Assembly (NCBI GenBank): GCA_003149635.1 | Contig: QCWI01000014.1 | Span: 42,835-106,834 of the forward strand | DNA from: Fluviicola sp. XM-24bin1 | GTDB taxonomy: Bacteria > Bacteroidota > Bacteroidia > Flavobacteriales_D > Crocinitomicaceae | Reading direction: 5' to 3' | Length of the DNA stretch: 64,000 nt | Shown here: in pieces, positions 1 through 64,000 of the stretch | How positions within the stretch are numbered: position 1 is the stretch's first letter | How the letters are laid out: the number at the start of each line of letters is the position of its first letter | Position numbers and translations under genes: made by a program | The notes under the pieces: model-generated | Told to the model about the DNA's origin: nothing | Seen by the model: the letters and a program-made list of their open reading frames with translations, nothing else | The model's database searches: none

Positions 1-400
1 CATCCTTGATGTCTACTTTATTATTCTCTGCCCAAATCTCATATTGCAATCTGCGATTTACACGTGTATCTTCATTGGAAATCTTACCGGGCTGGATCAA
101 GTTCACAAGTAACAATCCCATGGAGATGGAAACGACGGTAGTCACAAGGTACAATCCAAGCGTCTTCCCTCCTATTCGTCCCAATAAACGAGGATCTCCC
201 ATTCCTGCGACACCCGTTATAATTGAGAAAAGCACCAACGGAACAGCTATCAATTTTAAGGCATTGATAAAGATCTTCCCGAAGGGATCAATCCAATCGG
301 TTGTAAAATCATTCCAGTGAAAATATCCTGAGATGATCGCCCAAACAACCCCTAGAGCCATGGCTATCAATATCTTCCAGTGTAATGCTAATTTTCTCAT
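1..400 (-). CDS. Dicarboxylate/amino acid:cation symporter (partial, N-terminal part)
   Basis: The reverse strand reads from an ATG at 400 with no stop to the window edge, giving the first 133 residues of an integral membrane protein. It shows a basic N-terminus, a hydrophobic segment (about 7-27), then the segment FINALKLIAVPLVLFSI followed by GVAGMGDPRLLGRIGGKT. These are typical of the N-terminal helices of the SDF (GltP/DctA, glutamate and C4-dicarboxylate) family, which couple uptake of dicarboxylates or acidic amino acids to Na+ or H+. Substrate cannot be told from this part. It is divergent from rho, with 222 bp between the two start codons. The 3' end lies outside the window. Confidence 0.85.
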   Translation of the reverse strand, partial: MRKLALHWKILIAMALGVVWAIISGYFHWNDFTTDWIDPFGKIFINALKLIAVPLVLFSIITGVAGMGDPRLLGRIGGKTLGLYLVTTVVSISMGLLLVNLIQPGKISNEDTRVNRRLQYEIWAENNKVDIKD

Positions 401-622
401 GGGATGAAGATAGCCATATTGCATTAGGAATTAAAAATGATGATTGATGAAATGTGGCAATAAATTAAGAATTCCACAGTTTTATTGTTCAGAACTTCTT
501 GAAAACGAAATTTGGACAATTCAAGATAATTCGTATCATTGTACCACATTTTGCTCATCAGTAGCAAAACTGAAATTCTCAGACTTAGATTACCCAACAA
601 GATTTAGTTTCACACCCTATTT

Positions 623-2281
623 ATGGACAAAAAAGAATTGGAAGGCAAAAAGGTTGCCGAATTACGAGAAATTGCAAATGCTGCAGGAATCGATGCTACA
701 TCACTAAAAAAAGGTGAAATTGTAGAAAAACTGCTGGCGACTGGGTCGGAATCCAACGACTCTGATGCATCAGGAGATTCGGAACCTTCAGACAGACCAA
801 AACGCAAACGCGCGCGCCGCAAGGTAATGAGCGAAGATGCTGAAAGTCAACCAAGTTTGTTCAATGAAGGTGAAAAGGAAGAATCGAAAGATGCGCAGCC
901 TAAGAAGAAAAAAGCCGATATCAAATCGGAACTTCTAGCGAAAGCGGCAGCAAAAGCAGAGGAAGTAGGTGCAACTCCTGCTCCTGCAGAAGCTCCTCAA
1001 ATCCAGAATCAGAATCAAGGGGATAAACAAAATCGACAAGGGAATCAAAACGGCGGACGCAATAACAGAAACGACCGCAACGATCGCAACAACAGAAACG
1101 ATCGCAATAACAACAGAAACAATCAGCGCCAAAATTCTAAGGAAGATGAGGAGAAATACAACCTCGTCGGAATTGTAGCGGCAGAAGGAGTATTGGAAGT
1201 AATGCCTGATGGATACGGATTCTTACGTTCATCGGATTACAACTACCTTCCTTCTCCAGATGATATTTATGTATCTCAAAGCCAGGTAAAACTATTTGGT
1301 TTGAAAACAGGAGATACAGTCACAGGAACCATTCGTCCTCCGCGTGAAGGAGAGAAATTCTTCCCATTGGTAAAAGTGGAATCAATTAACGGACGTCCAC
1401 CTTCGTACATTCGCGATCGTGTTCCTTTCCAGTATTTGACACCCTTGTTCCCGGATGAGAAGTTTAAATTGACCGGACACGCACAAGAGACAATGTCTAC
1501 GCGTGTTATGGATCTTTTCGCGCCGATTGGTAAAGGTCAGCGTGGTATGATCGTAGCACAGCCGAAAACGGGTAAAACAATGCTCTTGAAGGACGTGGCA
1601 AACGCTATCGCGGCGAATCATCCTGAAACGTATTTGATCGTATTGCTGATCGATGAACGTCCAGAGGAAGTTACCGATATGGCACGATCCGTAAACGCAG
1701 AGGTTGTCGCTTCAACGTTTGACGAACCAGCGGATCGTCACGTGAAGGTTGCGAACATGGTATTGGAAAAAGCAAAACGTATGGTGGAGTGTGGTCACGA
1801 CGTGTGTATCCTATTGGATTCCATTACGCGTTTGGCTCGTGCTTACAACACCGTATCCCCAGCTTCTGGTAAAGTATTATCGGGAGGGGTTGACGCGAAC
1901 GCATTGCACAAACCAAAACGTTTCTTCGGTTCTGCTCGTAAGATTGAAAACGGAGGTTCACTTTCCATCCTTGCTACTGCCTTGACAGAAACAGGATCGA
2001 AAATGGACGAAGTAATCTTCGAGGAATTTAAAGGAACAGGTAACATGGAATTGCAGTTGGATCGTAAGATTTCCAACCGTCGTATTTACCCAGCGATCGA
2101 TATTATTTCTTCCGGTACACGTCGTGAAGATTTGTTGATGGACAAAGACGTACTTCAACGAGTTTGGTTGATCCGCAAGTTCATCGCAGATATGAATCCA
2201 GTGGAAGCGATGGAGTTCTTGAAAGAGCGTATGGACAACACTATGTCAAACGAGGAATTCCTCGTAACAATGAACAGCTGA
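623..2281 (+). CDS. rho: Transcription termination factor Rho
   Basis: Rho is a hexameric RNA-dependent ATPase that ends transcription of untranslated RNA. The 552-residue protein has an N-terminal SAP/Rho_N-like helical domain (about 1-40), a long charged linker with an Asn/Arg/Asp-rich low-complexity stretch (about 130-170), an RNA-binding cold-shock-like domain (about 178-255, with GYGFLRS), and the RecA-like ATPase. The ATPase has a Walker A motif (AQPKTGKT, about 311-318) and a Walker B region ([15 protein letters not shown], about 393-407). E. coli Rho has 419 residues; the extra length is the insert, which is common in Bacteroidota. The start at 623 was chosen because homology to the N-terminal domain begins there. 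Two genes follow closely and probably share its transcript. Confidence 0.97.
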
Positions 2282-2282
2282 G

Positions 2283-2846
2283 ATGCGCGTAACCGTTCTC
2301 ACCGGAATTATTTGTGCAGTCGTCTTCATGATTGTGAAGATGATCTTCTTCTACACCCAACCTGTAGGATATGATTTGAAAGCTTTGGTGATGATCAACC
2401 TATTCTTGTTGATTTCAGCCATCAGCGTTGGATTGTACCTGCAAAAAATGCGGGATACAGAAGAAAGTACAGGTTTGAGAGACATCAAAAACGGAATGAC
2501 GGCAGGTGTACCTTACGCTTTAATCATTGGGATCTTTCTTTATTTCTATTACGAAAAGATTGACCCTGAATACAACCAGCACAAACTGGCGGAGCAAGAA
2601 TATTTGATTGACACAGAGTTAAATAAACCCGGTGGATTAGAGGAAATCAAAAAGCAAAATCCTGAATTCGAAGTATTGTCTAAAGAGGAAATCAAAGAAC
2701 AAGCAATGGACAGCGCAAAAGGCGCATTGAGTTCTACCTCAACGATGACTTTAACACTGCTAGGATTGATTTTGATGTCTGCCTTGAACAGTATTTTCAT
2801 CACCATCATCTACCGTAGAGTTGTTTTCAGACCGAGAAAGCAATGA
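2283..2846 (+). CDS. DUF4199-like membrane protein
   Basis: A 187-residue membrane protein starting one base after the rho stop codon. Four hydrophobic segments are visible (about 4-24, 33-53, 75-93 and 153-177), with a charged, probably extramembrane region between the third and fourth (about 95-150, rich in Lys and Glu). The layout and the G-MTAGVPYALIIGI segment resemble DUF4199 proteins of Bacteroidota, whose function is unknown; this family call is tentative. Its stop overlaps the next start by four bases (ATGA), so translation of the two is probably coupled and both may be read from the rho transcript. Confidence 0.6.
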   Translation: MRVTVLTGIICAVVFMIVKMIFFYTQPVGYDLKALVMINLFLLISAISVGLYLQKMRDTEESTGLRDIKNGMTAGVPYALIIGIFLYFYYEKIDPEYNQHKLAEQEYLIDTELNKPGGLEEIKKQNPEFEVLSKEEIKEQAMDSAKGALSSTSTMTLTLLGLILMSALNSIFITIIYRRVVFRPRKQ

Positions 2847-3652
2847 AATTCGCACTAACATTCTTAATCTTTGCTGTAGCTGTAACTTGTTACGGTCAAG
2901 ACTCCATTATCGTAAAAAACGAGATTCAGGAAAATTCTCTTTATCGAAATGAGGCGACTTCAGTTTCTTCTACCCAGCTGAGAGTCTACTATGAAACGGA
3001 TCCAAAAAAAGAAACAATTGAATCTCAGTTCAACTCCGACAGCACTCATGCTATAGATTTAACAACTTCGGGAGCTGCAAATGTCTTTGGTGAAATACCG
3101 ATGACTTCAGAATATGAGCACTTGCACATCACGGATCAGGATTTCTCAATTCCAGAAGATCTTGTTCTTCATACGCGTTGGGATGGCACTAAAAGTTATT
3201 TTGATTCCATCCAAACGAATGTTACAAGTGCTGTTCATAGAGCAAAGCTGCGTCGATTGTTTAGATTCTTGGTAAATAATGCCTACTCCCCAGAATTTTC
3301 GATAAAGAAAGGCGATACAGCCGAGGTCGAGAGAGTTTTCTCTCTGCCATTGGGCGCTAATGGACAAGTAGAAGTGGTTTGTACTTATTATTACGTTTTG
3401 AAAGATATTCAAGGCAACATTGCTTCTTTTGAAATGTTTGCCAAGGGAGGCGCTGGCGACATTCGTTTCGAATTATTTGAAACCAATTTCTCTGGTTCTG
3501 GCGAATTAAAATTTGACATTAAGAATCGCTATTTTGCTTTAGTTGATTTCAACATTACAGCCAAAGGAAAAGCCAGAAAAGGGCGTGAACTTGCAGATTT
3601 AACCATCGTCATGCAATACCTTCAGAATACAGAGTTCTTGGGAGCGTGCTGA
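2843..3652 (+). CDS. Secreted protein of unknown function
   Basis: A 269-residue protein with a clear signal peptide (MKFALTFLIFAVAVTCYGQ, cleavage before Gln or after Gly). The mature part is polar and beta-rich, with no motif I recognise and no T9SS sorting domain, so it is probably periplasmic. The C-terminal half ends with a run that looks like an extended beta structure (RYFALVDFNITAKGKA) and a final Cys. It overlaps the preceding membrane protein gene by four bases and is followed by a good intrinsic terminator, which makes it the last gene of the rho transcript. Function unknown. Confidence 0.8.
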   Translation: MKFALTFLIFAVAVTCYGQDSIIVKNEIQENSLYRNEATSVSSTQLRVYYETDPKKETIESQFNSDSTHAIDLTTSGAANVFGEIPMTSEYEHLHITDQDFSIPEDLVLHTRWDGTKSYFDSIQTNVTSAVHRAKLRRLFRFLVNNAYSPEFSIKKGDTAEVERVFSLPLGANGQVEVVCTYYYVLKDIQGNIASFEMFAKGGAGDIRFELFETNFSGSGELKFDIKNRYFALVDFNITAKGKARKGRELADLTIVMQYLQNTEFLGAC

Positions 3653-3668
3653 TTCTTGATCAAATACA

Positions 3669-3697
3669 AAAAAGGCAAACCTTTCGGCCTGCCTTTC
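3669..3697. terminator. Intrinsic terminator, bidirectional
   Basis: Inverted repeat AAAGGCA / TGCCTTT (3671-3677 and 3690-3696), possibly with a small inner CC/GG stem, preceded by an A-tract and followed by pyrimidines. It lies between the plus-strand operon ending at 3652 and the minus-strand gene ending at 3733, so it can serve both convergent transcripts. Confidence 0.7.
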
Positions 3698-3732
3698 TCC
3701 ATGTAACTTAATCTATCTTGTCTACTCTTATG

Positions 3733-4152
3733 TTACTTAAAGAAGTTGATATACGAGTTTTCAGCGCTTAAATGTACGGGCTCTGGAAATTCACCGTGAA
3801 CAATCAGAACATTCTCGTGACGGTGTTCCAAGGATTTCAGCTTTTTGCGGTTCAACAGCAATACCGATGTATGTCCGTGGTGATCCAAAGTATCTAGAAT
3901 TGTCTCTTCGTTGAACTCACACTGCCAGTGGATTTCCGAACAGTTTTCAGCATACGCAAATTCTACCGTTGGCATTTGGTAATAGTTGTGTTCTCCAATC
4001 CCAGATAAGTTAAAGACCAAGCGTAAAAATCCACCTTCTAAAACCAACTGCTCATCGGTGACTCCTAATTCTTTTAAACTTATTTTTCCTGCCTTCGGTG
4101 CATCAAAAGCAATACTGATTTCTCCTGGTGTAATGTCTACTATTTGTCCCAT
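3733..4152 (-). CDS. Hypothetical protein, 139 aa
   Basis: A single gene between convergent and divergent neighbours. The product has no signal peptide or membrane segment and is mildly acidic, with a predicted mixed alpha/beta pattern. A His/Asp-containing stretch (DTLDHHGHTS, about 88-97, then a second His pair at about 109-111) is the only conspicuous motif and might bind metal, but I do not recognise a family. Codon use matches its neighbours and the frame is open and uninterrupted, which supports a real gene. Function unknown. Confidence 0.65.
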   Translation of the reverse strand: MGQIVDITPGEISIAFDAPKAGKISLKELGVTDEQLVLEGGFLRLVFNLSGIGEHNYYQMPTVEFAYAENCSEIHWQCEFNEETILDTLDHHGHTSVLLLNRKKLKSLEHRHENVLIVHGEFPEPVHLSAENSYINFFK

Positions 4153-4346
4153 TCTTGTTGTTTTTAGCGTTTATTCAAAGGTGAGAATAAGTCCCTCTGA
4201 AAAACATGACCTAGATCAGGGATAGAGATGAGAATGAACAGGAATCATGGCTTAATACTGGTGATTTTTTTTCTGAAAAGTGACGAAAGTCATTGAGTGA
4301 GCCCAGAATGATATGGAACTTCGCAGCTTATTCCATTTTACCGAAC

Positions 4347-5597
4347 ATGAATAATTCCATAGAACTGATGGCCCCAGCAGGTGGGTTTGACTCTTTACAA
4401 GCAGCATTAGACAACGGTGCTGATTCCGTGTATTTCGGAGTGGATCAGCTGAATATGCGCGCCAGAGCGACGATGAACTTTACCTTGGTTGATCTTGAGG
4501 AAATTGCGCAACGATGCAACAAATACGGAGCAAAATCCTATTTGACGGTGAATACAATCATCTACAATCACGATCTGTCTTTGATCAAAACCATTGTACA
4601 ACGTGTGAAAGAATCAGGAATTACTGCAATAATTGCATCGGATCAAGCTGTGATTGGGTATGCGAAGTCTGTAGGTGTGGATGTTCATATTTCGACGCAG
4701 GTGAACGTCACGAATATCGAAACGGTAAAGTTCTATTCGTTGTTCGCGAATGTAATGGTACTTTCTCGCGAATTGAGTCTGAGACAAGTTCAGGAAATTT
4801 GCGAAGGCGTTGTAAAAGAAGACGTCCGTGGCCCTAACGGTGAATTGGTTCGAATCGAAGTATTCGGTCATGGCGCTCTTTGCATGGCGGTTTCCGGAAA
4901 ATGCTACTTAAGTCTGCATACTACCAATTCCTCTGCGAACCGTGGCGCTTGCGTTCAAAATTGCCGTCGTAAGTATAAAGTCATCGACTTGGAAGATGGA
5001 CATGAATTAGAATTGGACAACGAGTACATCATGTCTCCGAAAGATCTATGCACGATTGATTTTCTAGATCAATTGACCAATACTGGAATTTCTGTATTGA
5101 AAATTGAAGGACGAGGACGAGCTCCAGAGTACGTGGCAACGGTGATCAAGTGTTATCGCGAAGCCATCGATTCCCTTCAAAATGGAACTTACTCCGAGGA
5201 GAAGGTGACTGAATGGATGACGGAATTAGAAAAGGTATACAATCGTGGATTCTGGGGCGGATACTACCTTGGGCAAGAATTGGGAGAATGGACGGATGCT
5301 AGCGGTTCCAAGGCCACTCAAAAGAAAGTATTTCTTGGGAAGGGCATGCATTACTATTCTAAAGCGAAAATCGGGCAATTTAAAATTGAAGCCCAACAAT
5401 TGCGCAAGGACGATCAAATTCTAATAACTGGGCCAACAAACGGGGTAATTGAAACAACGGTTAAATCCATGCGCGTGGATGATCAAGAAGTTGATGTTGC
5501 GCCGCGTGGATCAGAAGTCACCTTTACGATTGATGACGTGATCCGTGCTTCAGACAAGCTGTACAAGGTCGTTCCATCTGAAGAAGTAACTGCCTAA
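4347..5597 (+). CDS. Peptidase U32 family protein (TrhP/YegQ-like)
   Basis: A 416-residue protein beginning at the ATG at 4347. An in-frame ATG at 4293 exists, but the conserved N-terminus IELMAPAGGFDSLQAALDNGADSVYFG begins only after 4347. The U32 signature region is present: FGHGALCMAVSGKCYLS, followed by Cys-containing NRGACVQNCRRKY and, later, LKIEGRGRAPEYV. In related proteins (UbiU, RlhA, TrhP) such Cys residues hold a 4Fe-4S cluster, and the proteins act in tRNA, rRNA or quinone hydroxylation rather than as proteases. A role in prephenate-dependent tRNA uridine hydroxylation is plausible here but is inferred. The stop codon overlaps the start of a ferredoxin gene by one base (TAATG). 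Confidence 0.88.
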   Translation: MNNSIELMAPAGGFDSLQAALDNGADSVYFGVDQLNMRARATMNFTLVDLEEIAQRCNKYGAKSYLTVNTIIYNHDLSLIKTIVQRVKESGITAIIASDQAVIGYAKSVGVDVHISTQVNVTNIETVKFYSLFANVMVLSRELSLRQVQEICEGVVKEDVRGPNGELVRIEVFGHGALCMAVSGKCYLSLHTTNSSANRGACVQNCRRKYKVIDLEDGHELELDNEYIMSPKDLCTIDFLDQLTNTGISVLKIEGRGRAPEYVATVIKCYREAIDSLQNGTYSEEKVTEWMTELEKVYNRGFWGGYYLGQELGEWTDASGSKATQKKVFLGKGMHYYSKAKIGQFKIEAQQLRKDDQILITGPTNGVIETTVKSMRVDDQEVDVAPRGSEVTFTIDDVIRASDKLYKVVPSEEVTA

Positions 5598-5827
5598 TGG
5601 TTGTAATTACACATCAGCGGGACAAGTGCATTGGATGCAATTATTGCGTTGAATTGGCCTTTGATCAGTGGCGCATGTCAAAAAAAGACGGCAAGGCGAC
5701 CCTTCTCAATGCTGAGAACAAGCGCGGATTCCATACGCTTCGCACCAATGATCACGAAACGTACAACAATAATGTAAAAGCCGCCGAAGCCTGTCCCGTA
5801 AATATCATCAAAGTCAAAATAGTCTGA
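5597..5827 (+). CDS. 4Fe-4S ferredoxin, single cluster
   Basis: A 76-residue soluble ferredoxin. The cluster ligands are CIGCNYC near residues 11-17 and a fourth Cys in EACPVNII near residue 66. This is the spacing of one-cluster ferredoxins, in which a long insert replaces the second cluster. It is translationally coupled to the U32 gene through a one-base TAATG overlap, suggesting that it delivers electrons to, or helps mature, that Fe-S protein; this partnership is inference. Its TGA stop overlaps a possible CTG start of the following lipoprotein gene. Confidence 0.9.
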   Translation: MVVITHQRDKCIGCNYCVELAFDQWRMSKKDGKATLLNAENKRGFHTLRTNDHETYNNNVKAAEACPVNIIKVKIV

Positions 5828-6621
5828 GTATTTTTGACCCTACGCGATTTACCATTGTATTCGTTCTTTTTTCATTGCTACTGGCAAGTTGCGGCACCGA
5901 AAAGCGAAAATCTAAAGAAGAAAAAGAGCTCAAGGGAAATATAGAGGCGTACCACTACCCTTTTGATGATCTTGATTCGCTGGTGATTTATAGATACAAT
6001 ACCAAACAAGAATATGAGGGAGAAATCACGAAAGGAAAATTGTTCATGCTCATCGAGAAGAATGAAGATGGTTTGTTAAAACTATCGGGATTCGATGAAA
6101 ACTTCAAACCCTTAATGTATTCCAAACTTGCTTTCGGCGTAGACGGCATCACCGAGTTGGAGCGCAAACATACTTTGGGAGATACAAAATTGGCACGATT
6201 TAAATTTTCAGCGCTCCCCAAATTCCAGTGGGAACAAAGCTCTAAGCTCCCGGCTTACGAGAATTCGACGGTAAAATTTGCCGACCAAAATCAGATCATT
6301 AAACTCAACCAACAAATTGAATACAGTTTTGATGGATTTGAAGACAGAACATTCTCATTTATCCAAGAAAGAAGATGCGCTAAAATAAATCAGCAAACCA
6401 TCTTACGATACTACGATAATACGAGCAATTTGATCGCTAAGACAGAAACCAAAGGTTTTGTACTAGATCTCAAAGGAATAGGCCCGGCTTACGGCTTTGT
6501 TAAAGCCCCTAATTTCTCTAACGAGTACGTTCTTGTTGAAATCCTCACTGGTCAAAATGCGAAAGCAATAAATGGCAAGATAACCAACAACAGAAATGAA
6601 ATGGTTAGTGCGACCCAATAG
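5824..6621 (+). CDS. Lipoprotein of unknown function, probable CTG start
   Basis: The nearest conventional start in this frame (TTG at 5875) leaves only LLASC before the lipidated Cys, too little for a signal peptide. The frame stays open upstream and encodes a good type II signal: a CTG at 5824 overlapping the ferredoxin stop (CTGA) gives a basic residue, a run of Val/Phe/Leu and then LLLASC. I therefore extend the gene to this CTG; an ATT at 5830 is another option. The mature protein (about 240 residues) is polar, with a Lys/Glu-rich start and no recognised domain. The last 17 bases overlap the 3' end of the convergent glycosyltransferase gene. Confidence 0.65.
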   Translation: MSIFDPTRFTIVFVLFSLLLASCGTEKRKSKEEKELKGNIEAYHYPFDDLDSLVIYRYNTKQEYEGEITKGKLFMLIEKNEDGLLKLSGFDENFKPLMYSKLAFGVDGITELERKHTLGDTKLARFKFSALPKFQWEQSSKLPAYENSTVKFADQNQIIKLNQQIEYSFDGFEDRTFSFIQERRCAKINQQTILRYYDNTSNLIAKTETKGFVLDLKGIGPAYGFVKAPNFSNEYVLVEILTGQNAKAINGKITNNRNEMVSATQ

Positions 6622-8131
6622 TAAATCGATAGAAGACAAGCTCCTTGCTCTTTTTAAACGACTTCAGGGTAATATTAGGAGTCAACGTCTCCGGCTGACG
6701 GTTCAGCAGCTTGTATAATTCTGATTCCTTCTTAACCAACATTATACCTTTTCCGTATGAAGTCGCTAATTCCCTGAGGTTGTGGATATCCAATTGAGCA
6801 TTCGCAGCGCCATTTACTAAAAACAAGCGCTTCTTATGTACACCGGATTCCAACGCAAGATAATAGGACGATTCCCAGGTAATGAAGTCAATCACCAAGG
6901 CGTCATTGTCCTTCAAATTGCTTTTGAGAGTTTCCCTGAATTCTACTACTTGTGGGTCTTTCAAACGTGGTACGGCAGCCAATCCTTGACGAGAAATTCC
7001 TTGAAAATGTTCGAGCGCATAATGCGTCGATGTTCCATCTGGGAATACTTTGGCGTAATTTGGTCTTCCCCATAAGAATGAAAGCGGCAACAGCAGAAGA
7101 ATTCCAACTTTCGTGATTTGGAGCAATCGCTTTGTTTCCAATTCCCACAAAAGCGCAAGCATAGGCAAAGAGAACACGATTAACGTACCTGTAAATCGAT
7201 GTTGATTCAAAAGGGTTCCATTATTACTCTTGTAGATGAATACAATTAAAAGCAGCAAGAAAACACCGCCCCATCGCCATTTCTTCCAATCGAACTGTTT
7301 GTTTCGAAGCAATTTCCATACGCCAATGAGAAGGGTAATCACCAAAATCGGCGAAAAGATAAAGAACCAAGAAGCCGGGAAAAAGAACCAACGAAGCAAA
7401 ATGATATCGCGGGGCAAATACGAATTCACGCCTTCCTGCACTACGTTCCAATCGTATGCACCGGAGAGACCAAAGAAGAAATCCTGGTGCGCCATATAAT
7501 TTCCGATCATCCAAAAGGCAGGGAAAATCATCGCGAATCCCCAAAATATTACCGTTGTTTTCCACGCTTTCTGGAGCAGTCCAAAACCTGTAAATAATGC
7601 GAACAACATCCAACCTTCGTAGCGAAATCCACAAGCCAGAGTCATAAAGACTCCTGCCCAAATAGCCGCGTTTACATCCGATTCTCGCCACGATTTGCTT
7701 AGAGAATTCATCGTTAGCAACAAGAGTAAAATGAAAGGTGTACCTGATAAAGTGTGGTAGCTATTTCTAAATAGTACCGGAGAAAATACCAGTGCAAGAG
7801 CCATCCAAAAGGCAGCACGCTCATTGATTTCTCGTTTGACGAAATGATACATAGGAATTGCCGATAAGGACGACAACAGGATCGAAACTAAAATTGGGAT
7901 GGTTTGATGATTGCCTGTTATCCCGACGATAATTCCGTAGAAATATTGATACAATGGCGGCCAAACACCTTCTGAAATCCAGGCAGGATCTTCCCACCAT
8001 TCCTGTGCCATGAAAATTCGCGTAACGGCATCTGCATCCACAACTTGAGCGAAAGGAAACAAGATCAATCGGAGGAACAAGCCGATTAAAACAACAGAAG
8101 CAATGGGATATGTCTGTAAAAGTTTTTTCAT
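6605..8131 (-). CDS. GT39/ArnT-like integral membrane glycosyltransferase
   Basis: A 508-residue polytopic protein with roughly ten to twelve hydrophobic helices and a C-terminal soluble domain (about 380-508). An acidic motif in the first outer loop (VVDADAVTRI, about 31-40) corresponds to the catalytic acidic residues of GT-C glycosyltransferases such as PMT/ArnT, and the following WEDPAWISEGVWPPLYQYF segment is typical for that fold. Such enzymes move a sugar from a polyprenyl-phosphate donor to a lipid or protein acceptor on the outer side of the inner membrane. Donor and acceptor cannot be told. Its 3' end overlaps the convergent lipoprotein gene by 17 bases. Confidence 0.75.
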   Translation of the reverse strand: MKKLLQTYPIASVVLIGLFLRLILFPFAQVVDADAVTRIFMAQEWWEDPAWISEGVWPPLYQYFYGIIVGITGNHQTIPILVSILLSSLSAIPMYHFVKREINERAAFWMALALVFSPVLFRNSYHTLSGTPFILLLLLTMNSLSKSWRESDVNAAIWAGVFMTLACGFRYEGWMLFALFTGFGLLQKAWKTTVIFWGFAMIFPAFWMIGNYMAHQDFFFGLSGAYDWNVVQEGVNSYLPRDIILLRWFFFPASWFFIFSPILVITLLIGVWKLLRNKQFDWKKWRWGGVFLLLLIVFIYKSNNGTLLNQHRFTGTLIVFSLPMLALLWELETKRLLQITKVGILLLLPLSFLWGRPNYAKVFPDGTSTHYALEHFQGISRQGLAAVPRLKDPQVVEFRETLKSNLKDNDALVIDFITWESSYYLALESGVHKKRLFLVNGAANAQLDIHNLRELATSYGKGIMLVKKESELYKLLNRQPETLTPNITLKSFKKSKELVFYRFTIGSH

Positions 8132-8202
8132 TCCAACAACCCGAAGGTATCTTCAATTGCTAAGGTAAAGGCAATTCCCATAATGACAATGCCACTAGAA
8201 TT

Positions 8203-9564
8203 TTACAATCGATCAATCAATTCATCGCCTAACGCATCGTAGTCAATTCCATCAAAATTCCCAGAGGACATCATTAAAAGCACTTTGTTGTTCCAATCAC
8301 GGCCATGAATAAAACGAAGGACTTCTTCCGTTTCATTAACAACTTGCACTCCTCCGCCAAATCCTTCCCAGACCTGCTCTTTGGTTATGGGATCTAATTT
8401 TTTATGTGCCACTACTTCAGGACTGAAATACACCAAAGCGTGATCGGCCGCACTCATAGCTCCTTCGTACTGTGGCAAAAATTCCTTTTTCAGCGAGGAG
8501 AAGGTATGTAACTCCATGCATGCGATTACCTCTCGCTCTGGATACTGTTCTTTTACAGCCTTCGTCGTTGCTTGCAACTTGGATGGTGAATGCGCAAAGT
8601 CTTTAAACATCGTGAAATTTCCAGACTCAGCCACTTTTTGCAATCGCTTTCCAGCTCCGGTGAATGAATGCATGGCCGTTAAGAAATTCGATGGTGCAAT
8701 TCCCATCGCTTCACCAATTCGTATGGCCCCCATTAGGTTTTGAAGGTTGTGCGCACCAAAAATCTTCATGGGATAATCGTTTCCTTCAAAATGAACCACG
8801 GTTCCATCTTCTGTTACTTCGTAATCTGGCGTTGCATAAGCAACCGCATTTACCGCATTCTGATATCTAGCCCCAAGTTTTGCCACTTCAGCATCCTCTG
8901 AGTTATAAACGAAAGTGCCGTCCGATTCAATCTGCTGGCAGAAAATATCGAACTGCTCTACGTAATTATCGAAAGTCGGAAACACGTTAATGTGATCCCA
9001 GGCAATTCCACTTATGATAGCAATATTGGGCTTGTACAGATGAAATTTGGGTCTTCTGTCGATAGGAGAACTCAGGTATTCGTCTCCTTCCAAAATCATG
9101 ATGGGCGCGTCCGGTGTGATTTTTACCATACAATCGTATCCTTCCAATTGGGCACCAACCATATAATCTACGTTTAGATTTAAGGCATTCACGACGTGTA
9201 AAATCATGGAAGTGATCGTTGTTTTACCGTGAGAGCCACCAATTACAACGCGTGTTTTGTCCTTGCTTTGTTCATAGAGATATTCTGGATATGAGTACAC
9301 CGGAATGCCTTTCTCTTTGGCAGCTATAAGTTCAGGATTGTTCTCTCTGGCATGCATTCCCAGAATAACAGCATCCAAATCATCAGTGATTTTATCCGAA
9401 TTCCATCCTATCGTTTCTGGTAAAATTCCTTCTTTATCCAATCGCGATCTGGAAGGTTCGAAGATTTCATCATCAGAGCCGGTAACTTGCATTCCTTTTC
9501 TGCTTAGTGCAATGGCTAGATTGTGCATGGCGCTTCCGCCAATGGCTATAAAGTGAACTTTCAT
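8203..9564 (-). CDS. mpl: UDP-MurNAc:L-Ala-gamma-D-Glu-meso-DAP ligase (Mpl)
   Basis: A 453-residue Mur ligase. Visible motifs are the N-terminal Rossmann start HFIAIGGSAMHNLAIALSR, the P-loop GGSHGKTTITSMI (about 109-121), the central SGIAWDHINVFPTFDNYV and the C-terminal DFAHSPSKL and AMEL regions. It is close to MurC, but the IGGSAMHNLA start and the EGDEYLSSPIDRRPKF segment point to Mpl, which reuses the tripeptide from recycled cell wall by joining it to UDP-MurNAc. It probably acts in the cytoplasm in peptidoglycan recycling. The start overlaps the stop of the upstream membrane gene by four bases. Confidence 0.88.
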   Translation of the reverse strand: MKVHFIAIGGSAMHNLAIALSRKGMQVTGSDDEIFEPSRSRLDKEGILPETIGWNSDKITDDLDAVILGMHARENNPELIAAKEKGIPVYSYPEYLYEQSKDKTRVVIGGSHGKTTITSMILHVVNALNLNVDYMVGAQLEGYDCMVKITPDAPIMILEGDEYLSSPIDRRPKFHLYKPNIAIISGIAWDHINVFPTFDNYVEQFDIFCQQIESDGTFVYNSEDAEVAKLGARYQNAVNAVAYATPDYEVTEDGTVVHFEGNDYPMKIFGAHNLQNLMGAIRIGEAMGIAPSNFLTAMHSFTGAGKRLQKVAESGNFTMFKDFAHSPSKLQATTKAVKEQYPEREVIACMELHTFSSLKKEFLPQYEGAMSAADHALVYFSPEVVAHKKLDPITKEQVWEGFGGGVQVVNETEEVLRFIHGRDWNNKVLLMMSSGNFDGIDYDALGDELIDRL

Positions 9565-9920
9565 CCTTTACGTTTCAATAATGTGTAAAAATCCAGAACT
9601 ACCGGAAGCACCAAGACGAGTGATCCGTAATCCGTAATTCTGTGAAAAATCAATGCGTTTCCTTTGGTTGCGAAGAACACGGGCAACATAGCAGCTGCCA
9701 ATCCGATGTAGTAAATCCAATCCCACCAATTTCTGACTTTATACATCCACCTTTTCAGTACTTGTACGAGGATATAAAACAGAAATAAGAACTTCAGGTC
9801 TCTTGGCAAGATTCGGATAGCGTCCAAAGTCTCTGCCTGCCAATAATACCTTACGATAATTATCGACAATGCAAGAAGAGCTGTTAATAGAATACCTTGA
9901 AATAATCTCGAAGACCGCAT
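9561..9920 (-). CDS. Small membrane protein of unknown function
   Basis: A 119-residue protein with about four hydrophobic segments (near 8-27, 43-58, 67-84 and 93-112) separated by basic loops, such as KRWMYKVRNWWDW. No family recognised. It overlaps the start of mpl by four bases (ATGA), so the two are co-translated; whether it has any part in cell-wall recycling is unknown. Confidence 0.7.
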   Translation of the reverse strand: MRSSRLFQGILLTALLALSIIIVRYYWQAETLDAIRILPRDLKFLFLFYILVQVLKRWMYKVRNWWDWIYYIGLAAAMLPVFFATKGNALIFHRITDYGSLVLVLPVVLDFYTLLKRKG

Positions 9921-10004
9921 GATTTCTTTTCCTGAAAATTACGTAGAAACGGATCAAAAATGATGGCAGTGCCCAACACTTTCACACAGCGACTTGCGGA
10001 AAAC

Positions 10005-11075
10005 CTATTTCAGGTACTTTTTAAAGCCTTTGCTCATTTTGTGTTTGATGTTGCCTTTTCCATCATCGTAGAGCAAGTAGATCTCCAATTTCAACTCAGG
10101 GTGCTTCTTTACAAACTGCATTGCTTTATCCACTCCCATTACCATAAAAGCGGTGGCATAGGCGTCGGCATCGGCGCAGGAATTCGCAACCACCGTAGCA
10201 CTGAGCAATGAATGCTGGACTGGTTTGCCCGTTTTAGGATTGATAGTGTGAGAATACTTCACACCGTCTTTAACGTAAAATTTGCGGTAGTTTCCACTAG
10301 TTGCAATGGCCTTGTTCGAAACGTGGATGATCTTATCCAAAACACGCTTGTCCTTCTCTTGCTTGGGAGAGTCAATACCAATGCGCCATTTCGCATTTTC
10401 AGGGTTTTTACCTTTTACAACGATTTCCCCTCCAATTTCTAGGAAGTAATCTTTGATTCCATTATCGTCCAGGTATTGTGCCAATATATCCACGGACAAA
10501 CCTTGAGCAATGGCATTGAAATCCAATTTAAAGGATGGGTTTTGCTTGGTAAATGAAACTCGCTTCCCAGTGAAAACTCCATTGTGAATATCTCCTCCGA
10601 ATCCAACAAATTCAAGCAGACTATCGATTTCGCGTTGTGAAGGAACGGGAGCATCTTCTTTGAAAAAGCCCCATGCTTTCACCAATGGAAATACTGTAGG
10701 ATCGAAAGCTCCTTCGGTTAAGTAGCTAATATGTGAACTTGTTCTAAAACAGGTAGTAAAATACTCCGAGGGATCGTCAAAGATTACCGTTGTTGAGTCA
10801 TTGGCATTGTTGATCTGTGAAATGCGCGAAGAATCGATATACGTAGATAAAACCATATCGAAATCGTGCAGAATGGAATCCAACGCTTCCTTTTGAACGC
10901 TTGCATTGGGATCTTTCAGAATTACACTATAGGTAGTACCTTGCGTAGTTCCGCGAATATTTCTCCAGTCGTTTTCTTCCTGAGATTCTTCTGTGTTGGT
11001 TGATGTGCACCCTACAACGAGGCTACTTAGTATGATTAACAAGGTGAGGCCCTTGTGTTTCAGAGTTCCAAACAT
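10005..11075 (-). CDS. apbE: FAD:protein FMN transferase (ApbE family), lipoprotein
   Basis: A 356-residue protein with a type II signal peptide ending in VVGC (Cys near residue 23), so it is a lipoprotein facing the periplasm. ApbE proteins transfer FMN from FAD to Thr residues of exported flavoproteins such as Nqr and Rnf subunits. Family hallmarks are [15 protein letters not shown] (about 120-134), [13 protein letters not shown] (about 178-190), [13 protein letters not shown] and the C-terminal [12 protein letters not shown] and [11 protein letters not shown]. The only ATG giving a signal peptide lies at 11075, which is 53 bases inside the 3' end of the giant upstream gene, in another frame. 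Confidence 0.93.
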
Positions 11076-14000
11076 GTTCTGTTACAGCTGTTCCGTTTTT
11101 CGAATAAGTAATTCCGACACGTGATTGCGTTCTCACATACACATCGGCATGTCCGTCGATAACAACAATTCTTCGCGTTACGACTGCGGTCATCAATCCA
11201 TTCTGATCGTTTTGAGAGAAATTCTCCTCCGTCACCCCTTCTGGATACTCTTCTCCTAATGAGTTCGCCACCTTCACTTTCTTTTGAGGCGAGTTGTCAA
11301 CTTTACTGATCTTAGATGCGTTTCCAGAAAGCTCTTCCGACTTTGCATCCTGACGATCCTGCGTCTCACGGGTAGTAATTCTCTTCGAATCGGCTAAGAG
11401 CTCTTGATTCTGGGCCTGCTTATCCGTTGATGATTTCGTGTTTTCATCGTTGGCCAACTGGATATTATCCGTTTGTTTCTGAACTCCAAGACGTTCTTCT
11501 TCATCACTAATATCCGAATTCACTTCCACCTGTGTGTTGATGATTTCTTTGTTCGAGTAGGCTTGGTTCTTATCTTTTCCAGACAGAGCTGCCTGAGCAT
11601 CTGCCAATTCCTTGTTGTTTTCTTTTAGTACCTCTACAGCTTCCACGCGGCTATCGTCCATACTACTCATGTCCGCTCGTGTTTTCTCCTCGTAGGCTTG
11701 AATTTGAACATCAGCTTCGATGGCAAAAGTGCGCTCCTCAGCGTTTTGTTCGTTATTTCGATCCACGATCTCCGTCTCCATATCACGCAACATCACACCG
11801 TTTTCAGCAATGGCTTCGGCGTCTTCCTCGGCTTTCGTAGAATACTTCTTCTCAATATCGTCGATGGCTAAATTTGCATCCCAAACATCTACAGATTCCG
11901 AAGTTCCCAAATCGTAGTTCGCTGTTTGGATTTCCGTATTGATCACCTTTACGCTTTCGTTATTGTCACCCGATATTTGTGCGTCTTCCGCCGTTTTGTA
12001 ATCTACGTTCTCGTACACTTCATCGATAACAGTTTGAGAAGTATGATTTTCTTCAAAATCTTCTTTCGTACGAGTATCATTCTCTTCATTAACATCCGCA
12101 ACAATTGCTACAACTTCATTGCGCACTTCATCGCGTTCTTTCGTGTCATCAATATTCTCGCTAATGACTTGCTCTTTTACTACCGTCAATTTCTCATCGG
12201 CAGAAATATTGCTGTCATAGTCAGTTGTTGCTTCCGCTCTAAAAGCTTCATCTAATGCTTTATCGTAAGCATCCATCGTCTCCGAATTGTCGCGATACAC
12301 ATTGATATCTTCTCCGTACTCCAACGCTACTCCATCCACGATATTCGTCAACTGCTCCTGATCACTGATGTTTACATTGTAATCCATGGCGGTCTCGTCG
12401 CTTCGAATATCGCTCAACTCCTCTTTGGCTTCTTTCATGATGTCAGCATTTTCGTTTTGCTGCATCACAGCACCCTCAGAATAAGCATCTGCTTCTGCCA
12501 ATGATTTCACCAATTCCTGACGTGCATCATCGCGCTCATCTGCCTTCTGAGCATTGCGTGCATCAATTTCTTCTTCCGCTTGATCGAATTTGGATTGCAA
12601 TTTTACTTGCTCTGTTTTCGCACGCTCATCTTCTGCTTCAGCGAACAATGCTTGTCCATCCAATAAGGATCCGTTGATCGGTGTTCCCAAATCTTCCAGT
12701 TTCGCTGATGCTACCCTGGTTGGATTCAAGATCGCTTCGATTTCGGCCAATTTCTTTTTCGGATATGGATCATCATCCTTCATCCCTACAGCGTTCGTAT
12801 AGCGCTCCTTCGCCTTCTCGTAATTCTCTTCTTCAAAGTTCGCATCCGCTGCTTCGATCAATTTTTGGTATTGCTTTTCGAACAATGCGATGGATTTGGC
12901 TTTTTCACGCTTCACACATTCATCCACACGTGATATTGCGTAGGCATCCGTAGAAATGATCGCCAATGCCTCCTCGTACTTATGCTTCGCATCCAAATAG
13001 GCTTCGTCATCGAACAAGTCATCCGCTTCAGCAATCTTCGCGTCAAATTGATTTCTCAAAGCAAGATCCGCAGCATTCTTATTTGCGATATCATCCAAAA
13101 TCTGTTGGATTTCATCGATTTTGTCTTGCGCTGCCTGATCTCCGTCTTTAGCCGACAATGCACTCTGGAAGGCAGTTAAAGCAGCTTCGTAGTCTTTTCC
13201 GTCCTGCTTGTTCTGCCCTTTCTCCATGTACTCACGGTACAATGCTTCACGCTCCTCTAACGAAGCTATGTTCGAAATGATTCCATTAATCTCTTCGATT
13301 TTATCTTTCGGTTCTTGCTCGTTTTCCTTCAGGATAGCAGCCTCCTTGTATTCTTCGAGTGCTTTATCGTACTTCTGATCGTCGAAGAGTGTCTGACCTT
13401 CCTCCATGCGCTTCGCATAATCCGCATCGCGTTTTTTGTACAACTTAATACGATCGCGCAATTCTTTGATCTGTTGCTTGTGCTCCTCTCCTTTCACGAG
13501 ATTCTCGGTCAAATCGAGAATCGACGAACCGCGGTCGTAATCTCCACCTTCGATCTTCTCCTCCGCAATTCTCAAGTTCTTTTCGATGGCCTTATTTTCA
13601 GCATCTTTATCGCTTCTTGACAACTCCTCTGCGTTCTTTGCCTTCTCCGACCATTCCGGATCGGTAGGTTTCACTTTACCAGCCGCATTGTACGCTTCAA
13701 TTGCCTTCGTATATTCTTTTGCTGCAACAAGTTCATCTCCCTTGTCCAATTTCTCACGATACTCCTGATCCAATTTCGATTGCGCTTCTGAATCCTTCAT
13801 GCGCTGCTCCGCTTCGGCAATTCGCTGATCAGGAATTTCCGATTCCGACTTCAGGTTTTTGGCTTCCTTGAACTTCTCAATTGCTTCCTCATACTGACTG
13901 CTATTGATCAATTCATCCCCGGCATCGATCAATGCGTTAAATTCAGCTTCTTGCTCGTTTTGCTGTGCCGCCAAAGCTTCAGCCGCTGCAATGTCTTCCA

Positions 14001-16779
14001 AGGCTTTTTCCAACTCAGCATCGCTCTTGATTTCCAATGCCTCATTGATTTTCGCCTTCGCTTCTTGATACTTTTCCTGGTCTTTTAAAGCAAGTCCGTC
14101 TGTTTTTAACTCATTGAAACGCGCTTCTTGTTCTGCCATGGCATTTGCATCTTCAATCGCCTGATTCGTTTTGTTCAAACCAGCAAGAGCCTCTTCATTT
14201 TCTGAGTCTTTTTCCAATGCCTCTTCGAACTTCGCTTTCGCTTCTTCGTACTTACCATCGCCATAGAACGCCTCCCCATCAAGGATTAAGCTGTTCACTT
14301 CAGCTGCTAATGCTGCATCACCTTGCGCTGCGTCGATTTCGTCAATCTTCGCTTGAACCTCACTGTCCTCTTTTAATGAAAGTGCTTCTCTTAGCTTCGA
14401 TTTCGCTTCTTCGTATTTTTCCTCATCGGCCAGAGCAAATCCTTCCTCTTTCAATTTCTGGAAGGCCTCTTCTTTCTCCGCTGCACTTTTCTGGTTCGCT
14501 AATTCGTTATTGATCTTTTCAATTTCAGCGAGGGCGGTTTCATTATCAGATTCAATGTTCAATACAGCCTCATACTTACCTTTTGCATCTTCTAGACTTC
14601 CAGCTTCGTACAAAGACTTTCCTTCTTCTAACAACGCAATAACTTCCGCTTGCTCCCCAAGGATCGCATCAATTTCATCAATCTTGCCTTGGGCATAATC
14701 TGGCTCGTCTGTATATGTCAATGCCTCTTCGAACTTAGCTTTGGCCGTAGTATAATCCTCTACACCCAATGCTGTTTCTCCAGCACTAATAGCTTCTTCG
14801 TATTTCTGCTTGCGCTCTGCAGCCGCCTCACCTTCAGAAATCTTCGTATCAATCTCAGCAATTCTTCCATTGGAGTAAGAAGGATCGTCAGCAAATGTCA
14901 ATGCCTCCTCGTACTTCGCTTTGGACTCAGACCAGCTCTCTGCATCAAAAAATTGATCTGCAGCTGCGATTGCCGCTTCGTAATTGGCCTTTTTTTCTTC
15001 AGCAGCCTGTTGATCCGCTAGCAAGGCATCAATTTCCGCGATTTTCGTTGGAGGGATGTCACTCGTGCCGTCTAATTGCTGAGCTTCTTCGAATTTCGCT
15101 TTCGAGTCTTCCAATTTCTCGGCTTCCATCAAAGAAGTTGCTTCTGCTATCAATGCTTCGAACTGTTCTTTAACGGCTTCAGCGTTTTTCAGCGCCTCAA
15201 GTTTGGCCTCGGCATCTGCCAATTTGCCTTCTACTTCAGTATCTCCTTTGATCTCTAAAGCTTCTTTGTACTTAGAGATTCCCGTTTCAAAATCCTCCGA
15301 GCCAACGGCGTCATCTCCTTCAGCCACTAAAGCATTGAATTGTTCTTCAGCCGCAGCATTGGCTTCCATTTCAGCCTTTAATTTCTCCGCTTCTTCTTTT
15401 TTCGCGATTGCCGTTTCGTTTTCAGCCTCCAAGCCGAGTACTTCGTCGTAATTGGCAATGGCATCATCGAATTTCTTATCATCGATGTTTTGCTGACCCG
15501 CTGCTAACAACTCCTCGATTTTCTTCGTTTGCTCCTCAGCAGCTTGAATTTCGTCTAGTTTCTCTTGGGCTAAATCTCTTCTTCCTTTCGCGTATGAAGA
15601 CGCGGACTCAATACCCATAGCAATTTCATACTGCTCTACAGCCGTTTTCCAATCTTCCGCATCAAAGGCCGCATCACCAGCTGCGATTGCTTCTTCGTAT
15701 TGTTTTTTGAGTTCCTCGGCTGCCTTCTCCGCTTCTAATTTCTCTGCAAGTTCCGCCAACTTATCCTTTGGATATTGCTCGGAAGGCTTCAACTCGGTCG
15801 CTTCCTGATACGCATCACGAGCCGCTTTCCAGCTGCTTTGCCCCATGAAAATATCCGCACGTTTGATGGCTGCATCATATGCCGCTTGTGCTTCTTGTTC
15901 TTTGGCCAATTGTTCCAACTGCGTCTTTAAATCAGCAATTTGATCTTTTGGATATTGTTCTGCTGGCTTTTTGGAAGACGCTTCTTCGTAGCGCTTAATC
16001 GCTGTTTCCAAGTCACCTTGATCTCTCAATTGATCCGCTGCCGAAATTAAGGCATCGTATTCACCTTGTGCTTGCTCTGCAGCCAATGCTTCTTCTTTCG
16101 CAGCAGCAATTAACGCATCCAATTCCACAATACGATCCGACGGATATTGCTCTGTAGGCTTATAATTCAGTGCTTCTTCGTAAAAACCAAGCGCCTCTTC
16201 CCAGTTCTCTTGATTGTATGCCGCATCGGCCTTCGCTATTGCGTCGGCATAGTTCTTTTCAAGTTCGGCTTCTTTGTTTTCGGCGTCTGCTAGTAAGTCC
16301 GCGATTCTCTTCCGCATGGCACCTGCTGCGCCAGAATCGAGACGAGGTTGGAAGTTTCGTGTATCCCAATCGAAACTCGCTACCGGTTCTGTTTCCAAGA
16401 AATCGAAATTTACGTTGGGTCTTTCAGCGAAAATCTCGATATCAAGCTTCTCTACAGGACGATAGTCTCCAGGAGGAATATCTTCATCGTTCATTTTTGA
16501 GAAATCGAATTTGATCTTTTTAGTCACCATTCCTCCTTTTCGGAAAACGACGAAGAATGCGGTACCGTAATTGATATTGCTGACGAGGCTATATTTTCCG
16601 TTCGAAGCGGACGTAGCAGAGGCCACATTTCCACCATTTTGTTCGATACTGATTGTTACTCCGCCTTCCGCGGCACCATTATCTTGATTAGTCACCTTCC
16701 CTTTAAATTGAAAAGGGTGTTCCTGCGACCACCCAAAAATGGCCGTAAACAACGCGAAAACGAGTATAAAATATTTCAT
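11023..16779 (-). CDS. Giant exported TPR-like repeat protein, 1918 aa
   Basis: The product starts with a signal peptide ending in FGWSQ. An N-terminal carboxypeptidase-regulatory-like beta domain follows (about 22-92, [19 protein letters not shown]). From about 177 to 1350 there are about 20 degenerate helical repeats of roughly 58-62 residues, each with a TPR-like core such as [20 protein letters not shown] followed by a charged helix. The remaining region (about 1350-1830) is very acidic and predicted coiled coil or disordered. A compact C-terminal part contains [18 protein letters not shown]. It has no T9SS sorting domain, so it probably stays in the periplasm as a scaffold; this is inference. 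Its frame overlaps apbE by 53 bases. Function unknown. Confidence 0.85.
12732..16251 (-). repeat. About 20 in-frame TPR-like coding repeats
   Basis: Within the giant exported protein, a unit of roughly 58-62 codons recurs about 20 times. Each unit has a first helix of the type Y/F-x-A-L-I-x-x-A/G-D, a small-residue turn, a second helix with Y/W-x-x-A-x-x-x-Y/F-x-E-A, and a linker that in several copies reads K-P-x-E-Q-Y-P. Early units (residues 177-350) keep the EQYP linker, while later ones lose it. Copies are diverged at DNA level, so this is an old internal amplification. Confidence 0.8.
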
Positions 16780-16881
16780 GCCTCTCTATTTAAACGTTAT
16801 CCTGTACAACCAGTTACAGAAATGGTTTAAATTTGATCGAATTAATTAACAAATATGCGAAAATAGTTCCGATTTGGGGCT

Positions 16882-18030
16882 ATGAAAACCATGCTAAACG
16901 GAGCTACATTCAGTTATTGGGAACGCAAGCACTTTTTTGATTCTTGTGATGCAATCGTTATTGGTGCAGGCATTGTAGGATATAGTACTGCCCTTCATTT
17001 CAAACGTTCAAATCCAAATGCGAAAGTCTTAATTCTTGAACGAGGACTTCTCCCTTCTGGAGCAAGTTCTAAGAATGCAGGATTCGCTTGTTTTGGAAGT
17101 CCGACGGAGTTAGCCGATGATTTACAGCGTTTTGACGTGACAACCGTTTGGGATACCGTAGCACTTCGCTTGGAGGGATTGCGCTATTTGGAAGAGATTA
17201 TCGGTGGTAAAAACATGGATCTTCAGACCAACGGCTCGTGGGATTTAATTCGCAAGGATGAAAATGACATTCAACGTGAAATTTTAGAGCAATTGCCCGA
17301 TTTCAATGCTGCTTTAGAGAAAATATCTGGAGAGAAAAATGTTTATTCTTGGGACGATCAAGTGAACGCGAAGTTCGGATTCCAAGGAGTTTCTGGCGGA
17401 TTTAACAATCGGCTGGAAGGACAAATTGACACTTCGAAAATGAATGCGGTGTATTATCAGCGCGTGATAGATGCAGGAATTTCCGTTTTGTTTGGAGTCT
17501 CAGCGAATACTATTACATCTGGCGTAAATGAAGTTGTAGTCGACACGAATCTGGGTGAAATCAAAGCAGGAAAGGTCGCCATTTGTACCAATGGATTTGC
17601 GAAGCAGTTTCTACCAGAAGATGACATCGCCCCAGCCAGAGCACAAGTTTTGATCACAAATCCTATTAAAAGTTTGCCATTCGAAGGCACTTTCCATTAT
17701 CAGAAAGGCTATTACTATTTCAGAAATATTAATGGTCGCGTTTTATTGGGCGGTGGTCGAAATCTTGACTTTGAAGGTGAAACGACCACAGATATTGCCA
17801 CATCTGATCAAATTCAATCAGCACTACACGCTTTACTGGAGGAAGTCATTTTACCAGAAACACCTTTCACCATTGAACACACCTGGGCCGGTGTCATGGG
17901 CGTTGGTGACACAAAAAAACCGATTGTGAAAGAGTTGCACCACCATGTATTCTGCGGTGTTCGACTGGGAGGAATGGGAGTTGCCATTGGCTCACTCGTC
18001 GGTAAACAAGTTGCACAAATGATGGAATAA
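16882..18030 (+). CDS. FAD-dependent oxidoreductase, DAO family
   Basis: A 382-residue flavoprotein with an N-terminal dinucleotide-binding motif (AIVIGAGIVGYSTALHF, about 25-41), the ERGLLPSGASSKNAGF segment typical of the DAO/glycine-oxidase/sarcosine-oxidase superfamily, and a C-terminal HTWAGVMGVG ... GVRLGGMGVAIGSLVG region. It would oxidise an amine or amino acid using FAD; the substrate is not evident. It lies 77 bp upstream of gcvT on the same strand, so a role in glycine, sarcosine or dimethylglycine breakdown feeding one-carbon metabolism is tempting but unproven. Confidence 0.85.
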   Translation: MKTMLNGATFSYWERKHFFDSCDAIVIGAGIVGYSTALHFKRSNPNAKVLILERGLLPSGASSKNAGFACFGSPTELADDLQRFDVTTVWDTVALRLEGLRYLEEIIGGKNMDLQTNGSWDLIRKDENDIQREILEQLPDFNAALEKISGEKNVYSWDDQVNAKFGFQGVSGGFNNRLEGQIDTSKMNAVYYQRVIDAGISVLFGVSANTITSGVNEVVVDTNLGEIKAGKVAICTNGFAKQFLPEDDIAPARAQVLITNPIKSLPFEGTFHYQKGYYYFRNINGRVLLGGGRNLDFEGETTTDIATSDQIQSALHALLEEVILPETPFTIEHTWAGVMGVGDTKKPIVKELHHHVFCGVRLGGMGVAIGSLVGKQVAQMME

Positions 18031-18107
18031 GCGTGAATTTTTCGCTTGGCTGTTTTCCAGTATTTCTTTATCGTTAAATTTACCTCCAAATTTTAAGGAC
18101 GTAAACG

Positions 18108-19196
18108 ATGAAGAATACAGCATTATCACACATACATGAGGGATTAGGCGCGAAGATGGTGCCATTTGCAGGATACAACATGCCTGTACAATATGAGGGG
18201 GTGAACGTAGAACACGAAACGGTTCGTGAAGCAGTAGGTGTGTTTGATGTTTCGCACATGGGAGAGTTTTTATTGACTGGCCCGGGCGCGTTGGATTTGA
18301 TCCAAAAAGTGACAACGAACGATGCTTCTGTGATGGAAATCGGTCGTGCTCAGTACAGCTGTATGCCGAACGGAAATGGCGGAATCGTAGACGATTTGAT
18401 CATTTACAGAATTAAAGAGGAGCAATACCTACTTGTTGTGAACGCTTCTAACATTGAAAAAGACTGGGATTGGATTTCCAAGCACAATTCGTTCGACGTT
18501 GAAATGCGCAACTTGTCCGATGAGTATTCATTATTAGCGATCCAAGGGCCAAAAGCGGTTGAAGCGATGCAATCTTTGACATCCATCGATCTATCGGCAA
18601 TTAAATACTACCACTTTGAAGTAGCTGATTTTGCTGGAATTGAACACGTAATTATTTCTGCAACTGGATATACAGGTAGCGGTGGATTTGAAATCTACTG
18701 CAAGAACGATGAAGCCGAGAAGGTTTGGAACAAAGTATTTGAAGCTGGAAAACATTTCGGGATTCAACCGATTGGATTGGCAGCCCGAGATACATTGCGA
18801 TTGGAAATGGGATTCTGTTTGTACGGAAACGACATCGACGATACTACCTCTCCATTAGAAGCTGGATTGGGATGGATTACCAAATTGCAGAAAGAAGCTG
18901 ATTTCGTTGATAAAGAACGTTTGACAGCATTGAAAGCGAACGGTGTTGAACGTAAATTGGTTGCGTTTGAAATGATAGACCGTGGAATTCCACGTCACGA
19001 CTACGAAATTGCAGATGCCAATGACAATATCATCGGTCGCGTTACTTCCGGAACAATGTCTCCTTCAATGAAAAAGGCAATCGGTCTTGGTTATGTTACT
19101 GTAGATCACAGCAAAGTTGATTCTGAGGTGTACATCAAGGTGCGTAACAAGTCTTTGAAGGCTCAGGTAGTGAAACTTCCTTTCTACAGAAAGTAA
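18108..19196 (+). CDS. gcvT: Aminomethyltransferase, glycine cleavage T protein
   Basis: A 362-residue T protein that passes the methylene group from the aminomethyl-lipoyl H protein to tetrahydrofolate and releases ammonia. Typical features are [15 protein letters not shown] near the N-terminus, [11 protein letters not shown] (about 44-54), the Asp of the folate-binding region, [12 protein letters not shown] (about 188-199), [20 protein letters not shown] (about 222-241) and the C-terminal [11 protein letters not shown]. Length fits the family. The other glycine cleavage genes are not in the window. A broken peptidase gene follows after six bases. Confidence 0.97.
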
Positions 19197-19202
19197 TTTC
19201 TC

Positions 19203-20039
19203 GTGGGGTTCTTTGATTTTTTTCAATCCAAAAGAACTCCAAAGTTTGCCAGTGCATTTACACTGGAATGGCGCGCCTATCTCAATGATAAGGTGCAATT
19301 CTACCGGTCGCTATATGATGATGAAAAGCGTCAATTTGAAGATCGTGTACTTCAATTTCTGAATACAACGGAGATTACAGGAATCCAAACGGATGTACAA
19401 GACGAAGATCGACTATTGATTGGTGCCAGTGCAATCATTCCTATTTTCGCTTTTCCCAAATGGGAATATTTCAAATTGAAAGAAGTACTCCTCTACCCTG
19501 CTCATTTCGATTTCGAGCACAACATTGGTCAACGCGTTGAAGATGTCGCCATTCTCGGTATGGTTGGATAAGGTTATATGGATGGTAAGATGATCGTTTC
19601 TCGCAAAGCCCTTCATTTAGGGTTTGACAATGAGGAAGATAAACGAAATACAGCCATACATGAATTCGTTCACCTGATCGATAAGGCGGATGGAAAAATT
19701 GATGGGATTCCAGAACGTCTCATGCATCGTGAGAACGTTATTCCCTGGATTCATTTGATTGACAAAAAGATTGATGAAATCCTAGAAAACGAAAGTGATA
19801 TTCATCGTTATGGCGCTACGAATCGTGCTGAGTTCATGGCAGTGATTTCTGAGTATTTCTTCGAGTGACCGAAATTATTGGAAGAGAATCACCCGGAATT
19901 GTATCATGTTCTTGAAGACATCTTTGAACACGAAATGTCTGACAGAAAACTGGTAGAAAAAATCGAGCCCGTACGTCACTTTGAACCTTGTCCGTGTGGG
20001 AGTGGGAAAAAGTTTCAGGAGTGTTGTATGAAGGGTTAA
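19203..20039 (+). pseudogene. MtfA-like zinc peptidase with SEC-C tail, two in-frame stops
   Basis: One reading frame of 278 codons from GTG at 19203 to TAA at 20037 encodes a whole MtfA/M90-like protein, but it is cut by TAA at 19569-19571 and TGA at 19866-19868. The frame does not change across either stop. The middle part carries the zinc motif HEFVHLID and the NRAEFMAVISEYFFE region; after the TGA the frame continues with PKLLEENHPELY and ends in a SEC-C zinc motif, PCPCGSGKKFQECC. MtfA proteins are zinc peptidases, known in enterobacteria for titrating the Mlc repressor. The TGA is likely a former CGA (Arg). Either a pseudogene, a sequencing error or readthrough. Confidence 0.85.
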
Positions 20040-20081
20040 ATAAAGACGAAAAGAGAAAAGAAAGAAGACTATTACCTAGTG

Positions 20082-20113
20082 AGAAGTGAAAAGTCAGAAG
20101 TCAAGAGGAAGAG
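20082..20113. repeat. Purine-rich intergenic repeat, left copy
   Basis: A purine-only stretch containing AGTGAAAAGT and GAAGTCAA units lies left of the 110-codon gene. The same units occur in inverted orientation at about 20485-20520 on its right side, in rotated order. These are short, imperfect intergenic repeats, not a recognised element. The pair brackets a single small gene. Confidence 0.5.
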
Positions 20114-20115
20114 TT

Positions 20116-20448
20116 TTACCTCGTTCTTTCTAGACCGCAACGATTTATAAATTCCTTTACAACATCCGCGAACTCTTGCTTGTACTCTCTATGAGCATTG
20201 TACTTCCAACTAACGCCGTTTTCTTTAACAATTTTGAAAGTACGGGCATCATACGTGGACATGAAGAAAGACCAAACGCCCATTCCGAACCACCAGCGGT
20301 CTCTATAATGATAGTAGTCGATTTTAACGACTTCAGAATACTTGAACGAACGAAACTCCCAATAATCCATGGCTTTGACCTCAAAATAGTCTTCACGGAA
20401 CCGAATGACGGGAAAGCCGCTTTTATTAAATTCTTTCAATGGAATCAT
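20116..20448 (-). CDS. Hypothetical protein, 110 aa
   Basis: A basic, aromatic-rich protein (many Tyr, Trp and Phe, for example KIDYYHYRDRWWFGMGVW at about 43-60) with a moderately hydrophobic middle. The short hydrophobic segment could be a hairpin against the membrane, but no clear transmembrane helix or signal peptide is seen. No family recognised. It is bracketed by inverted purine-rich repeats and stands apart from neighbouring operons. Confidence 0.6.
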   Translation of the reverse strand: MIPLKEFNKSGFPVIRFREDYFEVKAMDYWEFRSFKYSEVVKIDYYHYRDRWWFGMGVWSFFMSTYDARTFKIVKENGVSWKYNAHREYKQEFADVVKEFINRCGLERTR

Positions 20449-20520
20449 TTAATAATGAAAAGTGCATTTCGAGAGCCTCAGCGTACTTTTCACTTTTGAC
20501 TTCCTTACTTCTTTCTCCTT

Positions 20521-20829
20521 CTACAGAGACTTAAACCATTCCTGGAATTGTGCTCCGAGGACTGGGATTTCTTTCTTCTCGCCGCTGGTAGCACATACCA
20601 AGCTTACGATCCAAAGGGCTACAACTCCCAGATAAATCAACCAACCAATAATAGGAATGATCGCAATTATGGAACCGACGATCCCCATGATTAACAATCC
20701 TAACATTTGACGGATATAGAAACTTGCGTAATCGTCTTTCTTTTCGCCATTTTGTACCACAGCGATAATCCAGCCGATTAATGTAATGTGTGCGATAATT
20801 GCGCGCGTTTTTCCTTCTTCAGTTACCAT
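20521..20829 (-). CDS. DUF4870/Tic20-like small membrane protein
   Basis: A 102-residue protein with three hydrophobic segments (about 9-25, 43-62 and 64-84). The order of a short N-terminal helix, the DYASFYIRQMLGLLI segment and a final GWLIYLGVVALWIVSLVCA helix followed by PVLGAQFQEWF matches the small DUF4870/Tic20-like family, which is widespread in Bacteroidota and of unknown function. It stands alone, 57 bp from the MFS gene stop. Confidence 0.75.
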   Translation of the reverse strand: MVTEEGKTRAIIAHITLIGWIIAVVQNGEKKDDYASFYIRQMLGLLIMGIVGSIIAIIPIIGWLIYLGVVALWIVSLVCATSGEKKEIPVLGAQFQEWFKSL

Positions 20830-20886
20830 AATGCGTGTATTTGGGTTGATTCAGGTTTGAAAATAACAAATTTTCTAATGATCGGA

Positions 20887-22386
20887 TTATGAAAGCACGG
20901 AAACATGCACTTCGTCAGAATCATCGTCCTTATTCGAACGCTTCAAACGCGGAACAAAGAACAAGAGAACGAATCCGATGATAAAGAAAATCGCTACTGA
21001 AATCACCGATGAACGCAAGGAACCGGTGAGCATCTCGAACATTCCGAAGGCAAATGTCCCGAGTACAATTCCGATCTTCTCAGTAACATCAAAGAACGAG
21101 AAGTAGCTTGCGTGATCTTCTGTTTCTGGTAGGAACTTGGAGTACGTGGAGCGTGATAAAGCTTGAACTCCACCCATTACCAATCCAACCGTTGCCGCTA
21201 GGAAATAGAACTGGAACGGAGTCGTTACGAAATATGCTGCGACACAGACACCAATCCAGATCATCACCGAAAGACCAAGTGTTGGAACATTCCCTAACCT
21301 GCCAGACAATCGCGACATTAAGAAGGCTCCTCCAGCTCCAAGAATTTGAATCAGAAGAATCGCGATAATCAATCCCGTATCTCCGCCTGCTGGCCCCCAA
21401 TCCACCTCTTTCTTAGCGAAAAGAACGGCCATTAGCATTACTGTTTGAACTCCTGTATTGTAGAAGAAGAACGCCAATAAGAATCGTTTCAAGCGCTTCG
21501 TTTTCTTGAATTCGTTGAAGACTATTTTCAGCTCCTTGAATCCTTTGCTGAGAACACCTTTTTCCTTCTTCTTTCCGTACGGATTGTTCGGTAAGACACG
21601 ATATGTTATCTGACTGAATCCCAGCCACCAAAGACCAACGAGGATAAAGCAATACTTTGTGTATTCACCTCCGAGCCCCATGATGATCGCCAAACAGATC
21701 ACCAACAAAATCATACTTCCGAAATACCCCATGGAAAAACCACGTGCAGAAATCCTGTCGTGATCTTTAGGTTCGGCAATTTCAGGTAGATAGGCATTGT
21801 AGAATACCAAACTGTTCCAGAATCCAATACTAGCGAGGAAAATGGACAACATTCCTAATTCAATTGGTGCATTGGCAAATCCAACCAATGAGATACAGGC
21901 CAATGCTCCCAAGTAGCAGAAAAACTGCATGAAGCGCTTCTTATTTCCTGAGAAATCTGCCACCCCAGATAACATTGGTGACAATACCGAAACGACTAGG
22001 AAGGATGCCGATAATACATAGGACATCAACACGGAATTCGAAACTTCTGCACCGAAGAATTCAACTGTAGCATTGGCTACGTCAAATCCAGACGGAATTG
22101 CATCATATTGTGCTTCGGTAATTCCGAGCGTATCGATAGCGTAATCATGTTCCGTAACGCGGGAAAGATCGTAATCGAAGTTCGTCGCCTTCTCTGCCTC
22201 CACTCTGGCGTCCAGCGCCGAGATCTGTTCATCGCTGATATTTACTTTATCAACGATGTAGCGTTTTGTGGTAACGTTGTCGTAAAAAATGGGGAAGATT
22301 GCGGAGGAAATCACCAAGTTATACACTGAATTGGCCCAGTCGTACATGACCCAGCCTCTGATGATTTTCTTATTTCCTTTCTCCAT
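20887..22386 (-). CDS. MFS permease, Atg22/UMF1-like
   Basis: A 499-residue major facilitator with about twelve membrane helices. The N-terminus IIRGWVMYDWANSVYNLVI is the signature of the UMF1/Atg22-like branch, whose eukaryotic member exports amino acids from the vacuole. An unusually long outer loop of about 75 residues (about 38-113) separates the first two helices. It lies seven bases after an AlaDH/saccharopine-dehydrogenase-like gene and is the last gene of a four-gene operon, which makes amino-acid-related transport possible; substrate is not known. Confidence 0.85.
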   Translation of the reverse strand: MEKGNKKIIRGWVMYDWANSVYNLVISSAIFPIFYDNVTTKRYIVDKVNISDEQISALDARVEAEKATNFDYDLSRVTEHDYAIDTLGITEAQYDAIPSGFDVANATVEFFGAEVSNSVLMSYVLSASFLVVSVLSPMLSGVADFSGNKKRFMQFFCYLGALACISLVGFANAPIELGMLSIFLASIGFWNSLVFYNAYLPEIAEPKDHDRISARGFSMGYFGSMILLVICLAIIMGLGGEYTKYCFILVGLWWLGFSQITYRVLPNNPYGKKKEKGVLSKGFKELKIVFNEFKKTKRLKRFLLAFFFYNTGVQTVMLMAVLFAKKEVDWGPAGGDTGLIIAILLIQILGAGGAFLMSRLSGRLGNVPTLGLSVMIWIGVCVAAYFVTTPFQFYFLAATVGLVMGGVQALSRSTYSKFLPETEDHASYFSFFDVTEKIGIVLGTFAFGMFEMLTGSLRSSVISVAIFFIIGFVLLFFVPRLKRSNKDDDSDEVHVSVLS

Positions 22387-22392
22387 GGTAGT

Positions 22393-23613
22393 TTATTCGG
22401 TTCCGGCTAAATAGCCCTCCAAATATGAGAAATATTCTGTTAACCCACCATCAAGAGTTGTTTCGCTTGCGCGGGCAATGATTTTATTGGAATCATCACC
22501 TAACAAATGAGGGATCACTTGTTTGATCAATTCGTTTCCAAAATCTTCAGATGCATCCAACGGCAATTCACAAGGCAAATTATCCACGGCCATCACAGCG
22601 ATTACGCCGTCATCCATGAAGTTTCCTTCACTTTCCGTATGCGGATTGTATCCGTAAATAGGCTCACTAATTTTACTTGGACGAATCGTACATGCTACCG
22701 CACAATCAATATCACACGAAATATCAGCAACTACGGACAATCGTACATCTTTTGCTTTCAAATCTTCTCGGGTGATGATAAAATCGGCTTGATCACTCCA
22801 GTAATGACATGGAATGTACATATCCGCATGGCTCAAGAAGCGAGAGAATGTTGATTTGTATGAAGTTGGATCACTGTAAAACCCACCTTTGTCGAATGCA
22901 CCTCCATCGCGTTTTGCGTAATAATCGCTTACATCCAAATGCGTAAATACCGGCCCATCGAATTCTTGCGTTATGAATGCTTCTGGATCTACCTCTTTGA
23001 TTGGCAATTCAGCTAAGATTTCACGTGCTCCGTGGCCTACTCTTCCGAACCCAGTTAGAACGATTTTTGCATTCTTTGGAAGTTGTACCTTTTTCAATTC
23101 TTCCTCCACTTCTTTTCGATCGCGGCATTGGTGTGCTGGCTTCAACTCGTAAAGTCCGTGCTTCAATCCAAAGGTTAGGAACCCGTTGTAACATCCTACA
23201 ATTCCAGCGTAACGGCCAAATCCAAGGATTCTTTTGTTAGATGTGTCCTTGAGAACTTCATAATCAATCAATTGAATTTTCTTATCGATAATTGCCTGAA
23301 GTAAGTCTCTGTTATACGGCTGTTTCTTGATCGTATGGGAGAAGAACATGAACTTCTTGTTGGGAATCAAGTCTTCGATATTCACTTCTTTCACTCCGAT
23401 GATCACATCGCAATCGCTTAAATCTTCCGACATGGGAATGCCCGCAGCAATGTATTCTTGATCCGAATAAGCTCTAATTGGGCTCGGTTGCACTAAAATC
23501 TCCAAGTTTGGGTATTCTTCCAACAAAGCTTTGCATTGACTTGGCGTCAAAGGCACGCGTTTGTCTGGCGGTACCTTTCCCTCTCTGATAATTCCCAATT
23601 TCAAAGTATTCAT
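22393..23613 (-). CDS. NAD(P)-dependent dehydrogenase, alanine/saccharopine dehydrogenase-like
   Basis: A 406-residue protein with an N-terminal alanine dehydrogenase/PNT catalytic domain (LKLGIIREGKVPPDKRVPLTPSQC, about 4-27) and a Rossmann NAD(P)-binding site (IVLTGFGRVGHGAREIL, about 190-206). The overall layout fits Bacteroidota proteins annotated as saccharopine dehydrogenase (NAD+, L-lysine-forming) or alanine dehydrogenase. Which of these reactions it catalyses cannot be settled from sequence by eye. It sits between kdsC (seven bases) and the MFS gene (six bases) in one operon. Confidence 0.8.
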   Translation of the reverse strand: MNTLKLGIIREGKVPPDKRVPLTPSQCKALLEEYPNLEILVQPSPIRAYSDQEYIAAGIPMSEDLSDCDVIIGVKEVNIEDLIPNKKFMFFSHTIKKQPYNRDLLQAIIDKKIQLIDYEVLKDTSNKRILGFGRYAGIVGCYNGFLTFGLKHGLYELKPAHQCRDRKEVEEELKKVQLPKNAKIVLTGFGRVGHGAREILAELPIKEVDPEAFITQEFDGPVFTHLDVSDYYAKRDGGAFDKGGFYSDPTSYKSTFSRFLSHADMYIPCHYWSDQADFIITREDLKAKDVRLSVVADISCDIDCAVACTIRPSKISEPIYGYNPHTESEGNFMDDGVIAVMAVDNLPCELPLDASEDFGNELIKQVIPHLLGDDSNKIIARASETTLDGGLTEYFSYLEGYLAGTE

Positions 23614-23620
23614 GCAGTAG

Positions 23621-24307
23621 TTATTTCAATCGTTCTTCTAATAAGTATTCATCCACAAATTCGCGAATGGCTCCACGCCCTCCATTTGCACTCAGCACAA
23701 GGTCTACCTTGTTTTTAACAGTTGGAACAGCGTCGGCAGGACAAGCTGAGAAACCGCAAACCTCAAAAATTTCGAGGTCGTTGATGTCATCACCAATCAT
23801 TGCCACTTGGTTCAGGTCGATATCTAAAGATGCACAAATATTGCGTAAACGCGTTAATTTTGACTCTTTATTTACCGAACAGTGTTGAATTCCTAACATA
23901 TCAGCTCTCCGCTTTACCGCCGTTTCCGAGAAACCAGACGAAATAATCCCGACTTGGAAGCCTCCTTTTGTCAGCTGCGCGATGGCCATTCCATCTTTCG
24001 CATCGAACTTTTTAATATGATCGCCTTCGTCCGAGAAGTACAAACCTCCATCCGTCATTACACCGTCGACATCCAAGATCAATAATTGAATTGATTCGAG
24101 ACGTTTCTTTAGCTCTCGAGATGGAAAGGTATGTTTGAACAGCAAGGCTGATAAATCCACTTCGTATTCTTCCGCGATGGCCTCCAGGTCGTAGATGGAT
24201 AAATCATTCGGATGATCTACATCCAATTCATCCAGAAAGTCCACGTAATCAAGCCCGTGACGTTCGCAAATCCCTTTGATATTTTGTTCGAGGAAGATCA
24301 TCAGCAT
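23621..24307 (-). CDS. HAD phosphatase, KdsC-like, with N-terminal extension
   Basis: A 228-residue HAD enzyme. The catalytic motif LILDVDGVMTDGGLYFSDEG lies at about 75-94, motif II (IISSG) follows, and motif III/IV is GDDINDLEIF near 171. These match KDO-8-phosphate phosphatase, which makes KDO for lipopolysaccharide; related nonulosonate or acylneuraminate phosphatases are possible. KdsC is normally about 170-190 residues: the extra about 65 N-terminal residues look like a small helical domain (LEQNIKGICERHGLDYVDF) resembling a helix-turn-helix fold. The start at 24307 abuts the upstream stop; an ATG at 24301 is equally good. Confidence 0.82.
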   Translation of the reverse strand: MLMIFLEQNIKGICERHGLDYVDFLDELDVDHPNDLSIYDLEAIAEEYEVDLSALLFKHTFPSRELKKRLESIQLLILDVDGVMTDGGLYFSDEGDHIKKFDAKDGMAIAQLTKGGFQVGIISSGFSETAVKRRADMLGIQHCSVNKESKLTRLRNICASLDIDLNQVAMIGDDINDLEIFEVCGFSACPADAVPTVKNKVDLVLSANGGRGAIREFVDEYLLEERLK

Positions 24308-24691
24308 CTACAATTTTGGTCGGAATAAGGGTTTGAAATTCTTATCCGCAATGACCAATGAAACACGTTCGTCATGAAAGACGCGCACTTGCAGTCGTTC
24401 CTGAAGTGTATCTAGCGAACGAAGATCTTCAAAAGTTAAATCTGAGGGATCCGTTAAGCCGGTGGAAATTAAAAGTAAATCGTAGCCGTCATTCGTTCTT
24501 TTCAAGCGAACATCTTGAGGTTCACCTGTCATGAGCGAATCCTTTTTCCAAAATTCTACGATGCTTTTAGCGAGTTTGTAATCTTTCTTGTCGGCAAAGT
24601 GCACCGTGAATTCTCCTCCCGTAACCTGAGAATCTGAGGAGTCGGTACAACCAATTACAAATAGTATAGCCAGAGAAAGTAAAATCCGCAT
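24308..24691 (-). CDS. Small lipoprotein of unknown function
   Basis: A 127-residue protein with a lipoprotein signal (LAILFVIGC, Cys at about 15), followed by a Ser-rich linker and an alpha/beta domain with no recognised family. It is the first gene of the operon leading into the KdsC-like, AlaDH-like and MFS genes, and its stop codon abuts the next start. Probably anchored to the outer or inner membrane facing the periplasm. Confidence 0.75.
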   Translation of the reverse strand: MRILLSLAILFVIGCTDSSDSQVTGGEFTVHFADKKDYKLAKSIVEFWKKDSLMTGEPQDVRLKRTNDGYDLLLISTGLTDPSDLTFEDLRSLDTLQERLQVRVFHDERVSLVIADKNFKPLFRPKL

Positions 24692-24824
24692 AGTCGATTA
24701 CGGTGTTAAGAGGGCAAATATAGCCATTTCAAAGCATCTGTAGGCGCTATTTCGAGATCAGATTTACACAATCTCATGTGATAATAAACAGATTGATTAT
24801 TTTCATCGGAAATAGTGATTTTTC

Positions 24825-25670
24825 ATGCATTTGATCGAAGAAAAGAACGTCGTTTATACAGGAGCAGACAATCGTGAAAGCTTTTACGACATTACCATTC
24901 CGGAGAATTGGAATAGAAAGTTGATCGTTTTCGTTCATGGATACATGGGCTTCAAAGATTGGGGTTGCTGGCACCTTACGGGGCAATTTTTTGTTGATAA
25001 CTCGTACGGTTTCGTGAAGTACAATGTGAGCCATAATGGAGGCACTACGTCCAACCCGATCGACTTCCCCGATACAGAGGCTTTTTCTAAGAATTCGTAT
25101 TCGAAAGAACTGGAGGATTTTGAGAGGGTGATTGAGACGCTAAACTCAAGAATTCAGTCCGCTGAGGCTCTCGAAGCGGATGATTTTGAGATTTATACGA
25201 TTGGTCATTCAAGAGGCGGCGGAATTGTGGCACTTCAATCTGGACATCCGAAAGTGGCGAAATGGGCGTCGTGGGCGGGAATCTCTTCCATCGAGAAACG
25301 TTTTCCTTCGGGAGAGGCTTTGGAGAAATGGAAGAATGAAACGTATCGATATGTGAAAAACGGTCGCACAAAACAGGATTTACCGCATCATTTCGATCAA
25401 TATTTGGACTTCGAAATGAACAGGGATCGCTTGAATATTCAGCTGCATTGCGAACAAAACGAAAAACCTTGCTTGATTTTGCATGGTCGGGATGATACTT
25501 CCGTTCTTCTTTTGGAGGGAGAAAACCTTTCGAATTGGACGGGCACTCCCCTGGTAATTATTGATAATGCGCAACACACGTTCAATGCTTCGCATCCTTG
25601 GGATGAGGCGAAAATGCCAGCGGAATTAGAGGAAACATGTCGACAAACTTTGTTATTTTTCGAATCATGA
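24825..25670 (+). CDS. Alpha/beta hydrolase
   Basis: A 281-residue alpha/beta hydrolase. The oxyanion region is IVFVHGYMGFKDWG (about 33-46), the nucleophile elbow is GHSRGGG with Ser at about residue 129, an acidic residue lies in LHGRDDTSVLL (about 221-231), and the catalytic His is in NAQHTFNASHPW near 250. No signal peptide, so cytoplasmic. The closest relatives are likely dienelactone hydrolase/acyl-peptidase-like proteins of Bacteroidota; substrate unknown. Its TGA overlaps the ATG of the following TerB-like gene. Confidence 0.88.
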   Translation: MHLIEEKNVVYTGADNRESFYDITIPENWNRKLIVFVHGYMGFKDWGCWHLTGQFFVDNSYGFVKYNVSHNGGTTSNPIDFPDTEAFSKNSYSKELEDFERVIETLNSRIQSAEALEADDFEIYTIGHSRGGGIVALQSGHPKVAKWASWAGISSIEKRFPSGEALEKWKNETYRYVKNGRTKQDLPHHFDQYLDFEMNRDRLNIQLHCEQNEKPCLILHGRDDTSVLLLEGENLSNWTGTPLVIIDNAQHTFNASHPWDEAKMPAELEETCRQTLLFFES

Positions 25671-26071
25671 ACGATTCTCTGAAGGAAAAACTGAGCCTGC
25701 TTTCTGAATTAATCAAACTTGCCAAAGCAGATAAAAATTTACGAACCGCTGAATTTGAATTCTTACACGCTATAGCTAAACAACTAGAGGTCAGCGATGA
25801 AGACTTCAAACGCTTGTTTGATGAATATATTGAATTCACACCGCCCAAAAACGAAATGGATCGTATTGTTCAGTTCCAGCGATTGGTTTTGATGATGAAT
25901 GTAGATCAGCACGTTTCCGAAGAAGAATTGCTTCACATCCGCCAAATTGGAATCCGAATGGGCTTGGCTCCGCGCGCAACAGACGAAGTCCTGAAAGCAA
26001 TGAAGGAGCACGAAAATGGCATGCTACCACCCGATAAGTTGATTTCGATTTTTAAGACGTTCCATAATTAG
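25667..26071 (+). CDS. TerB-like helical protein
   Basis: A 134-residue all-helical protein starting at the ATG at 25667, which overlaps the hydrolase stop (ATGA); a longer start at 25637 exists but would overlap more and adds an unlikely N-terminus. The pattern LLSELIKLAKADKNLRTAEFEFLHAIAKQL, with a repeated acidic turn later (DQHVSEEELLHI), resembles the tellurite-resistance TerB/DjlA N-terminal fold, in which paired helices carry acidic metal-binding turns. Function in this organism unknown. Confidence 0.72.
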   Translation: MNDSLKEKLSLLSELIKLAKADKNLRTAEFEFLHAIAKQLEVSDEDFKRLFDEYIEFTPPKNEMDRIVQFQRLVLMMNVDQHVSEEELLHIRQIGIRMGLAPRATDEVLKAMKEHENGMLPPDKLISIFKTFHN

Positions 26072-26165
26072 ATAAAAGACCGCTGCGCTGAAAGAAGAAA
26101 GATCGCTGCGCTTAAAGAAAAAAGATAAAAGACCGCTTCGCTCAAAGAGGAAAGAGAAAAGACCT
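26071..26165. repeat. Tandem short repeats of the GACCGCTGCGCTcAAAGA family
   Basis: Directly after the TerB-like gene, three imperfect copies of a unit of about 30 bp occur (near 26074, 26100 and 26127), each with a core like GACCGCTGCGCT followed by purine-rich AAAGA(G)GAAAG. The same core is found at 51619-51639 and inverted at 51745-51765, so this is a dispersed intergenic repeat family. Confidence 0.7.
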
Positions 26166-26227
26166 ATTAGCGAAAAGTAGAAAGCTGAAGGGTTCTTTCA
26201 GCCTTTTGCTTTCAGCCTTTCGCCAAC

Positions 26228-27460
26228 TCAAGCTTTCTCCAAATTAAAAATCGTGATCTCTGGCCAGATGCCGATGCGCCCGGGGTATCCGATAAATCCA
26301 AATCCGCGATTTACGTACAGGTATTGATCTTTCTCCTCGTACAAGCCCGCCCATCGTTTGTAGCGATACTTCACCGGAGACCATTTCACCCAACCTGGAA
26401 TTTCAATTCCCATTTGACTTCCGTGCGTGTGCCCTGAGAGCGTCAGGTTCACGTGCACATCATGATCCATCACTTTTAAATCCCAATGATCAGGATCGTG
26501 CGACATCAAAATTTTGAACTCATCTGCTTGTACGTTTTCAATGGCTTTGTCAAAATCTCCGTATTTCGGAAATCCTCCTCCGCCCCAGTTTTCAACTCCG
26601 ACAAGATTGATACGCTCTCCATTTACTTCCAACTGACGCGATTCATTGTTCAATAAATCAAATCCCAATCGCTTGTATCGCTCTTGAACTTCCAGAATAT
26701 TGTTCTTTTTATCTGCCTCAGAATCCCATTTCACGTACTCACCGTAATCGTGGTTTCCCATTACAGCGTACATACCTAATGGAGCCTTTAATTCTTCCTT
26801 GAAGATATCTACATAATCATCAATCTCGTAGGCAAAATTGTTCACCAAATCTCCTGTAAGCAGAATCATGTCGGGTTTATAGCTCATGAGATCCTGTAAC
26901 GCTTCTCTAACTGCACCAGGATTGTCCAAGCTCCCAGAATGAATATCGGACAATTGAGCAATGCGCAATCCATTGAAGGACTCTGGTAGATCTTTAAACG
27001 TAAGTTTTTGCTTCCAAACTTTATAGCTATATCGGCCTTTCAAAGTACCGTACAAAATCCCGGAGAAAGGGATCGCAGCAGCTACGAGACCGAGGTTGGT
27101 AATGAATTTTCTTCGGCTTTCAAAGGAGACGGATTCATCGGAAATGGCACTCTCTATTGGCCAGAGAATCAATCGATACGCATCATTGGCAAACAGGAAA
27201 ACGATGAGAATCAATTTGGCAATCAGAAACGACATCGTTACTCCCATGAATAAATTCGATGCGACACTCGCTTTTCCATAATTCGGGCGAAACTGATAAT
27301 TCATGATGAACAGTGTCGTAATTTCCCATACGATCATGAATCCGAGGAAAAGCTTCCAAATCAATCCCCATTGACCATCGCCAAAGTTATTCCAGGTTGC
27401 GAATACTACATAACTGTTCAATGTTAGAATGAGAACAGAGAAAAAAACTATAAACGCCAT
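26228..27460 (-). CDS. Membrane-anchored metallophosphoesterase
   Basis: A 410-residue protein with four hydrophobic segments in the first about 145 residues, then a calcineurin-like metallophosphoesterase domain on one side of the membrane. The metal-binding motifs are all present: LSDIHSG (about 170-176), GDLVNN (about 203-208), GNHDYGE (about 236-242), a His near MSHDPDHW and finally SGHTHGSQMG (about 344-353). This is the YkuE/YaeI-like group, some members of which act on UDP-linked lipids or phosphodiesters; the substrate here is unknown. It is transcribed divergently from the T9SS gene that follows. Confidence 0.9.
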   Translation of the reverse strand: MAFIVFFSVLILTLNSYVVFATWNNFGDGQWGLIWKLFLGFMIVWEITTLFIMNYQFRPNYGKASVASNLFMGVTMSFLIAKLILIVFLFANDAYRLILWPIESAISDESVSFESRRKFITNLGLVAAAIPFSGILYGTLKGRYSYKVWKQKLTFKDLPESFNGLRIAQLSDIHSGSLDNPGAVREALQDLMSYKPDMILLTGDLVNNFAYEIDDYVDIFKEELKAPLGMYAVMGNHDYGEYVKWDSEADKKNNILEVQERYKRLGFDLLNNESRQLEVNGERINLVGVENWGGGGFPKYGDFDKAIENVQADEFKILMSHDPDHWDLKVMDHDVHVNLTLSGHTHGSQMGIEIPGWVKWSPVKYRYKRWAGLYEEKDQYLYVNRGFGFIGYPGRIGIWPEITIFNLEKA

Positions 27461-27656
27461 TGATTGCTTAATTGGTTATTTCAACCAAAAGTGAATATTC
27501 AGTTCTGAATTATCAAGTAATCAACATAAGCAAACATAGTCTTGCAATTCATACCAATGAGTAAATAGAAGGATTTGAAGGCAATCAAAAATTGTTAAAA
27601 TATCGGAAGCAAGCGTATGTGAAAGAATCGTCGTACATTGGTAATAAATGGAATTC

Positions 27657-28547
27657 ATGAGATTGCAACTGATTTTTATTATTCTCTCGGCCGTCTCCTA
27701 TTCCTTTGGGCAAGCCGATTATTTCAGTGGTAATCCTGAATGGAACCAATCTTCATCTTGCACGATTGATGGCTGCGTTGATTACCGCGATTTTGTTTAT
27801 TATATAAATGGCGATTCCACTATCAATACTCAAACGTACAAGAAGTTCTACAAGCGCGGTCAATCCATTAAGACTGATGGGCCATTAGGCCCAGAGTGTG
27901 GCCCGAGTACAACCTATGATGCATTGGCGCATCTCGTTCGACAGGACGGTTATCAAGTGTATCTCTGGAATGGAACTAATGACACCTTGTTGTATGATTA
28001 CGGCATTTCCTTGGGCGACACTTTTCCCGTTGCATATAACGTTTGCGATCGATACATCGTTTTGGATAGTGTGGAGCAAATCACATTCGGCGGACAATTG
28101 CGCAACAAGTATTATTTCACCGAAACGACGACTGGATCCTTTAGCAACATGATTGAAGGTCTCGGTTGGCCCGGAGGATTCTTCGAACCTACTTGCGAGC
28201 AGCCCAATTGCGGATATCAATTCAACTGTTTCAGTTTAGATGGTCAGGTTCTTCTAGGTACTAATTGCTTTTTCGAAGCTGGAATTGAAGAATCCGAAGC
28301 TGCTTTGCTCTTAAACATTCGTCCGAACCCAGTGAAAAGTAAGTTACGTTTTGAAGTTCCTGAAGACAAAGTTCTAGAGCAAATCTTCATTTCCAATTCT
28401 GAAGGAAAACGAGTGGAAACTATTGAGTACAGCGGGGGCACTGGAAAAGGCTCCTGCAAAGTAGATCATTTGACTCCCGGTATTTACTACTTCCGCTTCC
28501 ATTTTGAGAATGGTCACGATTATCAGACCAAGATCGTGAAGATATGA
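27657..28547 (+). CDS. Secreted protein with T9SS type A sorting domain
   Basis: The product (296 residues from the ATG at 27657, or 299 from 27648) has a signal peptide ending in SYSFGQ, a Cys-rich middle domain of unknown function and a C-terminal T9SS sorting domain of about 75 residues. The sorting domain starts with NIRPNPVKSKLRFEV and ends with TPGIYYFRFHF and KIVKI. Such domains send proteins through the type IX secretion system to the cell surface. An extra copy of a similar C-terminal tail follows immediately downstream. Confidence 0.85.
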   Translation: MRLQLIFIILSAVSYSFGQADYFSGNPEWNQSSSCTIDGCVDYRDFVYYINGDSTINTQTYKKFYKRGQSIKTDGPLGPECGPSTTYDALAHLVRQDGYQVYLWNGTNDTLLYDYGISLGDTFPVAYNVCDRYIVLDSVEQITFGGQLRNKYYFTETTTGSFSNMIEGLGWPGGFFEPTCEQPNCGYQFNCFSLDGQVLLGTNCFFEAGIEESEAALLLNIRPNPVKSKLRFEVPEDKVLEQIFISNSEGKRVETIEYSGGTGKGSCKVDHLTPGIYYFRFHFENGHDYQTKIVKI

Positions 28548-28555
28548 GCACTTGA

Positions 28556-28642
28556 CCCGAAGATTTATCTCCCGGGATTTACTTCTTTAATTTCACCTTT
28601 GAGGACGGCACAGAAATTGAAAAGAAAATCGTCAAATTGTAG
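28556..28642 (+). pseudogene. Orphan 3' tail of a T9SS sorting domain
   Basis: Nine bases after the T9SS gene, in another frame, 28 codons read PEDLSPGIYFFNFTFEDG and then end with KKIVKL and a TAG. This closely parallels the last residues of the upstream gene (DHLTPGIYYFRFHFENG...KIVKI). There is no start or other coding sequence for it. It is the remnant of a second, similar gene after deletion, or of a partial duplication. Confidence 0.75.
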
Positions 28643-28764
28643 ATACCTTCATTCGCGCTGCATCCATTGTTAACTCTATTGTTCCGTTCGTTGATGTAAT
28701 ATTAACAATAGAAGTATCCACTCAATTTAATTTTTGCCTAATTTCGCTGCCCAAATTTGTAAAA

Positions 28765-29190
28765 TTGAGCTCAGAAAATTACCCTTTGATTGGTCGTGCT
28801 GAGAGCGTTAGCTTTCCAGAATTGTCTTTGGATTCAATCGAAGCTAAAGTAGATACTGGTGCTTACACTTCAAGCATTCATTGCCATTCGGTGGTCGCAG
28901 ATGGCGAGAAAGTACACTGTATTTTTTTGGATCCCAGTCATCCTCATTATACCGGGGAGACCTTGACTTTCAAAGTTAAAAAGAAGGTGAAAGTTCGAAG
29001 CTCAAACGGAATACAGGAAGAACGTATCATGATCACAACGAAAGTCACACTTTTAGACCAAACTTTCAAAATTCGCTTGACCTTAAATGATCGTAGCAAT
29101 ATGCGATATCCTGTACTGCTTGGAAGACATTTCTTAAAAAAGAAGTTTCTCGTTGACGTTACTCTAAAGAATCAATCCTTGAAATCATGA
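28765..29190 (+). CDS. RimK-associated ATP-dependent zinc protease-like protein (RimB/DUF785-like)
   Basis: A 141-residue protein starting at TTG. The aspartyl-protease-like motif [14 protein letters not shown] (about 28-41) and the later [18 protein letters not shown] are characteristic of the retropepsin-like/ATP-dependent zinc protease family often encoded next to rimK. RimB of this family is reported to trim or regulate poly-glutamate tails made by RimK. Its stop overlaps the rimK start by four bases, which supports a joint role. The TTG start is accepted because homology begins within a few residues of it. Confidence 0.85.
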
Positions 29191-30065
29191 AAATTGTCAT
29201 TTTATCGCGCAATCCAGAATTGTACTCTACAGCTCGTATTAAAGAAGCTGGAGAACAACGTGGTCACGAAATGCTTGTGGTCGATCACACCAAGTGCGAC
29301 ATCTACATTGAGAAGAAAAAACCAATGGTTTTTTACAAAGGGAAACCGTTGAATGACGTGGATGCTGTAATTCCCAGAATTGGCGCTTCGGTCACTTTCT
29401 ATGGAGCTGCAGTAGTGCGTCAATTTGAAATGATGAAAGTCTTTACCTCGCTAGAGTCACAAGCTCTTACACGATCAAGAGACAAACTGCGTTCACTACA
29501 AATTTTATCACGAGCTGGATTGAACTTGCCCAAAACCGCCTTCACCAACTTCTCCAAGAATTCATCTAGAATTTTGGATCAGGTGGGGCCTGATCCTTAC
29601 GTTATTAAACTTTTGGAAGGAACGCAAGGTGTTGGAGTTGTTTTGGCTGAAAACCGAAGTGCTGCGGAATCTGTTTTGGAGGCTTTTCAGGGATTGCAAG
29701 CCAGAGTGATCGTTCAAGAGTTTATCGAAGAGGCAAAGGGTGCTGATATCCGTGCTTTCGTGGTTGACGGTCAGGTTATCGGAGCGATGAAACGTCAAGC
29801 CAAAAAGGGAGAATTTCGATCGAATCTTCACCGTGGTGGAACCGCTGAAATCATTGAATTGAGCGAAGACGAAGAAAAAGCTGCATTGAAGGCGGCACGT
29901 GTTCTGAAATTGGGAATTGCCGGTGTAGACATGCTGCAATCGAAGTCTGGGCCGATGATTATGGAGGTGAATTCATCTCCAGGGCTGGAAGGAATCGAAG
30001 CAGCCACGGGTAGGGATATCGCCCGAGCGATTATTCGTTACGTGGAGGATCATGTGGACGAGTAA
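29187..30065 (+). CDS. rimK: Alpha-L-glutamate ligase RimK
   Basis: A 292-residue ATP-grasp ligase that adds glutamates to the C-terminus of ribosomal protein S6 and can make poly-alpha-glutamate. Family motifs are [19 protein letters not shown] at the N-terminus, [19 protein letters not shown] (about 71-89), the ATP-grasp loop [13 protein letters not shown] (about 140-152), [11 protein letters not shown] (about 188-198) and metal ligands in [13 protein letters not shown] (about 265-277). Length is right for the family. It is coupled to the protease-like partner gene by an ATGA overlap. Confidence 0.95.
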
Positions 30066-30124
30066 TAAACAGTACGGAGTGGTGAGTCCGGAGTGGTGAA
30101 AGGTTAGTGAGGGGTCAGGATTTC

Positions 30125-30262
30125 TGCACACTGAGCGTAGTCGAAGTCTGAGTAAATAAGAAATAGACCAACTCATTATTCTGAATATCCTTCGGCTATC
30201 TCGCACGCCTTGCTCGGCCTCAGTCTTCAATAGCTAGCGCTATTTCTTATTCATTATTCCAC
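30125..30262. repeat. Intergenic repeat element, copy 1
   Basis: A sequence of about 135 bp shared with 33646-33792. It begins with CACTGAGCGTAGTCGAAGT and has a conserved core around 30185-30240 (TTCGGC, CTCGCACGCCTTGCTCGGCC and TCAGTCTTCAATAGC). The inner about 95 bp is bounded by a perfect 12-bp inverted repeat, AATAAGAAATAG (30156-30167) and CTATTTCTTATT (30240-30251). No coding capacity is seen. It lies between the convergent rimK and DCC genes. Confidence 0.8.
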
Positions 30263-30263
30263 T

Positions 30264-30686
30264 TTATCCCATATTCAAAAACAATTTCCGCTCTTGTTCG
30301 TCTGGCATTACACAATATCCTTTCGAAATGCGTCGGCGTCGCTTAGCGACTTGATCGTACACCCAGTCTCTAATTCCAAGCGGAACAATTCTGAAAATGT
30401 GCAACCACTGCATGTACCAGGGGAAAAACTTCAATACTTTGAAGGCCGCTTTCGACTTTTTGAAGAGTTCGCCATCTTGCATCAAATAGAAGGTACTTAA
30501 ATCTGCTTCGGGACAACCGTTGTTCAGGAATATTTCTTTGGTGACTTCCGATTGCAAACTTGCATAATGGATAGATTTCGTCTTATCGTGCTTCAAGACG
30601 TAGTTCACCGAACGATTGCAAAATCCGCAGTCGCCATCGTAAAAGACAATGTTTTCAGGAACTTCTTTCATCTTCGAATCAACCAT
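30264..30686 (-). CDS. DCC-family thiol-disulfide oxidoreductase-like protein (DUF393)
   Basis: A 140-residue protein. The family motif is at the N-terminus: IVFYDGDCGFCNRSVNYVL (about 13-31), with the CxxC-type pair DCGFC. The later KSKAAFKVLKFFPW and the C-terminal RDWVYDQVAKRRRR...CVMPD also match DCC/YuxK proteins. These are thioredoxin-like proteins of uncertain substrate. No signal peptide. Convergent with rimK and divergent from the 3-hydroxybutyryl-CoA dehydrogenase gene. Confidence 0.92.
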   Translation of the reverse strand: MVDSKMKEVPENIVFYDGDCGFCNRSVNYVLKHDKTKSIHYASLQSEVTKEIFLNNGCPEADLSTFYLMQDGELFKKSKAAFKVLKFFPWYMQWLHIFRIVPLGIRDWVYDQVAKRRRRISKGYCVMPDEQERKLFLNMG

Positions 30687-30762
30687 CTCAAAACAAAATT
30701 AAAGATACCAAAATTGCCCCGAAGTTCCTCTCCTAGCTTCCTCTCAAATCGCAACGGAACAT

Positions 30763-30770
30763 TATATTTG
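30763..30770 (+). promoter_or_regulatory. Bacteroidota -7 promoter box of the hydroxybutyryl-CoA dehydrogenase gene
   Basis: TATATTTG matches the Bacteroidota -7 consensus TAnnTTTG exactly, and its end lies 19 bases before the ATG at 30790. No convincing -33 TTTG box is seen at the expected spacing. Confidence 0.6.
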
Positions 30771-30789
30771 TATCACAAAAAATCAGGAT

Positions 30790-31680
30790 ATGAAAAACGT
30801 AGCAGTTATTGGAGCAGGAACAATGGGAAATGGAATTGCCCACACGTTTGCTCAATTTGGATATAATGTCGCATTGATTGACATCGCACAAGCCTCCCTG
30901 GACAAAGGAATGGCAACGATCACGAAGAATTTGGATCGTATGGTTACGAAGGAAAAAATCAGTGAAGACGATAAAAACAATACCCTCAATAACATCACCA
31001 CGTTTACATCAATTGAAGAAGGCGTAAAAGGTGTGGATTTGGTAGTAGAAGCTGCTACGGAAAATGTGGATTTGAAATTGAAGATTTTCCAGGATTTGGA
31101 CGCATTGACTGATGCTGAAACAATTCTTGCCACAAACACTTCTTCCATTTCCATTACAAAGATTGCTGCTGTTACAGGGCGTCCTGACAAAGTAATCGGA
31201 ATGCACTTCATGAACCCAGTGCCGATTATGAAATTGGTGGAAATCATTCGTGGATACGATACTTCTGACGCTGTGACAGAATTAATCATGGAAACGTCAA
31301 GAAAATTGAACAAGGTTCCTGTAGAAGTAAATGATTACCCAGGATTCGTTGCCAACCGTATTTTGATGCCAATGATCAACGAAGCGATTATCACACTTCA
31401 CGAAGGTGTTGCTGGTGTTGAGGAAATCGATACAGTGATGAAATTGGGAATGGCTCATCCAATGGGGCCACTTCAATTGGCAGACTTCATCGGTTTGGAC
31501 GTATGTTTGGCGATTTTGGAAGTATTGTACGAAGGTTTCGGAAATCCGAAATACGCACCGTGTCCATTGTTGGTGAATATGGTAACCGCTGGTAAAAAAG
31601 GCGTTAAGAGTGGTGAAGGATTCTACTCTTGGTCTCACGGAACTAAAGATTTGATCGTAGCTGATAACTTTAAAAAGTAA
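30790..31680 (+). CDS. hbd: 3-hydroxybutyryl-CoA dehydrogenase
   Basis: A 296-residue NAD(P)-dependent enzyme that interconverts 3-hydroxyacyl-CoA and acetoacetyl-CoA. The dinucleotide site is VAVIGAGTMGNGIAHTFAQFG (about 4-24). The catalytic region shows TNTSSISIT (about 117-125), GMHFMNPVPIMKLVEII (about 137-153) and NDYPGFVANRILMP (about 181-194), and the C-terminal domain has MAHPMGPLQLADFIGLD. It works in fatty acid or amino acid breakdown or in butyrate/PHB-type metabolism. The length fits the single-domain enzyme and not the FadB fusion. It is followed by a strong terminator. Confidence 0.94.
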   Translation: MKNVAVIGAGTMGNGIAHTFAQFGYNVALIDIAQASLDKGMATITKNLDRMVTKEKISEDDKNNTLNNITTFTSIEEGVKGVDLVVEAATENVDLKLKIFQDLDALTDAETILATNTSSISITKIAAVTGRPDKVIGMHFMNPVPIMKLVEIIRGYDTSDAVTELIMETSRKLNKVPVEVNDYPGFVANRILMPMINEAIITLHEGVAGVEEIDTVMKLGMAHPMGPLQLADFIGLDVCLAILEVLYEGFGNPKYAPCPLLVNMVTAGKKGVKSGEGFYSWSHGTKDLIVADNFKK

Positions 31681-31700
31681 GTTCGACATCATACTTAGTG

Positions 31701-31735
31701 AAAGTGCCTTGGGTTTCCTGAGGCACTTTTTTTTT
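31701..31735 (+). terminator. Intrinsic terminator
   Basis: A hairpin with stem AAAGTGCCT / AGGCACTTT around a ten-base loop, followed by a run of nine or more T. It ends the hydroxybutyryl-CoA dehydrogenase transcript and lies just upstream of the next gene's start at 31748. An in-frame start at 31709 inside this hairpin can therefore be dismissed. Confidence 0.9.
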
Positions 31736-31747
31736 ACATTTATATAC

Positions 31748-32656
31748 ATGAAACAACTGGTATCGTTCGTCGTCGTAATCATTACTTTGCAACCAGCATC
31801 TGCGCAAACAGGAAACCTTATTACCAACGTGGACTTCGTCAAGGATGTTTCATGTGCTACCTACAAATTAGAACTCAGCAATCCTGATACAACCCTTTTC
31901 TATTCCAACCTTCGTGATCGTGACACAGTAAAAAATATTCCGGAAGGCTTGTACAACGCCATGTTCTATTCATGTGATTCGGCATATCACTACGGTCAAA
32001 TCATAGAAATTCTGGAAAATGACATGCGCTATATCTACTTCAGAAATACAGCGTATGTTAGTGAGAATAGAGAGGAGGATTTGTACTCTGATGATTACTA
32101 CTACGACTATTATGATTCTTTGTACGCTCCAGTTTACTTTGGTGTGACGTATCAATTCGGCCGTGGGTTTGATTTTGACAATGAAAATCCGAATTTGCTC
32201 AATAACTTTTCCTTTGACATGATGTTAGGCCATGATTGGTTGGTTACAAAACCCTTCGGCATTGGATATGAAATCGGTTATGGATTCACGAGAGCCAATT
32301 ATGTAGGAGAAGATTTAGAAGATCCAACAATTCGACACGAGAAACAACGATTTACAACACTGGATTTCAACTTTGGATTGCTCACTTCGATCTACATAAA
32401 AGAGCGTAAATTCATGTCCATCGGTGCACGTTATCGCCTTCCCTACTACGCACGATATGCGAGAATCAATGGGAACGATAAACTTACCACCGGCGGCTTA
32501 TATCGATACAATGATTTTTCCGTGTTTGCTCAATTGGGATATAATTGGGGCTTCGTCTTTGCTGAATACCGATTCAATCAAATATTCCGAAGTCCATTGG
32601 GAGACTTACCCAATCTATCCATCGGTGTTCGCTTTGGATATCGCGAAGAATTCTAA
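31748..32656 (+). CDS. Outer-membrane beta-barrel-type protein, paralogue 1
   Basis: A 302-residue protein with signal peptide ending in PASAQ, starting at the ATG at 31748, downstream of the terminator. A short N-terminal domain (about 20-130, with an acidic Tyr-rich segment DDYYYDYYDSLYAP) is followed by a region of alternating hydrophobic residues and aromatic strand ends (YQFGRGFDF, IGYEIGYGF, MSIGARYRLPYY, WGFVFAEYRF) and a final Phe, all typical of an eight-stranded outer-membrane barrel. Function unknown. A broken paralogue follows 50 bp downstream. Confidence 0.78.
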   Translation: MKQLVSFVVVIITLQPASAQTGNLITNVDFVKDVSCATYKLELSNPDTTLFYSNLRDRDTVKNIPEGLYNAMFYSCDSAYHYGQIIEILENDMRYIYFRNTAYVSENREEDLYSDDYYYDYYDSLYAPVYFGVTYQFGRGFDFDNENPNLLNNFSFDMMLGHDWLVTKPFGIGYEIGYGFTRANYVGEDLEDPTIRHEKQRFTTLDFNFGLLTSIYIKERKFMSIGARYRLPYYARYARINGNDKLTTGGLYRYNDFSVFAQLGYNWGFVFAEYRFNQIFRSPLGDLPNLSIGVRFGYREEF

Positions 32657-32706
32657 CACTTGAATTTATTCGGGTGACTTAACCAACTACTAAGACATAT
32701 ACTGTT

Positions 32707-33627
32707 ATGAAATCGATTCTACTCATTCTATGCACCGCACTTGTGCAGTTCTCATTTGCTTAAACCGGAAGTCTAAATTGCCAAATTACCTTCAATGGTA
32801 TTTCAGAATGTCGCACAGTGTACGTTTCTATGACTTCTGTCACTGATACTTTGGAGTTCAAGCAAGTGAGCGTAAACGATACCTTAACAGAGATTCCGGC
32901 AGGCTTGTACCAGCTAACAGCATCGTCTTGTGATAATTCCATTCAATACTCTCAGTCCATTGAAATTGTCGCGGATCAAATGCGCTTCTTCATTTACACA
33001 GGAGGTGCTCGAATTGGAGATGAAGACAACCCAAATTTCTACAACCCGTTGAACCCAAGGTACTACTATGGCTACATGTATGATACAAACTACACGTACG
33101 ATCCTATTTATGTCGTTCACGGCTTTCAGTTTGGACGCGGGATTGACATCGGAAATGAAAACGATCCAGTAGGCGATTTCGCTTTAGATTACACCGCAGG
33201 TCAGGATTTCCTCGTCACCAAACCCATTGCCATTGGTTACGAAGCGGGTTTCGGATACTAGCAAACGAACTACTCTACTACTGACTTTCAGGATACCAGC
33301 GTCGTGTACGAAAGTCAAAAAGTATCTTCCTTGCATCTGAGCTTTGGAGCCGTTGCTTCGCTGTACGTGAAAGGCAATCGTATGATCGCAGTTGGGGCTC
33401 GTTATCGTTTCCCATTATATACAAGATGGACACGATCCATTGGAGATGATCTTAACGTAACGCGCGGCCTTTCTACGCTCAACGATCTTACCGTTTTCGC
33501 ACATTTGGGCTACTACTGGGGATTCGTTTTCGCTGAATATCGATTTGCAGACCTTTATGAATCTCCGTTGCAGAGTCCTTCGCAATTAACAGCCGGCGTT
33601 CGCTTCAATATTCCATTTGAGTGGTAA
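32707..33627 (+). pseudogene. Broken outer-membrane-type paralogue 2, two in-frame stops
   Basis: One frame from ATG at 32707 to the stop at 33625 encodes a protein parallel to its upstream neighbour along the whole length (FQFGRGIDI, FLVTKPIAIGYEAGFGY, GARYRFPLYTRW, WGFVFAEYRF). It is cut by TAA at 32761-32763 and TAG at 33259-33261, without frame change. The first stop sits exactly where the paralogue has the Gln after the signal-peptide cleavage site (SFA-stop-TGSL against ASA-Q-TGNL), so CAA became TAA. The second reads GFGY-stop-QTNY and fits CAG to TAG. Confidence 0.9.
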
Positions 33628-33645
33628 AATAGTAGTAATGAGTGG

Positions 33646-33792
33646 TGCACATTGAGCGTAGTCGAAATGTGAGTTATTTAATAAAAGAAAAGGATAGACC
33701 AATTGATTATTCTTAATTTCCTTCGGCTTTCTCGCACGCCTTGCTCGGCCTCAGTCTTCAATAGCTAGCGCTATTTCTTATTCATGATTCCA
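33646..33792. repeat. Intergenic repeat element, copy 2
   Basis: A second copy of the element at 30125-30262, about 85-90 percent identical by eye in the core (CTCGCACGCCTTGCTCGGCC, then TCAGTCTTCAATAGCTAGCG). Its left inverted-repeat arm has diverged (ATAAAAGAAAAGGATAG), while the right arm (CTATTTCTTATT) is intact. It lies downstream of the broken outer-membrane paralogue and upstream of the M23 peptidase promoter. Confidence 0.8.
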
Positions 33793-33891
33793 CATTCAGT
33801 TCCAAACCTTAACTTCAGTTAAATCTCGTCGAACTTTAACGCAACCTTAACGTATTCAGGGTGTTCTTTAACGAATTTTAGATAACTCCAC

Positions 33892-33922
33892 CTTGTTGAT
33901 CCTTGAAAATTAGGTAGTTTTG
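33892..33922 (+). promoter_or_regulatory. Bacteroidota-type promoter of the M23 peptidase gene
   Basis: A -33-like CTTG (33892-33895), a 19-base spacer and a perfect -7 box TAGTTTTG (33915-33922) fit the Bacteroidota sigma-ABfr consensus TTTG-N19-TAnnTTTG. The -7 box ends 23 bases before the ATG at 33946. Confidence 0.7.
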
Positions 33923-33945
33923 CAATCTCAAACAGCACTTCAGAT

Positions 33946-34842
33946 ATGCGAAACACGCTCGTTCTATTATTGATTTCATTGCCTTGGTTTGCACTTGCAT
34001 CCAACAATCCTTCGGATACAACAAAGGTTGAGGAAGAAGTTTCGGTTTCTTTCTACGATACGGCCAGCGTTTACACAACGGATTGGAACAATGAAGTGAC
34101 TTTCCAATATCCACCCGCTGGATTTAGCCCAGAAGGGATCATCAATCTGGTGGATACAACACTTGGATATGCGTTCCCTGTAGAGAAACCAACAACATCA
34201 GGATTTGGAGGTCGTCGCCGTCACCACAAAGGAATTGATATTCCATTGAAAGTGGGAGAAAACGTTGTAGCAGCCTTTGGAGGAAAAGTGCGTTACGCGA
34301 AATGGAATTCTGGTGGATTTGGAAACTTAGTTGTAGTTCGTCACCCCAATGGATTGGAGACGTACTACGCACACCTTTCTAAAATCAAAGTGCGGCCAAA
34401 TCAAGTGGTTCAGGCTGGAGAATTAATCGGATTAGGAGGATCAACGGGTCGTTCTTATTCACCGCATTTGCATTTCGAAGTTCGTTATGGATTCGTTCCC
34501 TTCGATCCGAACTTCATCTTCGATTTGGAAAATTACTGTTTGAAAACAGACACTTTGGACTTGGCCGTTGTGGTGAAGAATGCCAAAGGAATGAAATGTT
34601 ACGATCAAGACGAATTCGATCAGGAGCAGCACGATCACAATCACAGTCATGCCACTGCCCTACCGATTGCAAATACATCCTCTGAGGCGAACTCAAATGC
34701 AGCATACCACATCGTTCGATCAGGAGATTCTCTTTCGAAGATTGGAGCCAAGTACGGACGCTCTGTGGACGCATTGTGCAAACTCAACGGATTGACGCCC
34801 ACATCGATACTTCAAATTGGTCAGCGCATTCGCGTAAAATAA
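33946..34842 (+). CDS. M23 family endopeptidase with C-terminal LysM domain
   Basis: A 298-residue exported protein with signal peptide ending in WFALA. The lysostaphin-like metallopeptidase domain (about 80-190) has SGFGGRRRHHKGIDI (zinc ligands His and Asp), YAHLS and the second zinc His in PHLHFEVRYG. A His/Asp-rich linker follows, then one LysM domain at the C-terminus (about 250-298, YHIVRSGDSLSKIGAKYGRS). The LysM domain binds peptidoglycan and the M23 domain cleaves its cross-bridges, so this is a cell-wall hydrolase or a regulator of one. It has its own promoter and terminator. Confidence 0.94.
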   Translation: MRNTLVLLLISLPWFALASNNPSDTTKVEEEVSVSFYDTASVYTTDWNNEVTFQYPPAGFSPEGIINLVDTTLGYAFPVEKPTTSGFGGRRRHHKGIDIPLKVGENVVAAFGGKVRYAKWNSGGFGNLVVVRHPNGLETYYAHLSKIKVRPNQVVQAGELIGLGGSTGRSYSPHLHFEVRYGFVPFDPNFIFDLENYCLKTDTLDLAVVVKNAKGMKCYDQDEFDQEQHDHNHSHATALPIANTSSEANSNAAYHIVRSGDSLSKIGAKYGRSVDALCKLNGLTPTSILQIGQRIRVK

Positions 34843-34915
34843 GATTGTAAGGAGCAAACAAAATTCTCGTCTAACAAACGAGTTAGAGCTTTGCCTTTAA
34901 TGAAACTGGAAAATG

Positions 34916-34942
34916 AGGCGATCAGAAATGGTCGCCTTTTTT
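34916..34942. terminator. Intrinsic terminator
   Basis: Stem AGGCGA / TCGCCT with a loop of about ten bases, followed by TTTTTTA. It lies 74 bases after the M23 gene stop and just before the end of the convergent lipoprotein gene at 34941. Confidence 0.8.
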
Positions 34943-35429
34943 ATTGGCGGATTCCCCAAAAGCTATAGGTACTCACAGAAATCCATTCATTCACTCTATG
35001 GCTATTAGAAATGCGTAAATAATATGGATCTCCCACTACGTTGTCAGAGGCAAAGAAAAACTGGGAATCATATTTCCATCCAGGTATGGTTGTCGAATTG
35101 CTGGTGAACGTTACAGGTTCTTCGAAGAAATAAGGAATATTGTACATGCACTTCAAGGAATCCTAGTGCGAATTGCTCCAGATTCTAGACACTTCAATCG
35201 TAATGGTCGTATCCAGGATGGTGTTGGTGACCACCTGAAGGTTTACCCAATCGTAGCTGATAAATTCTCTAATTACCAATTGACCTGTATATGTTCCCGG
35301 AATACTGTCCTGAATGTGTGAACAGACGCAAGATTCAGGAAAATACTCTTCCGAAGAATGCTCAAATGATTCTTTCTTACAACTCCAAAGAATCACGCTC
35401 AAAAGCGATATGACTAAAATACTTTTCAC
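34941..35429 (-). pseudogene. Small lipoprotein gene interrupted by one TAG
   Basis: The frame from ATG at 35429 encodes a lipoprotein signal (SLLSVILWSC, Cys at about 17), then runs to a TAG at 35163-35165 and continues in the same frame for 73 further codons to the stop at 34941. The joint reads WSNSH-stop-DSLKCMYN, and one C-to-T change from CAG would give it. Both halves look like one beta-rich domain. A truncated but functional 88-residue lipoprotein is also possible. Its start overlaps the previous gene by four bases. No family recognised. Confidence 0.65.
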
Positions 35430-35818
35430 TGTTTCTTTTTGAAATAACCCTCTTCATGACGGAACGGAAGTAGGAATATTTTAAAGACGTTATCCTCTGA
35501 CAAGTAGGCTATGTTCGGTTCTCCAGATTTGGTCTTTAAACGCAATAGAATTTGATTATCATGCCACCATTTGACTTCCAGGATGCGAAAACGCCGTTCT
35601 TCCTTCCCATTCTTAAAAAAGATGAGTTTGCTGTTATCGGTGATCCGAATGCCGTACTTCTCTGGTGACATTCCGCTATAGATGGCGCTACTTCCTTCGC
35701 CGCTATACATCCAATCGTAGTCGCCTTTGACGCGCTCAAAATCACCTTCAAACTTGGCCTTTTCGCAAGAGATAAGCAGTAAAACAATGAATAATGTGTA
35801 TGCAAGGTGTTTGAGCAT
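35426..35818 (-). CDS. Small lipoprotein of unknown function
   Basis: A 130-residue protein with signal peptide and lipobox LLLISC (Cys at about 18), followed by KAKFEGDF and a beta-rich domain with GDYDWMYSG and an acidic/aromatic pattern. It overlaps the next (broken) lipoprotein gene by four bases, so the two were co-translated. The theme of a short lipoprotein measuring around 110 mature residues recurs in Bacteroidota, but I recognise no function. Confidence 0.72.
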   Translation of the reverse strand: MLKHLAYTLFIVLLLISCEKAKFEGDFERVKGDYDWMYSGEGSSAIYSGMSPEKYGIRITDNSKLIFFKNGKEERRFRILEVKWWHDNQILLRLKTKSGEPNIAYLSEDNVFKIFLLPFRHEEGYFKKKQ

Positions 35819-35858
35819 TCTAATCCACTTAACGGTACTAGCTGTATCATGGTTGGCG

Positions 35859-35950
35859 CTAATGAAACTTATTGAAATCGCGCTGACGCTTCTCTAAGAA
35901 GGCATTTCTTCCATTTTCGGCTTCATCGATTCCGTATGCCCTTGCTTCAT
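35859..35950 (-). pseudogene. 3' remnant of a menB-like gene
   Basis: The reverse strand reads EARAYGIDEAENGRNAFLEK, then RQRDFNKFH and a TAG. The end of the intact menB gene nearby reads AYGTDEAEEGRNAFLEKR followed by RQRDFSKFPKFP. Identity at DNA level is high over about 85 bp, but there is no start or upstream coding part. The copy is in the same orientation about 0.5 kb downstream of menB's end, so it is a tail of a lost paralogue or a partial tandem duplication. Confidence 0.85.
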
Positions 35951-36120
35951 ACTGTTAGCTTAACGCTGTTAAAAAACACTCTAATACGCTATATTTCAAT
36001 AGCTTAATATTCATTCGCATCCTACAAAGGAAAGCCCGCGCTACTTCAATGTTCATACAGTTCCTAATTGACCTAAATAAATCTATAACTTACTGAATGT
36101 CAATATCTAAATAGATAATC

Positions 36121-36324
36121 ATGAAAAACAATGTGAACACTACAGTGTCGAAAAAGCACAAGGTAGTACTGACTTTATTGGGAATTGACAAGGAGTGGGT
36201 TCGGTTCAATGGTCAATGGGTGGATCTTGCCACATTACCGACAGATACGGAAAAATCCGATTATGAACTAAATGATTCAGATTCCTCAACCAGAAAATGG
36301 TGGAAATTTTGGAGTCGCTCCTAG
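36121..36324 (+). CDS. Small basic-to-acidic protein, 67 aa, unknown function
   Basis: A 67-residue protein with a Lys-rich start (SKKHKVV), the segment LGIDKEWVRFNGQWVDLATLP and a Trp-rich end (RKWWKFWSRS). No signal peptide or membrane helix. It is followed by a very good intrinsic terminator 17 bases after the stop, which supports a real, separately transcribed small gene. No family recognised. Confidence 0.6.
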   Translation: MKNNVNTTVSKKHKVVLTLLGIDKEWVRFNGQWVDLATLPTDTEKSDYELNDSDSSTRKWWKFWSRS

Positions 36325-36340
36325 CTAATTTTCGCATGAC

Positions 36341-36376
36341 AAAAATCCAGCGTTTGGGCGTTGGATTTTTGTTTTT
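36341..36376. terminator. Intrinsic terminator
   Basis: Long stem AAAAATCCAGCG / CGTTGGATTTTT (one mismatch) with a loop TTTGGG, followed by GTTTTTT. It ends the 67-codon gene and, read in reverse, can also end menB, whose stop lies at 36397. Confidence 0.9.
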
Positions 36377-36396
36377 TGCACAGATTCACGTTACGC

Positions 36397-37239
36397 TTAC
36401 GGAAACTTCGGAAACTTACTGAAATCGCGTTGGCGCTTTTCTAAGAAGGCATTTCTTCCTTCTTCGGCTTCATCGGTGCCATAGGCCAAGCGTGTCGCTT
36501 CTCCGGCATACACCTGCTGTCCAACCAAGCCATCGTCAATTAGATTGAATCCAAACTTGAGCATCTTAATCGCTGTAGGGCTTTTCGTCATGATTTCCTG
36601 CGCCCAATCGTAGGCGGCCTGTTCTAATTCATCGTGTGGAACGACTTTGTTCACCATACCCATTTCATAGGCCTCTTGCGCCGAATAATCAAATCCAAGG
36701 AAGAAGATTTCACGCGCACGTTTCTGTCCAACCTGACGCGCTAAATACGCTGAACCGAACCCGCCATCGAATGAGGCTACATCTGCATCTGTTTGCTTGA
36801 AAATTGCATGTTCTTTGCTGGCCAATGTCATATCGCAGACTACGTGGAGGGAATGTCCTCCACCTACGGCCCAACCTGGAACTACAGCAATAACGACCTT
36901 GTTCATGAATCGAATTTGACGCTGTACATCCAAGATATTGAATTTGTTCACACCGTCCAATCCTTGGTAGCCGCGCTTGGCACGCACACGCTGGTCACCT
37001 CCGGAACAAAACGCCCAACCTCCATCTTTGGGTGACGGCCCTTCACCGGTGATCAACACCACTCCAATTTCTTGACTTTCGTGACAGATTATTAACGCTT
37101 CCAACAACTCATCTACCGTTTTCGGACGAAAGGCATTGCGTACCTCAGGACGATTGAACGCGATTCTTGCCACGCCATCCGCCATTTTGAAGGTAATGTC
37201 TTCGTACTCTTTTACGATTTTCCAATCAATTCCACTCAT
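36397..37239 (-). CDS. menB: 1,4-dihydroxy-2-naphthoyl-CoA synthase
   Basis: A 280-residue crotonase-fold enzyme that closes the second ring in menaquinone synthesis. Features are DITFKMADGVARIAFNRPEVRNAFRP (about 11-36; the Arg/Asn-rich RPEVRNAF is a MenB mark), GEGPSPKDGGWAFCSGGDQRVR (about 65-86), the catalytic VVPGWAVGGGHSLHVVCDMT and SFDGGFGSAYLARQVG, and the C-terminal RQRDFSKFPKFP. No other men genes are nearby. A fragment resembling its C-terminus lies downstream at 35859-35950. Confidence 0.96.
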   Translation of the reverse strand: MSGIDWKIVKEYEDITFKMADGVARIAFNRPEVRNAFRPKTVDELLEALIICHESQEIGVVLITGEGPSPKDGGWAFCSGGDQRVRAKRGYQGLDGVNKFNILDVQRQIRFMNKVVIAVVPGWAVGGGHSLHVVCDMTLASKEHAIFKQTDADVASFDGGFGSAYLARQVGQKRAREIFFLGFDYSAQEAYEMGMVNKVVPHDELEQAAYDWAQEIMTKSPTAIKMLKFGFNLIDDGLVGQQVYAGEATRLAYGTDEAEEGRNAFLEKRQRDFSKFPKFP

Positions 37240-37311
37240 GCGATTTGTTTTGTGTAAAAATACGGATTTGGAAGAAGGTTGAAAGCGGAAAGTTGAAGGA
37301 TTGATTTCAAC

Positions 37312-38118
37312 CTACGACTTTCCTAAAATTCTCTTTGCGATTCCTTTCGCGAAATGCACGAGATTGATGCGGTGGAGTTTTTCGCCGTTATCCAACATAG
37401 ATTCGATGAGTTGGTGCATTTCAAGGATCTCAAAGAAAAGTATCGTGGCATTATTGATCTCGAAAACCTGCGCTACCCCCTTCTCTATGGCTTTATTCTG
37501 CAAGAGTTCAAGGTCGGTAAGTACCCAAGGTTGACGGCTGTAAAACACGAATGATTTTTCGTCGGAATGCTCCTTGAAAACTCGCTTTATTGTCCAATTG
37601 TAAGGCTTGCGGTACTTGACTTTTCTTCGTTCTTCCACAAAATGAACGTAGGTCAAACTGTTTTGGAAATGGACGTCAATGCACATCATTTTGGCCTTGT
37701 TATCGTGCATCCAATGGAAAATACTGTCTTCGCCTAGGGAACTTTGTCCATCCAATTCCGAAATAGTTGTTGCACTCTTCCCCCAAGCATACACGGAATG
37801 TAAAGGATCTTTGGAACGAATGAAATCTTTGCGCCTCCCCACTTTATTGGAGAGCGCCCCAGTTGTTGGTTTGGACTTTGAATGATCGAAGGTATCGCCA
37901 TCCTTTAAGTTATCGGTGTAAGCTGGGATTAATAAATCTCCTTCCGATAGGACGTTTTGAAATGACTCAATAAAAGCATTTGCATTGAACGCATTGCCAT
38001 CGTTACGAGCATCCAAAGCCATTTGCGTGACATCCGAAGCGATGAATAAACTATCGTTTGATTTCAGGGGCAGGGCGACTGCGAGATCCAAATACGTTCC
38101 AGAGATTTTCGTAGGCAT
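37312..38118 (-). CDS. AAC(3)-family N-acetyltransferase-like protein
   Basis: A 268-residue protein resembling the aminoglycoside 3-N-acetyltransferase/YokD family: LFIASDVTQMALDAR near the start, GDLLIPAYTDN and DTFDHSKSKPTTGALSNKVGR (about 95-120), and RSKDPLHSVYAWGKSA (about 127-142), where His is a conserved active-site residue. Many such proteins in environmental Bacteroidota do not confer drug resistance and probably acetylate sugar-like metabolites or glycans. It is the last gene of an operon, coupled to the TonB-like gene through a TAATG overlap. Confidence 0.72.
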   Translation of the reverse strand: MPTKISGTYLDLAVALPLKSNDSLFIASDVTQMALDARNDGNAFNANAFIESFQNVLSEGDLLIPAYTDNLKDGDTFDHSKSKPTTGALSNKVGRRKDFIRSKDPLHSVYAWGKSATTISELDGQSSLGEDSIFHWMHDNKAKMMCIDVHFQNSLTYVHFVEERRKVKYRKPYNWTIKRVFKEHSDEKSFVFYSRQPWVLTDLELLQNKAIEKGVAQVFEINNATILFFEILEMHQLIESMLDNGEKLHRINLVHFAKGIAKRILGKS

Positions 38119-38885
38119 TACTTATATACGAACGTGTATTTGATGTAACCGGTTTGCTCGTTCGCCTTATTACTGTATTCGAAGCGCGAAAGTTTTGCGT
38201 ACTTGATAGCACGGTCGATCATACAGCTTGTAGCTCCTGAGCTTCTTGAGGGATTGTACTTAGCCGAGATTACATTTCCGTTGAAGTTTGTTTTGACATC
38301 AACAACTACCACTCCATTGGCTTTATCTCCACAGGTATATCCCGGGTTTCGAATCGATTCTATGTTGTTATTGTGCGCCAAACGATCGGCTAAATCCCAT
38401 TCAACCATGGTATATCCAGCGTATTTATTATCCGATCCCGGGGTACCTTGTGTTGTATTATTCTCTGCTTCCTTCGCCGCAGCTTGTTCGGCTTTGCGTT
38501 GATCGATCAGTTTTTGAATTTCCGCGCGTGCAGCTGATCCTCCAGATTCATTCTTCATCTGTGCTTCCAGATTCTTAATATCCTGTGCAATTTCTTCGGA
38601 AGATTTTGGCGGGCCGTAATCTTCGTAGGAAGCATTCCGCTTATCGTTTTTGCTCTGCGCTAGATTCTTGATGTCGGTGTTTGCCTGATAGTCATCCGGA
38701 ATTTCAACCTTGTCTGGAGTGATCTCCAAAACTTCCTCCTTATCTTCAATCATCGTTTGTTCCAGATACGGCTCTGGCTCGATCATATAATCGAAACGTG
38801 TGGCATTTGAATAGACAAAAATGATCATGTAGGTCATCATGACTGCGACCAAACCAAATTTATATTTATCAAGTGCCTGAAGCAT
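38118..38885 (-). CDS. TonB-like/energy-transducer family protein
   Basis: A 255-residue protein starting at ATG 38885, four bases after the upstream stop; a longer start at 38915 overlaps the WG gene by 29 bases and adds only polar residues. It has one N-terminal membrane helix (about 10-26), a long periplasmic charged linker (EEVLEITPDKVEIPD..., then helical RAEIQKLIDQRKAEQAAAKEAE) and a C-terminal domain (about 165-255) with GVVVVDVKTNFNGNVISAKY and a Cys pair, resembling the TonB C-terminal fold. No ExbB/ExbD genes are near. Its role with the flanking WG and AAC(3)-like genes is unknown. Confidence 0.75.
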   Translation of the reverse strand: MLQALDKYKFGLVAVMMTYMIIFVYSNATRFDYMIEPEPYLEQTMIEDKEEVLEITPDKVEIPDDYQANTDIKNLAQSKNDKRNASYEDYGPPKSSEEIAQDIKNLEAQMKNESGGSAARAEIQKLIDQRKAEQAAAKEAENNTTQGTPGSDNKYAGYTMVEWDLADRLAHNNNIESIRNPGYTCGDKANGVVVVDVKTNFNGNVISAKYNPSRSSGATSCMIDRAIKYAKLSRFEYSNKANEQTGYIKYTFVYK

Positions 38886-38886
38886 A

Positions 38887-40986
38887 TTATCGTCTGACTG
38901 CGACCAACTTACCATTTACGAGATCGTAATACGCAATTGATCCGTCCTTATTTAAAAATAGGTATTCTTCACTAAAAAGACCAATTTGATTGTATCGTAC
39001 GGGAACTATCAGCTCTTCGTTACGATACACGCCGACTAAACCATTGGAAGTCACGAGGAACAAATCATCTTTGATCGGTTCTACCGCATCAAACGAAACG
39101 GGAACCAATACATTGCCTACTCCATCAACTACACCCATTGTATCGCTTTGCTTCACCACGTACTTTCCATTCGGTGCGCTGAAGATTCCATCGTATTGGA
39201 TGGATACTACCGTCTTCCCTTTCGCATTGAACAATCCCCATAGATCGTCTTTCTTCCCTGGAAACACCGCTTTTCCAAGCCCCAGATTTTCATAGTCTGG
39301 TTCGGTGATCATCTTCCCTTCCTTATTTATACGACCGTATTCGTCCTTCTTCTTAATCACCGCAACGCCATCATGGAACTCCCCTTTTAACTGATAATTC
39401 GGAAAGACTTCGAATCCGTTATCAATAATAATGGTACCGACAGAATCTAAATACACAATACGATCTTCCAATTCTGCTACTGCCAAACCTTCTCGAAGTG
39501 GATTGATCCATGTGAACTGAGGTTCCACGTAAATTTGAGCCTGAGTGTTCATGATCCCGTACAGGCCTTCATCGCTAAAGACCAACAAAGTATCCTGATA
39601 CCATTCAATAGTTTCGTGAACAGCAGGAATGATGAAAGCGCCTTCTGTATCGATGTAGCCCTGATAACCGTCCTTTTCTACCCTGGCAATCCCATTTTTA
39701 AAGTCGTATGCATCATCAAAAAAATGAGGGATCACCATTTCCCCAGCTACATTGTAGTAACCGTAGCGCTCCGCGACCATCGCGTAAGACAATCCTTCGG
39801 AAAGCAAGCCCAAATCTTCGTACATCGCTTCGAAAACAAACGTACCGTTACGGTCAATCATTCCGAACTTGCCATTCACCTCAACGATAGACAATCCATT
39901 TACGAAATCGCTCACGGATTCGAATTGACAAGCGATCTGCAAATCTCCTCTCTTGTTTATAAACCCGAACTTCTCCCCCTTCGCAACAATCGCCAAGCCT
40001 TCCTGAAAGAACGACCCGTAATCATACTCAGGATTGATATGAATTTCACCTGAATTACGCATATATCCGAATTTGCCTTCTTTTTCAAAAGGAAGAAGCG
40101 TCACATCGAACAAGGCTCGATCTTCTAGCAGTTCGTCCTGAAAAGGAATCTCGGTGCTGTCCATAAAGAAGGCAATCACGTCCGTAGAGTAATTGCTCAA
40201 TTCCAACTGATACCAGCGCCACCAAGCATTTTTCACATTCGGATTCTCAGGATAATTGCGAATGAATGCAGCATTGGACTCTGGTGTATTGTCTGCCGTT
40301 GATAATTCAAATACTTTGTTTTCCGCTTCTGGTCGCAATGGACTCATCGGATTGTTTTTAATAAACTCATTGAAGGACTCCAAAGATCCATCAGTAGTGC
40401 TTTCTAAGAATTGAACATCGTAATAATTGTCCTCGGCCAATTCGTAATAAATGCTGTTCGGATACAAGTCCATAAATCCTTTGAAGGCCACACTGGTATT
40501 CACCTCGACGGCATTGAAGAAAGCTAGGGAATCACGAAGTAAGGTTGCCTCTGAAACTTCTTTTGCCCAGGGATGACGGTCGATAAATTTGGTTAGAGTA
40601 AGTACAGATTGCGTCGCATACGCTTCTTGATAGAAATGCGAACTGATGCTTTGGCGCAATGCGTAGAGGCTGTCTTTCGTAAATCCGCAATCGGCGTACT
40701 TGAGTTTCTTTCTGGCCTTCACCATATCAAACGTAGCAATGGAGCGTTCAATGTAGATCAAAGCTGAATCGTAATTGTGGAACGGATTGTCGTTTCGATA
40801 GAAAATAATGGCCAATCCCTGAGCTCCGGGAGATTCGTTGTATTTCAAGGCCTTAGTGAAATGTTTCTTCGCGGTAAAGTAATCGAAAACACAGAGGGCT
40901 TTGTAGCCTTTATCGATACGGCCGGCCCATGAAGTTGCCGACAGCAACAACATCACTAGAATTGCTATGGTTTTTTGCATTCTCAT
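38887..40986 (-). CDS. Exported WG-repeat protein
   Basis: A 699-residue protein with signal peptide ending in ATSWA. The first part (about 25-270) is helical and TPR-like. From about 300 to the end it consists of about ten WG (KWG) beta repeats with units like KEGKFGYMRNSGEIHINPEYDYG, EKFGFINKRGDLQI and GKFGMIDRNGTFVFEAMYEDLG. WG repeats form beta-propeller-like binding domains in surface or periplasmic proteins. It is the first gene of an operon with a TonB-like and an AAC(3)-like gene. Substrate or partner unknown. Confidence 0.88.
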   Translation of the reverse strand: MRMQKTIAILVMLLLSATSWAGRIDKGYKALCVFDYFTAKKHFTKALKYNESPGAQGLAIIFYRNDNPFHNYDSALIYIERSIATFDMVKARKKLKYADCGFTKDSLYALRQSISSHFYQEAYATQSVLTLTKFIDRHPWAKEVSEATLLRDSLAFFNAVEVNTSVAFKGFMDLYPNSIYYELAEDNYYDVQFLESTTDGSLESFNEFIKNNPMSPLRPEAENKVFELSTADNTPESNAAFIRNYPENPNVKNAWWRWYQLELSNYSTDVIAFFMDSTEIPFQDELLEDRALFDVTLLPFEKEGKFGYMRNSGEIHINPEYDYGSFFQEGLAIVAKGEKFGFINKRGDLQIACQFESVSDFVNGLSIVEVNGKFGMIDRNGTFVFEAMYEDLGLLSEGLSYAMVAERYGYYNVAGEMVIPHFFDDAYDFKNGIARVEKDGYQGYIDTEGAFIIPAVHETIEWYQDTLLVFSDEGLYGIMNTQAQIYVEPQFTWINPLREGLAVAELEDRIVYLDSVGTIIIDNGFEVFPNYQLKGEFHDGVAVIKKKDEYGRINKEGKMITEPDYENLGLGKAVFPGKKDDLWGLFNAKGKTVVSIQYDGIFSAPNGKYVVKQSDTMGVVDGVGNVLVPVSFDAVEPIKDDLFLVTSNGLVGVYRNEELIVPVRYNQIGLFSEEYLFLNKDGSIAYYDLVNGKLVAVRR

Positions 40987-41177
40987 GCGTTGTAAAGATA
41001 GTTGTTCGAACCTACTTATAACCGTATAACTACAAATTCGACACCAGAATTATGAACAGGTTTAAAATGCGGGGTTAAAAAATGTCAAAATTCGCACCGA
41101 TTATATTCTTTATTCACCACGGAGGCACAAAGAACACTTTAAAGAAGTACAGTGTTGCGTTAGCTTTGCGGGCACAC

Positions 41178-41197
41178 GAATCTGACAGGTCAGATTC
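41178..41197. repeat. Perfect 9-bp inverted repeat GAATCTGAC/GTCAGATTC
   Basis: GAATCTGAC (41178-41186) and its exact complement GTCAGATTC (41189-41197) are separated by two bases. It lies in the 280-bp region between the WG gene and L31, close to a sequence CACCACGGAGGCACAAAG (about 41116-41133) that resembles other intergenic repeats here. It has no T-tract, so a regulator-binding site or a small repeat element is more likely than a terminator. Confidence 0.65.
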
Positions 41198-41214
41198 ACT
41201 CCGAATTCCTTCCA

Positions 41215-41247
41215 ACAAAAAAAGACCATCCCGATAGGAATGGTCTT
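41215..41247 (-). terminator. Intrinsic terminator of the L31 gene
   Basis: On the reverse strand, stem AAGACCAT / ATGGTCTT, extended by a CC/GG pair on the inner side, is followed by a run of seven T. It lies about 20 bases after the stop of the L31 gene. Confidence 0.88.
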
Positions 41248-41267
41248 CGACTATATAGTACGTTGTA

Positions 41268-41516
41268 TTATTTACGACGGTAACGGTTGTTGAACTTATC
41301 GATACGCCCTGCAGTATCCACAAACTGAACAACTCCCGTAAAGAATGGGTGTGACTTGTGTGAGATATCCAATTTGATCAATGGATACTCGTTTCCATCT
41401 TCCCATGTAACAGTTTCGCTAGATGCTGCACATGAAGGACACAAAAAAGAATAGTCGTTCGACATATCTTTAAATACTACCAATCTATAATCTTCCGGGT
41501 GAATATCTTTTCTCAT
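41268..41516 (-). CDS. rpmE2: 50S ribosomal protein L31 type B
   Basis: An 82-residue ribosomal protein. The start is the ATG at 41516 (MRKDIHPEDYRLVVFKDM); an upstream ATG at 41549 overlaps the promoter's -7 box and is discarded. The DIHP start, CPSCA-type pair in FLCPSCAASSETV and the end GRIDKFNNRYRR match L31 type B, although type B proteins usually lack the zinc Cys pair, so this copy retaining CPSC is slightly unusual. Single transcription unit with its own promoter and terminator. Confidence 0.94.
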   Translation of the reverse strand: MRKDIHPEDYRLVVFKDMSNDYSFLCPSCAASSETVTWEDGNEYPLIKLDISHKSHPFFTGVVQFVDTAGRIDKFNNRYRRK

Positions 41517-41546
41517 AACAATGTTTTTTCCCTTAAAATCGGGACG

Positions 41547-41554
41547 CAAAGATA
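41547..41554 (-). promoter_or_regulatory. Bacteroidota -7 promoter box of the L31 gene
   Basis: On the reverse strand TATCTTTG matches TAnnTTTG exactly and is followed by CGTCCCG. It lies about 31 bases upstream of the ATG at 41516, which supports that start. The -33 region is only A/T-rich. Confidence 0.75.
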
Positions 41555-41642
41555 TGTAAACTTTTTTAATAGTAAAGTATTAATCGCGATAAAATAAAAC
41601 TTATTCTTTTTGCGTTACTTTGCCAACGAAAGTACAATACTT

Positions 41643-43037
41643 ATGCGGAAACTAGCCGTTTTACTTCCATTAGCGCTTTTGGCGCTCTTCGCTTCACAAC
41701 TTACAAGCTGTAAGAAAGACACCTTTTTATCAGAAGGAAATCTTGATTTTTCGGCCGACACAGTTGTTTTCGATACTGTTTTCACCACCGTTGGATCAAC
41801 CACACAACGATTGAAAATTTACAATCGAAGCAATAGAAATTTGCGTGTGGATGAGATTGAATTGATGGGAGGCGAAAATTCTCCCTTCCGCATCAATGTG
41901 GATGGAATCTCGGGAGTTTTGCATAATAATCTTGAAATTGAGGGCAGCGATAGTCTCTGGATTTTTGTAGAGGTGACTTTGGATCCCAACGGTGGAACGC
42001 TTCCATTGATTGTCGAAGACAGCATTCGATTCCGTACGAATGGTGTTGATCAATATGTCGTTCTTGCAGCCTGGGGTCAAGACGCTTACTTCTGGAATAA
42101 TGAGGTTATGCCACAGGGTACGTTACCAAACGATAAACCGCATGTAGTTTATGGGTACGCTGCCGTCGACGAAGGGGAAACTATAACCATACAAGCTGGG
42201 ACGGATATCTATCTTCACAACAATTCGCTGATCTATGTATTTAAAGGCGCGCTGCACATTCAAGGTACAAAGACCGATCCTGTAACGCTTCAAGGCGATC
42301 GATTGGAAGCCGAATATGATGACGTTTCTGGTCAGTATTATGGCATTTACTTTCAGGAGGCACTTCCAAGTACGATAGACCATGCAATTATTAAGAATGG
42401 AATTGCGGGTGTGCACCTTTTCAGTGAAGACCCAAGCAATAGCAGCTATACGCTTGAGATGAGCAATACCACCATTCAAAATTGTTCACGATACGGAACG
42501 TTCATCTATGATGGAGCAAAAGTAAAGGCTGAAAACTGTGTGATCTCGGACAATGGGATCCATGCATTCTTATTGTTACGCGGTGGTGACTTCAACTTCA
42601 ATCATTGTCATTTGTTAAGCTACGGGCCTGGAGATAATGTCGGTGCTGCCATTGGAATTACGAATTACTTTGATGACACCATTGGCCCAATCAATGAAGG
42701 AACCATTACCAATAGCGTGATTTACGGAAACGGAGATTACGAGGTCGCGATGGATACTCTTACGCAAGGAACAATCGTTCTAGATTTCCAACGCAACGTG
42801 ATTCGCGCAGACGATCCATTTACGGACGCTTTCTACACGAATGGAAACATTTGGAATGCGAATCCGCTCTTCAACGATATTCCAGGTTTGGACTATATGT
42901 GGTCTGCCAGTTCTCCATTGAATGGTGCCGGCGACAGCGCCTTTGGCATCACCCTCGGGATGAATCCAGGAACCGACATATGCGAGAACCCTAGAGATGC
43001 GGTGAGCCCTGATATCGGGGCCTATGAATTGCCTTAG
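41643..43037 (+). CDS. Lipoprotein with beta-helix-like domain
   Basis: A 464-residue protein starting at ATG 41643 with lipobox LTSC (Cys at about 23) and CKKDTFL after it. An N-terminal Ig-like part (DTVFTTVGSTTQRLKIYNRSNRNLRVDEIEL, about 42-72; resembling choice-of-anchor or ASH-type domains) is followed by a right-handed beta-helix-like region (about 170-400; repeated G/N turns as in TIQNCSRYGTFIYDGAKVKAENC and FNFNHCHLL). The last residues, NPGTDICENPRDAVSPDIGAYEL, match the ending common to right-handed parallel beta-helix surface proteins. It probably faces outside and may bind or cleave polysaccharides, but no catalytic residues are evident. Confidence 0.78.
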   Translation: MRKLAVLLPLALLALFASQLTSCKKDTFLSEGNLDFSADTVVFDTVFTTVGSTTQRLKIYNRSNRNLRVDEIELMGGENSPFRINVDGISGVLHNNLEIEGSDSLWIFVEVTLDPNGGTLPLIVEDSIRFRTNGVDQYVVLAAWGQDAYFWNNEVMPQGTLPNDKPHVVYGYAAVDEGETITIQAGTDIYLHNNSLIYVFKGALHIQGTKTDPVTLQGDRLEAEYDDVSGQYYGIYFQEALPSTIDHAIIKNGIAGVHLFSEDPSNSSYTLEMSNTTIQNCSRYGTFIYDGAKVKAENCVISDNGIHAFLLLRGGDFNFNHCHLLSYGPGDNVGAAIGITNYFDDTIGPINEGTITNSVIYGNGDYEVAMDTLTQGTIVLDFQRNVIRADDPFTDAFYTNGNIWNANPLFNDIPGLDYMWSASSPLNGAGDSAFGITLGMNPGTDICENPRDAVSPDIGAYELP

Positions 43038-43097
43038 GAGAATAAGGAATCTTGAATAAGAAATAATGAATTGAAGGCTTGTGCGGATGGAATAAAA

Positions 43098-43129
43098 AAA
43101 AGCCGCGAGTCTATGTCGTCGCGGCTTTT
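43098..43129. terminator. Bidirectional intrinsic terminator
   Basis: Perfect stem AAAAGCCGCGA / TCGCGGCTTTT with a loop of ten bases and A- and T-tracts on both sides. It separates the convergent lipoprotein (ends 43037) and glutamine synthetase (ends 43155) genes. The sequences just outside (AATAAGAAATAATGAA left and TTATTTCTTATT right) are the same inverted motif that bounds the intergenic repeat at 30156-30251. Confidence 0.93.
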
Positions 43130-43154
43130 CATTATTCTTTATTTCTTATTCCAT

Positions 43155-45341
43155 CTATTTTGTGAAAAGCATTTCACGGAATTTCGGCAATCTCCATTCT
43201 TCATCATCGATGAGCAATTCTAGCTTATCTACGTGGTAACGAATTTTATCGAAGTGAATTTTAACCGTATCACAGTATGAGACAGCGCGTTTTTCGATAT
43301 CGTCGATTTGATTGGCTTTCTTGCGTGCTGCCAACATCACATCGTTTGATTCCTTCATCTTATTCATGTGCTCGGCAATGCTCTTGATTACGTCTATTTG
43401 ACCCGCTCCGGCAGATTTCCCTTCTTTCGCTCCAAGAACGTCTTGCAATCCTTTTACGTTAGAGATCAAACGGTTTTGGTATTCTACCGCCGCTGGAATG
43501 ATGAAGTTACGCACCATTTCGTTGATTACGCGTGCTTCAATCTGAATCTTCATCACGTAGTTCTCAAATTCGATTTCCTGACGCGCTTCCAACTCACGTG
43601 GAGTCAATACGCCCATTTCATCAAACAAAGAAGCTACTCCTTTATCTCCCCAAACCTGCAATGCACGAGGCGTATCTTTCAAGTTGCTCAATCCACGTTT
43701 TTCCGCTTCTTTCACCCACTCGTCTCCGTATCCATTTCCTTCGAATCGGATTTTCTTCGATTCTTTTATCAACTTTTGCAATTCTTTCAAAATCGCTTCG
43801 TCTTTGCTGTCTCCTTTCTTAATGCGCGCATCTACTGAAGCCTTGAACAACTGTAGTTGCTTCGCCATAATGGTGTTCAAAACAATCATTGCAGAAGAAC
43901 AGTTCGCTGAAGATCCCACCGCACGGAACTCGAATTTGTTCCCTGTAAATGCGAATGGTGAAGTACGGTTACGATCCGTGTTGTCCAACAAGATTTGTGG
44001 GATTTTACCGATGTCCAACTTCAATTCTGTTTTATCTTCAGGTGTCATTTTACCTGCTTTGATGCTCTTCTCCAACTTATCCAACACCTCCGTCAATTGA
44101 GACCCGATAAATGCTGAGATGATTGCTGGAGGTGCTTCGTTTGCTCCCAATCGGTGGTCGTTTCCTGCACCTGCGATTGCTGCGCGCAACAAATCAGAAT
44201 TGTCGTGAATGGCTTTAATCGTATTCACGAAGAATGTAAGGAACTGCATGTTCGACTTCGGGTTTTTCCCCGGTGCCAACAAGTTCACTCCTGTGTTTGT
44301 GCTTAATGACCAGTTGTTGTGTTTTCCTGAACCGTTCACTCCTGCGAATGGCTTTTCGTGCAACAATACACGGAAATCATGACGACGCGCTACTTTCTCT
44401 AACAAGTCCATTAAAAGAAGGTTGTGGTCGTTCGCCAAATTACACTCTTCGAAGATAGGCGCACACTCAAATTGGTTCGGCGCTACCTCGTTGTGACGTG
44501 TTGTTACTGGAATCCCCAAACGAATGGCTTCCGTTTCGAATTCACGCATGAATGCTGCAGCACGCGTAGGAATCGATCCAAAGTAGTGATCATCCAACTG
44601 CTGACCTTTCGCTGATGCATGTCCGAAAAGCGCTCGTCCTGTCATCATCAAATCAGGGCGTGCGTTGAACAAGGCTTTATCTACAAGGAAGTATTCTTGC
44701 TCCCATCCCAAAGTTGCAGTTACCTTATCAACGTTTTTATCGAAGTAACGACATACCTCAACAGCAGAGTTATTAACTGCATGAAGCGCCTTCAACAATG
44801 GCATTTTGTAATCCAATGCTTCACCTGTATAGGCGATGAAGATGGTTGGAATACACAAAGTTTTATCAATTACGAATGCCGGGGATGATGGATCCCAAGC
44901 TGTATATCCACGTGCTTCGAATGTATTTCGAATTCCTCCGTTCGGGAAAGAAGAAGCGTCCGGCTCTTGTTGCACCAACAATTCTCCGTCGAAACGTTCA
45001 ATTGCTTTTCCTGGGCCAACTGGCTTAAAAAATGCATCGTGCTTTTCGGCAGTGGATCCTGTCAATGGCTGGAACCAGTGCGTGTAATGCGTCGCTCCCT
45101 TCGTAAGCGCCCAATCTTTCATGGCAGAAGCTACTTGATCGGCCATATCACGATCCAAGCGTGTTCCTTCATAGATGGCTTGCTTCATGGATTTGTACGC
45201 TTCTCCTGGAAGGTACTCACGCATTACCTCAAGGTGAAATACATTCTCTCCGAACAAATCAGAGATTTTACCATCAAATTCAATTGGTTTTGGAGTTCTG
45301 TGAAGAACATCGTAGTAAGCTTGCATTCGTTGATTTGCCAT
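43155..45341 (-). CDS. glnN: Glutamine synthetase type III
   Basis: A 728-residue GSIII that makes glutamine from glutamate, ammonia and ATP. The start is the ATG at 45341 (MANQRMQAYYDVLHRTPKP); a frame extension to 45419 is upstream leader. Features include THYTHWFQPLTGSTAEKHDAF (about 93-113), the Glu-rich metal region WEQEYFLVDKALF, the ammonia/ATP segment GSGKHNNWSLSTNTGVN, GANEAPPAIIS and NRTSPFAFTGNKFEFRAVGSSAN. Length and GSIII-specific insertions clearly separate it from GSI and GSII. A perfect hairpin lies about 80 bases upstream of its start. Confidence 0.97.
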   Translation of the reverse strand: MANQRMQAYYDVLHRTPKPIEFDGKISDLFGENVFHLEVMREYLPGEAYKSMKQAIYEGTRLDRDMADQVASAMKDWALTKGATHYTHWFQPLTGSTAEKHDAFFKPVGPGKAIERFDGELLVQQEPDASSFPNGGIRNTFEARGYTAWDPSSPAFVIDKTLCIPTIFIAYTGEALDYKMPLLKALHAVNNSAVEVCRYFDKNVDKVTATLGWEQEYFLVDKALFNARPDLMMTGRALFGHASAKGQQLDDHYFGSIPTRAAAFMREFETEAIRLGIPVTTRHNEVAPNQFECAPIFEECNLANDHNLLLMDLLEKVARRHDFRVLLHEKPFAGVNGSGKHNNWSLSTNTGVNLLAPGKNPKSNMQFLTFFVNTIKAIHDNSDLLRAAIAGAGNDHRLGANEAPPAIISAFIGSQLTEVLDKLEKSIKAGKMTPEDKTELKLDIGKIPQILLDNTDRNRTSPFAFTGNKFEFRAVGSSANCSSAMIVLNTIMAKQLQLFKASVDARIKKGDSKDEAILKELQKLIKESKKIRFEGNGYGDEWVKEAEKRGLSNLKDTPRALQVWGDKGVASLFDEMGVLTPRELEARQEIEFENYVMKIQIEARVINEMVRNFIIPAAVEYQNRLISNVKGLQDVLGAKEGKSAGAGQIDVIKSIAEHMNKMKESNDVMLAARKKANQIDDIEKRAVSYCDTVKIHFDKIRYHVDKLELLIDDEEWRLPKFREMLFTK

Positions 45342-45420
45342 GACGAAAAAGTTTTTTTTTACAAATCTACAACAAAAAGGAGGGGGTTGACTCAATAAAA
45401 TGTAACTTTTTATCAACATA

Positions 45421-45437
45421 CCCCTAAAAATTAGGGG
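45421..45437. promoter_or_regulatory. Perfect inverted repeat upstream of glutamine synthetase
   Basis: CCCCTAA-AAA-TTAGGGG, a perfect 7-bp inverted repeat with a three-base loop, lies 80-97 bases before the glutamine synthetase start in otherwise A/T-rich sequence. A -7-like box TAGATTTG occurs between it and the gene on the reverse strand. Given its place it may bind a nitrogen or stress regulator or form an RNA hairpin; this is inference. Confidence 0.55.
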
Positions 45438-45506
45438 GTCATTTTAAAATTTTAGGATTTTATCCATGAATCTTAGTGAAAAATGAGCCCGATTTCGTAA
45501 AAAAAG

Positions 45507-46040
45507 CTAATTCAGGGCTTTTCGGTAGCAATCAAAAACAGAAGGTGCGATAAAATTCTTTGCTTTTTCGGCTTTGTTGGGCTTTCGATCTATAAAGTCT
45601 GTGGTGGAAATATGTTCATAACCCAATCGCAGATACCATTCCTGAAGTTGTTTCTTTACGACTAACTCTTTGTTTTTCAATCGTAAAATTTCGAGTTCCA
45701 TGAATAATGCACCTTCGTTACGTGCTTTTTCTTCAGCAGCGGCAATTAGCTTGCGCCCTATCCCCTTCCCTTTATAGGCGAAGTCGACAGAGAATAATCC
45801 AAAAGCACGCGTTTCTGCATTTAATGGATATGTATGAATGCTGCCGACAGGTACTTCGTCGATCCAAATACCGATTAGCTCTCCTTTGGCTATGACTTCC
45901 TGGAATTCTTCTGGTAGCATGCGTTTGTAATCTTCTCCCCAAATTTCTGTTTCTGTGACTTTGTATGCATAAATCATGATATCGTAGAGGCGTTGGATAT
46001 CGTGAGGGGAATCTTTGAGAGTTACAGTGCGAATTTGCAT
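45507..46040 (-). CDS. GNAT family acetyltransferase
   Basis: A 177-residue acetyltransferase. The core motif A with the acetyl-CoA loop is AFGLFSVDFAYKGKGIGRKLIAAAEEKARNEGA (about 79-110; GKGIGRKL is the phosphate-binding R/Q-x-x-G-x-G/A type), followed by a beta strand LFMELEIL and a C-terminal YLRLGYEH-like segment. Acceptor unknown. It stands alone between glutamine synthetase and repeats, divergent in no operon. Confidence 0.9.
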   Translation of the reverse strand: MQIRTVTLKDSPHDIQRLYDIMIYAYKVTETEIWGEDYKRMLPEEFQEVIAKGELIGIWIDEVPVGSIHTYPLNAETRAFGLFSVDFAYKGKGIGRKLIAAAEEKARNEGALFMELEILRLKNKELVVKKQLQEWYLRLGYEHISTTDFIDRKPNKAEKAKNFIAPSVFDCYRKALN

Positions 46041-46212
46041 GGGGTAAAGTTAGTGAAGCTAGGGAAAACGTATTAAGCAAAGATGCCCAGAGTGATTTTT
46101 ATTAGCCGCAAAGGCGCAACACTTCGACAAGCTCAGTGCAAGAGGGCGCAAGGTGAAATTGAACAATTGAGAAAATCAACAAGTTGATTTTTAGGAAGGA
46201 GTATTTGAAGAA

Positions 46213-46280
46213 CTAACCACAAGGACACAAAGTGCACTAAATTAATTGCCGGTCGCGCAACCTTGTGCCTTTGTGGTTAG
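46213..46280. repeat. Imperfect inverted repeat CTAACCACAA.../...TTGTGGTTAG
   Basis: CTAACCACAAGGACACAAAG (46213-46232) is mirrored by CCTTGTGCCTTTGTGGTTAG (46261-46280), with ten exact end positions and several matches inside. Just upstream (46113-46156) lie further short repeats such as GGCGCAA and ACTTCGACAAGCTCAGTGC. This is a patch of small intergenic repeats of the kind common in Bacteroidota genomes. Confidence 0.6.
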
Positions 46281-46308
46281 GGTACTCTTCAATATTTTCT
46301 ATATCTCT

Positions 46309-47360
46309 TCAAAACGGCGATGCAAATTTTGGGTCATTAATAAAGGAACTGTCTGACATTGTTTTTAGAAAATTGATAATGTCTTTCTTTTCCTCATCCG
46401 TTAAATGCATCCCGCGTCTATTTGAATGTGCCATTCGGCTATCCGTTTAGGGTGCGTCCACCACTTGTTCGCTGTAGAAATCCAAAACTTCTTCCAGGGT
46501 GGCAAATCGGCCGTCGTGCATGTAAGGCGCTGTAAATAGTAAGTTTCGTAATGAAGGGATTTTAAACTTACCAAGGTCTTCCTGATTCCCAGTTACAGCT
46601 GCCAGTCCAACATCCATTCCTTCGTTTAATTCATACCACTGTAATCCATTATTCACAATCTGTCCAGTTGTTCCTAGGGCATTTCCATCTGATGTATGGC
46701 AGTGCAGACAATTTCCTTTGTTTTGATCGTTCACATTAGTACGAATCCGCGGTATTCTGATTCCGTGAGGTATTTTTCCCCTCGCAGCACCTGATCGAAT
46801 TTTGCATTCGCCGAGATCATGGAACGTTCGAACTGTGCAATCGCAAAAGCTACTTTTACACTATCGATTTGTGAGGTTCCAAACGCAGCCTCAAAGAGAT
46901 CGCGATAGACGTCATCATTCTTCAAGCGTTTTACCACTTCTGTCCATCGCACATCCATCTCATCGTGCTTTCGAACAGGCTCGAAGACCTGGGACTCCAA
47001 TGAATTCGAACGTCCATCCCAAAACAATTGCGGATACCATGCTAAATTGAATAGTCCTGGAGTATTTCTTAATAATGTTTCGCCATGAATGCCAATTCCT
47101 TTGGTTTTGCCATCGCTAAATGCAAATTCCTGCTTGTGACAACTAGCGCAAGAGAATGTCCCATTCCCACTAAGAATCGGATCATAGAACAGGCGTCGTC
47201 CTAATTCGATTCCTTCTTTCGTCAGCCGATTGTTGTCGTTCACAGGCATATCAGGAAACGCGATAGGCGTTCCGATAACGACATCGGTTGGCCCATCTGA
47301 ATCAAGCTGCAACGATAGAAAGATCGCTCCAATCAGGAAGAAGACAATGGCTCCTTTCAT
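46309..47360 (-). pseudogene. Di-haem cytochrome c peroxidase, broken by a frameshift and a stop
   Basis: The frame from ATG at 47360 has an export signal and the first haem site (CASCH at about 79-83) with surrounding GRRLFYDPILSGNGTFSC and GKTKGIGIHGETLLRNTPGLFN. At about 46734 one base appears lost: the reading continues in another frame with NDQNKGNCLHCHTSDG (second haem CLHCH) and the methionine/tyrosine region MHDGRFATLEEV. A TAA at 46447-46449 then interrupts it, and the same frame continues to LTDEEKKDIINFLKTMSD and ends in NDPKFASPF. Intact homologues are periplasmic peroxidases or MauG-like oxidases. Confidence 0.88.
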
Positions 47361-47363
47361 GGC

Positions 47364-48283
47364 TTAATGCTGAACGATGATGTCAAAACTCCATTTCTCG
47401 AAATTAGTCTGGACTTCCAGCATGTAATTTCCCTCGGGGAGATCGGCTACATCCAGAAAGATCTCAGAGTTCGATACATTTTCGAAGTATCGTACACGCT
47501 GCCCTGTCATATTATATAAAGCCAATTTCTCAATAATATGGAATTCAGTTTTCTTCTCGGTAACTATGTTAATGCGATCATTCGCGGGATTCGGATAGAC
47601 CTCCATGTAGTCATCCGGTTTGATTTCATTAATTGTGTGCACCCAAGTCGGTTCGGAGAGAACGTTGTCGATCATCCAGCCGTCATTTGGAGTTGCCACC
47701 CCTCCCGTGCTGTCACTCACGAAAGTGTATCGAACTCTGAGATCTTCCTGGAGTCTCATCCATGACACATCGAAACACAACCAGACATTGCGCCAATTCG
47801 TATCCACGCCGACGAACCCTTCATCAATATTGGCTACCCAACCATAATTTTGCTGGTCGTATCCGAAGAAATTATAGACATAAGGATTGTAGAATGCATT
47901 GACCCATGTGGCGCCGCTATCGACAGAAACTTCAAGGATGCCGCTATCTCACGGGCCAAAATCTAATTTCTGTTCCCATTGAAATGCCCAGTTTCCAAAC
48001 CAGTTTTGAGGAGATTCTACTGTCGCCGTTACTCGAGAGGTATCCAAGGCAGGGTATGGAAGATGGTGTCGGTAACCAAAACGTTCGGTGCACTGTACGG
48101 ACTATCGAAGACAGCTTTCTGGGGAGGCCCAATTTGCCAAATGTTGTTGGGATTGGTGGTATCTATTTCGAATACAACAGAATTCCATGTAGCTGTGTCG
48201 GCACCGTCAAACTATTGGGTATAATATTGACCATAAGCGGTAAAGCCCCAAATTAGGAGCAAAGGGAATAGCAGAGTTTTCAT
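47364..48283 (-). pseudogene. Secreted T9SS protein, broken by two stops and a frameshift
   Basis: From ATG at 48283 the signal peptide and start of a secreted protein can be read (LLIWGFTAYGQYYTQ), then TAG at 48212-48214, then FDGADTATWN and WQIGPPQKAVFDSPYSAPN, familiar from Crocinitomicaceae T9SS proteins. A one-base loss near 48050-48057 shifts the frame, and TGA at 47949-47951 (likely a former CGA) interrupts the part before DSGILEVSVDSGATWV. The C-terminal part is intact, with a T9SS sorting domain (VYPNPANDRINIV ... LPEGNYMLEV). It lies three bases upstream of the broken peroxidase gene, so both decayed together. Confidence 0.88.
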
Positions 48284-48469
48284 TTACAAGCAGTTTCAGT
48301 TTGACTATGAAACGTGTGCTTGAAGGAATGGGTTGGGAAGAATGAAGAAATGTGAAAAATAAGTGATAATTATTGCCCAAATTCGACAACTCTAGAATTA
48401 TATATTTCTAAAATTTCAGTAATGCATTTTTTTTACTGGTATTCTATATGTCAGCGCTTATAAGCTAAT

Positions 48470-48991
48470 CTAGCGACGCCGCGCCCGATTCTCCGCCAGC
48501 TTTTCTGCCACTTTATTACGCAGGGGCACTTCCATCGCTTCAGAAATTACCTTTCCAGCTGTTTTCGCATCTGCATATTTGAAGAAACCGAAAATATGGA
48601 CATGATTGTCCAATGTGTCAATGGCAATGACATCATACGTTAATGATTTCGTTTTGTGCTCAGGCATTGGCAGTGCCCCGACTCCGCCACGGGAAGCCGT
48701 TTCCGTATGAATTTGAATCCGAATCTCAACAGATTGAGGAAGGTTCTTCCATTCACCAAGAACTAATGGGCCAAATTTCCCATACTTCCGATAACGCGAT
48801 GTTTCTTCATCGATTTCCAATCCGCTACTCGCAGAGAAAAGTAGAATCGCAACTGCAAAAATCACCAATCCAACGATTAAAGTTATGGAGGAACCATTAA
48901 CTCCGATCACCACGCAAACAAGTCCAGCGATTAACAGAAATACTCCCGGAATAAGAAAATTATTGACGATACCTTCGCTAATCCTTGTCAT
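48470..48991 (-). CDS. Small membrane protein of unknown function
   Basis: A 173-residue protein with two adjacent hydrophobic helices at the N-terminus (about 10-29 and 32-52), separated by a short NGSS turn, and a soluble C-terminal domain with a beta-hairpin pattern (SRYRKYGKFGPLVLGEWKNLP) and a Lys/Arg-rich end. Resembles small membrane-anchored PH-like domains, but this is uncertain. It is the last gene of the operon DUF4494-pdxH-M16, two bases after the peptidase gene. Confidence 0.7.
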   Translation of the reverse strand: MTRISEGIVNNFLIPGVFLLIAGLVCVVIGVNGSSITLIVGLVIFAVAILLFSASSGLEIDEETSRYRKYGKFGPLVLGEWKNLPQSVEIRIQIHTETASRGGVGALPMPEHKTKSLTYDVIAIDTLDNHVHIFGFFKYADAKTAGKVISEAMEVPLRNKVAEKLAENRARRR

Positions 48992-48993
48992 GG

Positions 48994-50235
48994 CTATTCG
49001 TAATCGTAAATCAACTCTCCGAATTGAACAGGATCGAAATGCGTTGCTGCTACTTGTCGGATTTCACCCGTCGTAATGGAATCAATCTGACGGTAAATCT
49101 CGGATACGGAATCTACTTTCCCGTGAATCAAAACGCTTTTGGCCAAACTGAACATCAATTCGAGATTGCTATCCAAAGACAGCGCAATGTGCCCTTTCAA
49201 CTGCTCCTTAGCATGATCCAATTCATCTTCTGTCAGACCTTTCTCACGAATAGCAGTCAATTCTTTATAAATTAAATCCAAAGCACGATCCAAATACTTT
49301 CGATCGGTACCCATATAAATGCTCCATAAGCCTGTATCCGAGTAGGATGTAAATCCGGCTTCTATATTATATGCGTATCCGTATTGTTCGCGAATGAGCA
49401 ATGTTAAGCGGGAGTTCAATGCTGGTCCACCTAAAACGTTGGTTAACAAGGTCATTGCGCGGCGGTTATCGTCATGATATGAAGGTGCTTGTCCTCCAAT
49501 AACCGTGTGCGTTTGATAATTGGCCTGTTTCTCGCGGATTTTAAATTGCTCGAAAGGATCTGGTTGTACTACGATATCGTGTACCTCTCCTCCATTCATC
49601 GATCCGAAGTCTTCTTCCAGTTGCTGAATCACCTCTTCAAAAGGCAAATCTCCAACGAATGAAAGTACCATGTTCGATGCTTTGAAAAAGCGACTCATGT
49701 AGCCTTTCAAATGCTCTCGATGAAATCCACTCACTGACTTCTTACTCCCCAGGGTATTATAACCTAGTGAGTGATCTTTGAAGACGTAGTTCTCGAAATC
49801 GTCGAAGATGCGTTCGGCTGGTGAGTCCAAATACGAGATAATTTCGTCCAATACGACCTCTCTCTCTTTGCTGATTTCATCTTCTGGAAACGACGCGTTT
49901 TGAACTATATCTCCCAAAAGCTCAGAAGCGATTCCAAAGTGTGATTTACGAAACGAGGTATGAATACAGATTTCCTCCTTGTTTGTATAAGCATTCAATT
50001 CTCCACCTACGGAATCAAGATCAGAGAAAATGTCAAGTGCTTTTCTTTTGTGGGTTCCTTTGAAGATGCAATGTTCGAGGAAGTGTGCCAATCCCTCTTC
50101 ATCGGGACGTTCGTAGCGAGACCCACCCAAAATCATCACCCCAAGATGTGCAACGAAAGCCTTGCGCTCAAGGTACACCAAACGCATTCCATTCGAAAAC
50201 GTATGGATTTTAGGGTAAATCTCGTAAGGGCTCAT
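48994..50235 (-). CDS. M16 family zinc peptidase
   Basis: A 413-residue peptidase of the pitrilysin/insulinase family. The inverted zinc motif is HFLEHCIFKGT (His-x-x-Glu-His, about 47-51), and a downstream Glu in EREVVLDEI is likely the third zinc ligand. GGELNAYTNKEEICIH is the usual adjacent signature. The second half is the structurally repeated inactive domain. No signal peptide is present, so it acts in the cytoplasm, in the manner of mitochondrial-type processing peptidases or YmxG. The start overlaps pdxH by four bases. Confidence 0.93.
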   Translation of the reverse strand: MSPYEIYPKIHTFSNGMRLVYLERKAFVAHLGVMILGGSRYERPDEEGLAHFLEHCIFKGTHKRKALDIFSDLDSVGGELNAYTNKEEICIHTSFRKSHFGIASELLGDIVQNASFPEDEISKEREVVLDEIISYLDSPAERIFDDFENYVFKDHSLGYNTLGSKKSVSGFHREHLKGYMSRFFKASNMVLSFVGDLPFEEVIQQLEEDFGSMNGGEVHDIVVQPDPFEQFKIREKQANYQTHTVIGGQAPSYHDDNRRAMTLLTNVLGGPALNSRLTLLIREQYGYAYNIEAGFTSYSDTGLWSIYMGTDRKYLDRALDLIYKELTAIREKGLTEDELDHAKEQLKGHIALSLDSNLELMFSLAKSVLIHGKVDSVSEIYRQIDSITTGEIRQVAATHFDPVQFGELIYDYE

Positions 50236-50885
50236 GGGTTGAGACGTTCAATTTTCCAGTTGGAATCTTCCTTTTTGAAAACTATTCGATCGTGCAAACG
50301 GGAAGGACGTCCTTGCCAGAATTCGAAAAGCGTCGGTTCGATCCAATATCCTCCCCAATATTCTGGTCGCGGCACTTCATTTGGAAATTTCGCTTCGAAT
50401 TCTTTCACGCGCTTGTCCAATTCTTCTCTGCTTGAGAGTAATTCACTTTGATAAGAAGCCCAAGCTCCAATTTTACTACCTCTTGGGCGAGAAGCAAAAT
50501 ACGCATCACTAATATCCGAAGGTACTTTGGAACAAATTCCTTGAACACGGATTTGACGTGACGATTTCGGCCAGAAGAAAAGCATGGAGACTTGAGAATT
50601 TTCGGCAATCTCTCCACCTTTCAAACTGCTGTAGTTTGTGTACAACACGAGCTTGCCATCAATATTATCCTTGAGATATACGATGCGTGATGAAGGTTGA
50701 CCATCCTGACTTACTGTAGAAAGCACGAAGGCATTCGGCTCTAGTTCCTCATTGGAAACGGCTTCTTCCGTCCAGACATTGAAGAGATCGTACGGATCGC
50801 TTCCCTCGAAACTTTCGAGATGTGCATTTTCGAACTCGTGATGTCCATCACGAAACGCGTCCATTATTTTGCTAATATCTCCCAA
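50232..50885 (-). CDS. pdxH: Pyridoxamine/pyridoxine 5'-phosphate oxidase
   Basis: A 217-residue FMN enzyme that makes pyridoxal 5'-phosphate. It has SRIVYLKDNIDGKLVLYTNYSSLKGGEI (FMN binding, about 62-90), FFWPKSSRQIRVQG (about 99-112), FASRPRGSKIGAWASYQS and the C-terminal PEYWGGYWIEPTLFEFWQGRPSRLHDR, all hallmarks of the family, and ends in ERLNP. It directly follows a DUF4494 gene (stop and start abut) and overlaps the M16 gene by four bases. Confidence 0.97.
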   Translation of the reverse strand: MGDISKIMDAFRDGHHEFENAHLESFEGSDPYDLFNVWTEEAVSNEELEPNAFVLSTVSQDGQPSSRIVYLKDNIDGKLVLYTNYSSLKGGEIAENSQVSMLFFWPKSSRQIRVQGICSKVPSDISDAYFASRPRGSKIGAWASYQSELLSSREELDKRVKEFEAKFPNEVPRPEYWGGYWIEPTLFEFWQGRPSRLHDRIVFKKEDSNWKIERLNP

Positions 50886-51512
50886 TTAATCCTCGTTTTC
50901 TTCCTCGTCTTCGTCCGCTTCGTAGTCGTCTTCGATTTCGCTGTCTCCTTCTTCCACATCCTCGTCTTCGTCTTCATCATCGACATCAGAACCTGATGCA
51001 GAGAAAACGGCTCCTCCTCCTGAAACTTCGTCTTCCTCCTCTTCTACTTCTTCGATGGGACGACGGCTGATCTCACGGTCTAAATTCTCCTGGAAAGGGA
51101 AAATCTCAACTATTGGCGAAATGATAATGGATGGAATTTCAAAATCTACCATTAAGCCTTGAAGACTTTCTTGTAGACGCTCATACGCCTCTTTCACAGA
51201 ATGCGCAGAAATAAGGAAATTCTGAGTGACTTTCTTCGACTTTTCTGAATCTGCATCAAAATTCTCGTATTTCACCTTCGCTTTGTACCAAACTTCGGCA
51301 TCATCGTACGCGAAAATGTCGTGAATTTCAGTTCGAGCGATTCCTGTAACGGCGAACTCACCTCGGATTACGGCTCCTAATTCTTCGTAGATTCTCGCTT
51401 CTGCGTCCGTGAAGGTCATTGCAGCAAGAAGGTAAGGTTCGGAAACGCGCTTCAACGCTCCGTTTTCAAGTTGTTTCGTGTATTTTACTTTGACTGTAAA
51501 CCAGTTGTTCAT
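50886..51512 (-). CDS. DUF4494-domain protein with long acidic tail
   Basis: A 208-residue protein. The first about 145 residues match DUF4494 (NWFTVKVKYTKQLENGALKRVSEPYLL, TDAEARIYEELG, VWYKAKVKYENFDADSEKSKKV), a small domain found almost only in Bacteroidota. The last about 60 residues are extremely acidic (DVDDEDEDEDVEEGDSEIED), which is not part of the core family. Function unknown. It heads the operon with pdxH and the M16 peptidase, and its stop abuts the pdxH start. Confidence 0.88.
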   Translation of the reverse strand: MNNWFTVKVKYTKQLENGALKRVSEPYLLAAMTFTDAEARIYEELGAVIRGEFAVTGIARTEIHDIFAYDDAEVWYKAKVKYENFDADSEKSKKVTQNFLISAHSVKEAYERLQESLQGLMVDFEIPSIIISPIVEIFPFQENLDREISRRPIEEVEEEEDEVSGGGAVFSASGSDVDDEDEDEDVEEGDSEIEDDYEADEDEEENED

Positions 51513-51596
51513 TCGTTCAAATTTAGGACTTCAAAAATACGCAGAAAGGGCGGTTTCGAAATGAACAAACGTGAAAAGTTATCTACAATTGGAAGA

Positions 51597-51765
51597 AAAA
51601 GATAAAAGATAAAAGAACAAAGACCGCTGCGCTCAAAGAGGAAAGAAGAAAGACTTAGTTTTGGTACTTTAACTATTCTTCGATAAGGAAATTTTAAGCC
51701 TTCCGAGATCAAGTCTAGGAGCGATCAAAGAGAGCGATCATTTGTCTTTGAGCGCAGCGGTCTTT
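51597..51765. repeat. Intergenic region with perfect 21-bp inverted repeat
   Basis: The 21 bases at 51619-51639 (containing GACCGCTGCGCTCAAAG) and 51745-51765 are exact reverse complements, separated by about 105 bases. Related copies occur in direct orientation at 26071-26165. Between the arms are purine-rich stretches and GATCAAAGAGAGCGATC. No coding capacity is seen. The element lies between the divergent-to-end genes at 51512 and 51774. Confidence 0.85.
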
Positions 51766-51773
51766 AGTCTCTT

Positions 51774-52853
51774 CTACTGTTGGTATTTCTTACCGTTTTG
51801 CAGAACGATGTACGATTTATTGAACAATTCAACAAGAACGGAATTGCCATAGATTTCGAAGGGTGCATCCAGTTGGTTGGTAATTTCAACGATTTTTCCG
51901 TCTTGAACAGCACTTACGCCACCCATCAAATTTCGGAACGCTAGCGTGCTGTTTTTCAACGCAAAGTCTTTGGGTACGTATTTCGCAACATCAATGCGTT
52001 GTCCATCAATAAACGCATACGCGAATCCATTTTCGACCCAATACACCACGTTGTCACGAACCGACCAAGTTGAAGCTCCAAAATTGGTCAACTGCGAAAT
52101 TTCTCCGTTGCGATACATCATCAAATCTCCGTTCAAATTCTCATATACCACGAGACCATTCCCCACCTTGTAATTGTTCATGTGGAAGCTCTCTACATCC
52201 AGAAATTGACCGTTTTCAAAAATGGCAAATGTCCCGTTGATAGGGTCGTTAAACGCCACCATGTCCGTTCCTCCATGGAAAATGTACGGATTGTGCCAAA
52301 CGTCCAATTCGTAGATCTGACCACGCCAGAACACCTTGTAAAAATCTCCGTTATCCTTAAATGCAACGATATTCTCTCCGATAAACTCAGGCATGTGCAA
52401 ATCAAAAGACGAAGCGATAAGTTCATGCACCTCGCCATTGTAATAAACACTCACCGTGTTCCATCGTAAATCTTGAAAAACAACCAGGCTATCCGTAACA
52501 ACGTATTGTCCGACTTGAAATGTCAAAGTCTGCTTGTTTCCGTTGTCCCATAAATTCAAAGTTGTTGCAATCTGCCATGTCAATAAGAAATCCGAAACGC
52601 GATATTCGGCTTCAACATTGGCCAATTGTTCTGGATTTCCGCCATTGTGTACCATGAGGTTGTTTCGCCAATCGTAATAGGCAACAACATTATCTCCTGC
52701 CTCATACTCTCTCACCGGTTGTAAACCTATACTCCGGAAGATTCCATTCTCGAAACTCTTCATGAGATTGTTAAAGTCTAACATTGGGAGAACGCTCTGA
52801 CTCCAGCTATGAGAGGCAGAAAAAAGTAGTACAATTAGGAGAATTCGCTTCAT
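51774..52853 (-). CDS. Exported repeat protein, probably beta-propeller-like
   Basis: A 359-residue protein with signal peptide ending in SHSWSQ. The mature part shows about six or seven repeats of about 45 residues with the form D-x-V-V/A-A/F-Y/F-x-D...V-x-x-G-x, for example DNVVAYYDWRNNLMVHNGG, TDSLVVFQDLRWNTVSVYYNG, ENIVAFKDNGDFYKVFWRG and TDMVAFNDPINGTFAIFENG. This suggests a beta-propeller. No T9SS domain, so probably periplasmic or released. Partner unknown. Confidence 0.78.
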   Translation of the reverse strand: MKRILLIVLLFSASHSWSQSVLPMLDFNNLMKSFENGIFRSIGLQPVREYEAGDNVVAYYDWRNNLMVHNGGNPEQLANVEAEYRVSDFLLTWQIATTLNLWDNGNKQTLTFQVGQYVVTDSLVVFQDLRWNTVSVYYNGEVHELIASSFDLHMPEFIGENIVAFKDNGDFYKVFWRGQIYELDVWHNPYIFHGGTDMVAFNDPINGTFAIFENGQFLDVESFHMNNYKVGNGLVVYENLNGDLMMYRNGEISQLTNFGASTWSVRDNVVYWVENGFAYAFIDGQRIDVAKYVPKDFALKNSTLAFRNLMGGVSAVQDGKIVEITNQLDAPFEIYGNSVLVELFNKSYIVLQNGKKYQQ

Positions 52854-52989
52854 AATTCGAAAGGTAGCAATTTTCAGACCAACCTGAAACTATGTTCTTT
52901 AACGCATTTTAAGGCGTAATATTCTCATACCGTTTGTAACGTTCCATGTCCGCCAATCCCATTCAAATGCTTTCAAACACTCTTTTTTC

Positions 52990-52997
52990 TTTCTTTG
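52990..52997 (+). promoter_or_regulatory. Possible -7 box upstream of the M16 operon
   Basis: TTTCTTTG followed by CACC is one base from the consensus TAnnTTTG, 24 bases before the ATG at 53021. This TTTGCACC context is common for Bacteroidota promoters. No -33 box was found at the expected distance. Confidence 0.4.
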
Positions 52998-53020
52998 CAC
53001 CATCTAAAATTTAACCAGGA

Positions 53021-54517
53021 ATGAAACACTTAATCATCACGGGACTCCTGATTTGCAGCGCATTTACAGGTTTTTCGCAAAGAGAAATAGAGTTCGTTGA
53101 ATACGATCTCGACAACGGAATGCACGTGATTTTACACAAGGAACCTGCGACTCCTATCGTAGCGGTTTCTGTATTGTATCACGTTGGATCCAAAAACGAA
53201 AATCCAGACAGAACAGGATTTGCACACTTTTTTGAGCACTTGTTGTTCGAAGGATCGGAAAACATCGATCGTGGTGAATACAGTGAATTGGTTGAGAAGA
53301 ACGGTGGAGCTTTGAACGCAAACACTTCCCAAGACCGAACGTTCTACTTCGAAATCTTGCCATCCAACCAATTGGAATTGGGACTTTGGTTAGAAAGCGA
53401 GCGTTTGTTGCATGCAAAAGTAGATAACACTGGTGTTGAAACGCAAAGAAGTGTTGTAAAAGAAGAAAAGCGCCAGCGTGTAGATAACTCGCCTTATGGA
53501 ACTTTCTTCACGCACATGTTTTCTGAAATGTTCAATGAGCACCCGTACCAATGGCAGCCGATTGGAAGCATGGAGCACTTGGATGCTGCCCAGGAAATTG
53601 ATTACATCAACTTCTACCGCACATTCTATGTTCCTTCCAACGCAACTTTGTCTATTGCAGGGGACATTGATATCGAAGAAACGAAAGCATGGATCGACAA
53701 GTACTTTGGATCTATTCCGAAAGGAGAAGCGATTAACTTGTACCGTGACTTTGTAACAATGGACGATGCGGCTTTCGAAGGAAAGTACGGAGTAGCAAAA
53801 TCAAAATTTGATAAAAACAACTTCGCAAATCCTACAGATTCGAAAGCAAAAGCCTTGATCAAGAAGTACGCAGCGATGGAGAATGAAATTCCTCGTCCTG
53901 AGAAAGTAAAAGAACAATTGTCTGAGGTTCGCACGAAAACTGTGTACGACAACATTCAGCTGCCAGGATTGTTCATTGGTTACCAACTCCCAGATCAAAC
54001 GCATGAAGACATGTATGCGATTCAAATGATGAATGACATCCTTTCTGGAGGTGCTTCATCTCGCATCAACAAATCAATTGTGGAGAAGCAGCAATTAGCA
54101 CAGTTTGCATTTGCATTCAACTTTGGATTGGAAGATGCAGGATTGGGAATGATGGCGGCATTGGCTCAGATTGATGAGAACATGACGAGCATGGAAATGT
54201 TGAACAAGATTCAGGAGGCTTTGGACGCTGAGATTGAGAAGATTCAAAACGAATTGGTAAGCGAGGAAGAATTCCAAAAAATCAGAAACCAATACGAGAA
54301 CGATTTCGTTTCATCGAACTCTTCAGTGGCTGGAATTGCTGAAAACTTAGCAAACAACCACGTGTACTTCGGAGACGCAGGATTGATTAACACTGAGTTG
54401 TCTCGTTACATGAAAGTGACGCGCGAAGATATCCAACGCGTGGCTCAGAAGTACCTTACGCAAAATGCACGCGTGATCTTGTACTACTTGCCAAAAGAGG
54501 ACGAACCGCAGAAATAA
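53021..54517 (+). CDS. M16 family zinc peptidase, exported, catalytic subunit
   Basis: A 498-residue exported peptidase with signal peptide ending in TGFSQ. The zinc motif HFFEHLLFEGSEN (His-x-x-Glu-His, about 68-72) and the conserved NGGALNANTSQDRTFYFEILP follow, with the third ligand Glu in VVKEEKRQRVDN. It forms the catalytic half of a pair with the next gene, as in other two-subunit M16 systems where one subunit keeps the zinc site. Both act outside the cytoplasm. The next gene begins 21 bases after its stop. Confidence 0.94.
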   Translation: MKHLIITGLLICSAFTGFSQREIEFVEYDLDNGMHVILHKEPATPIVAVSVLYHVGSKNENPDRTGFAHFFEHLLFEGSENIDRGEYSELVEKNGGALNANTSQDRTFYFEILPSNQLELGLWLESERLLHAKVDNTGVETQRSVVKEEKRQRVDNSPYGTFFTHMFSEMFNEHPYQWQPIGSMEHLDAAQEIDYINFYRTFYVPSNATLSIAGDIDIEETKAWIDKYFGSIPKGEAINLYRDFVTMDDAAFEGKYGVAKSKFDKNNFANPTDSKAKALIKKYAAMENEIPRPEKVKEQLSEVRTKTVYDNIQLPGLFIGYQLPDQTHEDMYAIQMMNDILSGGASSRINKSIVEKQQLAQFAFAFNFGLEDAGLGMMAALAQIDENMTSMEMLNKIQEALDAEIEKIQNELVSEEEFQKIRNQYENDFVSSNSSVAGIAENLANNHVYFGDAGLINTELSRYMKVTREDIQRVAQKYLTQNARVILYYLPKEDEPQK

Positions 54518-54538
54518 TTGAATTCTAGAAAAGACATT

Positions 54539-56623
54539 ATGAAAAGATATATTATAGCACTAGGATTGTTGTTGCCGACTTTAGGAATGGCACAATTGGA
54601 TCGCTCGGTTCGCCCGGAAGCTGGTCCTGCTCCTGAAATCAATATCGAAGACTCGAAAGTCTTCAAAATGGAAAACGGATTGACGGTAATTGTCTCTGAA
54701 GACGATAAATTACCGCGTGTTTCCTTCAACCTGGTAATGGGGAACACACCAAAAACCTACGGAGACATGGCCGGACTTCCTGAAATTGCAGGATCGTTGA
54801 TCATGTCAGGAACGGAATCACGTACCAAAGACGAATTGGATCGTGAAATCGATTACATCGGAGCGAGTTTGAGCGCTGATGAGAACTCTATCCGTTTGTC
54901 TTGTTTGACCAAGCACATGGACATGGGATTGACCTTGATGACGGACGTGTTAATGAACGCGAACTTCCCGGAAAAAGAGTTTGATCGTATCGTGAAATCA
55001 AACGAATCCAATCTTGCTGCAGCACAGTCTGACGCAGGTACGATGGTAAACAATGCTACATACGTGGCTAACTTCCCTGGATCTCACCCTTACGGTGAAG
55101 TAATGACGGAAGAATCATTGGACAACATCACCTTGGATGCAGTGAAAGATTACTACAGCAAGACTTTTACTCCGAATGGAGCATACTTGGTAGTTGTTGG
55201 TGATATCAAAGCGGATGATCTTAAAATGGCCTTGACAAAATACTTCGAAGGATGGTCTGGGCCAACTGCACATGATGCCAATCTTCCATCTGCGAATAGC
55301 AATGACGGAAGTCGTGTGATCTTCGTAAACAAAAACGGAGCCGTGCAGTCGGTAATCGCGATTTCATTCCCAATGGATCTTACGCCATCTCACCCGGATT
55401 ACTTGAAAGTTCGAGTGTTGAACGGAATCATGGGAGGTGGAGCTTTCGGAAACCGTTTGATGCAAAACTTGCGTGAAGACAAAGGATATACATATGGCTG
55501 TCGTTCAAGCGTATCAATTACAACAGACGGAAGCTGGTTCCAAGCCGGAGGTAACTTCCGAAATGAAGTAACCGATTCATCGATTACAGAGATTCTTTAC
55601 GAATTGGAGCGCATTGCTGATGGATTGGTTGAGGACGATGAATTGGCATTGACAAAAGCATCTATGGCGGGAAGTTTCGCTCGTTCCTTGGAAAGCCCTG
55701 CAACCGTAGCAAGATTTGCTTTAAACATTATCCGTTACGAATTACCAAAAGATTACTACCAAACATACCTTCAAAATCTAGATGCAATTACCAAAGAAGA
55801 CATTCTTGAGGTGGCTCAGAAGTACATGAAAGCCAACAAAGCGAACATCGTTGTGGTTGGTAACGAAGAGGTAGTAGATCTTTTGGTGAAATTCGATGCG
55901 GATGGTAAGATTGAGCGCATGGACGCTTTCGGACGTGAAGTTGTAGAACGTGAAGAAGCTGATATCACAGCAGAAGAATTGTTCGAGAAGCACGTAAACG
56001 CGGTTGCCATGGGAGTTACTGGAAAGAAATTGGACAAGAAATTGAAGAAGTTCAAGAACATGACCATCGTAACTGAAATGTCAAGTGCTCAGATGCCAGG
56101 AACCATGAAAAAGACTTCTGTTTGGTCTAACGACGGTAGCGAAGGAATGAAAATGGAATTCAATGGAATGACCATGCAAAAAGAATACTTCGACGGTGAG
56201 AAAGGAGGATCTTCTAACATGCAAACAGGAGCTTCTGAAATGACTGCTGAAGAAATTGCTGCTAAGAAGAAATCTCCAGGATTGATCCCTGAAATGTACT
56301 TCACGACATCTGGAATGGAATACGAGATGTTGGGTATGGAAGAATTCAATGGTGTGAAGTGTTACGTAGTAAAGATGAACGATGGCGAAAACGAGATGTT
56401 TGTGTACTACAATGCCGAAAACTACTTGAAGATGGGAATTTTAGCCATTCAGGAAGCTGGAGATCAAACTGCTGAAATCACTATGACATACGGCGATTAC
56501 AAAGAAACAAACGGATTCATGTTCCACACCAAAGAGAGCCTTAGCCTAAGCGGATTCTCAATGGAAGGAACGGTAAAAGAACGACTTGTAAACCAAGGGA
56601 TTTCTCTTGACGATTACAAGTAA
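54539..56623 (+). CDS. M16 family peptidase homologue, non-catalytic partner, with extra C-terminal domain
   Basis: A 694-residue protein starting at ATG 54539, with signal peptide ending in GMAQ; a TTG at 54518 is upstream in frame but adds no useful signal. The M16 part (about 20-450) aligns in pattern with the previous gene, but the HxxEH site is replaced (AGLPEIAGSLIMSG), so it lacks zinc ligands. A C-terminal domain (about 470-694) with a Met/Lys-rich beta pattern (TIVTEMSSAQMPGTMKK) resembles outer-membrane lipoprotein-sorting (LolA-like/DUF4292-like) folds; this is tentative. A strong terminator follows. Confidence 0.88.
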   Translation: MKRYIIALGLLLPTLGMAQLDRSVRPEAGPAPEINIEDSKVFKMENGLTVIVSEDDKLPRVSFNLVMGNTPKTYGDMAGLPEIAGSLIMSGTESRTKDELDREIDYIGASLSADENSIRLSCLTKHMDMGLTLMTDVLMNANFPEKEFDRIVKSNESNLAAAQSDAGTMVNNATYVANFPGSHPYGEVMTEESLDNITLDAVKDYYSKTFTPNGAYLVVVGDIKADDLKMALTKYFEGWSGPTAHDANLPSANSNDGSRVIFVNKNGAVQSVIAISFPMDLTPSHPDYLKVRVLNGIMGGGAFGNRLMQNLREDKGYTYGCRSSVSITTDGSWFQAGGNFRNEVTDSSITEILYELERIADGLVEDDELALTKASMAGSFARSLESPATVARFALNIIRYELPKDYYQTYLQNLDAITKEDILEVAQKYMKANKANIVVVGNEEVVDLLVKFDADGKIERMDAFGREVVEREEADITAEELFEKHVNAVAMGVTGKKLDKKLKKFKNMTIVTEMSSAQMPGTMKKTSVWSNDGSEGMKMEFNGMTMQKEYFDGEKGGSSNMQTGASEMTAEEIAAKKKSPGLIPEMYFTTSGMEYEMLGMEEFNGVKCYVVKMNDGENEMFVYYNAENYLKMGILAIQEAGDQTAEITMTYGDYKETNGFMFHTKESLSLSGFSMEGTVKERLVNQGISLDDYK

Positions 56624-56642
56624 GGATATATCCTTCTACTAT

Positions 56643-56676
56643 AAGCCCCTGACACTTCGGTGATCAGGGGCTTTTT
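56643..56676 (+). terminator. Intrinsic terminator
   Basis: Perfect stem AAGCCCCTGA / TCAGGGGCTT with an eleven-base loop and TTTTT. It ends the M16 operon. Confidence 0.93.
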
Positions 56677-56712
56677 CGTAACCTTTGGCCGCTACCTTGC
56701 GTATATGTGCGC

Positions 56713-57552
56713 ATGAGATGGTTATTTCTCTTACTATCTATGTGCGCTTTCCATGCGAACGCAAGGATTGAGCTGCAATCCGTTTACTTCATCGGAAAGT
56801 CAACGGAATTGACGGAGTATTCGGGTTTTATCCTCGAACGACTCAAATCGTCTTTTACCAATGGAGATTATCAAATCATCGAAATCAATGCTTTTTGCGA
56901 AGGCTCTTCTACTTCAGAATGCAAGATGATTGCGTCTAAACGATTGATCAGCGTACTCAATAAGCTGGAGGCCGATAGTGTTGATGTTACCATGAATAGC
57001 TTCGGAACAGAGCGGATTCCCATTAATTTTGAACCTGTGCATTGGAACCGGGTTGATATTTATTACTCAGTGGTAGAAGCTTGGAGAAATCAGGACAAAC
57101 CGTTAGAAGCACAGAGGATCGATTCTACAGTAACGAAAGATAGCCTATCCGCATTGATTCATACACCTGAGGATAACGTTGATAACTTTGTTGAAATTCC
57201 TGAATTTGATTTAATCCCAGTCAATAAACCCGTTGCAGTCCCTCTCTTTTTTGAAGAGAATAAGGGCATTATGAAGAAAGAAAGTTTGCCCGTTTTGGAT
57301 CAACTCTATCGAACCTTAATGTCCTATCCAGATTTGAAAGCTCATTTCAGAGGACATGTTTGTTGCGGACACAATAACCGTATCAGTTCAAAAAGGGCAC
57401 GTTATGTGTATAAATATCTCCGTAAGCGTGGTGTTCCGAAGGAGCGAATCTCATACAAAGGATATAGCAATACGATTCCTTTAGTTACTCCCGAAAGAAC
57501 CGATGCCGACAGAGCAAAAAACCGTCGTGTAGACGTAATTTATACAAAATAG
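56713..57552 (+). CDS. OmpA-domain protein
   Basis: A 279-residue exported protein starting at ATG 56713 (a GTG at 56707 is also in frame), with signal peptide ending in FHANA. It has two OmpA-like parts. The N-terminal one (about 20-115) has ELTEYSGFILERLKSSF and the RVDIYYSV ending, and the C-terminal one (about 180-279) has the peptidoglycan-binding pattern RISSKRARYVYKYLRKRGVPKERISYKGYSN and NRRVDVIY. The C-terminal segment carries RGHVCCG, shared with the next gene. Probably tethers the envelope to peptidoglycan. Confidence 0.85.
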   Translation: MRWLFLLLSMCAFHANARIELQSVYFIGKSTELTEYSGFILERLKSSFTNGDYQIIEINAFCEGSSTSECKMIASKRLISVLNKLEADSVDVTMNSFGTERIPINFEPVHWNRVDIYYSVVEAWRNQDKPLEAQRIDSTVTKDSLSALIHTPEDNVDNFVEIPEFDLIPVNKPVAVPLFFEENKGIMKKESLPVLDQLYRTLMSYPDLKAHFRGHVCCGHNNRISSKRARYVYKYLRKRGVPKERISYKGYSNTIPLVTPERTDADRAKNRRVDVIYTK

Positions 57553-57553
57553 A

Positions 57554-57982
57554 ATGCGCGTTTTATTATTCATATTCATGGTATTCGGCAGTGTGTCCAT
57601 TGGGCATACGCAGGATGTGGAATTGGATACAGCATTACGCAAAAATGAGAGCGTCTATGAGTTTTATATGCCTTACTTCGGTGCTGAATCGGACGTAGAT
57701 ATGAACTATCAGTATAAGCTGGAGGAAATGGCCTTATGGCTGCAACGCGATACTACGATACACCTGCATATCAGAGGACACGTTTGTTGCGGTGAAGGCT
57801 GGCGATTAAGTCGTTTGAGAGCACATCGCGTATATCGATTTCTACTGGATAAAGGTGCCCCACCTGAGCGACTAAGCTACAAAGGTTATAGCAATTCCTG
57901 TCCGAAGCGATGGCCGGAACGAACGGAAGAAGACGAGAACCTAAATCGCCGTGTGGATTTCGTCATTAGAAAGTTGCGATAG
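57554..57982 (+). CDS. Short OmpA-domain protein
   Basis: A 142-residue exported protein with signal peptide ending in IGHTQ. It is a minimal OmpA C-terminal domain: RLSRLRAHRVYRFLLDKGAPPERLSYKGYSNS and NRRVDFVIRKL at the end, with RGHVCCG at about 76-82. The same RGHVCCG occurs in the upstream OmpA protein; the Cys pair replaces residues that are usually small or polar, so a disulfide or metal site is possible. It starts one base after the preceding stop; tandem duplication is likely. Confidence 0.85.
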   Translation: MRVLLFIFMVFGSVSIGHTQDVELDTALRKNESVYEFYMPYFGAESDVDMNYQYKLEEMALWLQRDTTIHLHIRGHVCCGEGWRLSRLRAHRVYRFLLDKGAPPERLSYKGYSNSCPKRWPERTEEDENLNRRVDFVIRKLR

Positions 57983-58022
57983 ACCAATGTGATTGGTACA
58001 TTAGATGCTCTAATTTGGCATC

Positions 58023-58715
58023 ATGACACAACTCGCAAAACACAACCTTACTTTTCTCGAAGATCTCAAGAAAAACAACAACCGTGATTGGTTCCAAGCC
58101 AACAAACCGGTGTACGAGAAGAATCACAAAGAACTGATTGCTTTTGCGGATGAGGTATTGGCAAAGTTGAATGAGCACGACGTCATTGAAACTGAATCTG
58201 GAAAGAAAAGTCTCTTCCGAATTTACCGGGATGTGCGCTTTTCAAAGGATAAAAGTCCGTACAAAACGCATTGGAGCGGTGGATTCAAACGTGCGGGTAA
58301 ATTACTTCGTGGTGGTTACTACTTCCACGTTCAGCCAGGTGGCAACTCCTTGGTGGGCGGCGGATTCTGGGGGCCGAATAAAGAAGATTTACAGCGTATT
58401 CGCGAAGAAATTGCCACAGATGCCTCTGAATTGCGCGAAATTCTTGCTGATAAGACCTTTGTAGATACCTTCGGAACGTTGGACGGTGAGCAATTGAAGC
58501 GTGCTCCCAAAGGCTTTAATCCCGATCACAAAGACATCGACCTGCTTCGTTATAAGCAATTTATATTCTCACGAAGTTTTACGGATAAGGAAGTACTGGC
58601 TCCCGATTTCACCGATAAATTGGATCATGCTTTTCAGGCCATGCGACCTTTCTTCGATTTCATGAGCGATGTTTTGACTACTGATTCGAACGGAGTCCCA
58701 CTATACGATGAGTAA
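58023..58715 (+). CDS. DUF2461-domain protein
   Basis: A 230-residue cytoplasmic protein. Family marks are FLEDLKKNNNRDWFQANKPVYE (about 12-33), RIYRDVRFSKDKSPYKTHW (about 67-85) and the glycine-rich GYYFHVQPGGNSLVGGGFWGPN (about 98-119). DUF2461 proteins are widespread and poorly characterised. It overlaps the ogt gene start by eight bases, so the two are co-translated; a link to alkylation repair is only a guess from that. Confidence 0.93.
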   Translation: MTQLAKHNLTFLEDLKKNNNRDWFQANKPVYEKNHKELIAFADEVLAKLNEHDVIETESGKKSLFRIYRDVRFSKDKSPYKTHWSGGFKRAGKLLRGGYYFHVQPGGNSLVGGGFWGPNKEDLQRIREEIATDASELREILADKTFVDTFGTLDGEQLKRAPKGFNPDHKDIDLLRYKQFIFSRSFTDKEVLAPDFTDKLDHAFQAMRPFFDFMSDVLTTDSNGVPLYDE

Positions 58716-59217
58716 TCTTCTGAAAGTCGCCTCTATTGAAAGTCCTGTAGGTGCATTAACCGCGGGATTTACCCAAAACGGTTTGGCGCTCCTCTCTTTC
58801 TCTACCCTTGATGCCTTGGAACTCCCAAAAGGGTTGAAAGATTTCGAACTTGCAGAAGAGAATACAAAGGATCACATCGATTTGAAGCGGCAACTAAAGC
58901 GCTACTTTAACGGTGAATTACAAAATTTCGATCTTTCCATAGATTTCCATGGTACCGATTTTCAACAAAGCGTTTGGCAGGCCTTACTGAAGGTTCCGTA
59001 TGGAAGTACACGATCGTATAAAGAACAAGCAACGATTCTGGGAGATGTTAAAGCCATTCGAGCGGTTGCGACTGCCAACGGAGCCAATCCAATTGCCATT
59101 GTGGTTCCTTGTCATCGAATTGTAGGGTCGGATCAGTCATTAACTGGGTACGCCGGTGGATTGGAACGCAAACAATTCCTATTGGAACTAGAAAGTAATC
59201 AGGGAAGATTGTTTTAA
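58708..59217 (+). CDS. ogt: Methylated-DNA--protein-cysteine methyltransferase
   Basis: A 169-residue suicide enzyme that removes methyl groups from O6-methylguanine and O4-methylthymine. The C-terminal domain has FQQSVWQALLKVPYGSTRSYKEQA (about 91-114), RAVATANGANPIAIVVPCHRIVGSD with the acceptor Cys in PCHR at about 135, and GYAGGLERKQFLLELE. The short N-terminal domain lacks the Ada regulatory zinc site, so this is the Ogt type. It overlaps the DUF2461 gene. Confidence 0.96.
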   Translation: MSNLLKVASIESPVGALTAGFTQNGLALLSFSTLDALELPKGLKDFELAEENTKDHIDLKRQLKRYFNGELQNFDLSIDFHGTDFQQSVWQALLKVPYGSTRSYKEQATILGDVKAIRAVATANGANPIAIVVPCHRIVGSDQSLTGYAGGLERKQFLLELESNQGRLF

Positions 59218-59338
59218 TGGGTTAGCAACTTGTCGGGGTTTTAAAAATCAGATATTTCTCAATTTTCCTTCCTGTTTCGCTGTATGTACCAACCAACTTG
59301 AACTGAATTTCACTCGTAAAAACAGCTGCTCCCATTTC

Positions 59339-59992
59339 CTAGAGCGTACTATATCCTTCAAATTCTTCTACCCAGCGTTCGCCACAATTCGATTGCACCC
59401 TTTCTCTAATTTCTTCAGGAGTAACATTTAAATTCGGCTGAGATAGGCCGTCTGCTTCGTTGAGTTTCAAACCATCAACAAGACTCACCTCCTTCCATTC
59501 AGAAGTCCATTCTCTCAAGTCGTTAAGGACACAAAATGGTACTTCCATGATCTGATTCGAATTTATCCCGATGTGGTTCACGTCTCTGTGATATAGTTTT
59601 ACATCCACAATATTGTCGTCTTCAAAACGGAACGACTTGTCATAAAACCACTCGCCTGGGAATAGATCGAAATAAAGCGTGTCTTTATTTGCAAAGTAGA
59701 TGGGATCATCCATGCCTTCAATATCATCATCCCAATACCCTTCCATGCGCTCCACGAAAAGAGACACATCTGAAAACCGAATTTCCTGCCAATCGATGCT
59801 GCCTTCTCTAACAATTGAAGGGGGCGTAGCTTCTAACGTATCAATCTTCTCAGCAATTACCCGAGGTTCGCCAGGCTCAACTTTTTTCTCTTTCGGCTTA
59901 TTGTCCTGAACGCAGCCTGAGAAGATGGTCATCAAAAGCACCAATAGCATTAGGATACTCCCATTGCTGATCTGTTCTCTTTTAGTGATCAC
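59339..59992 (-). CDS. Lipoprotein of unknown function
   Basis: A 217-residue protein starting at GTG 59992, which overlaps the stop of the upstream broken gene (GTGA); an ATG at 60010 is further inside that gene and less likely. Signal peptide with basic ITKR start and lipobox TIFSGC (Cys at about 27), then a Lys/Glu-Pro linker and an acidic domain with Trp/Tyr residues. No family recognised. It is downstream of the broken TPR/MORN-like gene, and is its probable operon partner. Confidence 0.65.
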   Translation of the reverse strand: MITKREQISNGSILMLLVLLMTIFSGCVQDNKPKEKKVEPGEPRVIAEKIDTLEATPPSIVREGSIDWQEIRFSDVSLFVERMEGYWDDDIEGMDDPIYFANKDTLYFDLFPGEWFYDKSFRFEDDNIVDVKLYHRDVNHIGINSNQIMEVPFCVLNDLREWTSEWKEVSLVDGLKLNEADGLSQPNLNVTPEEIRERVQSNCGERWVEEFEGYSTL

Positions 59993-61571
59993 AAGGAGTA
60001 GTTCTTCCATGTTCCGTGCGATTCTCCTTCCTTGTAAGTTCTCTCCTCGCGGATTTTGCCATCAGGATAGTAACGAACGACTTTTCCGTCTACGTCGCCA
60101 TCTTTGTAATCTACCTCATATTCAACGGATTCTTCCCCACGGCGGTGGTACGAATACCTTTTCTCAATAAGATCTCCTTCATCATAAATAGATAAATTCA
60201 CTAAAGCTCCAGCTTCTGTGTATTCGCGAACTTCGCCGTGACGTTTCCCCTCTTTTACATTGATCAACATGCGCAGCGCTCCGTTACTATGGAATAGTTT
60301 GGTAACACCATTCAGCTCGTCATCTTTGTAGGTATTGATTTCTGTCAAAGTTCCGTCGGCAGCGTAACGCTTCCACGTTCCTGATTTCTTTCCGCCTTCA
60401 AAATACCCCTCTGTGCGAAGCGCTCCTTTTTCGTTGTAGAATTTCCAATCTCCTTCTGGAGCTTCATCTTTTAAGAACCCGATAGCTACTGGAACCTTGT
60501 CTTCATAAACAGTAAACGGCGTCATTCCGTTTTGCTCCTCTCCACCACCGAATGTCAATTGACATTGCGTTCTGTACTTCCCAATGAAATCGCGAATGTC
60601 AGATACTTTCTTGTTTACGATTTTCTTGTACTTCGAATTCTCAACAGAATAACACACCGTGTATGTATAAGAATTGAAATGGTCGTTTCCGATATGTATT
60701 GGTGCAATGGAACATAGTACTTGTCCCAGAATCCACCAGCGCCTTCGAATCCACTCAATTGCTTCATCATCGCGTAGTTCTGCTTCACCAAAGCAAGGTT
60801 GATTTTGTTCGGAATTTTGAAACTTTTGTTCAATGAAGCAAAGTTGGAAATCAAAAGGTCAATTTCCTCAAAGCTTTCGCTGTCCTTGAACTCAATATCG
60901 ATTAAATCTTCGGTGTACTTCTCGCTCATCAAGGAATTGTACACTTGCAATACTGTGAACGATCTTTCACCATCTGGGTTCAAAATCAATTAGGTATTGA
61001 AGCACATCATCGCCTGCGTCAACAAGTTGCTTTCCATACACAACAATCCCAAGTTTAAATGACTTGAAGCGTGCGTTGGATGACAAAGAATTGCTCCTTG
61101 ATACGACTCTGCTGCATCATTGTATCGCTCCAAACCTTTCAATGCCACTCCACGATTGTAAAGCAGCAAGTAGTTCTTCGGATATGATTTCAGGGCTTCA
61201 TCGAAACTTTCTAAAGCCTCCTGATTCTTTTCTGAACGCAAGAAAGCTACACCTTTGTTCACGTAGAAATCTGCAATGTTCTAGTTGTGTGATCTTTTAA
61301 GTCCTTCATCACAAACTTCGATAGCTTCGTCATAACGCTCCAATTCTATCAAGGCGCTTGCCTTAGAAACCAACAAACTTGTATATACAGAGTCGTTTTC
61401 TGGAACTTTATCAATTTGTCGAATGATTTCCATGTAATCACCCGAAGCATTGGCTTCAGCTACACGGTAAGGAACAAATTCACTAACAGGTTCTGAGATA
61501 AACTGTTGAGCGAAGGAAGTGGTTGTTACGGCCATTAATGCTGCTGCCAAAACATAAATGCGAATTTTCAT
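59989..61571 (-). pseudogene. TPR plus MORN/YwqK-like repeat protein, broken by two stops and a frameshift
   Basis: From ATG at 61571 the signal peptide ends in TTSFAQ and a TPR domain follows (about 20-180). TAG at 61281-61283 (HN-stop-NIADFY) and TAA at 60990-60992 (FNT-stop-LILNPDG) interrupt it in frame. After residue about 300 a lost base near 60670 shifts the frame to one reading NSYTYTVCYSVENSK and then about eight MORN/YwqK-like units (GDWKFYNEKGALRTEGYFEGGK, GTWKRYAADGTLTEINTYKDDE) to the stop at 59989. An intact version would be an exported protein of about 525 residues. Confidence 0.88.
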
Positions 61572-61834
61572 GAATATTTAGTTAGATTAATGTATTTAGT
61601 CTGCTAAATGTCGCGATCTTTTTCCGAAGATGAAACCAACAATGCGTTGACATGACAATAAGTCAATCCCAGCAAGATTGCAGTTTCTAAAAGGGCTTAG
61701 TGGTCTTCCCTCGTTATCAATACCTTAGAAGTTGAATTTAATCTAAATAATTACATCCAATAGAAGTTGTAATGGATATGATTTACAATGCATTATACGT
61801 ACCGCAATGCATGAAATCATCGATTCCCGAACTA
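61572..61834. other. Intergenic region without recognisable content
   Basis: About 260 A/T-rich bases between the start of the broken TPR/MORN-like gene and the end of the SprB-repeat gene, both on the minus strand. A promoter for the former should lie here, but I find no clear TAnnTTTG box. No terminator hairpin is evident for the gene ending at 61835. Confidence 0.4.
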
Positions 61835-64000
61835 TTATCGAATCAGGTTAACATGCCCCACTTCTTCTCTGCGTTCTCCAGCTTCAATTACATTTTGACT
61901 TGCCGAAAGTGTGAGCTTCCAAGTGTATGTTCCATCTTGAGCCAAACGTTCGTTGTATGTTCCGTCCCATCCGAACGCAGGATCGTAGGATTCGAAAACC
62001 ACTTCGCCCCAACGGTTAAATATGATGAAATGATAGTTTTCTGGACTCACACCTGATCCAATCACTGGCTGGAAGACGTTGTTGTACTCATCTCCATCCG
62101 GGGTAAAGGTATTTGGAACGTAGAACAAGAGCACGTCACGCACTTCGATTTGAAGCATTGCAGTATCGACACAATTATATTCGTTGTATGCATACAGAAT
62201 CACATCGTATTCGTTTGGCTGATCCAATGAATACTGGTGGTACGCATCCACAGTTGTTGCCGTTGAACCATCACCGAAATCCCAGAGATAATCAATCGCC
62301 CCAGTGGATTCATTGATGAATTCGACATCTGTTTCCAATACTGAAACGATTTCATTACTTGCATAGAAAGCAGCCACCGGATTCGGACGGATGCAAATAT
62401 AATCTGTTAAGAATGTGGAATCTACACATCCCCATTGATTTGTCACTGTTAATTGTGCATCGTAACAGCCTACATCGTCAATGTATATCGTATTCGGGCC
62501 GCAATCGTTTAAGACCATACCATTGCTTAATTCCCATTCGCAGCTTTCGGTAGGTGCTGAATTTGAGCTGAAGGTAACTGTTTCACCTTGACAGACTTCA
62601 ATGGCTAAATCCGGATTTAAAATTGGAAGAGGATGTGCATCCAAAGTAACTGATTGTGTTATTTGACATCCATTGGTATCCGTTACAACTACTGAATATG
62701 TTCCAACTCCTAAGTCTGTGATGGTTGGTGTCATTTGAACTGGGTTGGTATCCCACTCGTACGTGTATCCTGGTGTACCGCCATTGACAACAGCCGAGAT
62801 CTCTCCATCTTGCTGTGATTCACAACTTACCGGCAATCCGAAGTAATCTGTTAAGATGTCAATATTCAATGCCAACGCTGGCGGCTCTGATACGTAGATA
62901 TCTTCAACCACCTGACATCCATTCACATCGGTGACTACCACAGTGTATAATCCTTCGGAAACTCCATTCACCGCTGGATTGTTTCCAACGACATTCCCTT
63001 GATCGTCCGTCCATTCATATGACAATGCTGGGGTTCCACCATTCGCTGCAACATCGATACTACCATCAGACATTCCAAAACAGCTGATGTCTTGTCCGTT
63101 GTAATCGCTTGTAACTGCTGTAACTGCTGTGAGCAAAGGTGGTTCGGTAAGGGTAATGTTCGTATCTACTAAACAACCATTCAAATCGTTCATAGTTACG
63201 GAATACGTTCCTGCTGGGATTCCCGTCAAGTCTTCGTTTGTTCCTACGACATTTCCTTGATCATCCGTCCATTGGAACGTATAGGTCGGAGTTCCTCCAT
63301 TCACTGTAAAGTCGATGGATCCATCGCTTGCACCAAAACAAGAGATATCCTGACCATTGTAGTCTGATGAAATCACAATGTTAGATGTTAATGGTGTCGC
63401 ATCGATAACCTCAATAGAATCGTATGCACTACAGAAGTTTTGATCAACCGCAGTCACGTAATACCATCCCGCTGGCACTCCGTTTACGAAAGAATCTGTG
63501 GAAATAATATTCCCTTGGGCATCCGTCCATTCGTACGTGTAGCCAGGTGTACCGTTCAATACGAGCACGTCTACCCCACCATCGGAAGCACCTTGACAAC
63601 TTACATCTTGTCCATTGTAATCTGTAGTTACGCTTGTCGCAGACGTCAATGCTGGCGGAGCATCCAAGAAAATACTGTCGTTAATCAGACATCCGTTCGC
63701 ATCTACCACTTGAATGTTGTACCATCCCGGTAATAAATTGCTTAGGTCTTCAGTATCATCAAAGTCACCGGTACCGTCAATGTCCCAGTCATAAGTATAT
63801 CCTCCAACGCCACCCGTCACCGTAAGATCGATTGTTCCGTCATTTACACATCCTGTGACATTCCATCCACCTGCATAAAGTGAAGGAGTCAATGAAAGAT
63901 TCAGCGTGTCCGGTTCGATCATGTTAACTGGGCCAACCGTGGCTGTACACCCACCTGCTGAACCATTGGCGTCGGTTACAGTTACGGTATAGGTATCAAA
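61835..64000 (-). CDS. Surface protein with SprB-like repeats, PKD domain and gliding-type T9SS C-terminus (partial)
   Basis: The reverse frame is open from the right window edge (start outside) to TAA at 61835, giving 721 residues. At least five SprB-like repeats of about 85 residues are visible, each with C-x-x-x-x-G-x-I/V-x-x-x-V-x-G-G-x-P-x-Y-T/S-Y/F-x-W followed by a turn and VVVTDVNGC-type end, many with the phrase SDYNGQDISC. A PKD domain (about residues 560-625 of this part, DYLWDFGDGSTATTVDAYHQY) and the gliding motility-associated C-terminal domain (YVPNTFTPDGDEYNNVF ... FNRWGEVVF ... GWDGTY ... DGTYTWKL) follow. Such proteins are secreted by T9SS and act in gliding or adhesion. Confidence 0.93.
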   Translation of the reverse strand, partial: FDTYTVTVTDANGSAGGCTATVGPVNMIEPDTLNLSLTPSLYAGGWNVTGCVNDGTIDLTVTGGVGGYTYDWDIDGTGDFDDTEDLSNLLPGWYNIQVVDANGCLINDSIFLDAPPALTSATSVTTDYNGQDVSCQGASDGGVDVLVLNGTPGYTYEWTDAQGNIISTDSFVNGVPAGWYYVTAVDQNFCSAYDSIEVIDATPLTSNIVISSDYNGQDISCFGASDGSIDFTVNGGTPTYTFQWTDDQGNVVGTNEDLTGIPAGTYSVTMNDLNGCLVDTNITLTEPPLLTAVTAVTSDYNGQDISCFGMSDGSIDVAANGGTPALSYEWTDDQGNVVGNNPAVNGVSEGLYTVVVTDVNGCQVVEDIYVSEPPALALNIDILTDYFGLPVSCESQQDGEISAVVNGGTPGYTYEWDTNPVQMTPTITDLGVGTYSVVVTDTNGCQITQSVTLDAHPLPILNPDLAIEVCQGETVTFSSNSAPTESCEWELSNGMVLNDCGPNTIYIDDVGCYDAQLTVTNQWGCVDSTFLTDYICIRPNPVAAFYASNEIVSVLETDVEFINESTGAIDYLWDFGDGSTATTVDAYHQYSLDQPNEYDVILYAYNEYNCVDTAMLQIEVRDVLLFYVPNTFTPDGDEYNNVFQPVIGSGVSPENYHFIIFNRWGEVVFESYDPAFGWDGTYNERLAQDGTYTWKLTLSASQNVIEAGERREEVGHVNLIR

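Follow-up and report, generated by a model that had tools for sequence, protein, structure and literature searches.

Probable young pseudogenes among six flagged genes in a 64-kb window of Fluviicola sp. XM-24bin1

In a stretch of 64,000 nucleotides from Fluviicola sp. XM-24bin1, referred to here as the window, at least five of six genes flagged for in-frame stops are best read as accessory genes that have become young pseudogenes of an ordinary kind, a reading to which we assign a probability of about 0.85. Accessory genes that one lineage no longer needs would gather premature stops, short indels, and amino-acid replacements. Recent gene decay was among the causes offered in a sequence-only reading of this DNA, and it is supported by open frames in relatives, by the clustering of lesions, and by the mixed spectrum of residues at the stops.

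The flagged genes and their lesions

Table 1. Positions (in the window), strands, and interruptions of the six genes.
Gene	Position	Strand	Description	Interruptions
g1	19203..20039	+	MtfA-type zinc peptidase gene, broken (Peptidase_M90 and SEC-C)	TAA 19569; TGA 19866
g2	32707..33627	+	broken second copy of intact gene 31709-32656 (39% identical)	TAA 32761; TAG 33259
g3	34943..35429	-	lipoprotein-like frame	TAG 35165-35163
g4	46309..47360	-	gene for a di-haem cytochrome c peroxidase (CCP_MauG), broken	frameshift near 46731-46736; TAA 46449-46447
g5	47364..48283	-	gene for a protein with a type IX secretion tail (Por_Secre_tail), broken	TAG 48214-48212; frameshift near 48050-48062; TGA 47951-47949
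g6	59989..61571	-	broken TPR + MORN_2 repeat gene	TAG 61283-61281; TAA 60992-60990; frameshift within 60684-60678

All ten stop codons listed in the sequence-only reading were found at the positions and in the frames claimed, its minus-strand coordinates being those of the last base of the codon; the stops at 46447 (g4) and 47949 (g5) are in frame downstream of a frameshift. Protein homology or design had been said to continue past every stop. Homology to open-frame relatives clearly does so for nine of the ten, while for 35163 (g3) there is one weak match. Three single-base losses had also been proposed: g5 is indeed one base short near 48050-48062, and g6 apparently falls about one base short within 60684-60678, whereas the change in g4 is a gain, this gene being two bases longer than its counterparts in the relatives G018 and G025 near 46731-46736.

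The 13 lesions (ten stops, including that of g3, and three frame changes) are confined to 6 of 57 genes, a set that we selected from the list of open reading frames; with random placement by length, six or fewer genes would be hit with P = 0.0002. In relatives, the frame is open where this genome is broken for five of the six genes (g1, g2, g4, g5, and g6). Presence among the 59 relatives searched is patchy, with matches to g1 in 29, to g2 in 5, and to g3 in 1. Among the single genes, g1 is without a match in G025, g2 represents an extra copy, and g3 sits within approximately 1 kb of DNA absent from G018. No Pfam family was matched by g2. Across the 64-kb window, the Rfam search gave no match and ARAGORN found no tRNA.

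The breakage of g3 is not firmly shown, as it is based on one weak relative, the sole one among the 59 genomes. The profile match to it (36%, E 4.9e-4) covers residues 5-94 and passes the stop at residue 89; by tblastn, residues 1-52 are aligned, short of the stop. Read through, g3 has 162 codons, a length similar to that of the weak relative's frame, which has 167.

Probable decay of the peptidase gene and of the peroxidase pair

With X placed at its stops, the g1 product matches Peptidase_M90, the MtfA peptidase family, over residues 15-241 and carries a SEC-C motif; it differs from that family in being twice interrupted and in starting with GTG, where Met stands in 17/17 relatives of an alignment made from 17 of the 120 homologues listed. 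Beyond the two stops and the altered start, g1 carries four replacements at sites uniform in its six nearest relatives, which is not in excess of those relatives' own replacements (3 to 9) and is below the expectation for neutral drift at 15-19 missense changes per nonsense change; this counts against decay. A lead suggesting recurrent MtfA stops in other relatives was dropped because the one flagged genome examined, L017, is stop-free where tblastn aligns it with g1 at 45.6% (residues 19-245).

The N-terminal part of g4 contains a match to the CCP_MauG domain of di-haem cytochrome c peroxidases, and its orthologues in G018 and G025 are open; unlike these, g4 loses its frame after the domain and contains a further stop. 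In all six relatives that match g5 at 42% identity or more, the matches to g4 and g5 lie close together on one strand, and this conserved adjacency suggests that the two genes probably form a unit. Decay of both together would be the natural course once the function of such a unit was lost. In three-genome counts, from which the G018 gene 23158-24078 was excluded because it also matches g2, and into which no gene lacking a counterpart in G025, such as g1, could enter, replacements specific to this genome and to G018 number 74 vs. 36 in g4 and g5, compared with 734 vs. 600 in 33 intact genes. Among the broken genes, this test covers g4 and g5; the excess is significant for the two together (one-sided Fisher P = 0.008) and for g4 alone (0.026), but not for g5 alone (0.077).

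Against G018, dN/pS is 0.13 for both g1 and g5, equal to the median of 34 intact genes (0.13), and we therefore infer that the decay is recent. The value for g4 is 0.26, inside the intact-gene range of 0.01-0.33.

In a survey of 64 prokaryotes (Liu et al. 2004, PMC522871), pseudogenes make up no less than 1 to 5% of gene-like sequences. The present cases resemble those described there in showing premature stops and frameshifts relative to intact relatives, with several lesions per gene. No essential difference emerges; the present cases look young, and the host is Crocinitomicaceae-like.

Sequence error and selected loss as possible alternatives

Sequencing or assembly errors could instead account for these lesions, in part or entirely. 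Both of the nearest relatives are metagenome assemblies, as this genome may be, and g1 has few changes besides its lesions, all of which would be compatible with error. However, errors should scatter by length, and the confinement of the lesions to so few genes (P = 0.0002) leads us to reject random errors as the sole cause. The frame changes in g4, g5, and g6 lie outside long single-base runs, and among 39 ABC_tran matches genome-wide, the only stop is in one below the family cut-off. Since clustered lesions together with extra replacements in g4 and g5 are expected from decay and not from random errors, we regard sequence error as an unlikely cause.

Breaks are also rare elsewhere in the genome: as raw shares, 3/45 loci look broken in the window vs. 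2/171 compared loci in other sampled stretches, the locus numbers being taken from ORFs of at least 100 aa and the break search in sampled stretches from ORFs of at least 90 aa. The higher share in the window counts against the decay reading. Candidate breaks in these stretches were screened by eye. After alignment, four were set aside as wrong-strand, low-complexity, or upstream-of-start frames, in our judgement (in this genome, C4 near 24921 and 38146 and C1 near 37025; in G018, C11 near 36553). Also set aside, on the basis of the break list alone, were window position 9570, which lies upstream of where 8203-9564 starts, a G018 frame with four stops (C1, 38608-38827), and late stops in G025 (C45, near 69305-69320). 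The likely real breaks that were kept are, by position within the sampled stretches, C7 near 16630 and C1 near 29059 in this genome, C1 near 28666 in G018, and C45 near 88930-88945 in G025.

Loss may also have been selected rather than tolerated, with the MtfA peptidase and the conserved peroxidase/secreted-protein pair switched off in a recent change of lifestyle. We consider this quite unlikely. Under selection, lesions would build up faster than amino-acid drift. The combination seen in g1, with two stops, an altered start, and few other changes, is the pattern cited for selected loss.

Residues at the stops

Each stop had been presented in the sequence-only reading as one C-to-T change away from CAA, CAG, or CGA. 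This is a tautology, as it holds for every TAA, TAG, and TGA, and such reachability therefore carries no information. The residues in the nearest relatives are a guide to the ancestral codon, short of proof, and at seven of the stops they form a mixed spectrum (Tyr three times, Glu, Gly, Gln, and Arg) matching the nonsense opportunities in 51 intact genes (Tyr 13-19%, Glu 13-18%, Gln 8-21%, Gly 5-8%, Arg 4-6%). Two of the seven fit C-to-T. Position 32761 is a Gln site, as had been proposed, with Gln (CAA) in all four covering copies, including the paralogue in this genome; at 19866, Arg is found in 17/17 aligned proteins and 11/14 genome loci. The other five are at residues from which C-to-T gives no stop. 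At 19569, Tyr occurs in 14 and Phe in 3 of the 17 aligned proteins, with Ser, Asn, Thr, or Trp in 7/14 genome loci, all at no more than 56% identity. Tyr is also present at 48212 (6/8 loci, including both near orthologues) and at 60990 (two nearest relatives). Both near orthologues have Glu at 46447, where 12 more distant loci have Asn (6) or Thr (6), and Gly at 47949, which varies among five distant loci. The seven-stop count leaves out 33259 (Thr, Thr, Thr, His, and Ser across five copies), 61281 (a variable site among relatives), and 35163, all three of them compatible with C-to-T.

Nonsense mutation free of any special bias would leave 9% to 26% of stops fitting C-to-T, in accord with the two of seven observed. 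Nor is there an excess among changes specific to this genome in the three-genome counts: C>T plus G>A account for 52/248 in g4 and g5, the usable broken genes, vs. 805/3410 in 33 intact genes (0.210 vs. 0.236; one-sided Fisher P = 0.85). Together, the residues in relatives, the expected share, and the lineage-specific changes lead us to reject a C-to-T signature, and decay through C-to-T mutation bias or cytosine damage is highly improbable.

The homology beyond nine stops would also suit regulated readthrough or the reassignment of at least one stop codon, but this is the least credible explanation: the analyses run give readthrough no support, frame changes accompany the stops in g4, g5, and g6, conserved neighbour genes terminate at usual stops, and the residues in the nearest relatives differ within TAA (Tyr, Gln, Glu, Tyr) and within TGA (Arg, Gly), so that no single reassignment works and the doubt already cast on a changed code was justified.

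Decay into young pseudogenes thus remains the preferred reading, and a false lead is removed. Any list of stops reachable from CAA, CAG, or CGA mimics C-to-T mutation, and such claims therefore need the residues of relatives. What remains is a small set of probable young pseudogenes, among them the two members of a conserved pair, which has value for annotation and little beyond.

Stops, frame changes and their counterparts in relatives

The window reaches the end of contig C14 (106,834 bases), in an assembly of 3.63 Mb and 19 contigs that is 99.86% complete, and its gene order is shared by G018 (contig C14) and G025 (contig C45), both assigned to the same genus. All ten in-frame stops proposed in the sequence-only reading for six genes (g1 to g6) were recovered in place and in frame, those at 46447 and 47949 being counted in the post-frameshift frame. 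Of three supposed single-base losses, the one in g5 stood, g6 appears to be about one base short, and the one in g4 did not stand, as g4 is longer than its relatives at that place.

The six flagged genes, their stops and frame changes, and what lies opposite them in relatives (g1 protein alignment: 17 of the 120 homologues listed)
Feature	Gene	Position	Identity or comparison
gene	g1	19203..20039 (+)	MtfA-type peptidase (Peptidase_M90, SEC-C)
TAA	g1	19569	14 Tyr, 3 Phe in 17 aligned proteins; TAC in G018; across 14 genome loci, Tyr in 6, Phe in 1, and Ser/Asn/Thr/Trp where identity is at most 56%
TGA	g1	19866	Arg in 17/17 aligned proteins and 11/14 genome loci; CGC in G018
gene	g2	32707..33627 (+)	
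TAA	g2	32761	Gln (CAA) in 4/4 copies, own-genome paralogue included
TAG	g2	33259	Thr (three), His, Ser; Gln in none
gene	g3	34943..35429 (-)	
TAG	g3	35163	
gene	g4	46309..47360 (-)	di-haem peroxidase (CCP_MauG)
TAA	g4	46447	both near orthologues carry Glu (GAG, GAA); more distant loci Asn (6) or Thr (6)
frame change	g4	near 46731-46736	two extra bases relative to G018 and G025
gene	g5	47364..48283 (-)	protein with Por_Secre_tail sorting domain
TGA	g5	47949	both near orthologues carry Gly (GGG, GGT); farther loci Phe, Ser, Met, Leu, Leu
frame change	g5	near 48050-48062	one base short against G018
TAG	g5	48212	Tyr in 6/8 loci, both near orthologues among them
gene	g6	59989..61571 (-)	TPR and MORN_2 repeats
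frame change	g6	between 60684 and 60678	about one base, against relative G029 (46% / 39% identity on either side)
TAA	g6	60990	Tyr in two nearest relatives; farther Phe (three), Ser, Ala
TAG	g6	61281	Lys, His, Pro, Pro, Tyr, Phe, Asp

Expected and observed mutation spectrum

The Gln suggested by a paralogue at 32761 was borne out. As worded, the proposed link of every stop to CAA, CAG or CGA is empty, because TAA, TAG and TGA differ from these codons by exactly C-to-T in the code table, and any such stop would qualify. When judged by the residue in the nearest relatives, a C-to-T origin fits two of the seven resolvable stops (33259, 61281 and 35163 were set aside) and fails at five, because reaching these stops from Tyr, Glu or Gly in one step takes a transversion.

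In 51 intact genes of the window, C-to-T changes at Gln or CGA codons account for 9%, 17% and 26% of the nonsense opportunities over all sense codons at transition weights 1, 2 and 4, with probabilities of 0.13, 0.34 and 0.58 for at least two of seven stops; under weights 1 and 2, the most frequent sources are Tyr and Glu. Own-specific changes (sites where G018 and G025 agree and this genome differs) included C>T and G>A in 52/248 cases in g4 and g5, against 805/3410 in 33 intact genes (one-sided Fisher P = 0.85). With two of seven stops fitting and no such excess in g4 and g5, a special C-to-T mutational signature is rejected.

Probable gene decay and its frequency

At least five of the six genes are very probably (probability about 0.85) ordinary young pseudogenes formed by decay. 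The ten stops and three frame changes are confined to six of 57 genes (P = 0.0002 for six or fewer under random placement by length), a clustering that favours decay and makes random sequence error the less likely source. Replacements in g4 and g5 number 74 own-specific against 36 G018-specific, compared with 734 against 600 in 33 intact genes (one-sided P = 0.008; singly, 0.026 for g4 and 0.077 for g5). The gene g1 lies outside this three-genome count because it is absent from G025; it showed no excess of replacements, with 4 at agreed sites in addition to the two stops and the start, and 3 to 9 in six close protein relatives. Against G018, dN/pS is 0.13 in both g1 and g5 (intact median 0.13, 34 genes) and 0.26 in g4, inside the intact range of 0.01-0.33. 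These values resemble those of intact genes, which suggests that all three stayed constrained during most of the period after the G018 split and that their breakage would be recent.

The window has 45 loci for which a relative reaches 50% identity or more, and three of them (g1, g4 and g5) are broken; g2, g3 and g6, without such a relative in the compared stretches, fall outside this count. With candidates sorted by eye, broken-looking loci amount to 2/171 across six further stretches of 40 kb from this genome, and to 1/138 and 1/182 in sampled stretches of G018 and G025. Across the whole genome, one of 39 ABC_tran matches holds a stop, and that match is below the family cut-off. A survey of 64 prokaryotes (PMC522871) puts pseudogenes at 1 to 5% or more of gene-like sequences. 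Near base 16630 of stretch L101 (G000:C7:128501-148500, this genome), a frame change faces an open 528-aa frame in G018, likely a further broken gene beyond the window.

Identity and distribution of the six genes

About 1 kb at 34949-35972, against about 100 bases in G018, contains g3 together with an unbroken frame of 130 aa (35426-35818). At 35865-35939, 75 bases match the 3' end of a gene with an intact copy at 36397-37239 (84% over residues 252-276, G018 protein); this looks like a relic partial copy, adjoining the DNA missing from G018.

At 46309-48283, the secretion-tailed protein gene is followed by the di-haem peroxidase gene, a pair that recurs in six relatives. Matches to both lie near each other on one strand in all six with a g5 match of at least 42% (G018, G025, G027, G041, G051 and G057), and g5 and g4 therefore probably form a unit, of which this genome has broken copies of both genes.

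Among named proteins, the one closest to g1 (83%) belongs to a Crocinitomicaceae bacterium. A Pfam family search matched neither g2 nor g3. In 60 genomes searched (this one and 59 relatives), matches were found in 29 relatives for g1 (distant paralogues counted), five for g2 and one for g3. For g6, TPR proteins occur in all genomes, and only that of G029 (47%) resembles a true counterpart; it has a frame of 1,098 aa, far richer in MORN-like repeats, and the end of the g6 frame after some 520 codons may reflect normal variation in length or an additional truncation. We infer that the six genes are accessory genes.
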